Shown here: positions 1 to 51,466 of the stretch, piece after piece
Position numbering within the stretch: the first letter of the stretch is position 1
Layout of the letters: every line of letters starts with the position of its first letter
DNA from: a virus
Strand: one strand, 5' to 3'
Length of the DNA: 51,466 nt
IMG/VR virus record: IMGVR_UViG_3300021090_000029
Location: 1-51,466 of that record
The notes under the pieces: generated by a model
Seen by the model: the letters and a program-made list of their open reading frames with translations, nothing else
What the model was told of the DNA's origin: nothing
The model's database searches: none
Translations under genes and position numbers: made by a program

Positions 1-93
1 ACCTGGCCCATTGAGTAATCCGTTACCCGGTTATTATGTCTGTCAACTAAGGATTTAGTAGGCGTGCCCTGCCCCTGCCCGCGCCCTGGGCGA

Positions 94-113
94 CCCACCC
101 CCACCCCCTCCCC
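94..113 (-). other. Potential G-quadruplex
   Basis: The + strand has four C runs of 3, 5, 5 and 4 separated by single bases, so the - strand has four G runs with 1-nt loops. That is the pattern of a very stable intramolecular G-quadruplex. Its role is unknown; it lies in the gene-free left end. Confidence 0.45.
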
Positions 114-442
114 ACCTGAACCCATTACCCCATTCCACCAGGCGAGGAGGAGATATACCCTGGAAGAATGCGGGGGGTGAAATTCGGGGGAATCCGAGGT
201 GATAGACAAGCGGGAGAAGTGATAGGGGTGGTTTATGGGGTCCCCGCTTTTGGGACATTGGAGATACGTACTTTTAGCGTACGCGGTTGTGACGGAGGGG
301 GTATTCTTAGATACGTATAAGTACGAATTTGAAAACGCCTCTTTAGAATCAACTACTTAACTATTATGTCAACTACACTAGGACATGGTTTTTAGCCGGG
401 TTTTAGGCCAGCGGGTATAAAAAGTCGGTATAAAGACATATC

Positions 443-454
443 ACGATATATCGT
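443..454. repeat. 12-bp palindrome
   Basis: ACGATATATCGT is a perfect self-complementary site, of the kind bound by a dimeric repressor. It lies between two GTATAAA sequences (around 415-435) and the AAGTACG repeats. No partner protein can be assigned. Confidence 0.4.
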
Positions 455-504
455 CATGGCCCCTAGCTGACAAGCGGGACGCTAATATACTAATTGCATA
501 CGCG

Positions 505-524
505 ATAAGTACGCATAAGTACGC
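505..524 (+). repeat. ATAAGTACGC direct repeat
   Basis: Two perfect head-to-tail copies of ATAAGTACGC. A further ATAAGTACG lies at 317-325 and an inverted AAGTACG at 267-273. Repeated short sites in a gene-free region suggest binding sites for a phage regulator or replication initiator, which is inference. Confidence 0.5.
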
Positions 525-697
525 GGGGGCTTTTTTGGGCCCGTCCTGCCTGGTTTTTGTGTGTCCGCCAGTCCGACGGCATTCTTGCGAGATCAAGCGA
601 GCACAATCTGTAGTCTCGCCGTGGGGCTATATTCAGATTGGGTTTCTATATTCTTTATGATCTTGATATTTTTCTTAAATCCAATATTAAGATTTAT

Positions 698-761
698 TCT
701 TAAGATATTATTCTTATCTTAAGATATTATTCTTAAGAGATATAAGAGTAATTCTTAAGAC
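698..761. repeat. AT-rich CTTAAG tandem repeat
   Basis: The 18-bp sequence CTTAAGATATTATTCTTA occurs at 699-716 and again at 718-735, a 19-bp period. Further TTCTTAAGA copies lie at about 731-739 and 752-760. Each unit contains the palindrome CTTAAG. The stretch is far more AT-rich than its surroundings, as in DNA-unwinding elements or iteron arrays. Confidence 0.55.
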
Positions 762-834
762 ATGGCAACTCACGTCGGGGAGAACGACAACTCAACTCGC
801 GTAACAAAACTAGCGACGTGGGCTTACGACAGGA

Positions 835-869
835 TATCTTTGTCTATCTTTGTCTATCTTTGTCTATCT
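835..869. repeat. 10-bp tandem repeat
   Basis: TATCTTTGTC is repeated exactly 3.5 times with a 10-bp period and ends 2 bp before the -35 box at 872. A period close to one helical turn, abutting a promoter, suggests cooperative activator or repressor binding on one DNA face (inference). Confidence 0.6.
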
Positions 870-871
870 AC

Positions 872-900
872 TTGACATTGACATCGACTTGTGGTAGGAT
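872..900 (+). promoter_or_regulatory. Rightward sigma70-like promoter
   Basis: A perfect -35 box TTGACA (872-877), a 17-bp spacer and a -10 box TAGGAT (895-900). Transcription should start near 906-908, which is the ATG of the first rightward ORF at 907. It is the obvious promoter for the rightward block, and the same box pair recurs on the - strand near 46.8 kb. Confidence 0.75.
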
Positions 901-906
901 TCGTGC

Positions 907-1020
907 ATGAGTAGAACTTCTCGAATCCCTGTCTGGCAGTGGCCCCTGATCCCCGTTATCTGGTTTGTTAAGAAAGTCCTAAGTCCGGCCTGGGTTTGGT
1001 TCAGGAGTCTAAATGCTTGA
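907..1020 (+). CDS. Trp-rich micropeptide, possibly leaderless
   Basis: A 37-residue ORF rich in tryptophan and hydrophobic residues with several Lys/Arg, which could be membrane-associated. Its ATG coincides with the predicted transcription start of the promoter at 872-900, so there is no room for a ribosome binding site and translation would be leaderless. Its stop (1018-1020) overlaps the start of the next gene at 1013, which would couple them. It could instead be a non-coding leader. No family is recognised. Confidence 0.35.
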   Translation: MSRTSRIPVWQWPLIPVIWFVKKVLSPAWVWFRSLNA

Positions 1021-1411
1021 ACTAAGGATTCGCCCGGCTCAAAACGGTTGGATCGTAAGGGAAACGGACGACGACGATCTGGATGGGGTGGAATCCGTCT
1101 TTGAGATTCCAGATTCCGAACACGGTGACTTAGAGGCCATGCAGGGCCTTTTATACCACATCATTGAAACATTCGGCCTGATCGGGTCAAAGCACGATAA
1201 GAAGCGGCTTCGGGTGGATATTGAGCCGGGGGGTGACCATGGGGAGTCTATCCAGATAGACGGCCATTCTTCTCCGGCTGATCCGGATGAGTTTGTGAAA
1301 AAATACAAAGAATCATTGGAAGATTATGTTTCTCCTACATCTACAGGCATATCGGACCTTTTGGGTCCGGAACCTGCCGGGGTTATAGATTGGGACAAAA
1401 AGGAGGAATGA
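1013..1411 (+). CDS. Hypothetical acidic protein
   Basis: A 132-residue acidic soluble protein preceded by AGGAG at 1003-1007. It has an acidic DDDD run near residue 20 and a central LLYHIIETFG-GSKHDKKRL segment; the C-terminal third looks disordered and acidic. It is the first full-size gene of the rightward block, just after the promoter. I do not recognise a family with certainty; its position suggests a small accessory protein expressed with the head genes. Confidence 0.7.
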   Translation: MLELRIRPAQNGWIVRETDDDDLDGVESVFEIPDSEHGDLEAMQGLLYHIIETFGLIGSKHDKKRLRVDIEPGGDHGESIQIDGHSSPADPDEFVKKYKESLEDYVSPTSTGISDLLGPEPAGVIDWDKKEE

Positions 1412-1483
1412 ACCTTTTTAAGTTAAATACGTATGGAAGAAATAGTGCTGTTTTACGTCTAAAGAATGTGGACAGAGGAGAGG

Positions 1484-1552
1484 CCCCTTAACAGGGGAGG
1501 GAACGGCAAGTAGCCACCTAAACAGAAAAAGCCGTTGGGGTTCCAGGCTACT
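1484..1552 (+). promoter_or_regulatory. Hairpin plus H-type pseudoknot in 5' leader
   Basis: A hairpin CCCCT-TAAC-AGGGG (1484-1497) is followed by two interlocking helices. AACGGC (1502-1507) pairs with GCCGTT (1531-1536), and AGTAGCC (1509-1515) pairs with GGCTACT (1546-1552). The pairs cross, which gives an H-type pseudoknot. The last helix ends 4 nt before the GGGAG (1557-1560) of the next gene. This resembles riboswitch or autoregulatory leaders, but I do not recognise a known class. Confidence 0.45.
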
Positions 1553-1565
1553 CAAGGGAGCATAA

Positions 1566-1712
1566 ATGCCGGTAGAACTTGAAAATAAGTTAAAGAAAGC
1601 CGCGCTTAAAAAGTTCGGAACTACAAAAAGCAAGAAGGCGCGGGCGTACATTTACGGGACTTTACAGGAAAAGACAGACTGGCGGCCGAAAATGAAGAAG
1701 GAGGTCTTGTGA
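1566..1712 (+). CDS. Small basic protein
   Basis: A 48-residue Lys-rich protein (MPVELENKLKKAA at the N-terminus) with a GGGAG ribosome binding site 5 nt upstream of ATG. It lies directly after the predicted pseudoknot. Its stop overlaps the GTG of the next gene (GTGA), and its last codons supply that gene's AGGAGG. The sequence resembles small phage proteins with an ALKKFG...KAYAYVYGTL pattern, but the function is unknown. Confidence 0.6.
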   Translation: MPVELENKLKKAALKKFGTTKSKKARAYIYGTLQEKTDWRPKMKKEVL

Positions 1713-1885
1713 ATTATTTTTCAACTCCGAAAAAATTTCGGGAAGTGGTAGAAGAACTCAGCAAGATTGACGAACGGATCGAGAAGCTTGAGGCGTGCAT
1801 TGAGTCTGCGTTTAGATTACTCGGGATCGTATTCGAATTTGATAAATGGGGGACCGGTCGGGCCGTAAAGACGGGTAAAAAGTGA
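1709..1885 (+). CDS. Small coiled-coil protein
   Basis: A 58-residue protein starting at GTG with a strong AGGAGG five bases upstream and a 4-bp overlap with the previous stop. Residues 10-40 form a likely amphipathic helix (EVVEELSKIDERIEKLEACI), so dimerisation is plausible. Its function is not recognised. Confidence 0.55.
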   Translation: MNYFSTPKKFREVVEELSKIDERIEKLEACIESAFRLLGIVFEFDKWGTGRAVKTGKK

Positions 1886-1919
1886 AGAATCTTTACATCC
1901 TGTCCCGCGCTAAGAAATA

Positions 1920-2051
1920 ATGGCCGTAATTCGTTCCGGATGGGACTCAACTCCGGACAAAGAGTTTTTTAAGCGGTCTAGGAAGAAGCGGCTAGAGCGC
2001 GACCGCCAATGGGCCGAGAAGAAGCGCAAGGAGCGGCGGAAGGCTAAATGA
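1920..2051 (+). CDS. Small highly basic protein
   Basis: A 43-residue protein whose second half is almost entirely Arg/Lys with interspersed Glu (RSRKKRLERDRQWAEKKRKE), probably one helix that binds nucleic acid. It lies just upstream of the portal gene and overlaps a preceding stop as TAATG. The ribosome binding site is weak and the gene may depend on coupling. Function unknown. Confidence 0.4.
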   Translation: MAVIRSGWDSTPDKEFFKRSRKKRLERDRQWAEKKRKERRKAK

Positions 2052-2072
2052 TGGCCAAATGAAGGCTACGTA

Positions 2073-4148
2073 ATGGCGAAAAAAAAGGCTTCAACTAAAA
2101 CGGGCGGTTCAATAGCCCTTGGTGATAGCCAGGAATCTATCAAGATAGACACGGAAACTAAGTTGGAGTTGGAAAAGTCTGACGTTTCCCAGGCTTACCA
2201 GGGCGGGCTGGATATCAATCTTTCCCGCGTTTTGGATTCAGGAGAGACTTTAGAAACGGCGTTAACTCGACATATCAAAAACGAACTCGATACTGAACTA
2301 GACAATCAGGCATCACTTGAGTCAAAAATCAAGAGGTGGCAGAGGCAGTATAAGGGCAAAAAACGCAGGAAGGATTGGCCGTGGGCCAACGCCGCTAATG
2401 TTGCGGTCCCTATAACTCGATACATCATTGACACGATTGCCTGTAGGGTCATTGATGCCGTTTTTAATCGACGCAAGGTTGTCATCGTTAAGGCCAAGAA
2501 GCCGGAGTTGAATGCTATTGCGCGGCAGATTGAGGAAGCCATCGAGTGGTTCCAGAAACACATCTGGAAATTGAGGGACAAGCTTTACCCGGTCATTTTA
2601 CAGGATTTGAAGGTCGGATGCGGGGTTATTCATGTCTGTTGGGAATCAAAGAAGCGGACAGTTTATAGATATGCGGATGAGATCGAGATTGCGGACAAGA
2701 ACACGCACACGTATTCTTTGGCCGGGACGAGCGACAAGGCCGTAAAAGACGTTCAAACGGTTTATGAGGGTCCGCAGTTGTATCCGATCAGCCGGGAGGA
2801 CCTAGTCGTTTCGTCCGACGCCAAGGATTTTTCGGACGCTTATCTGTGCGGGTATCGACTTTACAAAAGACGGCATGAGCTTGAGTTCGGCGCTAAAAAG
2901 GGGCTCTATCTCAAGGAGGGAGTAAGAAAACTTCTTGGGCCGGACAAGTACGACGAGAATAAAGAAGCCAGGATAGAGGCCCAGGAGAAGGACTTTAAGA
3001 AAACGCCATGGTCAGAACCGTATGAGGTCTATGTTCTATGGACGAAGTACGATGTTGACGACGACGGGGACTTGGACGATATCGTTGTGACTTTTCACAA
3101 CAAAAGCGGGACAATTTTACGGGCGATTTATAACCCGATCTTCACGTCCAATAGGCCGTTTGTTAAATTCGTCGGGGACCCGGTAGAGTTTAGTTTCGAC
3201 GGAAACTCCGGGTGTGAAACGCTTTACTCAATCCAGGAGGAAATCGACACAATTCATAACCAGCGGCTTGACCGGATGACGCTTTTAAACGCCTTCGTGA
3301 CGTTCACGAAATCGGGTTCAAGCCTGGAAAACTTCAAGTGGTTTCCTGGGAAAAACTACGTTGTTGACGATAACCTTGATGAGTCGTTTAGGATCGTGCA
3401 GACTCCGGATGTTTACCCCTCAACGTTTACCGAGGAGGCCAATTTAATCAGCCTCGCGGAGAGGGCCATGGGGGTTACTCCGCAGATGATGGGAATACAG
3501 ACGGCGGAAAGGCCCGTTTTCAAGGAATCGCTTTCAAATCTTGAGGAGGCGAACAAGAAGCACAAGCTTAGGATCGACAATTATCGGAACGCGATTCGAG
3601 AGACTATTTATCAGGGTCTTGAGAATTTTGCTCAGTATCAGCCGACGTTAAGGTACAAAACCGATCAGGGCGGGACTTGGGAGGAGCAAACCGTTGACCT
3701 GCCTGTTAAGATGATTCGGGATGGGCTGGAGATTGATCTAACGGCGTCAACGGAAATGATTAGTCAGGAGGTCCGTCGAGAGGTGAACATGGCGGTTTAC
3801 CAACTCCTGTCTCAATACATGACGAACGTAACAGGGATGGCGCAAGCGTTGGTGAATCCCAATGTCCCGCCCGATTTCAAGAAGGTCCTATTAGAGGCGA
3901 ACAAGATTGGGGTTAACGTCATTACGGAGATTTTGAAGGACTTTGAGAAGAACGACGCGGAGAGTCTTGTGTTGGATTTGACTAAGAGCATTAGTCCTCA
4001 AACGATTATGGCCCCTCCTCCGCCTCCCCCTCAGGGTCCTCCGGGCGGTCCGCCGCCCCAGGGTCCCCAGGGGCCTCCTCCTGGTCAAGGGCCTCAGCAG
4101 GGGCCTCCGCAGGGTCCGCCTCCGCAAGGTCCTCCGCAAGGAATGTAA
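2073..4148 (+). CDS. Portal protein
   Basis: A 691-residue protein of portal size at the head of the morphogenesis cluster, followed by scaffold and capsid genes. Portals form the dodecameric ring through which DNA is packaged and ejected. Supporting features are a Trp/Arg-rich segment near residues 90-110 (KRRKDWPWANAANVAVPIT), a long central mixed alpha/beta body, and a helical stretch near residues 480-520 before the tail. The last 45 residues are an unusual Pro/Gly/Gln tail of PPPQGPP type. The start at 2073 is chosen because the protein begins MAKKK after the upstream ORF has closed. The assignment rests on position, size and general resemblance. Confidence 0.85.
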   Translation: MAKKKASTKTGGSIALGDSQESIKIDTETKLELEKSDVSQAYQGGLDINLSRVLDSGETLETALTRHIKNELDTELDNQASLESKIKRWQRQYKGKKRRKDWPWANAANVAVPITRYIIDTIACRVIDAVFNRRKVVIVKAKKPELNAIARQIEEAIEWFQKHIWKLRDKLYPVILQDLKVGCGVIHVCWESKKRTVYRYADEIEIADKNTHTYSLAGTSDKAVKDVQTVYEGPQLYPISREDLVVSSDAKDFSDAYLCGYRLYKRRHELEFGAKKGLYLKEGVRKLLGPDKYDENKEARIEAQEKDFKKTPWSEPYEVYVLWTKYDVDDDGDLDDIVVTFHNKSGTILRAIYNPIFTSNRPFVKFVGDPVEFSFDGNSGCETLYSIQEEIDTIHNQRLDRMTLLNAFVTFTKSGSSLENFKWFPGKNYVVDDNLDESFRIVQTPDVYPSTFTEEANLISLAERAMGVTPQMMGIQTAERPVFKESLSNLEEANKKHKLRIDNYRNAIRETIYQGLENFAQYQPTLRYKTDQGGTWEEQTVDLPVKMIRDGLEIDLTASTEMISQEVRREVNMAVYQLLSQYMTNVTGMAQALVNPNVPPDFKKVLLEANKIGVNVITEILKDFEKNDAESLVLDLTKSISPQTIMAPPPPPPQGPPGGPPPQGPQGPPPGQGPQQGPPQGPPPQGPPQGM

Positions 4149-4397
4149 ATGGTAAGTATTAAGCTGTTGATGCAGGAGTTTGAGGAGATTTCCAAGACCA
4201 AGTTTTGGGAAGCGTATTTGACCGAGTTTAGACGCGCCGAAGACACGGTCAAGGATAAGTTATATACAGGGAAAGTCGATACTTTATCGACATACGGGAC
4301 AGTTTATCAGGAACAGTTGGCGATGTTGAAAAGGATCGAAAACATCCCGAAGAAGATTTTTAGGGATGCCGAGGAAAAAGAGAAACTATCCGGATAA
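4149..4397 (+). CDS. Small protein between portal and scaffold
   Basis: An 82-residue helical protein that starts at the base after the portal stop, so translation is coupled. Small proteins at this position are common between portal and scaffold genes in podovirus-like phages. No motif is recognised. It is rich in Lys/Glu and probably part of head assembly. Confidence 0.7.
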   Translation: MVSIKLLMQEFEEISKTKFWEAYLTEFRRAEDTVKDKLYTGKVDTLSTYGTVYQEQLAMLKRIENIPKKIFRDAEEKEKLSG

Positions 4398-4437
4398 CTC
4401 GCCTGGGGCGAAACCGGATTTCTAGGAGGTATATTTT

Positions 4438-5259
4438 ATGGCAGACGACCCAACTGTGACGCCCAGCCCGTCGCAAGACGGAGGCGCAACACAGACGGAC
4501 GCCAAGGGACAACCGGATGCAGACCCACGGTTCGCGGGTAAAAATGCAGACGAACTCAAGGCGATCATTAAGGACCAGGACTCTCTCATTGGCCGCCACG
4601 GACAACGTGTCGGCGACTTAGAAAGAGAAGTCCAGGGACTAAAAGAACTAGCGGACCAGATTCGTTTCAGCCCAGGAGCGGGCCAGCAGTCTCAAGCGAG
4701 GGAGGCTCCCCAACCACCTAAGCCGGAGTTTGATTGGACAAACCCCGAGCCTTATGTGAGGGACCGAGCGGCGGAAGTGGCGCGACAGGAGTTGGCGAAG
4801 TATGACAAATACCGCCAACAGCAGGATCAGGTTCGATACTACGAGGAGGCGAAGGGCAACTACTACGACGGGCAGAAGAAGGCCCTTGGTGGTAATCCTA
4901 AGCTCTTTGAGGGGATCGAGCGGGATGTGGCCGACTATATGTTTACCACGTTTAGGGCCGGGGCGATCGACAAGGATACGCTCCGCAATCCCGATGCGTG
5001 GGAACTTATTGCTAAAAACATCCGACTCCAGCGCGGCGAATATGACCGCATCGTTCCGCAGAAGCCTCACGGCATGTCTCCCCAGCCGCTTGACAGACCG
5101 TCTTCACGCCCGGATTCTGACGCTGACGAAGACGTGGTTCTAGATGAAGAGGACCGCGAGTTTATGAAGAAACAAGGACTTACTGAAAAAGAAGCCGTGG
5201 AGATTATCAAGGGGGAGGTTTCGGCGGCGAAGAAGGGGCTTAGGAGGGAAAGGCGATGA
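4438..5259 (+). CDS. Scaffolding / capsid assembly protein
   Basis: A 273-residue acidic protein with a perfect AGGAGGT ribosome binding site. It has a disordered N-terminus, a coiled coil at about residues 45-75 (LIGRHGQRVGDLEREVQGL), a Gln/Pro-rich middle and a basic helical C-terminus (residues 245-273). This architecture is typical of phage internal scaffolds, which template procapsid assembly through a basic C-terminal helix. Its place between portal and capsid genes supports this. Confidence 0.75.
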   Translation: MADDPTVTPSPSQDGGATQTDAKGQPDADPRFAGKNADELKAIIKDQDSLIGRHGQRVGDLEREVQGLKELADQIRFSPGAGQQSQAREAPQPPKPEFDWTNPEPYVRDRAAEVARQELAKYDKYRQQQDQVRYYEEAKGNYYDGQKKALGGNPKLFEGIERDVADYMFTTFRAGAIDKDTLRNPDAWELIAKNIRLQRGEYDRIVPQKPHGMSPQPLDRPSSRPDSDADEDVVLDEEDREFMKKQGLTEKEAVEIIKGEVSAAKKGLRRERR

Positions 5260-5726
5260 AACTGCAAGACGTTAAGATTATTGATCTTCGGGCCTCTGTT
5301 CTAGACCGCGAGAAGTCCGATCCCGAGTGCGGGAGATATGTCTTTAAGGAAAAGCGTTACGTAGATTACAAGGGGAAAAGCACGCGTCCGAACTATAAGT
5401 TTCTCTGGTGCCGATGGGAGCCGAAGAATAACTATCGGGAATTCAACGAATGGAATGTCAGGTGGGGCGACACCCTCTTGACGAACGCCGTTGACCCGTA
5501 TATTCCAGAGGGAATCCCGAAAGACGCCGAGGGGCACTTTAGGTATGGCGATGTGATCCTTGTGAAACGTCCGTTGATTAACGAACTGAAGCGGTTGGAG
5601 GAGAACGAAAAAATCTCCAAGCGTGGGGCCGGGGCAAAGATGCAGGGTTTCCAGAACGAAATGAAACTCCAGGGAGTTGATATTTCTGACGATCAGTTTG
5701 CAGAGTTGACGGGGCAGGACAAGTAA
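5256..5726 (+). CDS. Head-region protein of unknown function
   Basis: A 156-residue protein overlapping the scaffold stop by 4 bp (ATGA), with GGAGGGAAAGGCG upstream. The N-terminal 100 residues are rich in Tyr/Trp and beta-like; the C-terminus is a charged helix. Between scaffold and decoration protein it may be a minor head or assembly factor. I do not recognise a family. Confidence 0.7.
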   Translation: MKLQDVKIIDLRASVLDREKSDPECGRYVFKEKRYVDYKGKSTRPNYKFLWCRWEPKNNYREFNEWNVRWGDTLLTNAVDPYIPEGIPKDAEGHFRYGDVILVKRPLINELKRLEENEKISKRGAGAKMQGFQNEMKLQGVDISDDQFAELTGQDK

Positions 5727-5737
5727 AGACTCTTCCG

Positions 5738-5770
5738 TTTAATCTCCCGGCGGAATAAAGGGGGATTAAA
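5738..5770 (+). promoter_or_regulatory. Hairpin sequestering the decoration-gene start
   Basis: TTTAATCTCCC (5738-5748) pairs with GGGGGATTAAA (5760-5770), an 11-bp stem with one G-U pair and an 11-nt loop. The 3' strand contains the purine-rich ribosome binding site and the A of the ATG at 5770. The fold would hide the start of the decoration gene and may set its expression relative to capsid protein. Confidence 0.5.
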
Positions 5771-6207
5771 TGGCTTCTGTACAGAGATACGATCCCATTC
5801 CGGGGGCCGGGGCAATTCTGAATTGCCAGGAAGGCGCTACGGCTGGGAGTTTCAAACAGGGTGATTTGGTTAAGGTGGACTCGTCCGGGCAGGTTGTTAT
5901 TGCCACGGCGGGCTATATTTTCGGGATTGCGGGCAAGGATGCGACCGGGACTCAGGCGACTGTCATCCCGGTGGAACTCATTGATCCGACCGCGATTTAT
6001 GTTGCGAGGTCTGGCACGACTACGGCCCAGGCTGACGTTGGCGAGTTGTTTGATTTCACGTTTACGGCCGGGGCGCATACTCTTGTTGAGGCGGGCGCTA
6101 CGACGGATGTTTATGTCGTGGGCTTGCATTCCGGTGATGCCGTGGGGACTTCGGGCGGGCGACTGCTCGTTCGGTTCCTTGGGGCGTTGTTCACCTCGCA
6201 GACTTGA
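5770..6207 (+). CDS. Probable capsid decoration protein
   Basis: A 145-residue Gly/Ala/Val-rich, beta-dominated protein (near the N-terminus: GAGAILNCQEGATAGSFKQG) immediately upstream of the major capsid gene. It resembles the small beta-barrel DUF2190/decoration-type proteins that sit on the outside of HK97-fold capsids. Its start is overlapped by a stable hairpin. Family placement is by pattern and position only. Confidence 0.65.
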   Translation: MASVQRYDPIPGAGAILNCQEGATAGSFKQGDLVKVDSSGQVVIATAGYIFGIAGKDATGTQATVIPVELIDPTAIYVARSGTTTAQADVGELFDFTFTAGAHTLVEAGATTDVYVVGLHSGDAVGTSGGRLLVRFLGALFTSQT

Positions 6208-6219
6208 GGAGGATAAATC

Positions 6220-7149
6220 ATGGCTACCATTAGAATGTCATGGGACACTACGACTAACAAAGACCTTCTGAAAGAAGGCGTCCTCCGAAAGCTTTTTGAC
6301 ACCACGGCGAGGGAGGCTAAGGTTTACTACAAGGAACTCGTCAATGATCTAAAGACTTCTAACGAGTCGGAGAAGGACCAGCGCATGGCGGGTCTTAACG
6401 GGGCCACGGAACTTGCTGACGGGCAGAATATTCCTATTCAGTCTCCGGTTCTCGGCACGTCAAAGACCTACACCCAGAGAAGGTGGGGCACGGGCTTCAG
6501 AATGACGAAGATGATGGACAAGTTCAACAAGTACAGCCTGTGGCAGAAGTGGTCCAAGCAGTTGGCGAAGGTTATGAAGGAGTCTAAGGATATTGAGATT
6601 CACGTGATGTTCAATAACCCGACTTCTACTTCTCTGACGTGCGGGACCGGGTTTGATTCTTTGGCGCTGGCCTATGCGACGCATACGGGTCTTTTGGCTG
6701 GGTCCACTTCGGATAATTTCGACAATATCCTGAGCGCGGCCCTGTCGTATTCTTCGCTTGAGTCTGTGAGATATTACTTCAAGACTTTGAAGGATGATCT
6801 TGGTCTGGTGGTTGGAACGGACCCGACGCATCTGGTTATTGAGCCAGCTCTTTACCCGACGGCCATGGAAATTCTTAGGTCTGAGTATAAGCCTCATGAG
6901 GACAGCAACACGACCAACGTTTTCAAGGATTATATTAAGGTCTATGAAGACCCGCGTATTACGTCTACGACTCAATGGTTCGTGCTTGCGAAGGGCGATG
7001 GCTACGATATTAACGTGCTCACGGCGCAGGAGCCGGACATGTTGGTTGCCAACGCACCCGATACTAGCCGGGACAGGATCGCTACGAGCGATCAAATCTT
7101 CACTTATGGCTGGGGTGACGCAAGACAGTTCTTCCTCGGAAATTCGTGA
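6220..7149 (+). CDS. Major capsid protein
   Basis: A 309-residue protein preceded by GAGGATAAATC, in the canonical position after scaffold and decoration genes. The pattern fits an HK97-fold shell protein of podovirus-like phages: a charged helical N-arm (residues 10-60), a QRRWGTGFRMTKMMD segment near residues 88-102, a long helical region around 105-130 and a mixed alpha/beta C-terminal half. Two strong hairpins follow the gene, consistent with a highly expressed unit ending in a terminator. No protease gene or prohead cleavage site is obvious nearby. Confidence 0.85.
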   Translation: MATIRMSWDTTTNKDLLKEGVLRKLFDTTAREAKVYYKELVNDLKTSNESEKDQRMAGLNGATELADGQNIPIQSPVLGTSKTYTQRRWGTGFRMTKMMDKFNKYSLWQKWSKQLAKVMKESKDIEIHVMFNNPTSTSLTCGTGFDSLALAYATHTGLLAGSTSDNFDNILSAALSYSSLESVRYYFKTLKDDLGLVVGTDPTHLVIEPALYPTAMEILRSEYKPHEDSNTTNVFKDYIKVYEDPRITSTTQWFVLAKGDGYDINVLTAQEPDMLVANAPDTSRDRIATSDQIFTYGWGDARQFFLGNS

Positions 7150-7186
7150 GCGGCGCATCTTGTTTAGTTAGATGATACTATGGGAT

Positions 7187-7249
7187 GGGCGGGGCGTAGG
7201 TCCGGCGGTGGCCGTGACGATTGCCCCGCCCGCCCCTCTTTGTGAGGGG
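7187..7249 (+). terminator. Double hairpin after the capsid gene
   Basis: GGGCGGGGC (7187-7195) pairs perfectly with GCCCCGCCC (7223-7231). A second hairpin CCCCTC-TTTGT-GAGGGG (7233-7249) follows at once. There is no long U-run, so termination may be partial or the structure may mark an RNA processing or stability site. Confidence 0.55.
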
Positions 7250-7267
7250 TAAAAGAAGGGGGAACGA

Positions 7268-9472
7268 ATGGCAAAGATTACTGATTCTCTTGTTTGGGAG
7301 GGTGATAAGTTCAATAAAAAGCAGGGGACCATGGCGATCCCTGCGGGTCCGGCGGGTGATGATCCTGGTTTGTTTTTCCTCGAATCAAGGAATACCGCCG
7401 GGACTCTGGGCGGTCTTTATGTCTGGGCGTCCAGCATTAACGAAATCCGCATTAGTGCCACTAAGCCGACTGCCGAGTTGACGGATGGCTCGGCCCTCGG
7501 AACGGCGGCTTCTAGCGGGGCGAATAATCTCCTTTCCAATTTGGGCGTGACGACTATTAATACGTCGCTTATTTCGGACACGGATGTTACGGATGACCTT
7601 GGGTCGGCGAGTTACTATTGGCGTTATCTTTATGCCTCCAAGGTTTTTCTTAGTTCAACGTCTACCCTGACGGGGGGCTCGTCTACGGCGGCCCTGGTCG
7701 GTGATCTTACGCTTGCGGAAGGTAAGATCACGATTGACACGACCACGGACGAAACGACTTACGTTAAGAAGAACGTTTCGGCGGGGACGGCCCCGGCGGT
7801 AGAGATCGAGATTACTCATGCCGACGATCAGGCCGTGGCTCTCCTGATTGATTCGGATGCTACCGGCGCATACGACGCGATGCAGATTACGCATGCCGGG
7901 ACGGGGAGCGGGCTGAAGATCACGACGGGCGCGGCAACGGGGACGGCCCTGACGCTGGTTGCCCCGGCCTCGGAAACGACTGCTTTGGCTCTGTTGGATG
8001 GGACTACGGGATCATGGCTTGGGGCTACCAATGTAGGCATGCTCCACCTGAAGGCGGATGGGACTCTGGCGCATGCCAACGCCTCTCTGCTTTACATCGC
8101 CCATAGCGGGACTACGGCGGCTTCTGCGGTAGGGTCTTCTCTGAGGATTAACGATTCGGCCACGGCGGGGAGCGCGGCCTCTATTGCGGCTTACGTTTAC
8201 TCGGCTAGCCAGCACGTTCTCAAGGTGCAGACGAACACGGTTAGTAAGACGGCCTTGCAGATTGCCTGTGCGGCCTCTACCACGGCGGCCATGGCGATTG
8301 TCGCGGCCACGGATTGGATTGGGGCTAGCACGGTTGGTGCGCTTGAGATTACCGGGACGGGCGTCCTGGAGGCTGGCGCGAATCTGGTTCGGATTAGTTC
8401 TAATGCCGCGAACACGGCGGCTTCATATCTGTGCGAGATCACTTCGACCGGGAACTTTACGAATTCGACCAACGGGCTGTGTCTCAGGGTTACGGAAGCG
8501 GGAACGGCGGCCGGGACTTCTTATGCGGCCTACATCCTGTCTACGGCCAATAACGGGCTTCGGGTTTCTACGGGTGCGGTTGGAGTTACTTCCCTCCTGG
8601 TTGACGGACTTCAGGCTCAGACGGCTTCGATTGCTAAGATTGACGCCGGGACCGGGACGGGGTGGGTTGGCGCGACGGGGGTTGGTGCCCTGCATATCAG
8701 CGGTGACGGGACCCTTGCGCACGCCAACGCTTCGATGTTGCTGATTGCTCATTCCGGGGCGATGGCGGCATCCGGGCTTGGCGGGTCTTTAAGGATTACG
8801 GATACTTCATCGGCGGTGGGTGGGTCGTATGTCGCGGCAATCACCTCGACGAACAACAACCTTCTCTACCTGCTTGGGGTGGCCGTTGCCAAGACGCAGT
8901 TGACGATTCAGGCTCCGGCCTCGCAGACGGCCGCGATGTTGATTTTGGACGGTACAACCGGGTCTTGGTTGGGCGCGAATGGGGTTGGGATGCTTCAGTT
9001 GCAGAATGACGGAGGGTTCGCCCACGTCAACGCATCTTGTTTGCTTATCACCAATTCGGGTATCCCGGCCGATGATTCCAGGGGCCATTGTCTGAGGATT
9101 GTTGACACGGGGAATGCGGCCGCTGGGACGATGGCGTATGCGGCCTTTATGAGTTCTAACGATGCTACGGTGGGGACGCTTTATCTGTCCGCCGCCGCGA
9201 CCAAACCCGCGCTGACGGTCGCCCAGGGGACGTCTTCTTTTGCGGAAGTGGCGACGATGACCGGGGGTGTCGTTAATCTCGTTGCGGTTACGGATGTTAC
9301 GGCGGTCGCTCCTACGGGGGCAGAGATTGCGGGCGGGTCGCTCGGCGCGGCCAACACTCACGCGGCTGGGTTTATGGCGGTCCTTGATGACAATAATGCC
9401 CATGCCGCCCTTTTCATTATTCTTGATGACGGCGCATCCTATCATTGGATTGCCGCCACGAAGTGCTTATAG
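7268..9472 (+). CDS. Repetitive Ala/Thr-rich virion surface protein
   Basis: A 734-residue protein rich in Ala, Thr, Gly and Ser with almost no charge. A repeat of about 100-115 residues, marked by (G/T)VGxLxxxxxGxxxHxNAS-like sequence, recurs near residues 256, 355, 471 and 573, each followed by a LRIxDT/N-like strand. This is typical of beta-structured fibrous phage proteins such as head fibres or tail whiskers. It has a good GGGGG-type ribosome binding site and starts 21 bp after the double hairpin. Its exact place in the virion is unknown. Confidence 0.7.
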   Translation: MAKITDSLVWEGDKFNKKQGTMAIPAGPAGDDPGLFFLESRNTAGTLGGLYVWASSINEIRISATKPTAELTDGSALGTAASSGANNLLSNLGVTTINTSLISDTDVTDDLGSASYYWRYLYASKVFLSSTSTLTGGSSTAALVGDLTLAEGKITIDTTTDETTYVKKNVSAGTAPAVEIEITHADDQAVALLIDSDATGAYDAMQITHAGTGSGLKITTGAATGTALTLVAPASETTALALLDGTTGSWLGATNVGMLHLKADGTLAHANASLLYIAHSGTTAASAVGSSLRINDSATAGSAASIAAYVYSASQHVLKVQTNTVSKTALQIACAASTTAAMAIVAATDWIGASTVGALEITGTGVLEAGANLVRISSNAANTAASYLCEITSTGNFTNSTNGLCLRVTEAGTAAGTSYAAYILSTANNGLRVSTGAVGVTSLLVDGLQAQTASIAKIDAGTGTGWVGATGVGALHISGDGTLAHANASMLLIAHSGAMAASGLGGSLRITDTSSAVGGSYVAAITSTNNNLLYLLGVAVAKTQLTIQAPASQTAAMLILDGTTGSWLGANGVGMLQLQNDGGFAHVNASCLLITNSGIPADDSRGHCLRIVDTGNAAAGTMAYAAFMSSNDATVGTLYLSAAATKPALTVAQGTSSFAEVATMTGGVVNLVAVTDVTAVAPTGAEIAGGSLGAANTHAAGFMAVLDDNNAHAALFIILDDGASYHWIAATKCL

Positions 9473-9551
9473 GGATTAAAGAGTGAAACGGGACTACCGT
9501 ATCGTTAAGACGATGCAGTTGCCCGTAAAGTCTAGCTTTAAGGAGTTTTTA

Positions 9552-9776
9552 ATGAGTGATTTTCAGAGTCAACTACAGTTGCAGATGACCGAGGTGCAGG
9601 GACGGTTTGACGCTCTGGAGGCCAAGAGAAGCGGTCTCGTAGGGAAGCGGGCCGAACTGGACCGGGAAATTTCCGCGACGGTAGAGGAACAAATCCGGGT
9701 GCAGGGCGAGTATAGGGCCCTGGAGAATCTAAAGAAGCTCGGGGAAACGCCGCTTCCTGGCGAAACTCCGAATTAG
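9552..9776 (+). CDS. Small coiled-coil protein
   Basis: A 74-residue protein; the start at 9552 follows AAGGAG 7 nt upstream, while the longer frame from 9483 has no such site. Residues 5-60 form a continuous coiled coil (QMTEVQGRFDALEAKRSGLV) with a Pro-rich end. It lies between fibre genes, so trimerisation or assembly help for a fibre is plausible but inferred. Confidence 0.65.
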   Translation: MSDFQSQLQLQMTEVQGRFDALEAKRSGLVGKRAELDREISATVEEQIRVQGEYRALENLKKLGETPLPGETPN

Positions 9777-9790
9777 TGGACGCAAGGCTC

Positions 9791-9818
9791 ATGGGGTCGT
9801 GCCTTTAAACGACCCCAT
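9791..9818 (+). terminator. Strong hairpin, probable terminator
   Basis: ATGGGGTCGT (9791-9800) pairs perfectly with ACGACCCCAT (9809-9818) across an 8-nt loop, in the gap between two genes. The bases after it are only partly U-rich (CTATTCC), so it may be a weak terminator or an RNA-stability element. Confidence 0.55.
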
Positions 9819-9849
9819 CTATTCCGCAGGTTAAGGCAGGAGGAGCAGG

Positions 9850-10527
9850 ATGAGTAGAGTAGCGGCGAAACTTAGTTGTCGGGAGGCCATGCCGGTTCTG
9901 GAGGTTTATCGGGGGATCAAACACACAACGACTACCGTTGGGACTAGTGCGATTGCTCTTCCGGCTACGAATTTGACGAATCGGAAGGCGTTGTTCATTC
10001 AGAATCTTCATGCTTCCCAGAACGTATTTCTGGGCGGGGCGATCCCGGAGTTGATTGGGGCCAAGGTTAAAGATAACCCGGTCGAGGGGGCTACGATCAA
10101 GCCGGGAAGGTGGTTTCAATCGGCGGCCGGGACGAACGAGTGGTTTTTTGCTACATCGGCTAAGGCCGATCCCGGCCTGACCCAGCCAACGGCGCTTTAT
10201 ACGGCGGCGAACGCTGGCGCAGAGACCTTGAGAACCGCAGGAACGGTTAGTTCTTTGGCCGCTCAGCACGGATGGGGCTGGGGGGACGGGGACACGCTGG
10301 GGTTTAGTACGCTGTATATCAGAACCGACGGAACGACGCAGGAGACTAGTCCGGGTTCTGAGTATGAGGCGGTTATTTCATACTTCGGGATGCCTGATTC
10401 GTCGAGTACATACGGGATTAGGCTTGGCCCGTATGATGGGATCGTTTTAAGTCTCGACGGATCGTGCCGGATTTTCGCTATCGCGTCAGGTATTACGACT
10501 CCTGTCCTGACGCTTGAAATGGTGTAA
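9850..10527 (+). CDS. Hypothetical virion protein
   Basis: A 225-residue protein with an excellent AGGAGGAG ribosome binding site. The first 100 residues resemble a small beta-sandwich (TTVGTSAIALPATNLTNRKA, then an LFIQNLHASQNVFLGG strand pair) as seen in phage structural proteins. The C-terminus is Gly/Ser-rich and beta-like. It immediately precedes the tailspike-like gene and is probably a fibre base or linker. Confidence 0.6.
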   Translation: MSRVAAKLSCREAMPVLEVYRGIKHTTTTVGTSAIALPATNLTNRKALFIQNLHASQNVFLGGAIPELIGAKVKDNPVEGATIKPGRWFQSAAGTNEWFFATSAKADPGLTQPTALYTAANAGAETLRTAGTVSSLAAQHGWGWGDGDTLGFSTLYIRTDGTTQETSPGSEYEAVISYFGMPDSSSTYGIRLGPYDGIVLSLDGSCRIFAIASGITTPVLTLEMV

Positions 10528-10528
10528 C

Positions 10529-11920
10529 ATGGCCGCCGGGTTTTCTTTCAAACAGCACGGCGAGCCGATTACGCTGACCACGGCGACGGTTGACGACTTA
10601 ATTACTAAATCTCCGTGGTTCGACGTTAGGGCATACGGCGCGGCAGGAGACAATACAACTAACGACACGACGGCTGTTCAGGCCGCTATTACTGCGGCCC
10701 AGGCGGTCGGGGGGACGGTTCTTTTCCCGAAAGGGACTTACAAGATTACAACGGCGCTGGCGATTACCGGGGCCATGAACATTCAGGGAGTCCCCGGCGC
10801 GCTGATCCGCAAGACGGGGGCGGGGCACGCGGTTGTTTATGACGGTGCGGCGACAATCGAGGGTATTTCCGTTCGAAACATTTCTATTTCTACGGAGGCT
10901 GGCGGCGGAGACGCGCTGAGGCTCGTCAATGTTATGCGGAGCCACTTCGATAATGTGTTTGTTCCAAGTTGCGCCGCCGTTGGGGTTGATCTTATTGGAA
11001 GTCTTCTGAATACGTTTACTAACTGTGTCGTTTCCGGGAATCTGGCTTACGCGGCGGGGACAAGGGCCGTCCCGACGCACGGTTTTGTAATGGCCTATGA
11101 CGGGGCGACCTATAATGCTAACGCCAATACTTTTACCGGATGTTCGGCCGAGATCATAACGACTTCTCCTGGGATTGGGTTCTATTTCAACACGGCCGAC
11201 AGTAACGTCATTATTGGCGGGACTTCCGAAGGGAACACTATTGGGATTAAGTCTGAGGCCACGTCCGTAAACAATCATTATTTCGGGGTCCATTTCGAGA
11301 CGAACGGGACGAATACGGTTAATATGACCAAATCTAATTTAATGTTGACCGGGGGCGACACGGCGGCTTCTTTGACGGCGAGCGCCCCGGCGATCTTCAA
11401 TATGGACAGCACCCTAACCGATCTTGTTTTTACGATTGATACGGACTCTCCGTACCCGGCGGCTATTCAGCACAGGCACCGGACGACGGACGGTTTTGCT
11501 TATCCGATCAGCATTAACCCGCTCGGCGGGAATATCAATATCTCGGCTGACGGGCTCGGTGCGATAACAACTATCGGAGGGGTAACGAAGCTGACGATGG
11601 CCCATTTCGGGACGATGGTCGCTATCGGTAACAGCGGAGATGCCAAGACGGTTGATTGGACGGCGGGGAACAAGCAAGGAATCACGGCGACCGGGGCTCC
11701 TTGTGTTCTCACGTTTACCGCTCCGGCGGGAGCGTGTAATCTTCTTCTAAAGATCACGCAGGGGGCCGGGGGGGCAAAGACGATGACTTGGCCCGCGACC
11801 GTTAAGTGGCCCGGCGGGACGGCCGTTGATTTGTCGGATACCGCCTCGGACATTGACATCGTTTCTTTCTACTTTGACGGGACGAACTACTACGGTTCTT
11901 CGGCTCTCGACTTTTCTTAG
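10529..11920 (+). CDS. Pectate-lyase-fold tailspike
   Basis: A 463-residue protein. Residues 30-85 match the start of the pectate-lyase-3 superfamily (FDVRAYGAAGDNTTNDTTAV, then an AAQAVGGTVLFPKGTYKI block), and a right-handed beta-helix with Asn/Asp-rich turns follows. The C-terminal 100 residues are a separate beta domain. Such proteins are phage tailspikes that bind and often cleave capsular or O-antigen polysaccharide. The start at 10529 follows the previous stop (TAACATG); an in-frame ATG at 10514 is possible, and neither has a strong ribosome binding site. Confidence 0.75.
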   Translation: MAAGFSFKQHGEPITLTTATVDDLITKSPWFDVRAYGAAGDNTTNDTTAVQAAITAAQAVGGTVLFPKGTYKITTALAITGAMNIQGVPGALIRKTGAGHAVVYDGAATIEGISVRNISISTEAGGGDALRLVNVMRSHFDNVFVPSCAAVGVDLIGSLLNTFTNCVVSGNLAYAAGTRAVPTHGFVMAYDGATYNANANTFTGCSAEIITTSPGIGFYFNTADSNVIIGGTSEGNTIGIKSEATSVNNHYFGVHFETNGTNTVNMTKSNLMLTGGDTAASLTASAPAIFNMDSTLTDLVFTIDTDSPYPAAIQHRHRTTDGFAYPISINPLGGNINISADGLGAITTIGGVTKLTMAHFGTMVAIGNSGDAKTVDWTAGNKQGITATGAPCVLTFTAPAGACNLLLKITQGAGGAKTMTWPATVKWPGGTAVDLSDTASDIDIVSFYFDGTNYYGSSALDFS

Positions 11921-11930
11921 GAGATTGTAA

Positions 11931-12305
11931 ATGGCGAAATATATGCCAGATGCTGTCCTAGACAGCAAACTCGATGTAACGGGGGCCGCCGACAGGCTGT
12001 TCATCTGCTCAACTCAGCCGACCACCTACGCCGAGGCCAGCACGACCTACAACCTTGCGACCAAGACCCTGGCGGCCGCGTTCTCTAAGGCCGCCGGAGA
12101 CACGTCCGGGAGGAAGTTGACTTTGGCGGCGCAGAACAGTATCGCCGTTGATGCCGATGGGTTGGCCCAACATTATGCCCTCGGCATTAATGGTTCATCC
12201 ACCTTGCTTCTGGTGGGGACGTTTTCTTCGTCGCAACAGGTTTACACCGGGAACACGATTAACTTCCCGGCGACGGACGTTGAGGAACAGCGAGATTACG
12301 CTTAA
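11931..12305 (+). CDS. Hypothetical virion-associated protein
   Basis: A 124-residue protein after the tailspike with AGGAG upstream. Short beta-like segments (ADRLFICSTQPTTYAEAST, SSTLLLVGTFSSSQ) resemble small phage structural proteins found among fibre genes. The function is not recognised; it may cap or attach a fibre. Confidence 0.6.
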   Translation: MAKYMPDAVLDSKLDVTGAADRLFICSTQPTTYAEASTTYNLATKTLAAAFSKAAGDTSGRKLTLAAQNSIAVDADGLAQHYALGINGSSTLLLVGTFSSSQQVYTGNTINFPATDVEEQRDYA

Positions 12306-12318
12306 CTAGATGAACTAG

Positions 12319-13404
12319 ATGGCGACTACGATCTATCTCCCGTCGTCGGGGTCGGCCGCAGTAACCCCGACTACCTGGAACTTTCCTTTCCAGGCGGCGG
12401 CGACCTACACCTTGGCGGGGGCTCTGACAAAGGGGACAACCGCCTTTACGTCGAGGACGACGGCGACGGGAACGACGAGCCCACGGTTTACTTCGGTCAT
12501 GCGGTACGTCATCGGCCCCCTGGCCGCAACGCAGATTGCGGGGACCGTCAACTTGGTCATGCGGTGCAACGAGAGCAATGCCGGGGCAAATGCGACCCTG
12601 GCTCTCGCCGTAAAGCTCATCACTCCGGCTGGCGCGGACAGGTCCGTTCTGCTTGCTTATACGGCCTCAGACCTGGCTTCGTCGCCCTATGAGATGCAAG
12701 CGTCCCTTAACAACTGCCGGGCCTATAGCGCGAGTGAGGCGCGGCCGATCACCCTGACGGCGCAGACGCCGACTTCCGGGGACTACTTGGTTGTCGAGAT
12801 CGGTTTTAGATCGGCGACGACCACGACCAGGAACGTTATCATCCGCCACGGGGATAATAGCGCTAACGACCTCGCGGACGCGGACAGTGGGACGAACGAT
12901 TACGCGCCGTGGGTTATGTTTTCGCAGTCCCTGCCGTTCATTTGGAACCTGTCAACGAATGAGGGTTCCATTGACGGGGTCGGAGACGCGGCTGGGATCA
13001 CCCAGGCCCACATGGTTGGGGCCAATGATGGGGCGGTTGTTCTGGCTGGTGATTCCCCGGAAATAGAAGTCCAGAGCGCTATCAATCTGACGACCGACGA
13101 GGGGGCTTGTTTTGTCTATGGAGATTCCGCCCCGTTGACACAGGCGCACGCGTTTACTGTTTTAGGGGGGGCCGTTCTTTTGTCCGGGGACTCTCCGGTC
13201 TTTTTTCAGGCCCATGGTCTCTCCTGGTTCGGAGGCGGGATAGGGCTTTTTGGGGATGATCCTCCCATAACGCAGGGGCAGAACGTTACGGCCGATCCGG
13301 GATGGATCGGCCTGTTCGGGGACGCGGCGCAAAATGACGGCGGGACCGAAACTTCGGAGGCCAAGCGGATGCGCGAATACTATACCATTTCGTTGGATTG
13401 TTAG
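12319..13404 (+). CDS. Virion protein with tandem GDSP-type repeats
   Basis: A 361-residue protein. Residues 1-205 form a beta-rich domain (Thr/Ala-rich, with RNVIIRHGDNSAND near residue 172). From about residue 215 to 345 there are roughly six 22-24-residue repeats of pattern GxxxLxGDxPxxTQAHxL. Similar short repeats occur in other phage tail or fibre proteins and probably stack as beta-hairpins. It is part of the fibre block; the role is probably host surface contact. Confidence 0.6.
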   Translation: MATTIYLPSSGSAAVTPTTWNFPFQAAATYTLAGALTKGTTAFTSRTTATGTTSPRFTSVMRYVIGPLAATQIAGTVNLVMRCNESNAGANATLALAVKLITPAGADRSVLLAYTASDLASSPYEMQASLNNCRAYSASEARPITLTAQTPTSGDYLVVEIGFRSATTTTRNVIIRHGDNSANDLADADSGTNDYAPWVMFSQSLPFIWNLSTNEGSIDGVGDAAGITQAHMVGANDGAVVLAGDSPEIEVQSAINLTTDEGACFVYGDSAPLTQAHAFTVLGGAVLLSGDSPVFFQAHGLSWFGGGIGLFGDDPPITQGQNVTADPGWIGLFGDAAQNDGGTETSEAKRMREYYTISLDC

Positions 13405-13410
13405 GTCCCA

Positions 13411-14943
13411 ATGGCAAACTACTATGTAAAGAACGGCGGGAACAACGCCCTGGACGGTCTGTCCGATGAAAATGCGTGGGAGACTATCGCCAAAGTAAAT
13501 TCATCCGCCGGAGCCAATAGCGTCTATTTCAAGTGCGGTAGCACGTGGCGCGAAAAACTAGTCCTCCCCGGTAGTGGGACGGAAGGAAACCACATCGTCA
13601 TCGGCTCCTACGGGACCGGGGCCAAGCCGCGCCTCCTTGGGTCTACGGCTCCAACCGGATGGGATCAAACTGACATTCCCCCGGACGTGGCCCTCCCTGC
13701 GAACTGTTGGAAGGCGACCCTCGCGGCGGCTCCTTCAAGCGACTTAGTATGGTTCGTCAATGCGGACGGGACTGTTTCGTGGGGGACTAAGCAAGCCGCC
13801 CTTGGGGATTGTAGTGCCGAATACGAATGGTATTGGCACGCCTCCGGGTATCTTGTCGTTTATGCCGCAACCGACCCGGACTCTCGATATACGTCCATTG
13901 AGGTCGCTGTCGCGGCCCTAGAGCCTATCATCACCGGGACCAGGAACTACATCACTATCCAGGACCTTGAGATTGCTTTTAGCGAGGCACGGGGGATCAA
14001 TGCCGACGAGTGGAATACGGGGTTGATTCAGCGGTGCCTGATCCATCATATCGGCTATCAGAACGCCGGGACCGCAGAAGGGATCGCGGATTCGTCGGTG
14101 AACCTAACAATCACCGGGAATACAATCCACAACTGCGGGAACCATGGCATTTTCGTTATCGGATACGACTCTACTTGTAACCCGACTCTCATCACGGGGA
14201 ACACGGTTTATGACTGCTATCACACGTTGATAGATGTTCAGGCCAGCAATACGGACATCCAGAACATTGTAATTACGAAGAACATTCTTTACACGACCGC
14301 TGATTATTCTTTTCCCGCTCTCGGTTGTAACGCGATCTTTGTCCAATGGCAAAACCCGAAAATAGTATCAAATATCGAGATCAGTTACAACCTTATAACA
14401 TCTAGATTCGGGGCGGGTATATTCATTAGTGCCGGGGTCGGGCCTGGGGTTACGATTTACAACAATACGGTGAACGGGGAAAATGCTCTCCTGGGTGCCG
14501 GGTTCTATCCGTGTGTGATTAGCCAAACCGCGACGGCCGGGGCGGTTACGCTCAAAAACAACATTTTTGGTAACAGTCAGACGGCGGGTCTCTACGCTAA
14601 CCCGATAGCGGGGGTCACGGCATGTGACAACAACTGCTATTACAATTCAGTCGGAACGGTTTATGCGCAGACACAGGCGGGGTCGTATCATTCCGACGAT
14701 TTTGCGGCCTACAAAACGGCGACGGGATGGGAGACTAGCGGGCTGTGGGAGAACCCTCTATTCGTGACCCCGGGTTCTGATTTCATGCTTCAATCCGGGT
14801 CTCCGTGCGTTGATGCGGGGGCCGACGTTGGCCTCACGACGGACATCTTGGGGGTGGCCGTCCCGCAGGGTTCGGCCCCGGACATCGGGGCCTACGAGAG
14901 AGCGCCAGAAGATTTGTTCCTGTGCGTTTTTTGGGATATGTGA
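13411..14943 (+). CDS. Right-handed beta-helix protein
   Basis: A 510-residue protein. The N-terminus (NYYVKNGGNNALDGLSDENA, then a WETIAKVN segment) is the entry of many phage and bacterial parallel beta-helix proteins. Residues 160-400 show helix rungs of NxI-type (LTITGNTIHNCGNHGIFV, VSNIEISYNLITSRFGAGIF). It ends with a small beta domain containing DAGADVG and GAYERAP. Such proteins are carbohydrate-binding or -cleaving tailspikes. It is the second beta-helix in this block, so the particle may carry two receptor-recognition activities. Confidence 0.75.
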   Translation: MANYYVKNGGNNALDGLSDENAWETIAKVNSSAGANSVYFKCGSTWREKLVLPGSGTEGNHIVIGSYGTGAKPRLLGSTAPTGWDQTDIPPDVALPANCWKATLAAAPSSDLVWFVNADGTVSWGTKQAALGDCSAEYEWYWHASGYLVVYAATDPDSRYTSIEVAVAALEPIITGTRNYITIQDLEIAFSEARGINADEWNTGLIQRCLIHHIGYQNAGTAEGIADSSVNLTITGNTIHNCGNHGIFVIGYDSTCNPTLITGNTVYDCYHTLIDVQASNTDIQNIVITKNILYTTADYSFPALGCNAIFVQWQNPKIVSNIEISYNLITSRFGAGIFISAGVGPGVTIYNNTVNGENALLGAGFYPCVISQTATAGAVTLKNNIFGNSQTAGLYANPIAGVTACDNNCYYNSVGTVYAQTQAGSYHSDDFAAYKTATGWETSGLWENPLFVTPGSDFMLQSGSPCVDAGADVGLTTDILGVAVPQGSAPDIGAYERAPEDLFLCVFWDM

Positions 14944-15206
14944 TGCCTAAATCAAGCGAGATTTGGCCTAATTACGATGGCGAGAATGAGGTCTATAGGA
15001 CTTGCCGAATGTGTGGAGACCTGTCAACGGAGACCCCTGTTACGGAGGCTCCTGACGATTTGCTGTATTCGGGGAGACTTTATCCAGAAAGCCAGATGAT
15101 CCAGGAAGAAGACGGGTATTGGTATTGTCAAACGCATTGGAAGATCAGGTGGCCCGCCAAGCGGCGGGACGAATGGAAAATGGAAGTAGAGGAGGAGACC
15201 GAATGA
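14943..15206 (+). CDS. Small zinc-ribbon-like protein
   Basis: An 87-residue protein whose ATG overlaps the previous stop (ATGTGATG). It has a CRMCG pair near residue 21 and a C-x-x-H pair near residue 60 (WYCQTHWKIRW), spaced like a treble-clef or zinc ribbon. The C-terminus is acidic. The role is unknown; it overlaps the co-chaperonin gene by 4 bp, so the two are probably coexpressed. Confidence 0.6.
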   Translation: MPKSSEIWPNYDGENEVYRTCRMCGDLSTETPVTEAPDDLLYSGRLYPESQMIQEEDGYWYCQTHWKIRWPAKRRDEWKMEVEEETE

Positions 15207-15499
15207 GTTTTGTTCTTCAGCCCTGTAAGGGGAGGATTTATGTCATTCTTGACCCCGTGGCCGAGATGAAGATTGGACTTATTCATTTGCCAGATAAGCA
15301 CCGGGAGCCGTCGAGGATCGGGACGGTCAAGGCCATCGGCGAAGAGGTTACGGAGTTTAATCCCGGAGACCGGGTAGTGGTCAGTTTCTTTTCCGGGGTT
15401 GTTGTAGAGCGGCCGGAAATTACTAAGCCGGGAGACTCCGAGGACGTGCATAGGGTTTTCACGAAGGATGAGATTTACGCCAAGATTGTTGAGGCGTAG
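15203..15499 (+). CDS. GroES-like co-chaperonin (Cpn10)
   Basis: A 98-residue protein matching the GroES fold in length and order: an N-terminal strand (LQPCKGRIYVI), a mobile-loop region (residues 17-36), a GTVKAIGEE strand near residue 40, NPGDRVVVSFFSG near residue 53, and a C-terminal DEIYAKI strand. Phage GroES-like proteins (for example T4 gp31) replace host GroES so that GroEL can fold capsid or tail proteins. It overlaps the upstream gene as ATGA with a GGAGGAG site. Its place among tail genes suggests that a tail or capsid protein is the client. Confidence 0.8.
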   Translation: MSFVLQPCKGRIYVILDPVAEMKIGLIHLPDKHREPSRIGTVKAIGEEVTEFNPGDRVVVSFFSGVVVERPEITKPGDSEDVHRVFTKDEIYAKIVEA

Positions 15500-15507
15500 G
15501 AGTCTTC

Positions 15508-16185
15508 ATGGGTGCATATACGTTCTCTAACTTTCAGGACTATCTTCTTGTCCGCCTTGGGAATAACACCGCCTTTCAGACCCCGACAAACTACCTTTCG
15601 GTTTGGGTCAATGCGGCCTACCGGAGGCTTTGCAATATGGAGAAAGTGCCTGGGATGCGGGGAAGAATTTACTTCCCCGAACTAGAGGCGGATACGACTT
15701 CCGGCACGGCCGACGGTGTAGTGTATGTCTCTGTGCCGTCCAACTGCTTGGCGGTGAGGGAAGTATTCGACGAGACCAACGCCAAGCGGCTGGATTGGAT
15801 TCATTGGAGCAGGTATATCGGATTTACGGACAGGTTAACCAATACGGCTGAGCCCAACTATTGGCATCGGGCCGGGAGCAGGATTTACATCTACCCGACT
15901 CCTGGCGGTTCATATACCGTAAGAATCTATTACCGCCGGAAGCCGACTTCGCTTTCGCTGTCCACGGACGTTACTCTCCTTGGGTCAGAGTGGGATGATG
16001 TTATTCTAGAGTTTGCTACTATGATCGCCTGGAATTGGCAGAATCAGCCGGAGAAGGCCGAGTATGCTAAGAAGGAGGCATTCGATTTAATCTCGCCGCT
16101 GGTTGGGGTTTATGACTCCGAGGAAAAGGCGCGGCGGGAAAGCATCGAGCCGGATCAGGCGTATATCAATAAGGACTCCTACTAA
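15508..16185 (+). CDS. Head-tail adaptor protein
   Basis: A 225-residue protein with the pattern of podovirus adaptor proteins: an N-terminal helical segment (LSVWVNAAYRRLC), a strand region with RIYIYPTPGGSYTVRIYYRR near residue 130, then WDDVILEFA and a helical C-terminus (QNQPEKAEYAKKEAF). Adaptors form a ring beneath the portal and connect it to the tail. It has AGGAG upstream and precedes the beta-propeller tail protein, as expected. Confidence 0.75.
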   Translation: MGAYTFSNFQDYLLVRLGNNTAFQTPTNYLSVWVNAAYRRLCNMEKVPGMRGRIYFPELEADTTSGTADGVVYVSVPSNCLAVREVFDETNAKRLDWIHWSRYIGFTDRLTNTAEPNYWHRAGSRIYIYPTPGGSYTVRIYYRRKPTSLSLSTDVTLLGSEWDDVILEFATMIAWNWQNQPEKAEYAKKEAFDLISPLVGVYDSEEKARRESIEPDQAYINKDSY

Positions 16186-16385
16186 TGTATGAAGTATCGC
16201 ACGTGGTTCGCAGAAACAGGGAATTGCGGGAATGGGTTATCCAGACATTTGACGAGCAGGGTCAGGCGGCCGCGTGGAAAACAGTTGAGAAATTACGGGA
16301 GATGTATCCCGAGTTTGACGTTACTTTTCAGGGTGAAATTATCTACCATGAGGTTAACAAAAGAGTCCTTGTGGATAGGGGGTGA
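16185..16385 (+). CDS. Small hypothetical protein
   Basis: A 66-residue protein overlapping the adaptor stop by one base (TAATG). It is predicted helical then beta (REWVIQTFDEQGQAAAWKTV, VTFQGEIIYHEV). It lies between adaptor and tail genes. No family is recognised. A +1-frame ORF of equal length over the same bases looks like a shadow. Confidence 0.6.
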   Translation: MYEVSHVVRRNRELREWVIQTFDEQGQAAAWKTVEKLREMYPEFDVTFQGEIIYHEVNKRVLVDRG

Positions 16386-16388
16386 ATA

Positions 16389-16760
16389 GTGGGAATACCG
16401 AATGCGGGGTTAGTTCTATTGTCTGGTTTGACCGGGGGGGTGGGTGCTCCGGCCGCCGCGACGTATGCCGCTTACGGGACCGGAACAACGGCTTTTGCCA
16501 CTTCGCAGACGACGCTCGTGGCCGAGACGGCACGTGCCGCCGCGACCGTGACCCAGGCGACAACGACGGCGACGAATGACACGACACAATGGACCAAGGC
16601 ATTCACGATCGGTGGGACGTTGACGATTGGGGAGGTTGGGGTATTTAATCATTCCTCTACCGGGTCCATGCTGACGCGGGACGTTCTTTCGTCACCGAAA
16701 TCCGTTGTATCGGGAGACACGTATACGCCGACGGTGAAATTGGTGTTTGCCCGGCCCTAG
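16389..16760 (+). CDS. Hypothetical structural protein
   Basis: A 123-residue Thr/Ala-rich, low-charge protein starting at GTG. The middle contains ATVTQATTTATND and a beta motif LTIGEVGVFNHSSTG, reminiscent of the phage tail-fibre or collar proteins in which a TIxExGLF/VF motif marks a beta-sandwich. It sits between the adaptor and beta-propeller genes, so it is probably a tail component. Confidence 0.6.
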   Translation: MGIPNAGLVLLSGLTGGVGAPAAATYAAYGTGTTAFATSQTTLVAETARAAATVTQATTTATNDTTQWTKAFTIGGTLTIGEVGVFNHSSTGSMLTRDVLSSPKSVVSGDTYTPTVKLVFARP

Positions 16761-16767
16761 GTGATTC

Positions 16768-18051
16768 GTGCGGCAGAAATACGTTGTGAGGCCGCTTTCC
16801 AGCGGGATGCTGACCGATATTCCATCGGTCTATCTGCCGGGGTCTTATTCTCCGTCTGAATTGAATATTCGGATTAAGCAGTCGAGCATTCAGAAGCGGC
16901 CTGGATATACCTTGGATCGGACCTTGAATGCGGCTATCCTCGGAATCGTTCTTTACCAGCAAAGCGACGGGGACAGATACACGCTGTATTTGACGGAGAC
17001 TGATCTGGCCCGCCGCGAGAGCACGGGGACATATTCATTCAAGACAGAGACCTATACGACGGGGTCGGTTACCAATATCACGGGGGCGACCGTAACGGGA
17101 AACGCGACCGGGTGGGACACTTCTGGAATTGCCGCCGGGGACAAGTTTATTCTTGACGCAGACCACACGGCGGCCAGCGAACTAGACGCTCAATGGGCTC
17201 AGGTATTGACCGTTGACGGGGCGACACAGATCACCCTGACGGCGACCTACGGGGGAACGACGGGGGCGCTTCCTCCGGACTCTACCTATAAGGCCAGGAA
17301 ACCCTATACCGTCCCGGCCAACGAACGATGGGCCTGGGCGATTGTAGACGACAACTTCTATTTCTCCAATGGGAATACGGATGTCCAGAAGTGGACAGGG
17401 GCCGGGTATGCCTCGGCCGTTGACTCGACTAACGCCAAGCAAGCGCGGCATTGCATTGAATATGCAGACCGGCTGGTGCTGGCCGACCTATGGAATGTCG
17501 GGGCCGGGGCACGCGATCCGTATCTAATTCAATGGTCCAAAAACCTTGACCCTACGAATTGGGTAGACTCTACGGCCGGGAGTGCGGCATTCTTGGATAC
17601 GGATGATATGATTACCGGGCTTGGGAAGGTTGGGGCGAATTTAGTAGTTTATAAGCGGGACAACATCATTATCGGGAATAGGACCGGGACCGCCACAAGC
17701 CCGATTGAGTTCCCCGTCACTCGGCGCGGGAAGGGATGCGTAGCTCCGTATTCGATCCTTGAGATTTTGGGGACGAATGTGTTTTTAGGCCGGGACGACT
17801 TTTATATGATTGACGGGGATTATCCAAGACCTCTGTCGAAAGAAAAGATGCGATGGAAGTTCTTTGATATCGTATCTACTACTCAGGCGGAGAGGACGTG
17901 GGCCGGGCATAATTCTATTTTGAGCGAGGCATATTGGGTTACGGACACGGACGACGGGAGGTCATGTTTCGTTTGGAATTACCTTAACGATGAGTGGTAT
18001 ATGTATATGTTCACGGATGAAATGCTGGCGTTCGGTCGGGGAGAAGTCTAG
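16768..18051 (+). CDS. Tail beta-propeller-like protein
   Basis: A 427-residue protein starting at GTG. The opening (SGMLTDIPSVYLPGSYSPSE) and later blades (WAWAIVDDNFYFSNGNTDVQ, ARHCIEYADRLVLADLW, DRNII-like strands, VFLGRDDFYMIDGD) match podovirus tail or stabilisation proteins of the gp10-like type, which plug the portal-adaptor channel. An inserted beta domain spans about residues 95-160. The stop overlaps the GTG of the next gene, whose C-terminus looks like the missing end of this protein in related phages. Confidence 0.65.
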   Translation: MRQKYVVRPLSSGMLTDIPSVYLPGSYSPSELNIRIKQSSIQKRPGYTLDRTLNAAILGIVLYQQSDGDRYTLYLTETDLARRESTGTYSFKTETYTTGSVTNITGATVTGNATGWDTSGIAAGDKFILDADHTAASELDAQWAQVLTVDGATQITLTATYGGTTGALPPDSTYKARKPYTVPANERWAWAIVDDNFYFSNGNTDVQKWTGAGYASAVDSTNAKQARHCIEYADRLVLADLWNVGAGARDPYLIQWSKNLDPTNWVDSTAGSAAFLDTDDMITGLGKVGANLVVYKRDNIIIGNRTGTATSPIEFPVTRRGKGCVAPYSILEILGTNVFLGRDDFYMIDGDYPRPLSKEKMRWKFFDIVSTTQAERTWAGHNSILSEAYWVTDTDDGRSCFVWNYLNDEWYMYMFTDEMLAFGRGEV

Positions 18052-19241
18052 TGGCGTGGATTACCGACCTTTCTGCCTCTCCGGTCAGCACTAGTCAAAT
18101 TGACCTGGCGTGGACTAACCCGGAGCTATACTCCCTCAATGCCCTTTACAAGAAGTCCGACGGCGGATGGGAATTCTATGCTTGGGTTGAAGCGACGGCC
18201 GGGGCAGGGTCGTATTCCGTTTCTGGACTTGATGCGGGGACACTGTATTATTTTATCATCTATACCACGTTGTCGGGCGGCTCGGGGGTCGGGTGGTCCA
18301 ACGAAACAAGCGCGACTACATTAGTTAATCTTCCCGTCGCCCCATCTGGAATGTATTGCTACAACGATGGGGCTCAGACTTATATTTCGTGGACGAACAA
18401 CGATACTTACGATCTGATAGAGATTGAGTATAACACTAACGGTGGGGCCTTTGCCGCATGGCAGACTCTGGGTGGGTCGGCCACCTCAGAGAACGACTTT
18501 CTTGGGACCCTGAATGACACTATCGGATATCGAGTTAGGGGGCATAATGCCTCCGGGTATTCAGATTATTCTAATTACGCCTACACGACCTATTGGGGGG
18601 AAACGACCACCGACACGGTTAACGTTTCTACGCAATTCTCCGACTTTGTGACCGAGGGCGGGGGCGGGGGATACGGGGATGATATCGTCAACGTAGTCAA
18701 CGTTTCCAATACTGTCACTCACGCTTTGGTCCTGGCCCAGACATTTACGAATACCGTGAACGTTACGTCTGTTCTTGGCGGGACTTCAACCATGAGAACG
18801 GACTACGGGTATTATTTCGGGGATGAAACGGGGAAAGTTTATCTATTTGACCCGGCCTATTTGGCAGATAATTCTACGGCGTTTACGTCTACCTGGACTA
18901 GCCGGAGGATGGACTTTGAGGATCAGTTTCCTGGGATGGGGAGCAAGTGGAAGATCATCTACGGGGTGAGAATCAAATACAAAGATTTGTATAACGACAC
19001 GCCGCTGATCCTTTCGATTAGCGCGGACGGGGGAGTGACGTGGACGGATAATAGTCGGTCGGTCGGGTCCGGGGCGACCACTGAGAAGGATGCGGAGTTT
19101 CATTTCCTCCCCTTGGCCGGGCAGATGTTTATTTTTAGGATAGCCTCCACATCCACAACGACCGCCTTCCAATTGCTCGGTATGGACATTGCGTTTGATG
19201 TGGCCGGGGAGAGTTTTGAAATCGGGGCATGGGCATCATGA
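18051..19241 (+). CDS. Tail protein with two FN3 domains
   Basis: A 396-residue protein starting at GTG directly on the previous stop. Residues 1-90 and 93-180 are fibronectin type III domains (VSTSQIDLAWTNP; LDAGTLYYFIIYT; APSGMYCYNDGAQTYISWTN). A linker with a poly-Gly run follows, then a beta domain from about residue 250 (YYFGDETGKVYLFDPAYL, ADGGVTWTDNS). That last domain resembles the C-terminus of gp10-like tail proteins, so this gene may be a split-off part of the upstream propeller that acquired FN3 modules for surface adhesion. Confidence 0.65.
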   Translation: MAWITDLSASPVSTSQIDLAWTNPELYSLNALYKKSDGGWEFYAWVEATAGAGSYSVSGLDAGTLYYFIIYTTLSGGSGVGWSNETSATTLVNLPVAPSGMYCYNDGAQTYISWTNNDTYDLIEIEYNTNGGAFAAWQTLGGSATSENDFLGTLNDTIGYRVRGHNASGYSDYSNYAYTTYWGETTTDTVNVSTQFSDFVTEGGGGGYGDDIVNVVNVSNTVTHALVLAQTFTNTVNVTSVLGGTSTMRTDYGYYFGDETGKVYLFDPAYLADNSTAFTSTWTSRRMDFEDQFPGMGSKWKIIYGVRIKYKDLYNDTPLILSISADGGVTWTDNSRSVGSGATTEKDAEFHFLPLAGQMFIFRIASTSTTTAFQLLGMDIAFDVAGESFEIGAWAS

Positions 19242-20089
19242 GTGAACAATCTCCGAAATCATTTCCCTACCCTCAGCCCGGTCAGGATCAGGCAGAGTAT
19301 TTAAGGAAGTTGTATATCTCATTGACGGAGCGGGATTCTCAGCAGACGAGATCGACCCACCCCCTTGTGTCGGCAACGCACACGGCGGCGGGATTGACCA
19401 ACGGCCACTTTTTAAAAGCCACGGGGGCAACGACTTTCGGATTTGCCGCCCACGGCCTAAGCCATTCCGACTTGGGGTCCGTGACGGCCAACCAGCATCA
19501 CAGTCAGGCCCATGTCCTAGACGGGGCCGACCATACTGTTAGCGGGCTTACGGGCGGGCACTTCCTCAAGGCGACTGCGGCGACGACGTTTGCGTTTGGG
19601 GCGCACGGCTTGACCTATACTGACGTTGGCGCGGCGGCGACTTCCCACACACACGCCAACCTGACCACTACGGCCAAGGCTTCGGCTTATTGCGGAAGTA
19701 ATTATGTCCCGTCTGCGAGTAGTTGGCTTGAAGTTACTCTTGATTCCGAAGTGTACGACCCCGGCAACAGCTTCGCCTCCAATGCCTTTACCGCCCCCGT
19801 AACCGGATATTATCTGTGTTGTGGGGCAGTCCGCGTAGCCAATGCTTCCGGTGCGCCAAGGTCGATTTCTACGGGGTTCGCCGTGGACGATGCGCTGGTG
19901 GTCATTCCCGGTAGGCATACTAATCTTCCGAACGGGGATACGTTGGCCGAGACGGGATCGGCGATTATTTCTGTCACTTCGGGGCAGACGATTAAGTTGT
20001 ATTTTTACATAGACGATAAAACCAACGTGACGGTGCAGGGGTCGGCTTCACCGATTACATATCTGTCGGTGCATTTGCTTTCGGCATGA
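19238..20089 (+). CDS. C1q/TNF-like receptor-binding fibre
   Basis: A 283-residue protein; ATG at 19238 overlaps the previous stop (ATGA). Residues 47-80 and 95-130 are a duplicated HxxxGLTxGHFLKATxATTFxF unit, a stem repeat seen in many tail fibres. Residues 150-283 look like a C1q/TNF jelly-roll head (VTLDSEVYDPGNSFASNAFT, then APVTGYYLCCG), which in phage fibres forms a trimeric receptor-binding tip. It is the last gene of the fibre/tail block and probably the host-range determinant. Confidence 0.65.
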   Translation: MSEQSPKSFPYPQPGQDQAEYLRKLYISLTERDSQQTRSTHPLVSATHTAAGLTNGHFLKATGATTFGFAAHGLSHSDLGSVTANQHHSQAHVLDGADHTVSGLTGGHFLKATAATTFAFGAHGLTYTDVGAAATSHTHANLTTTAKASAYCGSNYVPSASSWLEVTLDSEVYDPGNSFASNAFTAPVTGYYLCCGAVRVANASGAPRSISTGFAVDDALVVIPGRHTNLPNGDTLAETGSAIISVTSGQTIKLYFYIDDKTNVTVQGSASPITYLSVHLLSA

Positions 20090-20119
20090 GGAGAGAAGTG
20101 GACGAATCTGAACCTCCGG

Positions 20120-20386
20120 GTGCGAACAATGTGGTTCCTGATCGGCGCGACACTAGGGATGGCAAGGGAGTTCCTTTGCATAAAATATCAGAAGGCGGTT
20201 ATATCCCGGTCGCGTGTGCGGGGCTCACTCGCTTCTTTGGTCATTGGTCTTATGGACTTGTTTGTAGTGGCGAAAATAGCGGAGGCCATGGTGGATAAGA
20301 ACATTTGGGCCTTGGCCGGTCCGCTTGGGTTAATCGCCGGGGAAACGATCGGTGCGTTTGTGGGGATAGGGAGTAAGGGAAAATGA
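20120..20386 (+). CDS. Small membrane protein, holin candidate
   Basis: An 88-residue protein with three hydrophobic stretches near residues 4-14, 35-55 and 63-82 and a basic middle. It is next to the M15 peptidase gene with a 4-bp overlap, which suggests a lysis role. The start is uncertain: GTG at 20120 or ATG at 20129, neither with a clear ribosome binding site. The overlapping ORF in the other frame (20086-20298) lacks a natural composition and I treat it as a shadow. Confidence 0.55.
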   Translation: MRTMWFLIGATLGMAREFLCIKYQKAVISRSRVRGSLASLVIGLMDLFVVAKIAEAMVDKNIWALAGPLGLIAGETIGAFVGIGSKGK

Positions 20387-20802
20387 CAGAAATGATTGCT
20401 CCGTATATCTCGCGGACCGAATACGAATGCCCGCATTGTCATGCCCTGCCCCCGGACTTTACTGACCGGTCGGCTTATGCCATCCTCTTTGAGGACTTTA
20501 GGTTGATTCGGGAGAAGTGGGGCAAGCCGATTGTCATCACGTCCGGGTATAGGTGCCTAGAGCATAACAAAGCCATCGGCGGAGAGGGGTGTTCGGTCCA
20601 CGTGTTCGGGTTGGCTTTAGATGTAGCGGTGAAGGCGGGGACGCAACAAGAGTTCCGCGATTTTGTTAGATTTTTTAACAACGACATTCGGATAGGGTGG
20701 AAGCGGTATTTGGAGACCGGGATACCGATATGCCATTTGGACGTAGGGTATTGCATGTATCCGCGCCCGTCGTTGGCGTTCAGGGATGGTGTGGAATGGT
20801 AG
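20383..20802 (+). CDS. M15-family peptidase (endolysin)
   Basis: A 139-residue single-domain protein of Peptidase_M15_3 type. The zinc-binding and catalytic pattern is visible: TSGYRC near residue 53, S-x-H73 with D80 in SVHVFGLALDV, and H118-x-D120 in CHLDVG. These enzymes cleave peptidoglycan cross-links (D-Ala carboxypeptidase or endopeptidase). An extra CPHCH pair near residue 16 may bind a second metal. It overlaps the holin-like gene, so it is the probable endolysin, or a tail-borne peptidoglycan hydrolase. Confidence 0.8.
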   Translation: MTEMIAPYISRTEYECPHCHALPPDFTDRSAYAILFEDFRLIREKWGKPIVITSGYRCLEHNKAIGGEGCSVHVFGLALDVAVKAGTQQEFRDFVRFFNNDIRIGWKRYLETGIPICHLDVGYCMYPRPSLAFRDGVEW

Positions 20803-21335
20803 AAGAAGTAAGGATTGATTGGGCCAGACTAGAGGCCCCGCTTTGTCATTTCAGGTTTTGGGTTCCCGGCAATCTTAACAAGGCCGGGATCGTAGCTCAG
20901 AAGTTGTGTACGGAATACCTTTACACACCTGACGAAAACAGGCAATACGGGATAGCCCTATCCAAGACCCTGGCTTGCCTAGAGCAGGTCAATGTTACGG
21001 GGCTACATCTTGCGTATGAAACGGGTGACTTTGGCGGGGTCCTTGTTTTTTCCGATATCGTTCCTGGGTTCACGTGTCACGTGTCTTGGAAGATTTGGGA
21101 TAAGTCGTTATGGACTCCTAGTTTCGTCAAAGAGGGGCGAGCATTAGTGGCCTCCGTTATGGACGCATTTAAATTGGAGAAGATGGAATCGGAGACGGCT
21201 GACCCCAAGGTGGCGCGGGTAGCTAAATTGGCCGGGTTCTCCATTGAGGGCGTAAAGAAGAAAAGTTTTAGGTGGGACGGGAAATTATATGACCTAATGA
21301 TGCTTGGCATGGTCAGGGAGGGTGGAAATGGCTAA
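20796..21335 (+). CDS. GNAT-like acetyltransferase fold protein
   Basis: A 179-residue protein; ATG at 20796 overlaps the peptidase stop, while longer in-frame starts would run deep into that gene. The C-terminal part matches the GNAT end pattern (ADPKVARVAKLAGFSIEGVK followed by a basic strand and YDLMMLGMVR). The typical acetyl-CoA loop is not obvious, so activity is uncertain. GNAT-like genes next to ejection-protein genes are known in several podovirus groups. The substrate is unknown. Confidence 0.55.
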   Translation: MVEEVRIDWARLEAPLCHFRFWVPGNLNKAGIVAQKLCTEYLYTPDENRQYGIALSKTLACLEQVNVTGLHLAYETGDFGGVLVFSDIVPGFTCHVSWKIWDKSLWTPSFVKEGRALVASVMDAFKLEKMESETADPKVARVAKLAGFSIEGVKKKSFRWDGKLYDLMMLGMVREGGNG

Positions 21336-21819
21336 TGATGGTAGTATGGGATTCTGTAGTGGGAAACCGATTGAAACTTCCCCTGGTGTTCCAAAAGATG
21401 TTATGCCGCTCAGAAAGGACCTCATTAAGACCGTCCAAGAAATGGCGGCACGCGGGGCGACCCCGTATTACGGGAATCTCGCATCTAATATTAACCCCTT
21501 AATGGAACAGGCCGCTAACTATTATTCAACTCGCATGGGATATGGCCCCTACAAGCGGTCGTCTCCTATTCAGGGCGGCGTAATGGGAGATTGGGGCGGG
21601 AAAAATGTGACCGGGAATACGACTACCGGTGGTGTCCAGACGACCGGGAGTGGGTCCAGGGCGTTCACCACCGGGGGGCAGGGAGGGCTTGTCGGCGGGT
21701 CAGGTGGAGGCGGAGTAGGGAAGCCGTCGTATGTTGGTCAGGGGGCGACGGGTCCAGCCCCGGGGATAAATCCTCAAATGATGGCCCTTCTTTCCATGCT
21801 CCTGGGTGGACGACAATGA
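21328..21819 (+). CDS. Gly-rich internal virion protein candidate
   Basis: A 163-residue protein with GGGAGG upstream of ATG at 21328. Residues 25-85 are helical (PKDVMPLRKDLIKTVQEMAA). The C-terminal half is Gly/Thr/Ser-rich and low in complexity, ending with NPQMMALLSMLLGGR, a short Met-rich hydrophobic helix that also ends the products at 23774 and, loosely, 22580. It is probably one of a set of ejected membrane-active proteins. Confidence 0.55.
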   Translation: MANDGSMGFCSGKPIETSPGVPKDVMPLRKDLIKTVQEMAARGATPYYGNLASNINPLMEQAANYYSTRMGYGPYKRSSPIQGGVMGDWGGKNVTGNTTTGGVQTTGSGSRAFTTGGQGGLVGGSGGGGVGKPSYVGQGATGPAPGINPQMMALLSMLLGGRQ

Positions 21820-22037
21820 CGGACTATTTAAGTCAATACAAAATCTGGAACACGCCCATTAAGAACCGGACGCAGACGATGTTCACTCGGTTCGTCCAGA
21901 TGCCGCACGGCGAGACCAGGACGTTCTTTTCTGATTCTCAGGAGGATTGGAAGCGGCGGCAGGACCTATTCAAGAATTACAAGCTCAAGACGAAATACGA
22001 TCAATACTTTGAAAACGCAGGGGGTGAGTCATGGTAA
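21816..22037 (+). CDS. Small hypothetical protein
   Basis: A 73-residue basic protein overlapping the previous stop as ATGA and the next gene by 7 bp. It is rich in aromatic and basic residues (DYLSQYKIWNTPIKNRTQTM; FSDSQEDWKRRQDLFKNYKL). It sits in the ejection-protein block. Function unknown. Confidence 0.55.
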   Translation: MTDYLSQYKIWNTPIKNRTQTMFTRFVQMPHGETRTFFSDSQEDWKRRQDLFKNYKLKTKYDQYFENAGGESW

Positions 22038-22576
22038 GTTGGGACGCTCTTGGTCAAATGTATCCTGGTCAGAGTGGTCAGATGCCAGCCGGGCAGGGCG
22101 GCGGACAGGCCGCAACCGGCGGGTATCCGTATCCTGGCGCGGCGTGGTCTCCGTATAACCAGCAACAGCGGCAGGCTCCTACCGGCCCCGGATATCCGGG
22201 TCAGACGGATTGGTATAACCCCGCAAAGATGGGGCCTCAGAACCAGGGATTTCAGGGGCCTCCGCAGGGCGGGTTTCAGACTGCTCCTGGCGGTGGTCCG
22301 GGTGGTGGCTATAACCCTGCCCAGGTGCCGCAGATGCCCTACCCTGGCGGACAGCCTCAAATGATGAATCAGGTTCGCCAGCCCGGACCTTTCGGAATGC
22401 CGTATCCCGGGGCTTCGCAGAATCTGTGGGGAGGGCAGAGGCCTCAGGCTTTGAATCCTTGGGGCTATCAGCCGCCTCGACAGTCCAATCCGTGGGGTGT
22501 CGGCGGATATGCTACCGCCCCGGGCGGGGGTTCGATAGGCGGTTATGACCCTAGATTTGGTCCTCAAAACGGGTGA
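22031..22576 (+). CDS. Pro/Gly/Gln-rich low-complexity protein
   Basis: A 181-residue protein composed mainly of Pro, Gly, Gln, Tyr and Asn (PGYPGQTDWYNPAKMGPQNQ type) with almost no charge. It is probably intrinsically disordered and resembles prion-like or gel-forming sequences. It is flanked by putative ejection proteins and shares the same composition as the N-terminus of the next product, so the two may act together inside the capsid. Confidence 0.6.
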   Translation: MVSWDALGQMYPGQSGQMPAGQGGGQAATGGYPYPGAAWSPYNQQQRQAPTGPGYPGQTDWYNPAKMGPQNQGFQGPPQGGFQTAPGGGPGGGYNPAQVPQMPYPGGQPQMMNQVRQPGPFGMPYPGASQNLWGGQRPQALNPWGYQPPRQSNPWGVGGYATAPGGGSIGGYDPRFGPQNG

Positions 22577-22579
22577 ACC

Positions 22580-23764
22580 ATGGCCTACGGATATAATCCT
22601 TGGCAAAAGGCTCCGCCCCAAACGGGGCAGAGTTATAATCCTGCACAGGGTCCGCAAAACGTCGGACAGCAGGGGAACGTTGGAGTCAACCAAGATTGGG
22701 GCCAGCAGTACGATCAGTATTCTACTTGGAATCCCGGCCAAGATTGGCTTAGCCAATACGGAAATGACACCTATAACATTACCGATGAGCGGTGGTTGAA
22801 TAGTGGTGAAGCGGCGGCCAATAACATTCGTCAGAATTGGTGGCACAATACTAATTGGAACCCGATGGGCGGGGGGTCAGAAACTAGCGTCTATCATCCC
22901 TATTATGGCTGGCAACCTTATGAGCAGGTGGCGGACTTTTACAGGAGCGCCCAGGGTCCGGTAACGTGGGATCAGTTTACAAATACCGGATGGAGTCCAA
23001 ACATGAATTTCCCAGGATGGTACGAAGGCGGCGCTGGTGGCGCTGGCGGCGGAGGGAGCGAGTCTGGCGGGGGAAATGTTATTGATATCGCAGGGATTGA
23101 TCCAAAAGAAGTAGATACGTCTGGGGTGGTTGGGACCGATCCAAACGAATGGTATGGGACAGAACAGGGTCAAATGCAATACCCGTGGGCGTGGGAACAG
23201 GCGAGTGGTGTTCTGGGGCCGATGTCTGAAACCGGGATGCCAGCAGATTGGGACCCTTGGTATCAACAGGCCAAGCAGGTAGCTCAGACCGATATTCAGG
23301 ATCAAATTTCCCAGGCCGCAGAACAGGCCGGTCTTAGTGGTTTAAGATGGTCAACGCCGCTTGGAAGATCGGCCCAAGATATCGCCGGAAGAAGGATGGC
23401 GGAGTTGGGCCAGGAGTGGACTTCTCAGCAGTTGGGCGCGCTAGAGAACGCCAGGGGACGACAATTGCAGTCCACGGGGCAACTCGCCGGGCTGGGACAG
23501 AATTACGCTGATTATGAGAACATGTTGGCTCAGGGGGCGTATCAGACCGGGCAGGGTTTGATGGGCGCGGAGCAGGGTATTTATGACAAGCAGATGCAGG
23601 AGTTTATGAGACTTGCGGCAGAAAACAACCCCTGGCTTAGTATGCTTTTTCAGCTTGGGACCGGACAGGGGGTGGCCCAGCAATATCAGCCTAGTGTCAT
23701 AACTCAGATGTTGGGGGGGGCAGGAGCAATCGCGCCGTTGGCCGGGCTTTGTGGTGGGAAGTAG
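22580..23764 (+). CDS. Putative ejection / internal virion protein
   Basis: A 394-residue protein. Residues 1-160 are a Gln/Asn/Trp/Gly-rich disordered region with a poly-Gly spacer. Residues 230-360 are helical and Ala/Gln-rich (AGLSGLRWSTPLGRSAQDIA, MAELGQEWTSQQLGALENAR), a pattern seen in podovirus internal proteins that exit with the DNA. The C-terminus is a short hydrophobic segment (MLGGAGAIAPLAGL) that could insert in membrane. Assignment is by context and composition. Confidence 0.5.
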   Translation: MAYGYNPWQKAPPQTGQSYNPAQGPQNVGQQGNVGVNQDWGQQYDQYSTWNPGQDWLSQYGNDTYNITDERWLNSGEAAANNIRQNWWHNTNWNPMGGGSETSVYHPYYGWQPYEQVADFYRSAQGPVTWDQFTNTGWSPNMNFPGWYEGGAGGAGGGGSESGGGNVIDIAGIDPKEVDTSGVVGTDPNEWYGTEQGQMQYPWAWEQASGVLGPMSETGMPADWDPWYQQAKQVAQTDIQDQISQAAEQAGLSGLRWSTPLGRSAQDIAGRRMAELGQEWTSQQLGALENARGRQLQSTGQLAGLGQNYADYENMLAQGAYQTGQGLMGAEQGIYDKQMQEFMRLAAENNPWLSMLFQLGTGQGVAQQYQPSVITQMLGGAGAIAPLAGLCGGK

Positions 23765-23773
23765 GAGAATACC

Positions 23774-24091
23774 ATGGCAAACGACTTTTATAATCCTTTT
23801 ATGAAGGGTCCGGACTTCGCCGGAGGACTCAGCGGGGTTATGTCGAACCCCATGATTATGATGATGCTCCTCAAGAAAATGCGGGGTCAGCCGGGACAGA
23901 TGGGGGATACGCCGCTTGGGGTTCAGGGGATGGGTGGATTTCAGGGGACGGGTGCGAGGCCGGGGAATGAATTGATGTCTCAGGCTACATTACCGGGGAT
24001 GATGCAGGACCAGGAGATGACGCAGGGCCAGGGAATTGACCCGCAGATGCTTCAGATGATTATGCAACTCCTCCCATTGCTAGGGCTCTAG
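23774..24091 (+). CDS. Met/Gly-rich small protein
   Basis: A 105-residue protein with AGGAG upstream. It has unusually high methionine (about 20 percent) and Gly/Gln, and two hydrophobic Met-rich segments (NPMIMMMLLKKM near residue 28 and LQMIMQLLPLLGL at the end). It is a likely membrane-active peptide of the ejection block. No family is recognised. Confidence 0.5.
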   Translation: MANDFYNPFMKGPDFAGGLSGVMSNPMIMMMLLKKMRGQPGQMGDTPLGVQGMGGFQGTGARPGNELMSQATLPGMMQDQEMTQGQGIDPQMLQMIMQLLPLLGL

Positions 24092-24117
24092 CTAGATAGA
24101 TTATATGGGGGTGTTAA

Positions 24118-24984
24118 ATGCCTGTTAATGTAGGCTACAACCCGATGGACCCTGCTAGGTATCAATTATCTCAGCAGGAACTTCACCAAAATAAACTCCA
24201 AAATTTGGTGCAGACTTTATTGGCTATGCAGAAGATGCAGGAGGAGCAGGATTGGCGGTCAAGGGAATTCGACTACGAATCAGAGCAGGACAAGTTTAAG
24301 AATCTCTTAGACGAACGCCGTGTCGGGGCCTATGAACAGGCGGTTAAGCCACAGCCGGACAAGCCCAGGCCGTTGTCAGATTTTGAGACAAAGGTTAAGT
24401 TCTATGTTGACCAGGGGATGTCTCCCATAGAGGCGGCGGCTCGGGCGCAGGGGCAATTCCCGGACGTCGCTCAGCAGACAGTCATCCCTGATGATGTTGC
24501 GACCGCGATCGAAAAGAATATGCGATGGTCCGCCGGGACAGTTTCCGGGATGTCGAACGATTTAAAGAAATCTACGCTTGCCGAATATTTTGAAAGGTCG
24601 CGGCAAAAAGACCCCAAAGAGCCGACCCAGAAGCCCCAATGGACAGACCCGGCGCACCAGCAATATTCTCATATCGACAAGGTCTTGGCCGACTACGATG
24701 CTGAAATAAAAGAGGCGGTAAGGGCGCTTGGGCCAACGTCGGCCAAGGAAAAGAACCCTCAAAGACTAGCCTTGGCAAAGCAGATTAAGAACATGGATGG
24801 GGTCGTAACCTTTTTGAGACAGGCCCAGGGCAAGGTATCAATGGGCCAGCCCCTGTCTCCAGAGGAGTGGAGCACCGTTTTGAAAGTCCAGGATAAGAGT
24901 AAGGGCAAGAATCTCCCGGCGGAATGGTGGAACATGAGCGGGAATGTGCCACCGCCTCCACCCGGTTTTATCATTGATAAGTGA
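24118..24984 (+). CDS. Helical virion protein
   Basis: A 288-residue charged, predominantly helical protein (QQELHQNKLQNLVQTLLAMQ near residue 20; SDFETKVKFYVDQGMSPIEA near residue 90). A GGGGG-type ribosome binding site lies upstream. It precedes the very large ejection-type gene, where podoviruses often place a second internal core protein. Function is inferred from context. Confidence 0.5.
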   Translation: MPVNVGYNPMDPARYQLSQQELHQNKLQNLVQTLLAMQKMQEEQDWRSREFDYESEQDKFKNLLDERRVGAYEQAVKPQPDKPRPLSDFETKVKFYVDQGMSPIEAAARAQGQFPDVAQQTVIPDDVATAIEKNMRWSAGTVSGMSNDLKKSTLAEYFERSRQKDPKEPTQKPQWTDPAHQQYSHIDKVLADYDAEIKEAVRALGPTSAKEKNPQRLALAKQIKNMDGVVTFLRQAQGKVSMGQPLSPEEWSTVLKVQDKSKGKNLPAEWWNMSGNVPPPPPGFIIDK

Positions 24985-24988
24985 CCCC

Positions 24989-27900
24989 ATGTCTGAAGCA
25001 CCGCAAACAGCGACTGACCCCAAGACCGGGGAAATGGTGGAACTAGTCAACGGGAAGTGGGTGCCCGTCCAAACCGCCACAAACCCCAAGACCGGAGCGA
25101 GGGCGCACTACGTTGCTGGACAATGGGTAGAAAGCCAACCGGGGCCTAAAGAGGGATCATTCGCGTGGGAAATGGAAAGAAAGATGGCCCCTATCAAGGG
25201 GACCTTGGGTTGGTTGAAAAATGAATTCGGCAAACGAAGCAAGGCTTATGACGAGAATATGCCGCACGTCGATTTGAAGCAACTTGTGTCTGCCGAACAA
25301 TGGGAGCAGACCGCCAAGAACATCGGACCGAACCTAAAAGACGTGTGGCAGGGGATGGTTGTACAACCGGCCAAAACAATCGCCAGGGCCTTTACGGATT
25401 CTCCGAGTCCGTATGGTAGATATGCGTATTTGAAACCCCAGAGCGAGGCTCCGAGAGTTTTGGCGGAAGGCGAGCAATCACTTCAAAAGGAAATGGCCGA
25501 TCTCGGAATGGGGGCTCTGACTTATATCCCTCAACTTTTAGGTGAGGTTATCAAAGACCCCCTGAGGGCTATTCGTGAGAAGCCCGCAGAGGTTGCCTTA
25601 TTGCTGGCCGGGAAGGCCGGGAAAGTTGTAAAGTCCAGGCTTGGTGAAGCAAAGATAAGCGCCCTTAAAAGCGAACTTAGCAAGCGGGCGGCTAGTCAAG
25701 GGGCCGTTTCTGTAACTATGGAAAAGGCGGGGGCCGAGGCAGCTGAGGCCGGGGGTCGGGCCAAGTATCAAGCTAAACTTGAGGAAATGGCCAAGACTTC
25801 TCCTGTGGGAGAATCTTTCGCTGACCTTATGGATCAGCCCGAGATTCAGATTCGTGGACGAGGGAAAGCATTGCAGATTATCCCCAAAGACCCAGAGGGG
25901 TATTCCGTTCAACTCGACTACTTGCCGAAGGCTGACCCGATCATTCTTGCGGAGATTGACCCAAAGTTTGCCCTAGATCAAGCATTGGCGAAGGACTTTA
26001 TCCCCGGCACCAGCCCGGCCACACCGCCGCCATTTACCGAGTTGCCGTGGGACAGGGTTCCGCAGAGGCATCGGGCGGTTGATGCCAAGACGGTGGCCCG
26101 CCGGGGCGGGCTTGAGGCGCGGGGGCTATCCCAGCAATTCGTGGATGCCAACGGGAACAAGATCGTATTCGCCGATGCCATAAAAGCGGCGCGGTCCCGT
26201 CCTCCTGGGGCTCCTCCGCAAATGCCCGCTAATGCGCCCATCCCAAAGGGGGAAAGGGCCGTCCCGTATGCTTACGGAGCCCCGAAACTAACGGCTGATG
26301 AGATTGTTGCGTCTGGCGGGAAAATTCCCGTAGTAAGTGACGCAAAGTCCAGGGTCCCTGTTATGCTGGAAGAACTTGAGCCCTTTACGTCAGGCCGGGC
26401 ACAGGATATTAAATGGGGGCTTACGAAGGTCGGGGGGACTATTAAGTCGGTCCTACAAAACCCGTATCGGGTAACACAAAAATATGCCCCAATTCAACCG
26501 CTCATGGAGGCGTATAACGCGAGCACGGACACAATCGCCAGGGGCGCATTTCAACTGAAGGCTAGACTGCGAGAGTTTGAAAAGACTCCTGGTTTGCGCA
26601 AAGATTCCCGCAAGGTCCTCATGGCCCACATGACGGCGGAACAGCCCGGTGGGGAAATGGCCGTGAAGTTGGGCGGGCTAGAGCAGTATCTACAGATGCC
26701 AGAGAGTCCGTCCGAGGCCGCTATTCATAAAATGATAAAGGAAGACTACGCCAAAGTTGGCCCAAAGATCAATGAGGCCCGCGTTAAAATGGGGCAGGAA
26801 CCGATTCCCCTATTGGACAACTATTCTCCCTTTACGATTAATTGGGATATTCTCGACAAGGCCGACCTAAGCGTTCTTACAGACCCGAAAGATGTTATCG
26901 AAACGACCCTGCGGGAGTTTAACAAGCCCGTTGATACAATGAAATGGCAGTATGAGAAGCGGACGGGGGCACCGCCTGTTATACAAGACGCATTTAAGGC
27001 GTATGAGATGTACATGCGCCGCGCCAATACGATCATCGGCTTGGCCCCGACGGTCGCCAAGGGGGCGTCATGGCTCCATGACTTTACGATCCCAACCCCA
27101 GACGGGAAAGGTCAGGTTTTTCGGCTTAGGGAGAATTATCCAAACCTCCACATCTTTCTGAGATCGTGGGTAGATGCCGTGGCCGGGAAGCGGTATGGCT
27201 CTAATCATCCGTTAATGAAGGGCCTGGAGCATGGGGCGGATATCCTGAACCGCCATATTTCTAGGGCGGTCATGTCCGGGAACGTACGAACGACGATGAT
27301 TCAGCCGACTTCCCTTAGAAATAGCCTGGACAGCCTGGGGTATAAATATACTATAGAGGGGATGGTTGATAACCTTAGCCCGACCAAGCGCAAATTCGCC
27401 ATGGAGTATTCGGATGTTCTGAGACAGAGGAATAGCCCATATCTGTATGTCGAGGAATTAGATAGGACGCGATTCAAGACGATGGGGGATGTTCTGTTTA
27501 ACATCGGCAAGAAGGGGAGCATCCCTCTGCAGGCCTTAGACCTGGAGGCGGCCAGGGCTACGTGGCTTGGGGCGTATCGGCGGGCCATAGATTTAGGCAA
27601 AGACCATCGGGCCGCGTTTAAACATGCCGATCAGATTACGCTTCTCACGCAGTCGTCTGGGGCCGTCGGGCACCGCCCGGCCATCCAGCAGACGCCGACC
27701 GGGAGGCTCTTGACTCAATTCCAAAACTTCGGGATCAACGAATGGAATCACATCGTTGAAGAAGTATTCGGAAAGGGAACGCATATTTCCGGGCTGGCCC
27801 GGGCCACGAACATCGTGCGGTTCATTACTGCCACGTCGCTGGTCAATGCCGTGTTCGAGGATGTCCTTAACGTCCGTTCCCCGTTCCCGAATCCCATGGG

Positions 27901-28279
27901 GGCGGTCAGGGATTATTGGCAGGGGCAAGAAGACCCCTCTGCTTTGGGGGCTATCGGGGCTGGGCTAAAGGAAGCGGCAGAGACCGTCCCCGTGGTCGGA
28001 GGAGCAATTCGGTGGTCAGATGCCCGTGGGAGAACATCGCTTCCGGCCGCCGCGCAGACCGTCTCGGACCTCTTTACAACCACCGGGAAAGTGCTTTCTG
28101 GTAAAATTAAGCCGAGGGACCTGGAAGTTCTATTTAAGATCGCTGGGGTCCCCATGACATCCCAGGCATTCAAGACGTTCAGCCGTCTTTCTCAGGGTAA
28201 GTCTTTGTGGGAGGCGATTATAGGGACAAAGACGGAAATAGAAAAACCGCAGTCTGGTCCGTCATATTTCGTGAGATAA
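24989..28279 (+). CDS. Large internal virion / ejection protein
   Basis: A 1096-residue protein, the largest in the window; ATG at 24989 comes just after the previous stop. The N-terminal 60 residues hold two copies of a TxPKTG motif (ATDPKTGEMVELVNGKWVPV and ATNPKTGARAHYVAGQWVES). The remainder is helical and Ala-rich. The C-terminus has TGRLLTQFQNFGINEWNHI, a signature I associate with large polyvalent or internal phage proteins, and a hydrophobic stretch near residue 945. It probably forms part of the internal core and is ejected into the cell. No lytic transglycosylase motif is seen. Confidence 0.6.
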   Translation: MSEAPQTATDPKTGEMVELVNGKWVPVQTATNPKTGARAHYVAGQWVESQPGPKEGSFAWEMERKMAPIKGTLGWLKNEFGKRSKAYDENMPHVDLKQLVSAEQWEQTAKNIGPNLKDVWQGMVVQPAKTIARAFTDSPSPYGRYAYLKPQSEAPRVLAEGEQSLQKEMADLGMGALTYIPQLLGEVIKDPLRAIREKPAEVALLLAGKAGKVVKSRLGEAKISALKSELSKRAASQGAVSVTMEKAGAEAAEAGGRAKYQAKLEEMAKTSPVGESFADLMDQPEIQIRGRGKALQIIPKDPEGYSVQLDYLPKADPIILAEIDPKFALDQALAKDFIPGTSPATPPPFTELPWDRVPQRHRAVDAKTVARRGGLEARGLSQQFVDANGNKIVFADAIKAARSRPPGAPPQMPANAPIPKGERAVPYAYGAPKLTADEIVASGGKIPVVSDAKSRVPVMLEELEPFTSGRAQDIKWGLTKVGGTIKSVLQNPYRVTQKYAPIQPLMEAYNASTDTIARGAFQLKARLREFEKTPGLRKDSRKVLMAHMTAEQPGGEMAVKLGGLEQYLQMPESPSEAAIHKMIKEDYAKVGPKINEARVKMGQEPIPLLDNYSPFTINWDILDKADLSVLTDPKDVIETTLREFNKPVDTMKWQYEKRTGAPPVIQDAFKAYEMYMRRANTIIGLAPTVAKGASWLHDFTIPTPDGKGQVFRLRENYPNLHIFLRSWVDAVAGKRYGSNHPLMKGLEHGADILNRHISRAVMSGNVRTTMIQPTSLRNSLDSLGYKYTIEGMVDNLSPTKRKFAMEYSDVLRQRNSPYLYVEELDRTRFKTMGDVLFNIGKKGSIPLQALDLEAARATWLGAYRRAIDLGKDHRAAFKHADQITLLTQSSGAVGHRPAIQQTPTGRLLTQFQNFGINEWNHIVEEVFGKGTHISGLARATNIVRFITATSLVNAVFEDVLNVRSPFPNPMGAVRDYWQGQEDPSALGAIGAGLKEAAETVPVVGGAIRWSDARGRTSLPAAAQTVSDLFTTTGKVLSGKIKPRDLEVLFKIAGVPMTSQAFKTFSRLSQGKSLWEAIIGTKTEIEKPQSGPSYFVR

Positions 28280-28282
28280 GTC

Positions 28283-28516
28283 ATGAGCAAAGTTACGTCT
28301 CCCCTGGCGTTTATCATCTGGGCGGCTCTCCTGACAGGCGGGTTCATATTCGCGGGGTTTCACAAGGATGCCCCATTTGGACTATTTTCTGAATGGCTTA
28401 CGGGTGGATTGGTCTTTTATATTTCCCGCCGCCTGGGGAAGTTCTGGGTCGGATTGAAATATGGTTGTAAACAGCCGGAAAACGGAGTTATGAAAAATGG
28501 CAGTCCAATTGACTAA
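28283..28516 (+). CDS. Membrane protein, holin candidate
   Basis: A 77-residue protein with two hydrophobic segments (PLAFIIWAALLTGGFIFAGF and SEWLTGGLVFYI) and a basic, Cys-containing cytoplasmic tail. It lies 3 bp after the large ejection gene and overlaps the next spanin-like gene by 20 bp. Size, topology and neighbours fit a class II holin. Confidence 0.55.
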   Translation: MSKVTSPLAFIIWAALLTGGFIFAGFHKDAPFGLFSEWLTGGLVFYISRRLGKFWVGLKYGCKQPENGVMKNGSPID

Positions 28517-29129
28517 ACCTATTCTGATCGGGCTTGCGATTATCCTGCTTATTGTCGGCATCACGTCTGTCAACAAGGCGTGTAAACTTACGGATAAGGT
28601 TTCGTATCTTGGCGGAGAGCTAAAGATTCTTCGGCAGGAAGCCGCGACTCTCAAGAAAGATAAGCTAGCCGAGATCGCCAAAGCCGAACAGACAAAGAAG
28701 GACATGGACAAGATCGTCAAGGCCAAGGATACTGACATTGCCAGGAAGACCGAGATTATCAACCACTTGACCGGGACCATCGGCCAACTAGACGATGCCC
28801 TGGCCGTCGCCAAAACGGACGCGGAGAGGGTGATTATTCTCACGGCCCAGGTAAAACAATGGTCCGATAAGTTTACCTTGGCCGAGGGGATCATTGCAGA
28901 CAAGGATGATGTTATTTTTAGCCTGAATGCGAAATATGAAGCTCAGGTTAAGATTAGCAACAATTGGAAGGCTTTGTTTGATACGGAAATTACCAAGTCC
29001 AAGATACAGGAAGACTTGTCCTCCGCGCTCAAGCGGGACCTGCGGCTTTGCAGATTGGGCGGAAGGGTCAAGTCTGGGCTTGTTATAGCGGGTGTGGCGG
29101 CCGTGGTGTATTTCGTCGCCGCGAAATAA
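28497..29129 (+). CDS. Spanin-like coiled-coil membrane protein
   Basis: A 210-residue protein with an N-terminal membrane segment (residues 8-24, ILIGLAIILLIVGITSV), a long charged coiled coil (about residues 35-180), and a second membrane segment at the C-terminus (residues 192-207). i-spanins (Rz) share the first two features, but Rz ends in the periplasm. A C-terminal membrane anchor would make this resemble a unimolecular spanin spanning the envelope. No lipobox is present. Confidence 0.55.
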   Translation: MAVQLTKPILIGLAIILLIVGITSVNKACKLTDKVSYLGGELKILRQEAATLKKDKLAEIAKAEQTKKDMDKIVKAKDTDIARKTEIINHLTGTIGQLDDALAVAKTDAERVIILTAQVKQWSDKFTLAEGIIADKDDVIFSLNAKYEAQVKISNNWKALFDTEITKSKIQEDLSSALKRDLRLCRLGGRVKSGLVIAGVAAVVYFVAAK

Positions 29130-29148
29130 GGGGGAGGGAGGACATGAA

Positions 29149-29400
29149 ATGGATTGGACACAAATAGGCAGTGCGGCGGCGGTGACAACCCTGGGGTTCT
29201 ATGAAGGGTGGAGATACTTCAAGGAACGCCGAGGCAGGAGAAAGGGCCTGTTAGGCAATCCTGCCAGATGCCAGGACCATGAAACAAGACTACGGGAAGT
29301 GGAAAAATGCACTATCGGCATTAACGCGGTTTTGCCGATGATAAGGGATGATATTGCCGAGATCAAAGAAAGCCTCAGAGACTTTAATCAGCGAACTTAG
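29149..29400 (+). CDS. Small coiled-coil protein of lysis region
   Basis: An 83-residue protein with GGGAGGA upstream (alternative ATG at 29144 is in another frame). Residues 1-25 include one weak hydrophobic stretch, then a basic turn (RRGRRKG), then a C-terminal amphipathic helix (DHETRLREVEKCTIGINAVL). It resembles XhlA-type accessory proteins in reduced form. It follows the spanin-like gene. Confidence 0.5.
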   Translation: MDWTQIGSAAAVTTLGFYEGWRYFKERRGRRKGLLGNPARCQDHETRLREVEKCTIGINAVLPMIRDDIAEIKESLRDFNQRT

Positions 29401-29572
29401 GAAGTCTCCTGAATCTGTCTCAGACACTACGGTTAAATCTGAGTTTGACCTAATGTTTGCCCCTGAAGACGCAGGGGAATGTCTAATCAAAACGTCCCTG
29501 ACAAAGCCCGTATTAAAGTCAAAGGTGTCTGAGGAGTTATCTGTATTAATGGAGATTTTGTTTGGAACTTGA
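29348..29572 (+). CDS. Small ORF before terminase
   Basis: A 74-residue Ser/Glu/Lys/Leu-rich ORF that overlaps both neighbours: the previous gene by 53 bp and the terminase start by 11 bp. It covers an otherwise empty 160-bp gap and would couple to the terminase TTG. The start is doubtful. It is far shorter than usual for a terminase small subunit, though its place is right for one. Confidence 0.4.
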   Translation: MILPRSKKASETLISELRKSPESVSDTTVKSEFDLMFAPEDAGECLIKTSLTKPVLKSKVSEELSVLMEILFGT

Positions 29573-31256
29573 ATATAACCGCAACCAGATAATCCGCGAA
29601 TTTTTTTCCCGCCTCTCTATCGAAGATCAGAAGGAATGGCTCATCCACCGCCGGGCCTGTGATCAATCCCTGTTCTTTTTTATCAAAGAAATGGGGGCCT
29701 TCATGAAGGGCGGGGGCGGGGACTCAAGCCTTTTCATACATCGCCCAATCTGTGACAGGTGGCAAAACCCAGACACATATAGACAGGCCGTCCATATGCC
29801 ACGGGCATGGAGAAAGACGACCTGTTTAACCATCTGGGGGAATATCTGGGAGTATCTTCAGAACAACGAAATCCGGATTCTTGTGCCGTCCGAGAAGCAA
29901 GACACGGCGGCGAAATGGATTAAGCAGATAGGGACATTGGTCTTGAATCATCGTCGCCTAAGGTGGATATACCCGGAACTCCTTTTCATAGACAACGAAT
30001 ACATCCGAACGCATAGGTGGTCGGGGTATCAGATTGACATGCCCAGGGTGGGGTTTTACCCGGACCCTACGATCGAGTGTGTGGGGATTCGTGGCGCGGC
30101 CCAGGGCGGGCACTACGATCTCGTCTCTGCGGATGACCTCGTAGGCGAGAAGGGCTTTGAGTCGGCCATCGTCATGGAAGATGCAAAGCGGTGGTTGGAT
30201 AACGTGGAAGAACTCCTGGACGACCCGTCATTCAGGCCCGGTGCATCGCGCATCCGCATCTTAGGAACTCATTGGAGCCCCTCCGATATCGGAACATACA
30301 TTCAAGACCGCTACCCGGAGTTTGCTTTTTTCATCGTCCCCTGCCGCAAAGATTCAAAGCTTCAGCGTGATCCGAAGAAGCCGGAACAAGTCACGTATAT
30401 CAATAACCCGCTGTCGGAAGAGAGCGAGTCCAACTTTCCGGAAGCCTTCCCCACGGAGCACTATATCAAGATGCTGGCGAACCCCGAAAAGGAAATTCAG
30501 TATTGGTCTCAGCACATGAATGTCCCTTCCGGTGGTTCTATCTTCACTAAGTTTGACTATGCCTGGATCAGGTGGTATCACTTTGAAGACCGTCCGGCTT
30601 TATCTGACCCATCTCGCACGGAGAAATGGATTGTCTGCGATGACGGGAAAGAGTTTAGGGTTAATGACATTCCCCTCTACGGGATGATTGATCCCGGCGG
30701 GCTGGCAGAGAAGTGGACCTCTAAGGGGGCTTCCAGGAACGCCATGCTGGTCGGCGGGCAACCATCCGACAGTTATAGGAAGTTCGTTGTGGCAACGTGG
30801 GCCAAGAGAATCAAACAGCCGTCTGACTTCAAGGACGAGCTATGGAGGTTGGACGCAATTTGGCACCCAAGATGGAAGGTGGAAATCTTCGGTCAGCAAG
30901 CCTACATTTATAGGGACATCCTAGAGGAAAAGAAGAAGCGGGGGTCTGGTATTAGGGTGTCATCACTAGAGGCGGACAACCAAAAGAATGCGAAAGAGGC
31001 CAGGATTGACGCACTCAAAGAGCCCATGGCAAACGGGGAGATTTACCTACACAAGTCCATGAAGGATTTAATAGGCGAGATTCAGACATACCCCGGCGGG
31101 TTAACTAAGGATTTAGTTGATATGTTGGGGGCGATCAATAAGCATCATTGGACGAGACAAAAGCCTGGGGATTTATTGAAGCAGAATGCTTTTAGGCCGA
31201 GGGTTTCCGACGACGAGGACGCCTATGACGAGCGGTCTATTTTGACGGGGTATTAG
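29562..31256 (+). CDS. terL: Terminase large subunit
   Basis: A 564-residue protein starting at TTG with GGAG 8 nt upstream. The ATPase part has a deviant Walker A (RAWRKTT, residues 81-87), Walker B ending in SADD (189-192) and a coupling motif ILGTHWSPSD (233-242). The nuclease part begins with a YGMIDPGG strand (D377). It packages DNA into the procapsid through the portal. It is unusual in lying at the far end of the late block rather than beside the portal gene, and in lacking an obvious small subunit next to it. Its 3' end overlaps a leftward gene. Confidence 0.85.
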   Translation: MELEYNRNQIIREFFSRLSIEDQKEWLIHRRACDQSLFFFIKEMGAFMKGGGGDSSLFIHRPICDRWQNPDTYRQAVHMPRAWRKTTCLTIWGNIWEYLQNNEIRILVPSEKQDTAAKWIKQIGTLVLNHRRLRWIYPELLFIDNEYIRTHRWSGYQIDMPRVGFYPDPTIECVGIRGAAQGGHYDLVSADDLVGEKGFESAIVMEDAKRWLDNVEELLDDPSFRPGASRIRILGTHWSPSDIGTYIQDRYPEFAFFIVPCRKDSKLQRDPKKPEQVTYINNPLSEESESNFPEAFPTEHYIKMLANPEKEIQYWSQHMNVPSGGSIFTKFDYAWIRWYHFEDRPALSDPSRTEKWIVCDDGKEFRVNDIPLYGMIDPGGLAEKWTSKGASRNAMLVGGQPSDSYRKFVVATWAKRIKQPSDFKDELWRLDAIWHPRWKVEIFGQQAYIYRDILEEKKKRGSGIRVSSLEADNQKNAKEARIDALKEPMANGEIYLHKSMKDLIGEIQTYPGGLTKDLVDMLGAINKHHWTRQKPGDLLKQNAFRPRVSDDEDAYDERSILTGY

Positions 31257-31454
31257 TCCACGTGATATCTTGGGCCGTAACAAAATAATGGGTCCGCCTA
31301 AAAAACCAATTACATATCCAGAACCCCAACGACTAATGACAACCGCACATTCTGAAGCATGGAGTGTAGAAATGGCCGGGTCGGTAACTTGCACTCGGTC
31401 GCCAACTTCAAACCCTACCAACTCATCGGCTATTGAATGGGACAGTTTACTCAC
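31173..31454 (-). CDS. MSxLS/GDxV family paralogue 1
   Basis: A 93-residue protein; GTG at 31454 gives the family start VSKLSHSIADELVG and follows GGAG. EVGDRV lies at about residues 16-21, then a small beta body (CAVVISRWGSGYVIGFLGG). The start overlaps the stop of paralogue 2 (GTGA). The last 84 bp are antisense to the end of terminase, a convergent overlap. It is the final gene of the leftward block and its C-terminal 35 residues match no other member. Confidence 0.65.
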   Translation of the reverse strand: MSKLSHSIADELVGFEVGDRVQVTDPAISTLHASECAVVISRWGSGYVIGFLGGPIILLRPKISRGLIPRQNRPLVIGVLVVGNPRPKSILLQ

Positions 31455-31699
31455 GCAAGCTCCAATTCGTATTGAAAAAACCATTCCCTATCCGTTGCGT
31501 GTTTACAATCCGGAAAAGCGACCCAAACCACAGGCTCAAGATGAACCACAGTCTCAAGGTAAGGATAAGTCTGCCTTATCTGTCCCCGCCTTCCCCGGAA
31601 GTGGCCCCTCTCTGTCAGCGCATTGGGTCCAATGATTACGAAGTCGCCTACCTGGAATCCTATTAGATCGGAGGCGACAGAGCGGGATAGTTTACTCAT
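31451..31699 (-). CDS. MSxLS/GDxV family paralogue 2
   Basis: An 82-residue protein beginning MSKLSRSVASDLIGFQVGDF. A beta-rich body (HLEPVVWVAFPDCKH) follows and it ends in the family tail YELELA. The start sequence ATGAGTAA overlaps the stop of paralogue 3 by 8 bp. It is the middle of three tandem members (31.2-31.9 kb), which suggests local duplication followed by divergence of everything except the N-terminus. Confidence 0.7.
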   Translation of the reverse strand: MSKLSRSVASDLIGFQVGDFVIIGPNALTERGHFRGRRGQIRQTYPYLETVVHLEPVVWVAFPDCKHATDREWFFQYELELA

Positions 31700-31916
31700 C
31701 TAGTAACTCTATGCTTGACTCATACACATACCACGATTCTCCAGTAAAGTCGCTGATTACCCTGGCCTCACGTCCCCCCCCCGGCCAGAAACCGCCCCTC
31801 GCGGCTACGGTCCCAGTTATAAATGGAGGACATGGGGTATCCCGAATATATTTAACCCTGTCGCCAATCTTGAATCCAACCAGATCAACTGCAACAGACC
31901 GGGACAGTTTACTCAA
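31692..31916 (-). CDS. MSxLS/GDxV family paralogue 3
   Basis: A 74-residue protein that starts at TTG (31914-31916), giving MSKLSRSVAVDLVGFKIGDR. An ITGTVAARG strand and the end VYESSIELLDE follow the KOW/SH3-like order of the family. The start overlaps the upstream stop by 4 bp (TTGA). The TTG start implies lower translation than its ATG relatives. Confidence 0.7.
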   Translation of the reverse strand: MSKLSRSVAVDLVGFKIGDRVKYIRDTPCPPFITGTVAARGGFWPGGGREARVISDFTGESWYVYESSIELLDE

Positions 31917-32497
31917 AACACAAACCGCTTCATCCGCTCATCCAGATCGTCCTCAGCGGCCCCTGGCTCTTCCTTTGTTTCAGGCAGTTCCATGACGATC
32001 TTTCTTTCTTCCTTAGTTTCCTCCGCCCCGGAGATTTTGTCAAGGGCCTGGACTACCCTAGGGACCAGCGGCAAGGCGATCAGCGCCTGTTCGTAGAAGG
32101 ACAACCTTTTCGGCCCGGTCCTCCCCTTGGCCATCCTAAACGTAGGCTTCCTTACGGGGTTCCCGTTTTCGTCTTTATAGATATCGCAGACACAGACCGC
32201 GACATCTTGCCCCCCGGATTCCTGTGCCGTGTTGACGACCACGGGGAATACGGCCTTTCCGAAGTCCCCTTCCCAGATACAGGTTGCTCTTTCCCCTGCG
32301 CGGGACATCATTTCGGCCATCCATTTGTGCTGATTGGACTGCCTCCATCTCTCTAAATTGGCGAGTCCCCTGAGTCTGGCCTTCTCTTTCCTGATCGCCT
32401 GTTTTTCCTCTAGGGTGGCCCCCAATTCAGCGGACGGACCTGAGCCAGGGAGGAGTTTCCTCCTTTTGGAGAGCGGGCTAGGAACACCTGAAGGCAT
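31913..32497 (-). CDS. Hypothetical protein
   Basis: A 194-residue protein. The N-terminus is basic and Pro-rich (PLSKRRKLLPGSGP), a helix follows at residues 28-70, then a beta region with GDFGKAVFPVVVNTAQESGG near residue 80, and an acidic C-terminal tail. It lies next to the family paralogues with a 4-bp overlap. It could be a DNA-binding or packaging protein, but I do not recognise a family. Confidence 0.6.
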   Translation of the reverse strand: MPSGVPSPLSKRRKLLPGSGPSAELGATLEEKQAIRKEKARLRGLANLERWRQSNQHKWMAEMMSRAGERATCIWEGDFGKAVFPVVVNTAQESGGQDVAVCVCDIYKDENGNPVRKPTFRMAKGRTGPKRLSFYEQALIALPLVPRVVQALDKISGAEETKEERKIVMELPETKEEPGAAEDDLDERMKRFVF

Positions 32498-32499
32498 GG

Positions 32500-32739
32500 T
32501 TACTTCTTATTTCGCGGAGTATTCATCCGGTCTTCCAGATAATCAATCCTTTCCGACTGAGCCGTAACAATGTTCAGTAGTTGTGCCATCTCGGTCGAAA
32601 GGCTCACCAGGACATTGGACAGGTCTCTAACCATATAGAGGATATCCGTATGGTCCTTTTCAATGTATTCAATGGTTCGGTCGAGGCGCGCGATTTGCGC
32701 CCGCGACTGTCGAATCTGTCTGCCATAAAAGATGCTCAT
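32500..32739 (-). CDS. Coiled-coil protein
   Basis: A 79-residue protein that is one continuous coiled coil (AQIARLDRTIEYIEKDHTDI then LSNVLVSLSTEMAQLLNIVT). The start overlaps the stop of paralogue 4 as ATGA. It probably oligomerises; the partner is unknown. Confidence 0.65.
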   Translation of the reverse strand: MSIFYGRQIRQSRAQIARLDRTIEYIEKDHTDILYMVRDLSNVLVSLSTEMAQLLNIVTAQSERIDYLEDRMNTPRNKK

Positions 32740-32996
32740 TCTTTGTCTCCTATAACTTCGTATTCACCGGGCCAAAGATACCAATAAAATCCTGGCCTTG
32801 CTCCGTCTTTGTTCCAGCCGACCTTATTTTTGAGTTTTATGGTTATGTACCCGTGGCCAACCTCAGTAACAATCCCCCCTCTAGACCCCCCAATGCAATG
32901 TTGCCACATACCAAGGACCCTCGGAGTCGGGCGCACGCGATCCCCTACCTGTGGCCCGATCAGTTCCGCGCTAACGGCCCTGGACAACTTGCTCAT
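32736..32996 (-). CDS. MSxLS/GDxV family paralogue 4
   Basis: An 86-residue protein; ATG at 32996 overlaps the stop of the HNH-like gene as ATGA. QVGDRV is followed by GGIVTEVGHGYITIKLKNKV and a distinctive DGARPGFYWYLWPGEYEVI end. A 58-bp stretch of this gene is identical apart from one base to paralogue 14, so these two are the most recent duplicates although 14.4 kb apart. Confidence 0.75.
   Translation of the reverse strand: MSKLSRAVSAELIGPQVGDRVRPTPRVLGMWQHCIGGSRGGIVTEVGHGYITIKLKNKVGWNKDGARPGFYWYLWPGEYEVIGDKE
32791..32848 (-). repeat. 58-bp repeat shared with 47163-47220
   Basis: The bases match 47163-47220 with a single mismatch and lie inside paralogue 4; the partner lies inside paralogue 14. 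Similarity continues at lower level through the rest of the two genes. It shows recent duplication or gene conversion within the family. Confidence 0.85.
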
Positions 32997-33274
32997 TTTT
33001 TCAAATACTCCGCCCATGCTCTCACGCTCATGGTAGCCACGGCCAGACTAAACATGACCGGGCCAAGTCCCTTGCCGTAAGCTTTGGCCCATGGATCGTG
33101 AAATTGTTTCCCGGTCCCATGGAGCCTCCCGTGGCACATGGCACAAATAGCGACTTCGATTTCCGGCTCATAACAGACGTGATGGTTCATATACTTATTT
33201 CGGTTCCCGCCCAGATGAGAACAGACGGGGCACTTATTCTGCTTCTTCGGCATATTGGACAATTTTATACTCAT
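32993..33274 (-). CDS. HNH/zinc-finger-like protein
   Basis: A 93-residue protein with CPVCSHLGGN, then an NHHVCYEPEIEVAICAMCHG block and a LHG; the two CxxC pairs around a histidine motif are typical of HNH nucleases and related treble-clef fingers. It probably binds or nicks DNA. The start is uncertain: ATG at 33274 gives MSIKLSN, a possible decayed family N-terminus, while ATG at 33253 gives MPKKQNK. Neither has a clear ribosome binding site; the gene overlaps the end of paralogue 5. Confidence 0.6.
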   Translation of the reverse strand: MSIKLSNMPKKQNKCPVCSHLGGNRNKYMNHHVCYEPEIEVAICAMCHGRLHGTGKQFHDPWAKAYGKGLGPVMFSLAVATMSVRAWAEYLKK

Positions 33275-33503
33275 CACTCAGGAAGAACCAGCCACCGGGG
33301 CGCCCGTCCATGTTCCGGCCCTTTCCTGCCTTCCTTGTCCGCACAGAAATATCCCCATCCGAGTAAATTCTAATCACCTTAAACCGGGCGCGTGTTACCT
33401 TACTTCCCCACCGCCGAATTCCCGCCTCGGTCGCCATAACCACGTCTCCGAGACGGACGCCCCCAACAAGCGATTCGGCCACGGCGCGGGACAGTTTACT
33501 CAT
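33234..33503 (-). CDS. MSxLS/GDxV family paralogue 5
   Basis: An 89-residue protein starting MSKLSRAVAESLVGG, with RLGDVV and then a basic beta body (SKVTRARFKVIRIYSDGDIS). It ends with DGRPGGWFFLSDEYKIV, a variant of the DGARPGxxWxLWPGEYEVI tail of paralogues 4 and 14. The start sequence ATGAGTAA overlaps the upstream stop by 8 bp. Confidence 0.7.
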   Translation of the reverse strand: MSKLSRAVAESLVGGVRLGDVVMATEAGIRRWGSKVTRARFKVIRIYSDGDISVRTRKAGKGRNMDGRPGGWFFLSDEYKIVQYAEEAE

Positions 33504-33672
33504 GTCTGTTCTGTATGTCAATAATCAGCATTATAGCACAGGCCAATATAAGAAAGCAAATGGCCGTCATCCTGTGCCAAGTCTCCTGTGCCACCGCGAA
33601 GTTCAAGAAGGCAAACACGAAGGCGACGACCGCAAAGACAATGGCCAGGGATTGCTTTAAATCCTTGCTCAC
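33496..33672 (-). CDS. Small two-segment membrane protein
   Basis: A 58-residue ORF starting at GTG with two hydrophobic helices (SLAIVFAVVAFVFAFLNFAV and MTAICFLILACAIMLII). It ends inside the start of paralogue 5 (ATGAGTAA) and begins on the stop of the next upstream small gene (GTGA). Function unknown; it could be a phage inner-membrane or superinfection-exclusion peptide. Confidence 0.6.
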   Translation of the reverse strand: MSKDLKQSLAIVFAVVAFVFAFLNFAVAQETWHRMTAICFLILACAIMLIIDIQNRHE

Positions 33673-33770
33673 TTATGCCTCTTAACCAATTCAGCCAAGG
33701 CCCAAAAGAGCATCCCTCCAAGGATAACGATAGCCCCGATAAGGCACCAATCCAAAGTGCTTAAATTCAC
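33669..33770 (-). CDS. Single-pass membrane micropeptide
   Basis: A 33-residue ORF starting at GTG with a textbook AAAGGAGG 4 nt upstream. One hydrophobic helix (WCLIGAIVILGGMLFWALA) is followed by a basic tail (VKRHK). Both ends overlap neighbours as GTGA. The strong ribosome binding site and overlaps support it as real despite its size. Confidence 0.6.
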   Translation of the reverse strand: MNLSTLDWCLIGAIVILGGMLFWALAELVKRHK

Positions 33771-34024
33771 TTGTCCTCCTTTCTTTCCCCAATGGTCTCC
33801 CTTAGCCAATTCAAATAAACGCTAGTCTTCTCTAAGTCTTTCCCCGGCTCCCCCTTAAACGGGAACCTACAGACGTATTGGATTAAACTTCCCCATAAAA
33901 ACCCCTGCCAGGGGGTGACGGGCATAGAGCTTAGCTTGGCTTTAATGAAGTCAATAAGCTCTATTCCACCCGCCGTGTAATGGGCCGGGTGAAGCACCTG
34001 ATCGGCTCCCCAATCACTTCTCAT
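33767..34024 (-). CDS. DUF3310-like protein
   Basis: An 85-residue protein with GGAG 7 nt upstream of ATG at 34024. The pattern LHPAHYTAGGIELIDFIKA, then QGFLWGSLIQYVCRF and DLEKTSVYLNWL, matches the small phage DUF3310 (SaV-like) family. That family is often found in nucleotide-metabolism neighbourhoods and has no firm function. The neighbour at 34370 is DUF4406-like. Confidence 0.75.
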   Translation of the reverse strand: MRSDWGADQVLHPAHYTAGGIELIDFIKAKLSSMPVTPWQGFLWGSLIQYVCRFPFKGEPGKDLEKTSVYLNWLRETIGERKEDK

Positions 34025-34370
34025 GTTTGTTCTCCATGTTCGGCTCCTCCCCAAGCAAATACACGGGCATCCCTAATTCAATAGCCCGCGACCGTTCAAT
34101 ACAACTGCCCTCCGAACACTCCCAATTCGGCATCATCACTATGATATCACACCTGGAAATAATTTCCAAGTCCCCGGCCATGAAATCCTCATGGGAAAGA
34201 TCGTCGCCCTCCATGAAGATATTATTCGTATGGGGACAGATAACCGCATAGCCCTTCTTCCAAAGACCACGGGCGGCGGCACGGGCTGAGCAGATGTTCT
34301 CCCATACGTCATTCGCCCCCGGCCCCCTATACGGCCCGGCAAGATAAGCCAAAGATAATCTTTTATTCAT
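34014..34370 (-). CDS. DUF4406-like deoxyribosyltransferase-fold protein
   Basis: A 118-residue protein of the DUF4406 / nucleoside 2-deoxyribosyltransferase-like family: YLAGPYRGPGANDVWENI at the start, GYAVICPHTNNIF in the middle, then CDIIVMMPNWECSEGS with the family E residue. Such proteins are thought to act on nucleotide or nucleoside substrates. Its C-terminus overlaps the DUF3310 gene by 11 bp. Confidence 0.75.
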   Translation of the reverse strand: MNKRLSLAYLAGPYRGPGANDVWENICSARAAARGLWKKGYAVICPHTNNIFMEGDDLSHEDFMAGDLEIISRCDIIVMMPNWECSEGSCIERSRAIELGMPVYLLGEEPNMENKHEK

Positions 34371-34605
34371 TGGTTACAACCACAAAGCCCTTCCCGTTGT
34401 TCACGTATCCACGAGGCAAATCACTCCACCCACTAACCCAATCCTCATGTTTAAACTCGGCCCAAACTTTTATCCCGTCTATTTTCACTATTCGCCCAAC
34501 GGCCCCTGGGCGCACTATCCGTGGGTATAAAGAAGTTGTGACGTAATCACCAATATGAAATTCTCCGGTAAGATCATGGGCTATTTTGTGAGATAGTTTA
34601 CTCAT
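34363..34605 (-). CDS. MSxLS/GDxV family paralogue 6
   Basis: An 80-residue protein starting MSKLSHKIAHDLTGEFHIGD. It has a clear KOW-like AVGRIVKIDGIKVWAEF strand pair. The end differs from the ELEL tail of other members (GKGFVVVTNE). The start overlaps the upstream stop as ATGA. It lies between DUF4406 and a small helical protein, near no replication gene except the exonuclease two genes upstream. Confidence 0.7.
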   Translation of the reverse strand: MSKLSHKIAHDLTGEFHIGDYVTTSLYPRIVRPGAVGRIVKIDGIKVWAEFKHEDWVSGWSDLPRGYVNNGKGFVVVTNE

Positions 34606-34874
34606 ATTTTCTCCGCAAAAACCGACCCGTTCTCCATTATCTTCTTGTCCTCATACGGCGCAACCTTAACCCTATACCACTCGCTTGCCGCACAGGAAAG
34701 AACGCCCATGATCTCATTGTGGATTTCATAGGCTTCTGTAAACTGATTGAAAAAGGTGTCGCACAGGTTGGCAATGAGGTAGTGAAGCTCCCCGGCCGTC
34801 TCCGGGGGGGAGTCTTCCATCGCCGCGACGAGGCTTCTGAATTGCTCCCGATCCGTCTTGTTAATGTAGGGCAT
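34602..34874 (-). CDS. Small helical protein
   Basis: A 90-residue protein with AGGAGGACCA upstream. It has the MPYINKTDREQFRSLV opening, a helical middle (AGELHYLIANLCDTFFNQFT) and a basic end. It resembles the DUF6899-type small phage proteins that start MPYI, of unknown function, often near nucleotide-metabolism genes. Confidence 0.65.
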   Translation of the reverse strand: MPYINKTDREQFRSLVAAMEDSPPETAGELHYLIANLCDTFFNQFTEAYEIHNEIMGVLSCAASEWYRVKVAPYEDKKIMENGSVFAEKI

Positions 34875-34882
34875 TGGTCCTC

Positions 34883-35554
34883 CTAGATAGACGTTTTAGT
34901 AAGTCTGCCGAAGCCCTGGAGCCGCTTCCAAACCTGCTCCAACGAAGTCACGTCTTCCTGACAATGTTTTAGAATCCAATCCAGGCTCTTGCTGTCACCA
35001 GCCTGGGCCTTCTGCCAAATGTCCGGATTCAACCTGTGCGCCTTAGACGGGATTTCAAGCAAATCACACGCCACCTCTAGCCGGTTCCGATGTAATCTCA
35101 TCTTCTTCTTGACATAGTCATAGCAGTCCGTAAAGAAGTTATCCCCGTATTCAGGAAAGTCGGCCCCCCATTTCAAGGCGCGAGTCCGAAGAAACGGCAC
35201 GTCGAATCTCCCGTTGGAACTGTAGTAGCCGATGAGTCGGTCATACTTTTGCGCCGCTTCGTAAAACTCGTGGACAAGTCTTTCGTCGAATTTGTGGGTT
35301 CTGATTTCGCGGGGAGTAATACAATGCGATTCAATTTTGTCCCCGTCCGGCTTAATGCACCAGCACAGCATGTACCCGAACGATGCGTTAAGATTGGTGG
35401 TCTCAATGTCCAGGAACCCAACGGTCTCTTTAGGACGGTCCTTGACTTCCCGGTCATAGCATCTGGGGTGCTGAAGATAAGCGACGTGGTGTTTACACCT
35501 GTGTTGCGCCATCCAAAGGATGTCGTCTTTCGGAAGTTTTGCGATGTTCAACAA
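34883..35554 (-). CDS. DnaQ-like 3'-5' exonuclease
   Basis: A 223-residue protein starting at TTG with AAAGGA upstream (a second TTG follows at once). RNase-H-fold exonuclease motifs are in order: D49-x-E51 in GFLDIETTN, NGRFDVPFL in the middle, and HCQEDVTSLEQVW near residue 205. It resembles the YprB/RNase_H_2 type. It would trim or degrade DNA or RNA 3' ends during replication or recombination. An N-terminal extension with Cys/His residues (HRCKHH, HPRCYD) may bind metal. Confidence 0.7.
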   Translation of the reverse strand: MLNIAKLPKDDILWMAQHRCKHHVAYLQHPRCYDREVKDRPKETVGFLDIETTNLNASFGYMLCWCIKPDGDKIESHCITPREIRTHKFDERLVHEFYEAAQKYDRLIGYYSSNGRFDVPFLRTRALKWGADFPEYGDNFFTDCYDYVKKKMRLHRNRLEVACDLLEIPSKAHRLNPDIWQKAQAGDSKSLDWILKHCQEDVTSLEQVWKRLQGFGRLTKTSI

Positions 35555-35694
35555 TTGTTCCTTTCAAACGGATCGTTTCCATAGTAAGCATCGTCACGTT
35601 CAATCATCGGTTGGGGCGGGCGCTGACTCCAACTGAGCCTCCCCCCGAGCGCGGCCCAAAATAGAGTAAACGCTAGGCGTAGACGGTCAATCAT
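35548..35694 (-). CDS. Small protein with hydrophobic N-terminus
   Basis: A 48-residue ORF whose ATG overlaps the glycosidase-like gene stop (ATGA) and whose end overlaps the exonuclease start. The N-terminal half is hydrophobic (LRLAFTLFWAALGGRL) and the C-terminal half polar (RDDAYYGNDPFERNNC). It fills an otherwise empty gap. Unknown function; possibly membrane-bound. Confidence 0.5.
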   Translation of the reverse strand: MIDRLRLAFTLFWAALGGRLSWSQRPPQPMIERDDAYYGNDPFERNNC

Positions 35695-36761
35695 CTTGTC
35701 GCCTTATATGCCTGATACATAGCGTCAACTTCTAACCCGCCCAACTCCATCTCCTTATTCAAATCCGGGTAGGCCAACTCCTGCTCTTTCGACTGCCCCT
35801 GAAACCCCGACGCCGTCAAATGCTCATACCCCATAGTGTTCTCAAGCATCCACTTGGTTATTCCATAAATCTGTGCAACATTCGGACGCCTCCCCTGGCC
35901 CGCTGGAAGCCACGGCCAAGTCAGCCCCAGGCTAGAATGGAATACGTCCTCACCGTCGTTACTGCCGTAGTACCCCATCGACATTAGAGTATGGACCCCG
36001 CTACCCGGCCCCTTGGCCCAGCCCTTTTCCTCGTCAAAGATAGTAGACATCGACCCGACTTCGTGAGAGGTCGCTGGCGACTTTCCGCCCCCGGCCAACG
36101 TCTTGTAGTCGTCAAACCATTCGCCGGAGTCAATGTAATACTGCTGGATGTGTATGGCCGGGGCGCCGAGTTCAACCAAACGACGGATAATGATCTGCTG
36201 TTCCTCATTTGTTTGGGGCTCATTGGCCGCCTCGTAAATGAGATACGGCAGATATTGCTTCGTTTCCGTAATCAGGCGGTCAAAAATGGCCTGAGGATAA
36301 TTCCCCTGGTATGGTTTTAGCGTAAGGATTGGGGTCAGCTTCCTCTTCACGGCCCATTTCAGGCGGCGATGCAGATGGTCGAAATAGTCACTATCCCGGC
36401 CGGGAATAAAGCTCTTCCAATTAACACTCTCATCGAAGAATCCTGACAAAGACCGGAAACTGTTGGCCCCGTGATCTACCAGCCAATCAAAATACTTGGG
36501 CAAATCATCTTCCTTGAACCCCGGTCCATCTCTCGCGCACAGGATAGTCAATAGCCCCCCGCTATAACAAATGATCTTTCCTGTGTCGTTATACGGGTGA
36601 TCGCAAACGGGCATAACGTACGGTGGTTCGGGCGGCTCTGGCGGCTCCGGGGGCCTCGGCGGTGGCGGCGAAGAAGACAGGCACTTAAAAAACCGGCGAA
36701 AATCCATGTCCCTAAGCGGCCGACCCTTGATCCATTTGTTCCAACAGTAATTCCAATTCAT
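35691..36761 (-). CDS. GH5-like glycoside hydrolase
   Basis: A 356-residue protein; ATG at 36761 has AAGGAGAAAAGA upstream (another ATG at 36782 is too close to its purine run). Residues 30-47 are a Pro/Glu tract. The rest reads as a TIM barrel: LIYEAANEPQ holds the Asn-Glu-Pro acid/base motif (N180, E181), and SHEVGS (E234) matches the second catalytic Glu of clan GH-A. No signal peptide is seen. A cytoplasmic-looking glycosidase in a replication-side block is unusual; it may be a virion-released depolymerase or act on modified sugar. Confidence 0.6.
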   Translation of the reverse strand: MNWNYCWNKWIKGRPLRDMDFRRFFKCLSSSPPPPRPPEPPEPPEPPYVMPVCDHPYNDTGKIICYSGGLLTILCARDGPGFKEDDLPKYFDWLVDHGANSFRSLSGFFDESVNWKSFIPGRDSDYFDHLHRRLKWAVKRKLTPILTLKPYQGNYPQAIFDRLITETKQYLPYLIYEAANEPQTNEEQQIIIRRLVELGAPAIHIQQYYIDSGEWFDDYKTLAGGGKSPATSHEVGSMSTIFDEEKGWAKGPGSGVHTLMSMGYYGSNDGEDVFHSSLGLTWPWLPAGQGRRPNVAQIYGITKWMLENTMGYEHLTASGFQGQSKEQELAYPDLNKEMELGGLEVDAMYQAYKATR

Positions 36762-36778
36762 TCTTTTCTCCTTCGCGC

Positions 36779-37315
36779 TCATTCCTCAGTCGGGTTGTCG
36801 CTGAGGGATTGCATGGTTTCTATCACTTCATCCATGTGGTAGGGGTAGTAATCATGCGTATCAACCCCCACATCGAAAGACTTGCCGTACGGGGAAAGGC
36901 GACCGTGGCTGTGGCCGAACAGATGCCAGCCGCCGTGAAACGAAAAGGGCCACGTCCTCATGGCGTAGTGGCACAGAGTTATGGGCCATGATCTAGGAAA
37001 AGTGGCAGTCTTGAGTGTTTTGAGCCAGACGATCTCGGCCAGATGTTCCCGAATCTCGGGACGCTTGGCTTCGGCATCGTGGCTCCCCTCTATCAGATGA
37101 ATCACTCCGTTCAACCGCTTGAAAATAGGGAGACCGCCTTTCCAAAATAAGTCACCGAGCACATAGACCTGATCGCCAGGGTTTATACGGTCATTCCACC
37201 TCATAATCAGCCCTTCGTTCATGTCCTCGACCGAGGCGAAGGGGCGATGACAGAAGTCGATGATGTTGGCATGACCGAAGTGGTGGTCTGCCGTAAACCA
37301 AAGATTGCCGCTCAC
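36779..37315 (-). CDS. Calcineurin-like metallophosphoesterase
   Basis: A 178-residue protein starting at GTG (37315), which overlaps the upstream stop and follows GGAGGGGAAGGA. All dimetal motifs are present: D10-x-H12 in FTADHHFGH, VLGD near residue 50, G-S-HD in the HLIEGSHDA segment (His instead of the usual Asn-His pair), LCHYAM, and HLFGHSHGR. It resembles phage phosphoesterases of the YfcE type. The substrate is unknown; a nucleotide or nucleic-acid phosphodiester is likely. Confidence 0.75.
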   Translation of the reverse strand: MSGNLWFTADHHFGHANIIDFCHRPFASVEDMNEGLIMRWNDRINPGDQVYVLGDLFWKGGLPIFKRLNGVIHLIEGSHDAEAKRPEIREHLAEIVWLKTLKTATFPRSWPITLCHYAMRTWPFSFHGGWHLFGHSHGRLSPYGKSFDVGVDTHDYYPYHMDEVIETMQSLSDNPTEE

Positions 37316-37629
37316 TCCTTCCCCTCCTTGACTTCGCGGGCGGCGCGGACATAGGCGCAGACAGCTTCGATGAAGTTGCACAACATGAGCCAACTTGAGT
37401 TCCGCCCTCGCCGTTTAACCCTGGAGTGCATGACTCGCGCCAGCATTACCCATTGACCCATCGCCTTCAATCCGGCCCGCTCCGCCGGGGTCCAGAACAT
37501 CGGGTCGTTGCCGGGGATAAAGCCACGGCCAGAGCAATAAAAACAAACTACTTGCGCTGGCTTTCTCCCGTTTATTGCAAATGGTAGGTCCCATCGTTCT
37601 CCGCTCCCGCCGCACGTGAAGCACTTCAC
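37312..37629 (-). CDS. DnaJ-type zinc finger protein
   Basis: A 105-residue protein with two CxxCxGxG motifs (CFTCGGSG at the N-terminus and CFYCSGRG near residue 29), the DnaJ central zinc-finger pattern. The rest is helical. The tail EVKEGKE is encoded by purine-rich codons that form the next gene's ribosome binding site. Function unknown. Confidence 0.65.
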   Translation of the reverse strand: MKCFTCGGSGERWDLPFAINGRKPAQVVCFYCSGRGFIPGNDPMFWTPAERAGLKAMGQWVMLARVMHSRVKRRGRNSSWLMLCNFIEAVCAYVRAAREVKEGKE

Positions 37630-38204
37630 TTCTTTCCCTCCTGGTCTACGCGCCTGAATTCAATCACCCAGACCCAGGGATTAGCGTCCCACCCGAATCC
37701 CCGCTTGGCGTTCAGGGAGTCCCAATACAACATAAAAGCGGCCGTTGGGTTGGGGCATCGGAATCCTTCGGCCCAAGCCCCGCCGTCAACGTGCTGACCG
37801 AATTCGTCTTTTTTGTCGATCTCCTGCAACCTCTCGACCCTGACCGAGAGGACTTCGAGCGTGATCCGAGAGGCAAGGCGAGGCATAAAAATCGGGGATC
37901 GCCATTTCATTGGGCTAGCCGGGCCGTCACCCCGACCGTCTTGATGGTCGGCACGGTAAGAAATACCGCTTGGACAACCAGGAACATTGTCAGCCCAAGT
38001 CTCCCGGACCCAGAGTCGGTCGCCCGGTTGAAATGGCGATATCTTGAGCCATGCCGCTTTATAAGATTCAACCAAGGCTGGCATGATTTCAGGGCGATCC
38101 AAGATTTCGGGAGCATTCTTAATCACTCTCCTCGTCTGCGTCTTTCGTCCGTCGAGGATCGCCCGAACGCTCAGGTCGGAAAAGATGATCGGCCGCTCTT
38201 TCAC
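37626..38204 (-). CDS. ASCH-like phage protein
   Basis: A 192-residue protein starting at GTG (38204), overlapping the upstream stop and preceded by GGGAGGGGAAGAA. The sequence runs RPIIFSDLSVRAILDGRKTQ, TRRV, PGDRLWVRETWA, KWRSPIFMPRLASRITLEV, and ends NPWVWVIEF. This is a common phage protein with an ASCH/PUA-like fold, thought to bind RNA or modified nucleotides. No enzymatic activity is shown by the sequence. Confidence 0.75.
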   Translation of the reverse strand: MKERPIIFSDLSVRAILDGRKTQTRRVIKNAPEILDRPEIMPALVESYKAAWLKISPFQPGDRLWVRETWADNVPGCPSGISYRADHQDGRGDGPASPMKWRSPIFMPRLASRITLEVLSVRVERLQEIDKKDEFGQHVDGGAWAEGFRCPNPTAAFMLYWDSLNAKRGFGWDANPWVWVIEFRRVDQEGKK

Positions 38205-38518
38205 TTCTTCCCCTCCCACTCATCGAGGGCGGCGCGGAGTGCGTCTCGATCTTGACGATAAACCTGCCAAATCATGTATTTCATGCGTTCGTCGTCCATC
38301 TCCACGCCAGAGTCATCCAACATGTCCTTAGCCGCCTCCGCCAATTTCTCGGCGGCGTCGAGGCTGGAGAGGAGGCGGAGGATGGAGTCGGCGCGGGCCA
38401 AGCGTTCTTCCTCATTGGATACATCTTCACACCACGCGCTCAGCTTCGCACTCATCACACAATAGCGCCGTTCCTCTTCCGCCCACTCTCTCAGCGCGTT
38501 CCGGTCAGCGGGGGTCAT
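38201..38518 (-). CDS. Helical acidic protein
   Basis: A 105-residue protein rich in Ala, Glu, Asp and Arg and largely helical (SILRLLSSLDAAEKLAEAAK, then QDRDALRAALDEW). It resembles Ead/Ea22-type phage accessory proteins in composition. The tail EWEGKK doubles as the ribosome binding site of the downstream gene, with a GTGA overlap. Confidence 0.55.
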   Translation of the reverse strand: MTPADRNALREWAEEERRYCVMSAKLSAWCEDVSNEEERLARADSILRLLSSLDAAEKLAEAAKDMLDDSGVEMDDERMKYMIWQVYRQDRDALRAALDEWEGKK

Positions 38519-38784
38519 GGCTTCGGCTCCTTCTCCTCCTCCGCCTCGGTCCCTTCCGGCGCGTCCTCCACTTCCACGCCGAGGGAGTTGGCGGAATAAT
38601 CTACGATGATGCCCCAGGATTCCAAGATGGTCGCTATAGGGATTTCGGGACTCCCCCCCATGCTGGCGGCCAAAAGAGCCGCCTTAAACGCCCCCGCCAA
38701 CGAAGCCAGGGGTATCGCCCTCGGCTTCTCGCCCCGCTCCACCACCCACCCCTTGATTTCTTTCGCCTTTTTCGTCTTGGCCAT
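38515..38784 (-). CDS. KTKK-leader protein, copy 2
   Basis: An 89-residue protein beginning MAKTKKAKEIKGWVVERG, with GGAG 7 nt upstream. The first 16 residues match the product at 39796 (MTKTKK...) but the bodies are unrelated: this one is an Ala-rich helix with a very acidic tail (EDAPEGTEAEEEKEPKP). The shared 5' part is inside an 88-bp direct repeat. It is an example of leader reuse with a new body. Confidence 0.6.
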   Translation of the reverse strand: MAKTKKAKEIKGWVVERGEKPRAIPLASLAGAFKAALLAASMGGSPEIPIATILESWGIIVDYSANSLGVEVEDAPEGTEAEEEKEPKP

Positions 38785-38824
38785 GCTTATTCTCCGTTCT
38801 CCTCCCGGCACTTGGCGGGGCGGA
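38737..38824 (-). repeat. 88-bp direct repeat, copy 2
   Basis: Identical to 39749-39836 except one base (C at 38781, T at 39793), with a period of 1012 bp. It covers the end of a Cys-rich gene (RPAKCREENGE), the intergenic ribosome binding site and the start of a KTKK gene. It marks a duplicated two-gene cassette. Confidence 0.9.
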
Positions 38825-38963
38825 CGGCCCGAGCCCCGCCCATAGTGTCGAGAACAATCTCAAGGGCACGGCAATACGGCTGACGGAAAAACGGATGATG
38901 CCAATATAGGCACGGACACACGTCGCAGTATCGCGGATCGGGGAGGTTGATTGTGAGAATCAT
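38787..38963 (-). CDS. Small Cys-rich protein, copy 2
   Basis: A 58-residue protein; ATG at 38963 keeps the AGGAG-N7 spacing seen in its paralogue. It begins MILTINLPDPRYCDVCPC and ends RPAKCREENGE, with five Cys or more that could bind zinc. It is paralogous to the product at 39799 and is followed in both places by a KTKK gene. The middle differs strongly between copies. Confidence 0.6.
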   Translation of the reverse strand: MILTINLPDPRYCDVCPCLYWHHPFFRQPYCRALEIVLDTMGGARAVRPAKCREENGE

Positions 38964-38979
38964 GGTCATGCTCCTTCCC

Positions 38980-39519
38980 TCAATCCAGCACTCGGAGTCT
39001 CCGGACCCGGATCTTGACACCCATCGTCGGCAATCCTGCGAATAATATATCCTCGCTCTTGACCTCGACGGTCAGCGGGATGAGATCGTGATCCGCACCG
39101 CACAGGCCGCACCACTCGGGGCGGTATCCGGGGCGGAGGACGTGGAGGCCAGGGCCGCATTGTTGGTCGGAGATAACGGCGCCCTCGGCCTCGACGACCG
39201 CTCCTGTGGGATAGTGGAGGGGAGTCCCGCCATCGAAATTCGGGGACATGCGGCCTGGCGTAACCCATTTGAGAAACCGATGCGTCGGCCCCTGTGCGGC
39301 ATACGCCGCCCGGAAATGCTCATTGAGGGCCAAGGACGTGACCCAGTCGCCGAGCTTGACCCTGTTGCCGTCCGGAGAAACGCTCCAGCCATCCGTGAGA
39401 GGCCAGGATTTGATTGTTTTTACGTTTGCGTTGTAGATCACGCTCAGTCTCCTTTCCCTTTCTTCTTCTCCCGCCAGAAGCGACAGCCGAAATAGCGGCG
39501 GGGTCCACGTTTCGCTCAT
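38980..39519 (-). CDS. Hypothetical protein over recycled DNA
   Basis: A 179-residue protein (ATG 39519, GGAGG 6 nt upstream). It contains CGLCG and RPGYRPEW near the C-terminal third. Residues 11-21 are encoded by 34 bp identical to the 3' end of the gene at 39999, but read in a different frame. An alternative start is GTG at 39441, which has AGGAG 7 nt upstream and would give 153 residues starting VIYNANVKTIKSW. Function not recognised. Confidence 0.55.
   Translation of the reverse strand: MSETWTPPLFRLSLLAGEEERERRLSVIYNANVKTIKSWPLTDGWSVSPDGNRVKLGDWVTSLALNEHFRAAYAAQGPTHRFLKWVTPGRMSPNFDGGTPLHYPTGAVVEAEGAVISDQQCGPGLHVLRPGYRPEWCGLCGADHDLIPLTVEVKSEDILFAGLPTMGVKIRVRRLRVLD
39456..39489 (-). repeat. 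34-bp repeat read in two frames
   Basis: Identical to 40014-40047. In the gene at 39999 it encodes GCRFWREKKKG; here the same bases lie in the N-terminus of the product at 39519 as RLSLLAGEEE. The CRFWRE frame here is open but lacks a start and ends at a TGA shortly after, so it looks like a remnant. Confidence 0.8.
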
Positions 39520-39520
39520 G

Positions 39521-39796
39521 TCATTCCTCCACGATGAGAGTAGCGCGACGGATACGGTAAACGTTATAATCGGACGCCTGGAATCGCTCTTCAAAGGCGG
39601 CTTTCACCGCGAGCGCGTCCGATCGGGTTCTGAAAAAAAGATGCCCAAACGGAAGTCCCGCCCGAGACGCTGTCGGGTATCCCATGATTAGTCCGGCGGC
39701 CGACGGGCCGCAGCGCCGGAGGCTTGGGACCATATCGGGACCGCCCCACTCCACCACCCACCCCTTGATTTCTTTCGCCTTTTTCGTCTTGGTCAT
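39521..39796 (-). CDS. KTKK-leader protein, copy 1
   Basis: A 91-residue protein beginning MTKTKKAKEIKGWVVEWG with GGAG 7 nt upstream. The body differs from copy 2: GYPTASRAGLPFGHLFFRTR and SDALAVKAAFEERF suggest a small alpha/beta domain. It is preceded by the paralogous Cys-rich gene at 39996. Function unknown. Confidence 0.6.
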   Translation of the reverse strand: MTKTKKAKEIKGWVVEWGGPDMVPSLRRCGPSAAGLIMGYPTASRAGLPFGHLFFRTRSDALAVKAAFEERFQASDYNVYRIRRATLIVEE

Positions 39797-39836
39797 GCTT
39801 ATTCTCCGTTCTCCTCCCGGCACTTGGCGGGGCGGA
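39749..39836 (-). repeat. 88-bp direct repeat, copy 1
   Basis: Partner of 38737-38824 with one mismatch. It spans the junction between the Cys-rich gene and the KTKK gene, so what was duplicated (or kept identical) is the gene boundary rather than a whole gene. Confidence 0.9.
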
Positions 39837-39996
39837 GAATATATATTCTCCCATCGTCCGTGGCGTAGATATCTTCGTCCATGTCGCTCCAATACTGCAT
39901 GGCACACCAGGTCTCGTCCTCGTTCCCGTTGTCGCCTTGCTTGCACGGGCACCCGTCGCAGTATCGCGGATCGGGGAGGGTGATTGTGATGTGCAT
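39799..39996 (-). CDS. Small Cys-rich protein, copy 1
   Basis: A 65-residue protein with AGGAG 7 nt upstream: MHITITLPDPRYCDGCPC at the start and RPAKCREENGE at the end, as in copy 2. The middle is acidic (YWSDMDEDIYATDDG). Four Cys suggest a small zinc-binding fold. Function unknown. Confidence 0.6.
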   Translation of the reverse strand: MHITITLPDPRYCDGCPCKQGDNGNEDETWCAMQYWSDMDEDIYATDDGRIYILRPAKCREENGE

Positions 39997-39998
39997 GG

Positions 39999-40211
39999 TC
40001 AGACTCCTTTCTTCCCTTTCTTCTTCTCCCGCCAGAAGCGACAGCCGTATTCCTCTGATGTTTGAAGGCGCAGGGCATCTTGATTAGGAAACTCCGTTAG
40101 GCGATCAACCTCATCATTCATGCAGTCGCCCATTGGATCATCGGCAAATAAATGCCAATCCCTGCACGTCCCGCATCGCCACGCGGCGGGCTTGCATTTA
40201 CGAGCGGTCAT
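39999..40211 (-). CDS. Small Cys-rich protein with basic tail
   Basis: A 70-residue protein; ATG at 40211 overlaps the upstream stop (ATGA). CRGTC-like pairs (WRCGTCRDWH; GDCMND; YGCRFWRE) suggest a zinc-binding fold. The tail EKKKGKKGV is very basic, and its codons form the AGGAG used by the next gene. Similar small proteins with a GCRFWRE tail occur in other phages. Confidence 0.6.
   Translation of the reverse strand: MTARKCKPAAWRCGTCRDWHLFADDPMGDCMNDEVDRLTEFPNQDALRLQTSEEYGCRFWREKKKGKKGV
40014..40047 (-). repeat. 34-bp repeat, source copy
   Basis: Identical to 39456-39489. It encodes the GCRFWREKKKG tail of the gene at 39999-40211 and is probably the original reading frame. Confidence 0.8.
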
Positions 40212-40627
40212 GGCCTGGGCCTCCGCACCGCATAAATTTCCATCGAAGAAAGCGAAGGGCCACACTTTATTTTGCCGTCGCAAAAAAACCTCAAAAATCC
40301 GGACTTCGGTAGACAATCAACATTCCACCCGCTAGGGGGCACTAGGTCGGGGACTTTCCCGTATTTATCTAGCCAGTCGAACCCAAATCCACCAATCCCG
40401 TCGAGGTGAATTACGTCTGATCCTCCGCCGATTAGGCCAATCGGATTGTCGTCCTCATCTGCGGCGACAAAAGACATCGCGCGGAATCCACTGTCATGGA
40501 ACCGTCGCCGTGAGCCGCTTCCGGGGATAACAATAAGAGAGGCGCACGTGGCCTGCGCGTCCCAGGGCAAGCGCGGAACGGCCATTAGCTCCGCCCTCGA
40601 CATTGCCGACGCTTTTTTCTTGCTCAC
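40208..40627 (-). CDS. Hypothetical protein
   Basis: A 139-residue protein starting at GTG (40627), overlapping the upstream stop (GTGA) with GGAGAGAAGCC ahead. After a basic N-terminus (SKKKASAMSRAELMAVPRLP) it is beta-rich, with CASLIVIPGSGSRRRFHDSG and a Gly-rich loop (GLIGGGSDVIHLDGIGGFGF). It resembles small phage proteins of unknown function. Confidence 0.55.
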   Translation of the reverse strand: MSKKKASAMSRAELMAVPRLPWDAQATCASLIVIPGSGSRRRFHDSGFRAMSFVAADEDDNPIGLIGGGSDVIHLDGIGGFGFDWLDKYGKVPDLVPPSGWNVDCLPKSGFLRFFCDGKIKCGPSLSSMEIYAVRRPRP

Positions 40628-40815
40628 GGCTTCTCTCCCTTCGCGCGTCGTTCCGCTTCGATGCAAGCGGGGATGCGACGGCCGGTTTTCACGTCGTCAC
40701 TGAAAAGACCACAGATACCAAGTCCATTGACCTGCCCGGCATAGTCTGGGGAAAAATATGCGCATCTGCCGCACTTATCCACCGCGCAATCAATCGAGAT
40801 CAGGATGTTGGTCAT
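40624..40815 (-). CDS. Small Cys-rich protein
   Basis: A 63-residue protein, first gene of the unit driven by the promoter at 40834-40862. ATG at 40815 keeps AGGAG-N7 spacing (an in-frame ATG at 40821 is too close). CAVDKCGRCAYF, GICGLF and PACIEAE give five or six Cys in a zinc-finger-like order. The tail AKGEKP encodes the next ribosome binding site. Confidence 0.6.
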   Translation of the reverse strand: MTNILISIDCAVDKCGRCAYFSPDYAGQVNGLGICGLFSDDVKTGRRIPACIEAERRAKGEKP

Positions 40816-40817
40816 AA

Positions 40818-41297
40818 TCATTCTCCTGCGTTTATGATATCACACGATTTAGTCTTTGTCAAGTAGTCCGGACAATAAATAATTTTAACCCGAAACGATT
40901 GTTTGCACTCTTTGGAACAATTGAGACACTTGTCGTGATGCCGCTTCTCCCACCAACTACTCCACTCTCCTCGCCTTTTCGGGACATCACCACCCACATG
41001 CGCCCACGAATGTCCGTGACTTCTTTTTATGGCTGTTTTCGTACCGTGAAACTTAATTGTTTCCAATGACTTAAAGGTAACTAAATCGGCCTGTTTTGGG
41101 CTACCAGCTAGTCCCCTACCCGCATTTTTCTCGATAAACTCTATCGCCTTTTTAATCAACGGCTTAGACCCGGACTCCATTTGAGATAAATAGGGCCTAG
41201 AAACCCCAAAAATCGCGGCCAGCAACTTCTGTGAAATCCCCGCAGTTTCACGCGCATCCCGTAATGTTTGCCCGGCATGGCCGATCTGGTTCGACAT
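40818..41297 (-). CDS. XRE-family transcriptional regulator
   Basis: A 159-residue protein with GGAGGAG upstream. Residues 8-60 are a helix-turn-helix of the XRE/Cro type (LRDARETAGISQKLLAAIFG, then VSRPYLSQMESGSKPL). The C-terminal half has a Cys/His cluster (KRHHDKCLNCSKECKQ) that may bind zinc, unusual for a phage repressor. Its 3' end contains the promoter for the next unit, so it may control that promoter. Confidence 0.75.
   Translation of the reverse strand: MSNQIGHAGQTLRDARETAGISQKLLAAIFGVSRPYLSQMESGSKPLIKKAIEFIEKNAGRGLAGSPKQADLVTFKSLETIKFHGTKTAIKRSHGHSWAHVGGDVPKRRGEWSSWWEKRHHDKCLNCSKECKQSFRVKIIYCPDYLTKTKSCDIINAGE
40834..40862 (-). promoter_or_regulatory. Leftward sigma70 promoter
   Basis: On the - strand: TTGACA (40857-40862), 17-bp spacer, TATCAT (40834-40839). 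Both boxes are near consensus. It lies inside the 3' end of the XRE regulator gene and would drive the small Cys-rich gene cassette from 40.8 kb leftwards. Confidence 0.75.
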
Positions 41298-41304
41298 TCG
41301 TAAA

Positions 41305-41532
41305 TTACTCCTCCGGTTCTAGTTCACTAAGAAAAAAGCAACAGTATCCCCCGCCCCCCATGACTGCGACGGGAACCCCGTCAAATGACAGATATAAACG
41401 CGTGATTGTTCCCGTTTTTCCTGGCCTAATACCAGAGATAAGGCTTGCATAGTCTGGCCGGGCAACAATGACCCTATCCCCCACCTGAAATCCTGTTAGA
41501 CTCTTGGCGATCTCTCTGGAAAGATCGCTCAT
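41305..41532 (-). CDS. MSxLS/GDxV family paralogue 7
   Basis: A 75-residue protein starting MSDLSREIAKSLTGFQVGDR. KTGTITRLYL forms the KOW-like GxxGxI strand and the end is FLSELEPEE. The start overlaps paralogue 8 (ATGA). It is directly upstream of the XRE regulator gene. It has Asp instead of Lys at residue 3. Confidence 0.7.
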   Translation of the reverse strand: MSDLSREIAKSLTGFQVGDRVIVARPDYASLISGIRPGKTGTITRLYLSFDGVPVAVMGGGGYCCFFLSELEPEE

Positions 41533-41765
41533 GGTTCCACTACGAGTTTAAATAAAGAAGCCTCATATCGGTAAGTCTTGCCCCCTTCTATAATGACAAC
41601 CCTTCCGTTTCCTGCCCCCGCAACGGTCGCCGCGCCAAATTTCCTCATCGCATGACACGCCACGCAGTCGCAGTTCTTCCCCATCTCGGGGTCAACAAAC
41701 TCCACTAGGTCTCCGACCTGAAACCCGGTCAAGTCCGATGCCACGGCCCTGGATAACTTACTCAC
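41529..41765 (-). CDS. MSxLS/GDxV family paralogue 8
   Basis: A 78-residue protein starting MSKLSRAVASDLTGFQVGDL. The body has an inserted Cys cluster (NCDCVACHAM) that looks like a metal site, then AATVAGAGNGRVVIIEGG. The start overlaps the stop of the primase-helicase gene as ATGA, so the two proteins are made together. Confidence 0.7.
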   Translation of the reverse strand: MSKLSRAVASDLTGFQVGDLVEFVDPEMGKNCDCVACHAMRKFGAATVAGAGNGRVVIIEGGKTYRYEASLFKLVVEP

Positions 41766-43378
41766 CTGGAAAATCTCCCGAACATTCCCCTGGGTCTTTT
41801 GAGTCCGGCATCCTCCTCGTCGGTCTCGTAATGCCAGACCGACTGCGGAAGTATCTTCGCGCCCTGAATAATATTAAACTGCATGATCTTCCCGTTAGGG
41901 TTAAGGTCCCCCTTCCAATTCTTGGCCTTGACGATCTTCGCCACACCGCCGTCTAAGGACAAATACAGTCTAGGCTTCTCGCTAGAGAACGTCCCACCGC
42001 GCCCCAGGTCCTGCCCCTTTGTTTTCTGAATAGAGATCACGGCGATACCCTTCCTGAGTTTGGAAAAGATACTCCCCATGTATTCCCCGATCCTATAAAA
42101 CTCGGCCGGGGCCTCCAGGTAGTCTATGATATTCAGCGCGTCCGGATCAATGACATCCGAGAAGTTGTCCGACCGCTCATAAAACTCCACTTTCCAATCG
42201 TCAACCTTGCAATCGTCATGCTTTGACAGCCTTAGTTTAGTTTCCGCGTCCCCCATTTCCGAGGAAAAGTAAAGAACCCTCCGGGTGTTCATGTTCCTTT
42301 TAGCGATGTCAATGCACAGGGCCGTCTTTCCTGAATTGGGAGCACCAGCAATCACCAATAAATTTTGTGGATAGACGGAGATTAAGCTATTCAAATCCAT
42401 CGGCAGGGACACGTCATACTCCGATGTCGGAGCGTTCTTCCAATCAATGACAAGGCAATCCTTGGCGAGCTTCCGATATTCCCCGTCCCGTTTCCCGCCC
42501 TTTTCAAGTAGCCCCTCTTGTCTCATCCTGTGGAGCGCGGCCCGGACGGCGTTCTTTTCTTGCTTGCCGTCTATCCCTAACGACCTATAGACCTCAGAGA
42601 TCAGGAAAGACCCGTCGGTCGCGCCCACAAAATCCCTTACGTCATTGGACAGATTCTTTTCCCCGCGCCCGGCCCTCTCCAGGGCCGATGCAACCAAATG
42701 GTTAATGTCGTCGTCCATCCCCGTTTGGCTGGCGACCCAAGAGCAATAAGAATAGATTTCCTCTCGCCTGGATCGCCCTCGCGCCATGGATAAGGCCAGA
42801 GAAAACAAGTCCTCGTTTCTCCGCCCCGCCACGAAGAGAGCCGTGGGGGTAATGATCCTTGACGCGGCTCGATCCACCTGCCGAATCGCCTCCACGTATG
42901 CGGGGGGCAGGGGGGGTATAGGAGTATCTATTCCTAGAAATTCATCCCATACCCACCCCTTGCCGTGCCCGTTGACAGACGGCGGGGCAACGACATACCC
43001 GCCCTCGCCCCTTAAATCTACTCCGTCTACTCCACGGACATTGTTTCCAAGCCCCGGTTGCCAGCGACAATATAAATGCCTTCCCCCTTTGGGTGTATGG
43101 ACGGTTGGGGCTTGAAAAGTCTCCCCAGCAAGTTCTCTTATTTTCTTGAATCCGGACTCGGAGTCTATGTCGATGACGGCGATATCTGAAAGTTTCCCCG
43201 CCACAATCCCAACTTGAGAATCGGGATACATAGACCACCACTCTTTAAGGTCTTGCTCTAGCGGTTTATGAGACTGCCAATGTTCCCATTTAATTTTAGG
43301 CTTTTTATCCTGCCCTACAGGGATAGGGGTCCAGCCCCGTTTAAGATAATCCTTGGCCGCTACAAAAAGGCTGTTCAT
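41762..43378 (-). CDS. Primase-polymerase / helicase
   Basis: A 538-residue two-domain replication protein. Residues 1-165 are a bifunctional primase/polymerase (prim-pol, AEP) domain: D70-x-D72 in VIDIDSESG, HTPKGGRHLYCRW (H101) and GEGGYVVAPPS. A winged-helix-like linker spans about 255-300. Residues 335-520 are a RecA/DnaB-like ATPase with Walker A GAPNSGKT (345-352) and an SSEMGDAETKLR segment. It would prime and unwind at the phage origin. No separate DNA polymerase is in the window, so elongation probably uses the host enzyme. Confidence 0.85.
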   Translation of the reverse strand: MNSLFVAAKDYLKRGWTPIPVGQDKKPKIKWEHWQSHKPLEQDLKEWWSMYPDSQVGIVAGKLSDIAVIDIDSESGFKKIRELAGETFQAPTVHTPKGGRHLYCRWQPGLGNNVRGVDGVDLRGEGGYVVAPPSVNGHGKGWVWDEFLGIDTPIPPLPPAYVEAIRQVDRAASRIITPTALFVAGRRNEDLFSLALSMARGRSRREEIYSYCSWVASQTGMDDDINHLVASALERAGRGEKNLSNDVRDFVGATDGSFLISEVYRSLGIDGKQEKNAVRAALHRMRQEGLLEKGGKRDGEYRKLAKDCLVIDWKNAPTSEYDVSLPMDLNSLISVYPQNLLVIAGAPNSGKTALCIDIAKRNMNTRRVLYFSSEMGDAETKLRLSKHDDCKVDDWKVEFYERSDNFSDVIDPDALNIIDYLEAPAEFYRIGEYMGSIFSKLRKGIAVISIQKTKGQDLGRGGTFSSEKPRLYLSLDGGVAKIVKAKNWKGDLNPNGKIMQFNIIQGAKILPQSVWHYETDEEDAGLKRPRGMFGRFSR

Positions 43379-43388
43379 TCAAAACTCT

Positions 43389-43661
43389 TTAAATCAGCAC
43401 GATTGAAGACGCATCACAATACCAATGTCCGCATATCGCACGGCCCCTTCCTTTGTGTCCTTTTCCTTTCCTTTTCAATGCCGGGAAATACACTAACCAC
43501 TCATATTCCGTATCGGGCGCTACGATCTTTCCCCGCATGCCGAACATGTCGTCATCAACGCCTTGAACGTGTCCGTATCGGCTAGGCCGGACATACTTGA
43601 CGCGGTCCCCGACCTGAAAACCTGTCAGGTTCGAGGCCACGGACCTGGATAACTTACTCAC
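43389..43661 (-). CDS. MSxLS/GDxV family paralogue 9
   Basis: A 90-residue protein starting MSKLSRSVASNLTGFQVGDR. It has KIVAPDTEYEWLVYFPALKR and an end with ICGHWYCDASSIVLI. A basic insertion (KRKGKGHKGRGR) could bind nucleic acid. The start overlaps the stop of the HNH gene as ATGA, and the gene ends 10 bp before the primase-helicase start. Confidence 0.7.
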   Translation of the reverse strand: MSKLSRSVASNLTGFQVGDRVKYVRPSRYGHVQGVDDDMFGMRGKIVAPDTEYEWLVYFPALKRKGKGHKGRGRAICGHWYCDASSIVLI

Positions 43662-44347
43662 CTTTTGTCCTCCGGTATAAGATTATACCAGAAATCAAAA
43701 AGATTGACACGGTTATCCCACAGCCAATCCTTTCCCTCCGAGTGCTGTTCCGTATGGCACTTCCTACAAAGAGGGATCACCTTATACTCATCCGTCCCCG
43801 CGCCCTTCGTTCTCGGGAAATGGGCTGGATCAGACGGCTCATCCCCGCACGCTGCGCAAGCATGTGCCTTGACGTATTCCTTCCACGTTTTACACTTGTC
43901 AAGATTAATCTCGATCGGCCTTGTCCGCCCCGTCCCGCGAACCTTCCCCACCTCCGTCGCCAGATCAGAGCGGCTAAGCTCCTTGGCCTTTCCTAACCAT
44001 TCCTCGGGATTAGACTCGACCAGGGGAGCGATTAGCTGAAGTCGGCGCGTCCCGATTTCGATTAATCTCTCGGTTGGAATCTTTAGTTTCTGAACGTAGA
44101 GTTCGTATTGGTGTATAAGATTATAAACGGTGGATCGCTTCGCCGCAATTTGCGGGTCTGCCAAGTATTCATCGAAAGTTTCCCAACCTAAGAGTTTGTA
44201 ATACGAACGGTCGCGGCACTCTTTATAGAGTCCCGCCAAAATGAATACGGACCTACCTGCTTCTTTTTGGGTAGAGATAATTTCTTCTCTGTTCGAGTGC
44301 GCCAGACTAACTGTTATGTCGATGTTTTTGATTACTGCATTTGTCAT
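43658..44347 (-). CDS. HNH nuclease with N-terminal helical domain
   Basis: A 229-residue protein; ATG at 44347 has GGGAG 5 nt upstream and starts MTNAVIKNIDITVSL. Residues 20-150 are helical (FILAGLYKECRDRSYYKLLG; SRSDLATEVGKVRG-like) and resemble phage DNA-binding regions. Residues 165-215 are an HNH motif: CAACGDEPSDPAHFPRTKG, then VIPLCRKCHTEQHS. It likely nicks or cuts DNA at the phage origin or in recombination. Longer in-frame starts would overlap paralogue 10 heavily. Confidence 0.75.
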   Translation of the reverse strand: MTNAVIKNIDITVSLAHSNREEIISTQKEAGRSVFILAGLYKECRDRSYYKLLGWETFDEYLADPQIAAKRSTVYNLIHQYELYVQKLKIPTERLIEIGTRRLQLIAPLVESNPEEWLGKAKELSRSDLATEVGKVRGTGRTRPIEINLDKCKTWKEYVKAHACAACGDEPSDPAHFPRTKGAGTDEYKVIPLCRKCHTEQHSEGKDWLWDNRVNLFDFWYNLIPEDKR

Positions 44348-44366
44348 AGTAACTCCCATTCCGATG

Positions 44367-44612
44367 TCATAGTAACTCCAATTCCGAAAGAGAAAAACCC
44401 AGACGCGTAGTCGGGATATCCATCTTGACCCCATGGTATATTTCAATTGGTAAATCGAGGCGCACGCGAACCATACCCAACTCCGAAACGAAATCAACGG
44501 TGCCTTGCAAATTAGACATCTCCGGCCAATCGTCAATGGCCCCTGTTTTAACTCGGTCCCCAACAACAAAAATTGTCAATTCTTCAGCTATACGTCGAGA
44601 TAGACGGCTCAT
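44367..44612 (-). CDS. MSxLS/GDxV family paralogue 10
   Basis: An 81-residue protein starting MSRLSRRIAEELTIFVVGDR; the usual Gly at residue 14 is Ile. QGTVDFVSELGMVRVRLD is a clear KOW/SH3-like strand pair and it ends SLSELELL. The start overlaps paralogue 11 (ATGA). It is the last of three tandem members after the Cas4-like nuclease. Confidence 0.75.
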   Translation of the reverse strand: MSRLSRRIAEELTIFVVGDRVKTGAIDDWPEMSNLQGTVDFVSELGMVRVRLDLPIEIYHGVKMDIPTTRLGFSLSELELL

Positions 44613-44821
44613 AACAACTCCAATTCAGACGGCAAGAACGGAACTGTGCTTAAAATGTCGAGAAAAACATACCCCAGGCTCGAAATTAGAACTATGACCC
44701 CTTCGGTTCCGGCCTCGATTCCCCACGCTAGCGACGCTCTATCCGGCCAAGCTACCCGGACCGTATCTCCAACACCAAGACCGACCAGATCACGAGACAC
44801 CCGCTTGGATAGCCCGCTCAT
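44609..44821 (-). CDS. MSxLS/GDxV family paralogue 11
   Basis: A 70-residue protein; ATG at 44821 overlaps paralogue 12 and starts MSGLSKRVSRDLVGLGVGDT. It has a TEGVIVLISSLGYVFLDIL strand pair and ends LPSELELL, almost the same tail as paralogue 10. It is the shortest member and gives a good idea of the minimal fold: one helix plus about five strands. Confidence 0.75.
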   Translation of the reverse strand: MSGLSKRVSRDLVGLGVGDTVRVAWPDRASLAWGIEAGTEGVIVLISSLGYVFLDILSTVPFLPSELELL

Positions 44822-45036
44822 ATCAATTCCAATTCTTTCGCAGATAAGGCCCACCGCTCTTCTTTCGGTCTAACGTCGAACCTGACCAAATAAAAACCCG
44901 AAAGCGGGTGGGACGGTCCCAATACGGTCCCAATTTGTCCGCAAATACTGTCAGCCGGGACGTTGACTGCCATTACTCTGTCCCCTGATTGAAGACCAGC
45001 CAGGGCAACAGCGACCCGACTAGATAATTTACTCAT
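44818..45036 (-). CDS. MSxLS/GDxV family paralogue 12
   Basis: A 72-residue protein starting MSKLSSRVAVALAGLQSGDR. IGTVLGPSHPLSGFYLVRFD is the KOW-like part and the end is LSAKELELI. The start shares one base with the stop of the Cas4-like nuclease (TAATG). It opens the triple tandem at 44.4-45.0 kb. Confidence 0.75.
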   Translation of the reverse strand: MSKLSSRVAVALAGLQSGDRVMAVNVPADSICGQIGTVLGPSHPLSGFYLVRFDVRPKEERWALSAKELELI

Positions 45037-45938
45037 TATCTTTCAAGGCGCTCTAGTTGTTCTATGAGATTAAAGTCTTTTCTATTACCATTACTCTCCT
45101 TCCATTCCTTGTGTTGCGGGCAAACGTCCCGGACCTGACAATAAGACAGACATTTCATCGGTACATTTGGAATAAGCACTTTAAACTTCCAATTCTTAAT
45201 ATCACGAAACCACCTGTCCTTCACCCCGCACGTCCCGACTTTCAAGGGATCGCGCTCCGATTCTAAGAATTGGGCCAACCGTTCCGTAACGGCGTCCCTG
45301 ACTTTTTCGTCCTCGAATTTTGGCACGTCAATTCTTTCGATGGGCAGGACCCCATCTTCAAGCAGACTCGCCGGGGACCAATCCTTCAACTGAAATTCCA
45401 GCGTCATTTTTTCGGCCGGAAATCCGTAAACCCGATATGTATTCAACTGCCAAAAATAATCTTCGTCATCCCCGCCTTCACGCAACTTCTTTATTTGGTA
45501 TACTTTACCCGTCTTGTAATCCGTGATCTCGCTGTCTGTTTTGCTGTATTTGTCCACCCTCCCGGTTAGCGTCGCTTTCCCCGCCCGGGTTAAAATCTCG
45601 ACGGAGAAAGAAGCTTCCCTAACGGCGTCTTCGACATAGCCATGCGTATCGAATTTCCCGGGCTCGCCTTCCAAGATAGCGTGTAGCCCGCTTCCCAGGG
45701 ACATCGCGGCCATGGAATACGGGCTAACAAAGAAGTCTCGATTGCGGGCTAAGTAAACCTGCTGAACCGTCTTTCGCAGTTCGGTAACATGATAGATTCG
45801 CGGCTCGGGGATTCTGTCGGAATGCATAGCCAGCAACATATCTACAGTCATACATCGCCTCGGTTTGGCCGGGCAACCCTTTAGACAGTATTCGATCTTG
45901 ACGTTCCCGAAGCCAAGCGGACACGCAAAACCCATCAT
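45036..45938 (-). CDS. Cas4/RecB-like PD-(D/E)XK nuclease
   Basis: A 300-residue protein. Nuclease motifs are in order: GLHAILEGE (H86), GRVDKY (D129), EITDYKTGK (D140, K142), and Q164-x3-Y168. Cys residues at 6, 18, 22 and 29 and a C-terminal C-x3-C-x5-C (CLSYCQVRDVC) could hold an iron-sulfur cluster as in Cas4/AddB-type exonucleases. It probably resects DNA ends in recombination or replication. It lies beside an OB-like protein, typical of phage recombination modules, with paralogue 12 coupled downstream. Confidence 0.8.
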   Translation of the reverse strand: MMGFACPLGFGNVKIEYCLKGCPAKPRRCMTVDMLLAMHSDRIPEPRIYHVTELRKTVQQVYLARNRDFFVSPYSMAAMSLGSGLHAILEGEPGKFDTHGYVEDAVREASFSVEILTRAGKATLTGRVDKYSKTDSEITDYKTGKVYQIKKLREGGDDEDYFWQLNTYRVYGFPAEKMTLEFQLKDWSPASLLEDGVLPIERIDVPKFEDEKVRDAVTERLAQFLESERDPLKVGTCGVKDRWFRDIKNWKFKVLIPNVPMKCLSYCQVRDVCPQHKEWKESNGNRKDFNLIEQLERLER

Positions 45939-46457
45939 TTATTCCACCGGATTCAGCGTGTGATAATACTCTTTTAACAAGGCGTCCCCGAAATACGCAA
46001 CCACCTCGATAAAGTCTTGCTTCTTGGAGTCTAGTTCCTCCAGCGTCATCCCCTCAGCGACCTTGGCGAACAACGGCACGGAGATTTCCCCGGCGATCTT
46101 AAACATGGTCTGGAGAATAATCTCCCTCCGTTCGTCGGGTGACTTTTGCTGACGCGGCTTAAATCCGGGCGCGGCAACGGGATTATTGTCTTGGGCTCCG
46201 GCTTCCCGGTCCTGCCTTGCGATAGCCAGGAGATTAGCAAATGTCCCGGTTGCGGTTTGTTTCTCCGCATACGTTGCCTCTACCGTATCTCCAACCTTGA
46301 CCCCCTGGAGTTCCACGAAGGCAGGATTCCCGGAAACGCCGTCGCCGCCTTTGATAGTTTCCCAGGCCCTGATCTTCTTCCCGCCAACGGTAACATCCTT
46401 AAATCCGTCGCCGGGGTAAACACGATCCAACCGTCCGGTCAATTTCTTGACGTCCAT
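45939..46457 (-). CDS. OB-fold-like DNA-binding protein candidate
   Basis: A 172-residue protein; ATG at 46457 has GAGGAGGA upstream, while longer starts run into the previous gene. Residues 1-85 look like an OB barrel (MDVKKLTGRLDRVYPGDGFK; GVKVGDTVEATYAEK), a basic linker follows (PGFKPRQQKSPDERR), then a helical end. With the adjacent Cas4-like nuclease it suggests an ssDNA-binding or recombination factor. No known single-strand-binding family is certain. Confidence 0.55.
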   Translation of the reverse strand: MDVKKLTGRLDRVYPGDGFKDVTVGGKKIRAWETIKGGDGVSGNPAFVELQGVKVGDTVEATYAEKQTATGTFANLLAIARQDREAGAQDNNPVAAPGFKPRQQKSPDERREIILQTMFKIAGEISVPLFAKVAEGMTLEELDSKKQDFIEVVAYFGDALLKEYYHTLNPVE

Positions 46458-46473
46458 AAAATCCTCCTCGATA

Positions 46474-46797
46474 CTAATTATTTCCGGGTTTAAAAACACC
46501 CGGTTCATGGCAGAAAGGACATTCGCAATCATCTCCCTGTCTTCCCGGCCGCAACCGGGCGGGAGACTGTCCATCCGGATAGACATTAGTAGCCCTTTCA
46601 AAGGTGGCCGTCATTTCGCGCCGCCTGAATTCCTCGATGTCTTCCTCAGGGATAGTCCGGTTATGGACCTCAAGGTTTGAGGAATAAATAATGTTCGCGA
46701 CCTCCGTAGGGCTCCACAACCTATCCGGATCAACATGATCCAACCATTCCTTAAAATCATCTTGAGTCAGGATGCCGGGGATTAATGGTTCTTTCAT
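46474..46797 (-). CDS. Small protein with zinc-knuckle-like end
   Basis: A 107-residue protein, first gene after the promoter at 46806-46834. The N-terminal 45 residues look like a DNA-binding or helix-turn-helix-like fold (LTQDDFKEWLDHVDPDRLWS, then PTEVANIIYSS). The C-terminus has CECPFCHEPG, a single zinc-knuckle-like motif. It may be a regulator of the recombination genes downstream. Confidence 0.6.
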   Translation of the reverse strand: MKEPLIPGILTQDDFKEWLDHVDPDRLWSPTEVANIIYSSNLEVHNRTIPEEDIEEFRRREMTATFERATNVYPDGQSPARLRPGRQGDDCECPFCHEPGVFKPGNN

Positions 46798-46805
46798 GAT
46801 ATTTT

Positions 46806-46834
46806 ATCCTAACATTATTTTTAGCGGTTGTCAA
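46806..46834 (-). promoter_or_regulatory. Leftward sigma70 promoter
   Basis: On the - strand: TTGACA (46829-46834), 17-bp spacer, TAGGAT (46806-46811), the same box pair as the rightward promoter at 872-900. It lies between paralogue 13 and the gene starting at 46797, and would drive the recombination/replication unit. Confidence 0.75.
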
Positions 46835-47111
46835 GCGATTTCTTTCTTTTCTGCTCGATAAGCTTTAGGCGACTTTCTGGCTGGCAAAAGACACCGTTGC
46901 AGTATTTTGCCGTTGCCTCCTTATCCCACGTAACCCACACACTATTTGCCTCGACTGCCCCCCAATAAGGGTGTACTCCGTATCCCCATACCGTTCCCGC
47001 ATCTCCCTTCTTCAGCCCACAATGGAACTCTGTTTTGTCTTTAATCATAACCCTATCGCCTGGAGCGAATCCGATAAGTCCAGAGGCAATCCGCCTAGAT
47101 AGACTGCTCAT
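46821..47111 (-). CDS. MSxLS/GDxV family paralogue 13
   Basis: A 96-residue protein, the longest member, starting MSSLSRRIASGLIGFAPGDR. DAGTVWGYGVHPYWGAVEAN and a CNGVFCQPESRLKLIEQ end differ from relatives, with a basic tail (KRKKSLDNR). Its 3' end overlaps the -35 box of the promoter at 46829-46834. The start overlaps paralogue 14 as ATGA. Confidence 0.7.
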   Translation of the reverse strand: MSSLSRRIASGLIGFAPGDRVMIKDKTEFHCGLKKGDAGTVWGYGVHPYWGAVEANSVWVTWDKEATAKYCNGVFCQPESRLKLIEQKRKKSLDNR

Positions 47112-47371
47112 TCATCCTCCGTAATGACTTCGTATTCACCCGGCCAAAGACACCAAGAAACTCCTGGCCTTGCTCCGTCTTTGTTCCAGCCGACCTTATT
47201 TTTGAGTTTAATGGTTATGTCCCCGTCCGGACCAACCTCAGTAACAATCCCCCCTCTGGTCCGTCTAAGATAATCCCCCCACACGACAATACCTCTCTGG
47301 GTCAAACAAACGCGATCCCCGACCTGCGGCCCGATCAGGCTACCGGCAATCCGCCTAGATAATTTACTCAT
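47108..47371 (-). CDS. MSxLS/GDxV family paralogue 14
   Basis: An 87-residue protein starting MSKLSRRIAGSLIGPQVGDR. GGIVTEVGPDGDITIKLKNK and the DGARPGVSWCLWPGEYEVI tail match paralogue 4 nearly exactly, and DNA identity over 58 bp is 57/58. The start overlaps the VWA gene stop through ATGAGTAA (8 bp). Confidence 0.75.
   Translation of the reverse strand: MSKLSRRIAGSLIGPQVGDRVCLTQRGIVVWGDYLRRTRGGIVTEVGPDGDITIKLKNKVGWNKDGARPGVSWCLWPGEYEVITEDE
47163..47220 (-). repeat. 58-bp repeat shared with 32791-32848
   Basis: One mismatch in 58 bp relative to the copy in paralogue 4. It is the strongest nucleotide-level evidence that members of this protein family move or recombine within the genome. Confidence 0.85.
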
Positions 47372-48470
47372 CTTGCATCCTTACCACGTCCCCAAAAGGC
47401 GGGTCTGCGTCCTTCGTCATTGTAGCCCAAATGACGGGATAATTCGGCGGCGTCTCCGGAAACTCCCCATAAAGATCGGTCAAGTAGATCAGCACTTTAG
47501 GCGGGGACTCATCACAATGAGCAAACACGGGCCGAAAGTCTGTTCCCCCGCCGCCCCTCGGCTCAAACTGCCCGGCTGACACTAACTCCCCAGGCTCAAA
47601 AGTCTGAATATGCCCTATCTCTGCGTCACACCAGATCATTTCAACGGCCGCGCCGGTTTCGTCGGCTATGGAGACGACTTCCCCGATAAATTGTTTTAGA
47701 ATGTCCCCGCAAATTGACCCAGACGTATCTATGGCCACGGTTATCTTAGACCATCCCTCCGAATAAAGGCCGGGGAAATAAAGTCCCCTGTGGATCAGCC
47801 GCCGCGATGGTTTTGTCCAAGAGTAATCTTCCTTCCTGCAACTGTCTACAAACGGCCTTAATTGGAGCCTCCAATCAATTAACGGATTTACGATTTCGTC
47901 TATGATCCGTTCCAGCCCGGCGGGCAAACTCCCCCGGCTCTTGGCCGATCGGGCGGCCTCCGCTATAACCCCCCGCATTCCCGCTTCTGTTTTTTGCGTG
48001 TCTTTACCGCCGTTGGCGTCTCGGCATGCCCCGAAATTATAAAAACCTTTGATCTTTTTGGCATGTTTGAATAGATCATCGTAAACCCTATCGACAGTCC
48101 AATCATTATCATACTTGTCGTCTAAAAGACAGCCGGGGGGTAATTCCGCCCCCTGCTTCGTAAGAATCCGGTTAATGATGTAGTCTCCGGCGATGTTCCA
48201 AAGTAGCGGATCGCGGCCGTTCCGTCTGGTAATATGAAGAAAGCAAATATGAAGGGCCTCATGCTCCAAAAAAGCCCTTATCTGATTGTCGGTGAGTTTA
48301 TCTATAAACTCCGTACCATAGCCGATAACCCGACCGTCGGTGTATCCGGTAGGCTGGCTGTTGTCCTCTTTCAAAAGCAGTCGGGTAACTAAAAGACCAT
48401 AAAAAGGTTGCCCCCCGACGGCTTTTAACAGATTGATCCTCTGTTTAACGATCCTATCATGGGCTGTCAT
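47364..48470 (-). CDS. VWA / metallopeptidase-like protein (DUF2201 type)
   Basis: A 368-residue protein; ATG at 48470 overlaps paralogue 15 (ATGA). Near the start it has HEALH (residues 70-74) and WNIAGDYIIN, the zinc-peptidase-like signature, and later VAIDTSGS (248-252), a MIDAS motif of a von Willebrand A domain, with GGGGTDFRP and YLTDLYG. It therefore joins a predicted metallopeptidase to a VWA domain. Such proteins usually work with a MoxR AAA+ ATPase, and one is encoded two genes upstream. Confidence 0.8.
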   Translation of the reverse strand: MTAHDRIVKQRINLLKAVGGQPFYGLLVTRLLLKEDNSQPTGYTDGRVIGYGTEFIDKLTDNQIRAFLEHEALHICFLHITRRNGRDPLLWNIAGDYIINRILTKQGAELPPGCLLDDKYDNDWTVDRVYDDLFKHAKKIKGFYNFGACRDANGGKDTQKTEAGMRGVIAEAARSAKSRGSLPAGLERIIDEIVNPLIDWRLQLRPFVDSCRKEDYSWTKPSRRLIHRGLYFPGLYSEGWSKITVAIDTSGSICGDILKQFIGEVVSIADETGAAVEMIWCDAEIGHIQTFEPGELVSAGQFEPRGGGGTDFRPVFAHCDESPPKVLIYLTDLYGEFPETPPNYPVIWATMTKDADPPFGDVVRMQDE

Positions 48471-48718
48471 GCTAGTCTTATGTCCTCTTTCCAACACCAA
48501 TAACCCTGACATGGGCGGGTGTGCCCGCCGCAACTGCGCAAGGTCACGCATTTCGGCCACTCAACTGCCCAACTGTTATCGCGTTGGTCAAAAAACCGAA
48601 CCACTCCACGGGTCCCTTTTTTGATAGCCATGCCACCCAAGTCCAATACAGCTATAACCTCATCGCCGGGCAATATCCCAACTAAATCCCCGGCGATTTT
48701 CCGGGATAGTTTACTCAT
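48467..48718 (-). CDS. MSxLS/GDxV family paralogue 15
   Basis: An 83-residue protein; ATG at 48718 gives MSKLSRKIAGDLVGILPGDE, with GGGG upstream (a TTG at 48730 is possible). RGVVRFFDQRDNSWAVEW is the KOW-like part, and a Cys-rich end (LRSCGGHTRPCQGYWC) suggests metal binding. It sits exactly between MoxR and its VWA partner, and is the only member that does not overlap an upstream stop. Confidence 0.7.
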   Translation of the reverse strand: MSKLSRKIAGDLVGILPGDEVIAVLDLGGMAIKKGTRGVVRFFDQRDNSWAVEWPKCVTLRSCGGHTRPCQGYWCWKEDIRLA

Positions 48719-48748
48719 CTTACCCCGCAATCCGGCGCGATAGATCGC

Positions 48749-49735
48749 TCACACCAACACCGCCTTGTTCTTCTCGCACCACTTTTCGTACTCTGGATTA
48801 TCCCGCATCGTCCGATGCTTTCTTAGGGCATCCTGGACGATAAGCGTTGCGAACTCCGCCGGGAGCCGTTGTGCATAAATCATGACACGTCCGAAATTAT
48901 CTGGCGTTGTTACGTCCCCTAAAGATGTGGCCACGGCGTACATCGCGGACGTATTCTCAGACGGCGGGACCCGGGCGCTTTTCGGAGATTTTAGGATTTC
49001 TTCCGTTGTCGGCAACTCCCGCCACGTTTTCAGAAATCCATCGTATTCGATTGCCGCGCCCTCGCCGACCGCCCCGGCGGACAAAAGAAATTCCATGCCA
49101 GGATTATGGTTCGCCTTCAAAAGCCGGTCCAGCTTTTCCCATGACCGGGGAGTCGGAAACGCTTTTTCGTTTTTCTTTGTATCGTGATTAAACAGCATCA
49201 CTCTCCGGGCGCGGATGTAGCCGATTACCATCGGGCTAACCTTATTTGCTTGCGCCCACATGATCCATTCGTCTACGTCTGGCTCTAATGTGGCGTGCAC
49301 AAACCTATTAGCCAAGGCCGAGGACATAGAAAAGGCAATCGCCCGATCATTAAGCCTATTTCCCGCCGCGATAACATCCCATCCCTGAGGCAATTCATAG
49401 CTCCCTAAGCGCCGATCCAAAATCAATTGATAAAACGCCGCCTGGATACTAGGGGGGGCCGCCGTCAATTCGTCCAGAAACCATATCCCCGACCCCTCCG
49501 TGGGGAATTCCGCCGGGACAAGCCACTTTGTACGATCCCCCACCGCCGCCGGGACTCCCCGAGTATCCACGGCATCCATTTGCGAGGCCCTTGTATCATA
49601 TAATACCCGCCCCATTTCCTCGGCCACCTGCCGGACGATAGCCGATTTCCCGATCCCTGGCCCGCCCTCAATATAGACAGGTTCGTGGCAAGAGACCGCC
49701 GTAAACAGCAGGGCGCGGAGTTCTGATGGTTTCAT
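48749..49735 (-). CDS. MoxR-type AAA+ ATPase
   Basis: A 328-residue protein driven by the promoter at 49748-49776. Walker A is GGPGIGKS (24-31), Walker B WFLDE (D88, E89), sensor 1 is in AAGNRLND (N126), and an ALANRFVHATLEPD arginine-finger region follows. MoxR ATPases act as chaperones with VWA partners; the VWA protein lies two genes downstream. Together with paralogue 15 this forms a three-gene unit. The target is unknown. Confidence 0.85.
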   Translation of the reverse strand: MKPSELRALLFTAVSCHEPVYIEGGPGIGKSAIVRQVAEEMGRVLYDTRASQMDAVDTRGVPAAVGDRTKWLVPAEFPTEGSGIWFLDELTAAPPSIQAAFYQLILDRRLGSYELPQGWDVIAAGNRLNDRAIAFSMSSALANRFVHATLEPDVDEWIMWAQANKVSPMVIGYIRARRVMLFNHDTKKNEKAFPTPRSWEKLDRLLKANHNPGMEFLLSAGAVGEGAAIEYDGFLKTWRELPTTEEILKSPKSARVPPSENTSAMYAVATSLGDVTTPDNFGRVMIYAQRLPAEFATLIVQDALRKHRTMRDNPEYEKWCEKNKAVLV

Positions 49736-49747
49736 GTGTCCCCCTGA

Positions 49748-49776
49748 GTGATATCATTCGCCTTCGTTGTTGTCAA
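49748..49776 (-). promoter_or_regulatory. Leftward sigma70 promoter
   Basis: On the - strand: TTGACA (49771-49776), 17-bp spacer, TATCAC (49748-49753). It is 13 bp upstream of the MoxR start. The gap 49736-49849 otherwise holds no gene. Confidence 0.75.
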
Positions 49777-49849
49777 GCTGTTTTTGGCCCGACGCGACCC
49801 GGCCTCCGCAAGGGCCGCGTTTCGTCCTCACCGGACTCGTCAGGGGCAG

Positions 49850-50596
49850 TTACCTGATTTTTCCCTCCCACAAAACCTTCCCGCCTTTCCCCCCGTGAAG
49901 TCTCCATTTCTCGCCGCCGAAGGATGGGACTAGCCCCATTTCCCATAGATCAACGGCGGCCTGGAACGGATAAGTCGTCGTTCGAATTTTCTCCGCGCAT
50001 TTCCACGACTTGCGAGGGAGAGCAAAGAACGATCCGGTATAAGCCAAGGCGCTTCCCCAGACGCTTCCCCAGGCGCTTCCCCTGACGCTTTCCCTGACGC
50101 TTTCCCTGACGCTTTCCCAGGCGCTTTCCCCGACGCTTCCCCAGACGCTTCCCCAGACGCTTTCCCCGACGCTTTCCCTGACGCTTTCCCCGACGCTTTT
50201 CATGACGCTTTCCCAGACGTTTGACCATTGTTTTAATAGGGTCAGGTGTTTTGCCGTTATCTTTTTCGGGGGCGCGACCCGGAACGGATGGACGATCGGC
50301 TTGCGGACGAGAATCTTATCCAGCTTCGCAAGCCACTTCTTGTGTGCCGTCGTTGCCTCCGCCATGTGGACTTCGCTCCACCAATCCGGCGGAGCGTCCT
50401 CGTCCAGCCGGAACTTCCACTTGTCCGGCGCGAGATAAGACCCGTTGGCCGGGGCTATCTCGAACCGCGCCCAGTCCCGGGTATATCCGTCGTCTTTTAA
50501 CACATAGTCGCGGACAAGGTCTTCATGCGCATCCGTGCCGAATTTCCAAATGACCTTGCCTGACTCTAGGATCAGCCCGGAAAAGGCTTTACACAT
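49850..50596 (-). CDS. Protein with tandem ESV/GSV tetrapeptide repeats
   Basis: A 248-residue protein; ATG at 50596 overlaps the previous stop. Residues 1-127 form a mixed domain with several Trp. Residues 128-183 are 14 tandem tetrapeptides (WESV, MKSV, RESV, WGSV, WGSA type). A short aromatic cap (AYTGSFFALP) and a C-terminal domain follow. Similar xxSV repeats capped by SFF are seen in environmental phage proteins of unknown function; the repeats may form a regular solenoid or amphipathic sheet. Confidence 0.7.
   Translation of the reverse strand: MCKAFSGLILESGKVIWKFGTDAHEDLVRDYVLKDDGYTRDWARFEIAPANGSYLAPDKWKFRLDEDAPPDWWSEVHMAEATTAHKKWLAKLDKILVRKPIVHPFRVAPPKKITAKHLTLLKQWSNVWESVMKSVGESVRESVGESVWGSVWGSVGESAWESVRESVRESVRGSAWGSVWGSALAYTGSFFALPRKSWKCAEKIRTTTYPFQAAVDLWEMGLVPSFGGEKWRLHGGKGGKVLWEGKIR
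50048..50215 (-). repeat. 12-bp tandem repeat array
   Basis: Fourteen degenerate 12-bp units (GACGCTTTCCCN-type on the + strand) encode the ESV/GSV tetrapeptides. Variation is mostly at the first two codons of each unit. The array could expand or contract by slippage. Confidence 0.75.
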
Positions 50597-50741
50597 ATGA
50601 CCGGATTCCGACGTTGAAAGGGAGGAATCCGACCGACGCCAAGAACAGGAAAAGGACTCCCAGGTCTATCCCGAGATAGTCCGCGAGTCCTACCGCAGCC
50701 CCAATCGTGAGGCCCACCTTCGCCAGCCTGATGAGATACAT
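50589..50741 (-). CDS. Small membrane protein
   Basis: A 50-residue ORF starting MYLIRLAKVGLTIG with two short hydrophobic stretches (VGLTIGAAVGLADYLG; LGVLFLFLASVGFL). Its stop overlaps the ATG of the tetrapeptide-repeat gene (ATGTGTAA), which suggests coupling. Function unknown. Confidence 0.55.
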   Translation of the reverse strand: MYLIRLAKVGLTIGAAVGLADYLGIDLGVLFLFLASVGFLPFNVGIRSYV

Positions 50742-50763
50742 GCGGTTCTCCTATCGTTTTATT

Positions 50764-50798
50764 CCCGGCCCCCATATCTAACTAGATAGACGGCCGGG
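50764..50798 (-). terminator. Hairpin between two small genes
   Basis: CCCGGCC (50764-50770) pairs with GGCCGGG (50792-50798) across a 21-nt loop that itself contains TATCTAACTAGATA. There is no U-run. It may be a weak terminator or an attenuator ahead of the 50741 gene. Confidence 0.4.
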
Positions 50799-50806
50799 TG
50801 AGAAAT

Positions 50807-50908
50807 TCAGAGATACCGGACACAAAGAGCCCAAAAGCAGATCGTCAGATACATCAGGACGGTCAAGGCCGCCCCGATCCCGAGGATGTTCCAAGCTGTC
50901 TTAGTCAT
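50807..50908 (-). CDS. Single-pass membrane micropeptide
   Basis: A 33-residue ORF with AAGGAG 6 nt upstream: MTKTAWNILGIGAALTVL then MYLTICFWALCV, one or two membrane segments. A strong ribosome binding site in the gap between larger genes supports it. Function unknown. Confidence 0.55.
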   Translation of the reverse strand: MTKTAWNILGIGAALTVLMYLTICFWALCVRYL

Positions 50909-50986
50909 TCCGTTTCTCCTTCCGTGTCTTCTGGCCTCTTCAGTCTCCGCATTACGGAGAGACGGGGGAGTCCCCGTTTCGGCCTG

Positions 50987-51466
50987 TTACTTCTCCTTCG
51001 CCTTGGCAATGGCGGACCCTGAGATTCCGAGGTCCTTCGCCCGATGGCTCGTCCGGGCGAATCCCAGGATTGCCTTCCGCGCCGCGCGATAGGCCTGGTC
51101 CTCGCAGTCGATGGCGCAAAAATGGGCCGCCAACTGCGCGGCGATCCTCGCATCCACCCGGACGCCCCTGGAGCCGCACCAGAGCGGCCAGCAGGCGTAA
51201 TCCAGGTCGGCCCCGCTCAGGTTGGCCCCGCGCAGGTCGGACCAGCTCAGGTCGGCCCCGCTCAGGTCGGCCCCGCTCAGGTTGGCCCCGCGCAGGTCGG
51301 CCCCGCGCAGGTCGGACCAGCGCAGGTCGGCCCCGCGCAGGTCGGCCCCGCGCAGGTCGGACCAGCTCAGGTTGGCCCCGCGCAGGTCGGCCCCGCGCAG
51401 GTCGGCCCCGCTCAGGTCGGCCCCGCCCAGGTCGGCCCCGCTCAGGTCGGCCCCGCTCAGGTCGGC
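50987..51466 (-). CDS. Pentapeptide-repeat protein (5' partial)
   Basis: An open frame of 160 codons running in from the window edge, so the start lies outside. The visible N-terminal part is about 18 A(D/N)LxG/W units (ADLSG, ADLRG, ANLSW, SDLRG), the right-handed quadrilateral beta-helix repeat. The last 75 residues are a non-repeat domain with Cys/Trp (YACWPLWCGSRG) and a helical, basic end. Some pentapeptide proteins (Qnr, MfpA) mimic DNA and bind gyrase, but here only the fold is supported. Confidence 0.8.
   Translation of the reverse strand, partial: ADLSGADLSGADLGGADLSGADLRGADLRGANLSWSDLRGADLRGADLRWSDLRGADLRGANLSGADLSGADLSWSDLRGANLSGADLDYACWPLWCGSRGVRVDARIAAQLAAHFCAIDCEDQAYRAARKAILGFARTSHRAKDLGISGSAIAKAKEK
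51190..51466 (-). repeat. 15-bp tandem repeat of pentapeptide codons
   Basis: Near-identical 15-bp units (GGTCGGCCCCGCTCA-type on the + strand) continue to the window edge, differing mainly at two positions. High nucleotide identity indicates recent tandem expansion, and the array may be a cause of the contig ending here. Confidence 0.8.

Follow-up and report, generated by a model that had tools for sequence, protein, structure and literature searches.

A dispersed family of fifteen small proteins with a constant N-terminus and a predicted SH3/KOW-like fold in the early-type gene block of a phage genome record

Gene content of the window and layout of the family

The window analyzed here is the whole of a 51,466-base IMG/VR virus record (IMGVR_UViG_3300021090_000029). 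Genome completeness is not established for this record and, because the contig is not proven complete, the 15 family copies described below are a minimum count. The rightward half of the window comprises virion genes, namely those for an SU10-type portal, a major capsid protein, and a terminase. The leftward half encodes a Prim-Pol/helicase, a PD-(D/E)XK nuclease, an HNH protein, a VWA/DUF2201 protein, a MoxR-type ATPase, an HTH protein, and numerous small genes. It is a block of replication or early-type genes of a short-tailed phage, and it is within this block that the family has been amplified.

Several other features of the window were recorded. A Cpn10/GroES-like protein is encoded at 15146-15499 (+ strand; PF00166, E = 5e-5), and the distantly related methanogen virus vir526 also has an annotated groS, which in that virus lies close to the terminase gene. 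In the leftward block, the MoxR-type ATPase gene adjoins that of the DUF2201/VWA protein (47364-49735, - strand) and has relatives in 854 phage records. The same block contains a duplicated two-gene unit (38515-38969 and 39521-39996, - strand), the first gene of which encodes a Cys-rich protein (LPDPRYCDxCPC...RPAKCREENGE) and the second a protein with a constant N-terminus, M[AT]KTKKAKEIKGWVVE, and a divergent body. By eye, positions 50050-50220 hold a tandem repeat of short GACGCTTTCCC-like units, and positions 51200-51466 (- strand) hold repeats resembling a pentapeptide-repeat gene that is interrupted by the contig end.

The 15 gene starts listed in the original prediction are all correct, and the products are 70-96 amino acids (aa) in length. 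The copies, all on the - strand and named here by their start positions, occupy nine sites, some of which hold one copy and others two or three in a row. Member 31454 (31173-31454; GTG start, 93 aa) has a normal N-terminus and an atypical C-terminal half in which the normal body is missing, and it overlaps the 3' end of the terminase gene. It is adjoined by members 31699 (31451-31699; 82 aa) and 31916 (31692-31916; TTG start, 74 aa). Members 32996 (32736-32996; 86 aa), 33503 (33234-33503; 89 aa), and 34605 (34363-34605; 80 aa) lie further along, the latter two with a one-residue insertion ahead of the GDxV motif. Member 41532 (41305-41532; 75 aa) abuts member 41765 (41529-41765; GTG start, 78 aa), which is immediately 3' of the Prim-Pol/helicase gene, and member 43661 (43389-43661; GTG start, 90 aa) lies further along. 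Members 44612 (44367-44612; 81 aa), 44821 (44609-44821; 70 aa), and 45036 (44818-45036; 72 aa) form a run, with 45036 immediately 3' of the PD-(D/E)XK nuclease gene, and members 47111 (46821-47111; 96 aa) and 47371 (47108-47371; 87 aa) form a pair, with 47371 immediately 3' of the VWA/DUF2201 gene. Between member 48718 (48467-48718; 83 aa) and the MoxR gene is a truncated sixteenth copy (48720-48752, - strand) that reads VSDLSRRIAG* from a GTG start, and this start overlaps the MoxR stop codon. The family accounts for 15 of the 46 mapped leftward genes and for 3,753 of 18,603 leftward coding bases (about 20%).

Sequence conservation and exchange among copies

The residues expected to be common to the family (MSxLS, a leucine near residue 12, and GDxV) are indeed shared, with M1, S2, L4, S5, L12, G18, D19, and V21 present in all 15 copies; G14 is present in 14, the exception being member 44612 (Ile). 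When profiles were built from the first 28 residues of 14 members and used to search the window for the member left out, all 15 were recovered (E = 6e-15 to 4e-8), and the top non-member was the truncated sixteenth copy (E of about 0.005). Identity between copies is 71% at codon positions 1 and 2 versus 38% at position 3, and the serine codons are fixed by class (AGY for S2 and TCY for S5 in every copy). This is conservation at the level of the protein and points to common descent.

The N-terminus is constant and the bodies are divergent, as had been proposed. Mean column entropy is 0.96 bits over residues 1-14 versus 2.3-2.4 bits in loops, and high entropy and most inserted residues are concentrated in the loop after strand 1 and in the region from the third strand onward. 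Leave-one-out profiles of the bodies by themselves fail for most members and succeed for 32996 and 47371, which are 68% identical. Body similarity is also detected between 33503 and 47371 (41% over 85 aa, E = 1e-13), and members 31916 and 43661 align over 65 aa with an E of 2e-10; since these pairwise alignments begin at residue 1, the N-terminus contributes part of the score. A SELEL-type tail, described earlier as frequent, is exact in only two copies (44612 and 44821, both SELELL), with several others carrying looser versions.

Similarity among the N-termini could in principle be an artefact of translation-initiation constraint on start regions alone. It does begin at the start codon, and the starts overlap upstream stops. 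However, third codon positions are nearly free, conservation extends to residue 21, with GDxV (residues 18-21) lying beyond the initiation region, and some of the bodies are themselves homologous. These observations contradict an origin through start-codon coupling, the probability of which we consider close to nil.

The pair 32996 and 47371, separated by 14 kb, is mosaic at the DNA level. Identity is 55% over codons 1-11, 90% over codons 12-21, 51% over codons 22-36, and 87% over codons 37-87, and none of 200 shuffles yielded a block as extreme. For codons 37-87, dN is 0.11 and dS is 0.25. The simplest reading of this patchiness is recombination between copies, the alternative being locally accelerated change. 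Members 41765 and 43661 have 10 of 11 third positions identical at their 5' ends and divergent bodies, a pattern that, allowing for the 105 pairs, no more than hints at 5' exchange. Synonymous similarity at the 5' ends did not correlate significantly with how far apart two copies lie (Mantel test, p = 0.13), and we therefore make no claim of local homogenization. Collectively, these data identify the 15 genes as a genuine family of paralogues, and we hold the family, its conservation, its duplication, and its mosaic pair, taken as one set, to be very nearly certain.

Every copy lies behind another gene, and in 14 of the 15 its start codon shares 1, 4, or 8 bases with the end of that gene, stop codon included, so that translation of the family genes is probably coupled to that of the genes before them. 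About half of the non-family genes of the leftward block overlap as well, and four-base overlaps are common among them. Overlap was therefore not treated as a hallmark of the family, and its interpretation as a special mark of insertion was rejected.

Predicted fold and distribution

AlphaFold2 models of two members (41532 and 47371) agree with the KOW/SH3-like bodies that had been anticipated, in that both comprise an N-terminal helix and an SH3-like barrel. The model of member 41532, computed from an alignment of 14 sequences (41532 and thirteen other copies, with 31454 excluded), has a mean pLDDT of 83.7 and a pTM of 0.68, and features a helix (residues 3-13) followed by a five-strand SH3/KOW-like barrel (strands 20-23, 40-48, 54-59, 64-67, and 71-73). 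The model of member 47371 shares the helix, the first strand, and the succession of elements, and its barrel is weaker (pLDDT of 72). Confidence is low over the first ten residues, with means of 71 in one model and 58 in the other. The bodies are thus predicted, with good confidence, to be divergent versions of one SH3/KOW-like fold. Because the modelled bodies share one barrel, the suggestion that the constant N-terminus is carried by different effectors is unsupported.

Foldseek matches in the PDB were SH3-like proteins, including PetP, NdhS, PsaE, KOW ribosomal proteins, Tudor domains, R67 reductase, and YorP. All E-values exceeded 0.02, those of the matches that define the fold class being 0.03 or weaker, and the fold matches therefore cannot name a function; such weak values are usual for small barrels. 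Many small uncharacterized phage proteins in BFVD share the barrel shape. A weak match in PDB sequence profiles to the KOW region of Spt5 (E = 0.001 over the full chain, with the best single domain not significant) spans an A-x-x-L-x-x-F-x-x-GD-x-V helix-strand segment, and a match to eL21 was likewise weak. None of the family libraries assigns the members a function: no member matched Pfam or NCBIfam above cut-off, PHROG 5785 (function not assigned in PHROG) matched one member (E = 2e-4), and a PADLOC run returned nothing meaningful.

The family resembles known SH3-like/KOW barrels (the Spt5 KOW, eL21, the eS4 C-terminal domain, PetP, NdhS, and PsaE) in its predicted barrel, GD-x-V first strand, and G-x-x-G-x-V turn, and differs from them in having no significant family-level sequence match and in forming a 15-copy phage set. 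To our knowledge, the MSxLS helix is not a feature of SH3-like/KOW families. YorP of Bacillus subtilis (PDB 2heq), which is of SPbeta prophage origin, is likewise a small SH3-like protein (TM of 0.54/0.56), although identity is 12% and there is no Pfam match. Small phage SH3-like proteins also include DUF4314 (PF14192), with which one BFVD match is labelled. Membership in DUF4314 was rejected, the best score in the window being 10.8 bits (E = 0.02) against a cut-off of 27 bits, with one family member at an E of 0.24, and PF14192 had no match in phage CW02, the source of the protein that bears this label in BFVD. Type B dihydrofolate reductases (DfrB/R67), which form homotetramers around a central pore, share the single-domain SH3-like fold and appear in the Foldseek list, and distant DfrB homologs occur in phages (PMC9835603). 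Identity with DfrB was rejected, since the VQIY active-site motif is absent from all 15 members.

Relatives were sought in several collections, from which close kin of this phage may have been excluded. Scans with degenerate DNA patterns, which need exact matches and cover 12 of the 15 copies while missing three, returned no relatives in IMG/VR and three chance matches in 85,000 prokaryote genomes, none of which encodes a relative. A looser MSKLSR pattern yielded two matches in IMG/VR, one of which ends 16 codons on and the other of which is unrelated. Searches of 50,697 phage records by tblastn with three members gave only E > 0.5. Profile searches of the phage records behind five other loci (L009, L013, L015, L016, and L035) detected no copies versus 15 here, with L009, L015, and L016 being fragments that stop at or near the terminase gene. 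In the related contigs L009 and L015, the sequence stops no more than about 800 bases from the terminase gene, and at the end of both loci a leftward DPFxGSGTTGxAA gene (DNA-methyltransferase-like) stands where the family stands here. The unusual size of the family for a phage, another point of the original prediction, is borne out: under the same simple clustering, the largest paralogue cluster has 14 members here versus 0-3 in eight other phage loci, several of which are only parts of genomes. These observations define a lineage-specific expansion of a small domain in a phage, with many paralogues in the window and none in the searched relatives, three of which are fragments.

A literature search found no paper on this family. 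Bacillus phage G carries about 35 copies of a zinc ribbon in one genome (PMC7824862), and expansion of a small domain in a single phage genome is therefore not unprecedented. The fold differs in that case, the phage G genome is jumbo, and a constant N-terminal helix is not mentioned in the available part of that account. The sequence family described here is new, the fold is known, and the type of expansion has precedent; their combination is not reported in the literature found.

A candidate shared interface and its alternatives

We propose that a family of single-domain SH3/KOW-like mini-proteins was amplified within the genome by duplication and by ectopic recombination between copies. The constant part (helix 3-13 and the GDxV first strand) would form a shared interface, through which copies may pair as homo- or hetero-oligomers or may dock on one common partner, and the variable loops and later barrel strands would bind differing host or phage ligands. 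We assign a probability of roughly 0.45 to this explanation as a whole, a lineage-specific amplified barrel family with a constant interface and variable binding. Its step of docking and target diversification, taken by itself, is put forward tentatively, with the odds somewhat against it. An intragenomic repertoire, in which segments of a variable barrel are swapped by ectopic recombination behind a constant docking helix, would be an unlikely elaboration.

The main rival is a single fold without docking, in which the helix and GDxV strand are the slowest-evolving structural part and multiple copies would raise dosage or fill overlapping roles; as with other KOW domains, these might include general binding of nucleic acids, ribosomes, or RNA polymerase. 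KOW-type sequences commonly show GDxV with GxxGxV after it, the helix-strand segment falls within the Spt5 match, and the helix presents a hydrophobic i, i+4, i+8 face through which L4, V/I8, and L12 could contact the barrel. However, that S2, S5, and L12 do not vary at all is more than the fold alone should require, given how strongly the bodies have diverged, and we consider this reading possible but rather doubtful. Selfish or neutral amplification, in which a short cassette spreads with little benefit, and a T4-like packaging signal are both less likely than the interface model and the reading without docking. The 5' end of the putative cassette is often ATGAGTAAA, with stops in both other frames, such that it could end almost any gene and restart translation. 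The overlaps of 1, 4, or 8 bases, the truncated remnant, the mosaic copies, and the second duplicated two-gene unit in the block are consistent with such spread, which we nonetheless judge improbable: non-family genes of the block often overlap by four bases too, purifying selection is evident on the N-terminus and on the duplicated body block, and neither a mobility gene nor a target-site signature was seen.

The packaging alternative holds that the N-terminus might direct variable anti-defence proteins into the virion, by analogy with the T4 capsid targeting sequence, a cleaved N-terminal element that is conserved on the diverse, defence-countering bodies of T4 internal proteins (PMC3012670). 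A constant N-terminus on varied bodies is common to both cases, whereas the T4 proteins enter the head and the bodies here are predicted to share one fold. The family genes are interspersed with replication-type genes and run opposite to the virion genes, none of the proteins searched was recognized as a separately encoded head protease, and the predicted helix runs directly into the barrel, without an evident linker. Virion packaging is accordingly given very little weight.

In this phage of roughly 50 kb, about one third of the leftward genes are members of a single family for which the searched collections yielded no other member. A tiny fold that takes up about 20% of leftward coding capacity suggests either a strong benefit or an unusual mode of amplification. 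If copies do exchange segments as a repertoire, the phage could evolve binding to new host or rival factors with no need for a mutagenesis enzyme dedicated to that end. If one partner receives the constant helix while the barrels differ, the family would represent a compact natural scaffold for many binders and a defined test case for phage effector repertoires that arise through paralogue shuffling.

Follow-up and report, generated by a model that had tools for sequence, protein, structure and literature searches.

The window analysed here, by which we mean the whole virus record of 51,466 bases, carries on its minus strand a gene for a MoxR-type AAA+ ATPase and a gene for a DUF2201 protein that combines a zincin-like metallopeptidase domain with a VWA domain, accompanied by members of a family of small genes that is found repeatedly in the same record (Table 1). 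The ATPase and DUF2201 genes lie close together on one strand with the ATPase gene first, and this order matches that of their relatives. The preliminary description had placed these two genes and the small gene between them in a three-gene unit. All three genes are present, but the unit continues through the small genes at 47108-47371 and 46821-47111; because these two follow the VWA gene with overlaps, full genes in the coupled unit number five, and it is better read as the overlapping series ATPase, small, VWA, small, small. The stop codon TAA of the VWA gene sits within the ATGAGTAA start of the small gene at 47108-47371, and the TGA of the small gene at 48467-48718 shares the sequence ATGA with the ATG of the DUF2201 gene at 48470. 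Because of this second overlap, the start of the DUF2201 gene is most likely the ATG at 48470 and not the GTG at 48560, so that the protein would have 368 rather than 398 amino acids. Between the ATPase gene and the first full small gene lies a truncated copy of the family 5' end, the GTGA of which overlaps the ATPase stop codon; this ten-codon relic, placed just ahead of a full copy, looks like the result of recombination between family 5' ends.

Table 1. Features of the locus and of the wider window, with positions counted from the first base of the window
Feature	Position	Strand	Description
Putative -35 element 5' of the ATPase gene, CTTGACAAC	49769..49777	-	Consensus match only
MoxR-type AAA+ ATPase	48749..49735	-	328 aa, N4 gp24-like, phrog_1297
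Truncated 5' end of the small family	48720..48752	-	VSDLSRRIAG then TAA; read directly from the sequence
Small family member between the ATPase and VWA genes	48467..48718	-	83 aa including Met; profile E 1.1e-15 in its own record
DUF2201 protein	47364..48470	-	368 aa, N4 gp25-like, zincin-like metallopeptidase (HEALH) plus VWA with MIDAS, phrog_1314
Small family member directly 3' of the VWA gene	47108..47371	-	Profile match
Second tandem small family member, last in the coupled unit	46821..47111	-	Profile match
Small family	31173-48718	-	15 genes; constant N-terminus SKLSRxxAxxLxGxxxGDxV, variable and probably SH3/KOW-like body
Portal	2073-4148	+	
Terminase	29562-31256	+	
Primase	41762-43378	-	

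Upstream of the ATPase gene there is a gap of 114 bases, inside which a TTGACA is found at 49771-49776 (-) with a weak -10 region. This TTGACA, a candidate element for the own promoter that the preliminary description gave the unit, is not in the output of our consensus promoter scan. CTTGACAAC recurs exactly only once more, at 46827-46835, where the five-gene unit ends, and the scan gave a TTGACA-17-TAGGAT match at 46834-46806, after the small gene at 46821-47111.

The ATPase was correctly recognized as MoxR-type from the sequence: it matches Pfam AAA_5 (1.6e-07) and, much better, phrog_1297 (6.8e-95), and among sequences with a solved structure midasin and NorQ come nearest to it. Its relatives keep the Walker A motif GGPGIGKS, the Walker B motif FLDE, the sensor Asn126 and Arg197 of the PRS, and the alignment shows that Arg144 is likewise kept. 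A tblastn search placed relatives of the ATPase in 854 phage records, and a peptide-pattern search of viral_contigs found no close viral relative.

The second protein contains the HEALH and DTSGS motifs noted earlier and is indeed a DUF2201 protein, with matches to DUF2201_N (7e-38), to the DUF2201 VWA domain (7.9e-26) and to phrog_1314 (5.7e-92); its relatives were found by tblastn in 573 phage records. We aligned 15 DUF2201 proteins, one of them a fragment, and found that HEALH aligns with the HExxH of the relatives, that 14 of the 15 retain H70, H74, H79 and D96, and that the MIDAS residues D248, S250, S252, T310 and D332 (DxSxS...T...D) are kept in all of them. The degenerate catalytic residues that would have spoken against the assignment were therefore not seen, the key residues of both the ATPase and the DUF2201 protein being conserved across relatives. 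In phage Atu_ph07 (L013 3941-5230) the HExxH reads HQILH, with Gln in place of the catalytic Glu but the remaining conserved His and Asp residues retained, so some members may not depend on proteolysis. The structure model of the DUF2201 protein is of low confidence (pLDDT 65, pTM 0.46), and its Foldseek matches to VWA domains, to a chain of the NorQD complex and to minigluzincins are weak, none having an E-value below 0.1; such matches agree with a protein built from a zincin and a VWA domain, as far as a model of this quality can indicate.

Many homologs of the DUF2201 protein in GenBank are called HNH endonuclease or homing endonuclease, for example in NC_049444.1 (L016), and phrog_1314 itself carries the label HNH endonuclease. 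We rejected this label for the protein in the window, for which Pfam gives only DUF2201_N and DUF2201 and no HNH domain, and the use of the HNH label for DUF2201 zincin-VWA proteins is apparently a propagated annotation error. A correct label would be useful, as a core gene pair of N4-like phages is widely mislabeled in this way.

The nature of the partner also bears on what kind of MoxR system this could be. MoxR-VWA pairs include CobS/CobT, and the ATPase has a second PHROG match, to phrog_249 (6.6e-08), which is labeled porphyrin biosynthesis. One could therefore propose a CobS/CobT-like metal-insertion machine that acts with a host chelatase subunit, but this match scores only 33 bits against 319 for phrog_1297, and the partner, a zincin-VWA protein of the DUF2201 type, matches CobT in none of Pfam, PHROGs and NCBIfam, so that we consider metal insertion highly improbable.

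The reading of the two genes as a MoxR/VWA-metallopeptidase pair was right, although such pairs were already known (PMC7824862), including N4 gp24/gp25 (PMC4193335, PMC2784036). N4 gp24, an AAA ATPase, and gp25, a vWFA protein, belong to the set of 14 core genes that N4-like phages share (PMC4193335; PMC2784036), and a 2021 survey of jumbo phages described ASV44729.1/ASV44728.2 of Atu_ph07 (locus L013 of our analysis) as a chaperone/co-chaperone pair of the MoxR AAA+-vWA kind that has a metallopeptidase domain at the N-terminus, and proposed that it takes part in virion assembly, where peptides would be processed (PMC7824862). The pair recurs in Presley, where the homolog is annotated N4 gp25-like, and in phiFa, pVa5, RHph_TM27B, Atu_ph07, RCIP0023, Pylas and IMG/VR contigs. 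By homology and conserved motifs, the ATPase and the DUF2201 protein of the window are thus this known phage gene pair of the N4 gp24/gp25 type, present in a divergent virus. On the function of N4 gp24/gp25 the literature yielded only listings and the jumbo-phage proposal, and we found no biochemical evidence for any phage member of the pair.

What lies between the two genes differs among these relatives. The gap is empty in Pylas, Atu_ph07 and RCIP0023, and in Pylas an HNH intron splits the ATPase gene beside the DUF2201 gene. Presley has one unrelated gene between the pair, phiFa and RHph_TM27B have three, pVa5 has about 15, and the IMG/VR loci have other small genes that give no match to the small family. 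In phage G and in a Simplicispira plasmid we detected no ATPase of the pair's kind next to the DUF2201 gene. The small-family profile, which recovers 15 copies in the window as a positive control, found no match in 12 viral records carrying the DUF2201 gene, some of the IMG/VR records among them being fragments. Because the gap contents vary and the family is absent from these 12 records, the small gene is not a conserved component; the idea of a conserved triplet had to be rejected, as none of the relatives covered by the neighbor surveys has this small gene between the two genes and the whole-record profile searches gave no family member in the 12 records. Absence from related pairs is what the preliminary description had itself named as refuting its reading. 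Judged from these comparisons, the small gene at 48467-48718 happens to sit between the pair and is not a defining component of it.

The same result bears on a link to defense, which had been mentioned as one possibility and of which we found no sign. Known MoxR-vWA ternary conflict systems couple a MoxR protein, a vWA protein, with peptidase effectors possible, and a third sensor protein (PMC7159879, PMC12839542), and the pair could in principle be a virus-borne system of this kind. However, PADLOC gave no match for any of the three proteins, the ATPase scores 18.2 against the bpMoxR Pfam model where the cutoff is 27, the 83-aa small protein matches no component of such systems and is not conserved beside the pair, and the relatives belong to the core gene set of N4-like phages; a conflict system is accordingly a very unlikely reading. 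Membership in the VMAP, iSTAND, FtsH and bpMoxR ternary systems was examined and rejected, there being no conserved third component or system-specific MoxR.

The small GDxV protein between the pair belongs, as had been suggested, to a paralogous family, of which the profile finds 15 members. All begin MSKLSRxxAxxLxGFxVGDRV and diverge beyond it. The description of the protein as Cys-rich holds for the copy at 48467-48718, which has four Cys, but not as a feature of the family. Over the first 21 residues the members average 57% identity while their fourfold third positions are 36% identical, and therefore the likeness is held by selection on the protein and not by recent copying; the 15 members are anciently diverged. 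In 13 of the 15, an open frame of at least 55 codons lies upstream and its stop codon overlaps the start or comes within 2 bases of it, although some of these frames may not be genes, and the overlaps are mostly (A/G/T)TGA or ATGAGTAA, which suggests translational coupling.

Pfam, PHROGs, NCBIfam and PADLOC gave no match for the small protein at 48467-48718, and the family as a whole matched nothing above the cutoff of any curated family. A model of the copy at 47108 has an N-terminal helix followed by five strands (pLDDT 72), with best Foldseek E-values of 0.058 in PDB and 0.0056 in BFVD. The weak matches of the family are to Mib, Tudor, CAP-Gly and Spt5 KOW domains and to small phage proteins, the profile reaching E 2.6e-4 against the Spt5 KOW region, and the variable body is likely to be an SH3-like binding fold if the model can be trusted. 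Searches with single proteins gave weak matches only (phrog_5785 at 2e-4 for 41305-41532 and Streptomyces phages at E 0.6) and peptide-pattern searches gave no relative. The N-terminal DNA pattern of the family occurs 11 times in the window but gave no hit in either viral_contigs or genome_contigs, where near-identical records may be hidden. With that same reservation about near-identical records, the family is virus-specific as far as the collections searched can tell.

Given this fold and the gene arrangement, the small protein could be a true third component of the machine that is specific to this virus, an adaptor, substrate or regulator whose SH3-like domain brings targets and for which other members swap in. 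It is probably cotranslated with its neighbors, in view of the ATGA overlap with the VWA start, two more members directly follow the VWA gene, and the family fold resembles SH3, KOW and Tudor binding domains. Against this, most of the 15 members adjoin unrelated genes (e.g., those for the primase, an exonuclease and an HNH protein), records with related pairs lack the family, and tight overlaps are typical of the whole family and not special to the site at 48467-48718. We therefore regard a third component as unlikely, and the roles of substrate, adaptor or regulator put forward in the preliminary description are not supported, the family being absent from the 12 viral records with the VWA gene. 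A broader version, which we hold to be quite unlikely, is that all 15 small proteins are interchangeable adaptors, with the shared SKLSRxxA helix docking on one partner (e.g., the MoxR-VWA machine or a polymerase) and the variable SH3-like bodies binding different targets; if true, the adaptor array would serve this virus as a toolkit of its own with which a single machine is directed to many targets. The unusual part of the locus is in any case this 15-copy family, with its constant N-terminal helix, variable body and stop-overlapping starts, and it merits its own study.

Taken as a whole, the locus is very probably explained by an N4 gp24/gp25-type MoxR-VWA chaperone/co-chaperone pair that remodels some complex, with the small gene an incidental family member. 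The mode of action described for MoxR-VWA systems is that of an AAA+ ring with a docked VWA partner and a dedicated target (PMC7159879 and general knowledge). By analogy, the VWA protein would probably dock on the ATPase ring by way of the MIDAS, the ring would remodel a complex of the virus or of the host at the expense of ATP, and the metal-binding zincin domain would cut or grip the target, which could perhaps be a virion, replication, transcription or host complex. N4 gp24 and gp25 are middle transcripts (PMC4193335), and early or middle expression of the pair in the window is likely by analogy with N4 and from its position beside primase and exonuclease genes only.

We found no phage DNA nearly identical to the window. 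The best-covered matches of its terminase, portal and primase, at 22-32% identity, come from tailed viruses attributed to Methanomicrobiales or Methanosarcina or to the groundwater of Manatee Spring, and the host may be a methanogen, for which the evidence is thin. Three archaeal-virus records that share the terminase, portal or primase contained neither the pair nor the small family. Elsewhere in the window, 49850-50596 (-) encodes a protein with four-residue repeats (ESVR/GSVW type) on DNA made of GACGCTTTCCC-like tandem repeats, and 51180-51466 (-) is a pentapeptide-repeat-like coding sequence (GADLRGADLSGADL type) that continues past the window end.

Among known systems, N4 gp24/gp25 of the Schitoviridae (phrog_1297, phrog_1314) has its families, order, strand and key residues in common with the pair described here, but the virus in the window is not an evident N4 relative and carries a member of its virus-specific small family between the two genes. 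The group 2.2 jumbo-phage pair of Atu_ph07 has the identical domain architecture and differs in that its genes are adjacent without an intervening gene and that it has HQxxH, whereas the window has the small gene between and HExxH. The small SH3/KOW-like phage proteins (DUF4314, Mind-bomb-type SH3 and YorP) resemble the small family in predicted fold and through the weak KOW and Mib profile matches, while the family in the window adds the N-terminal helix SKLSRxxA and has 15 copies in one genome. NorQ/NorD, RavA/ViaA, CbbQ/CbbO, CobS/CobT and midasin share with the window a MoxR-type AAA+ protein with a VWA partner, the ATPase having a sequence match to NorQ and midasin and the VWA protein a weak fold match to a chain of the NorQD complex. 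The targets of these systems are cellular complexes, and to our knowledge their VWA partners are without the DUF2201 zincin domain that the protein in the window carries.
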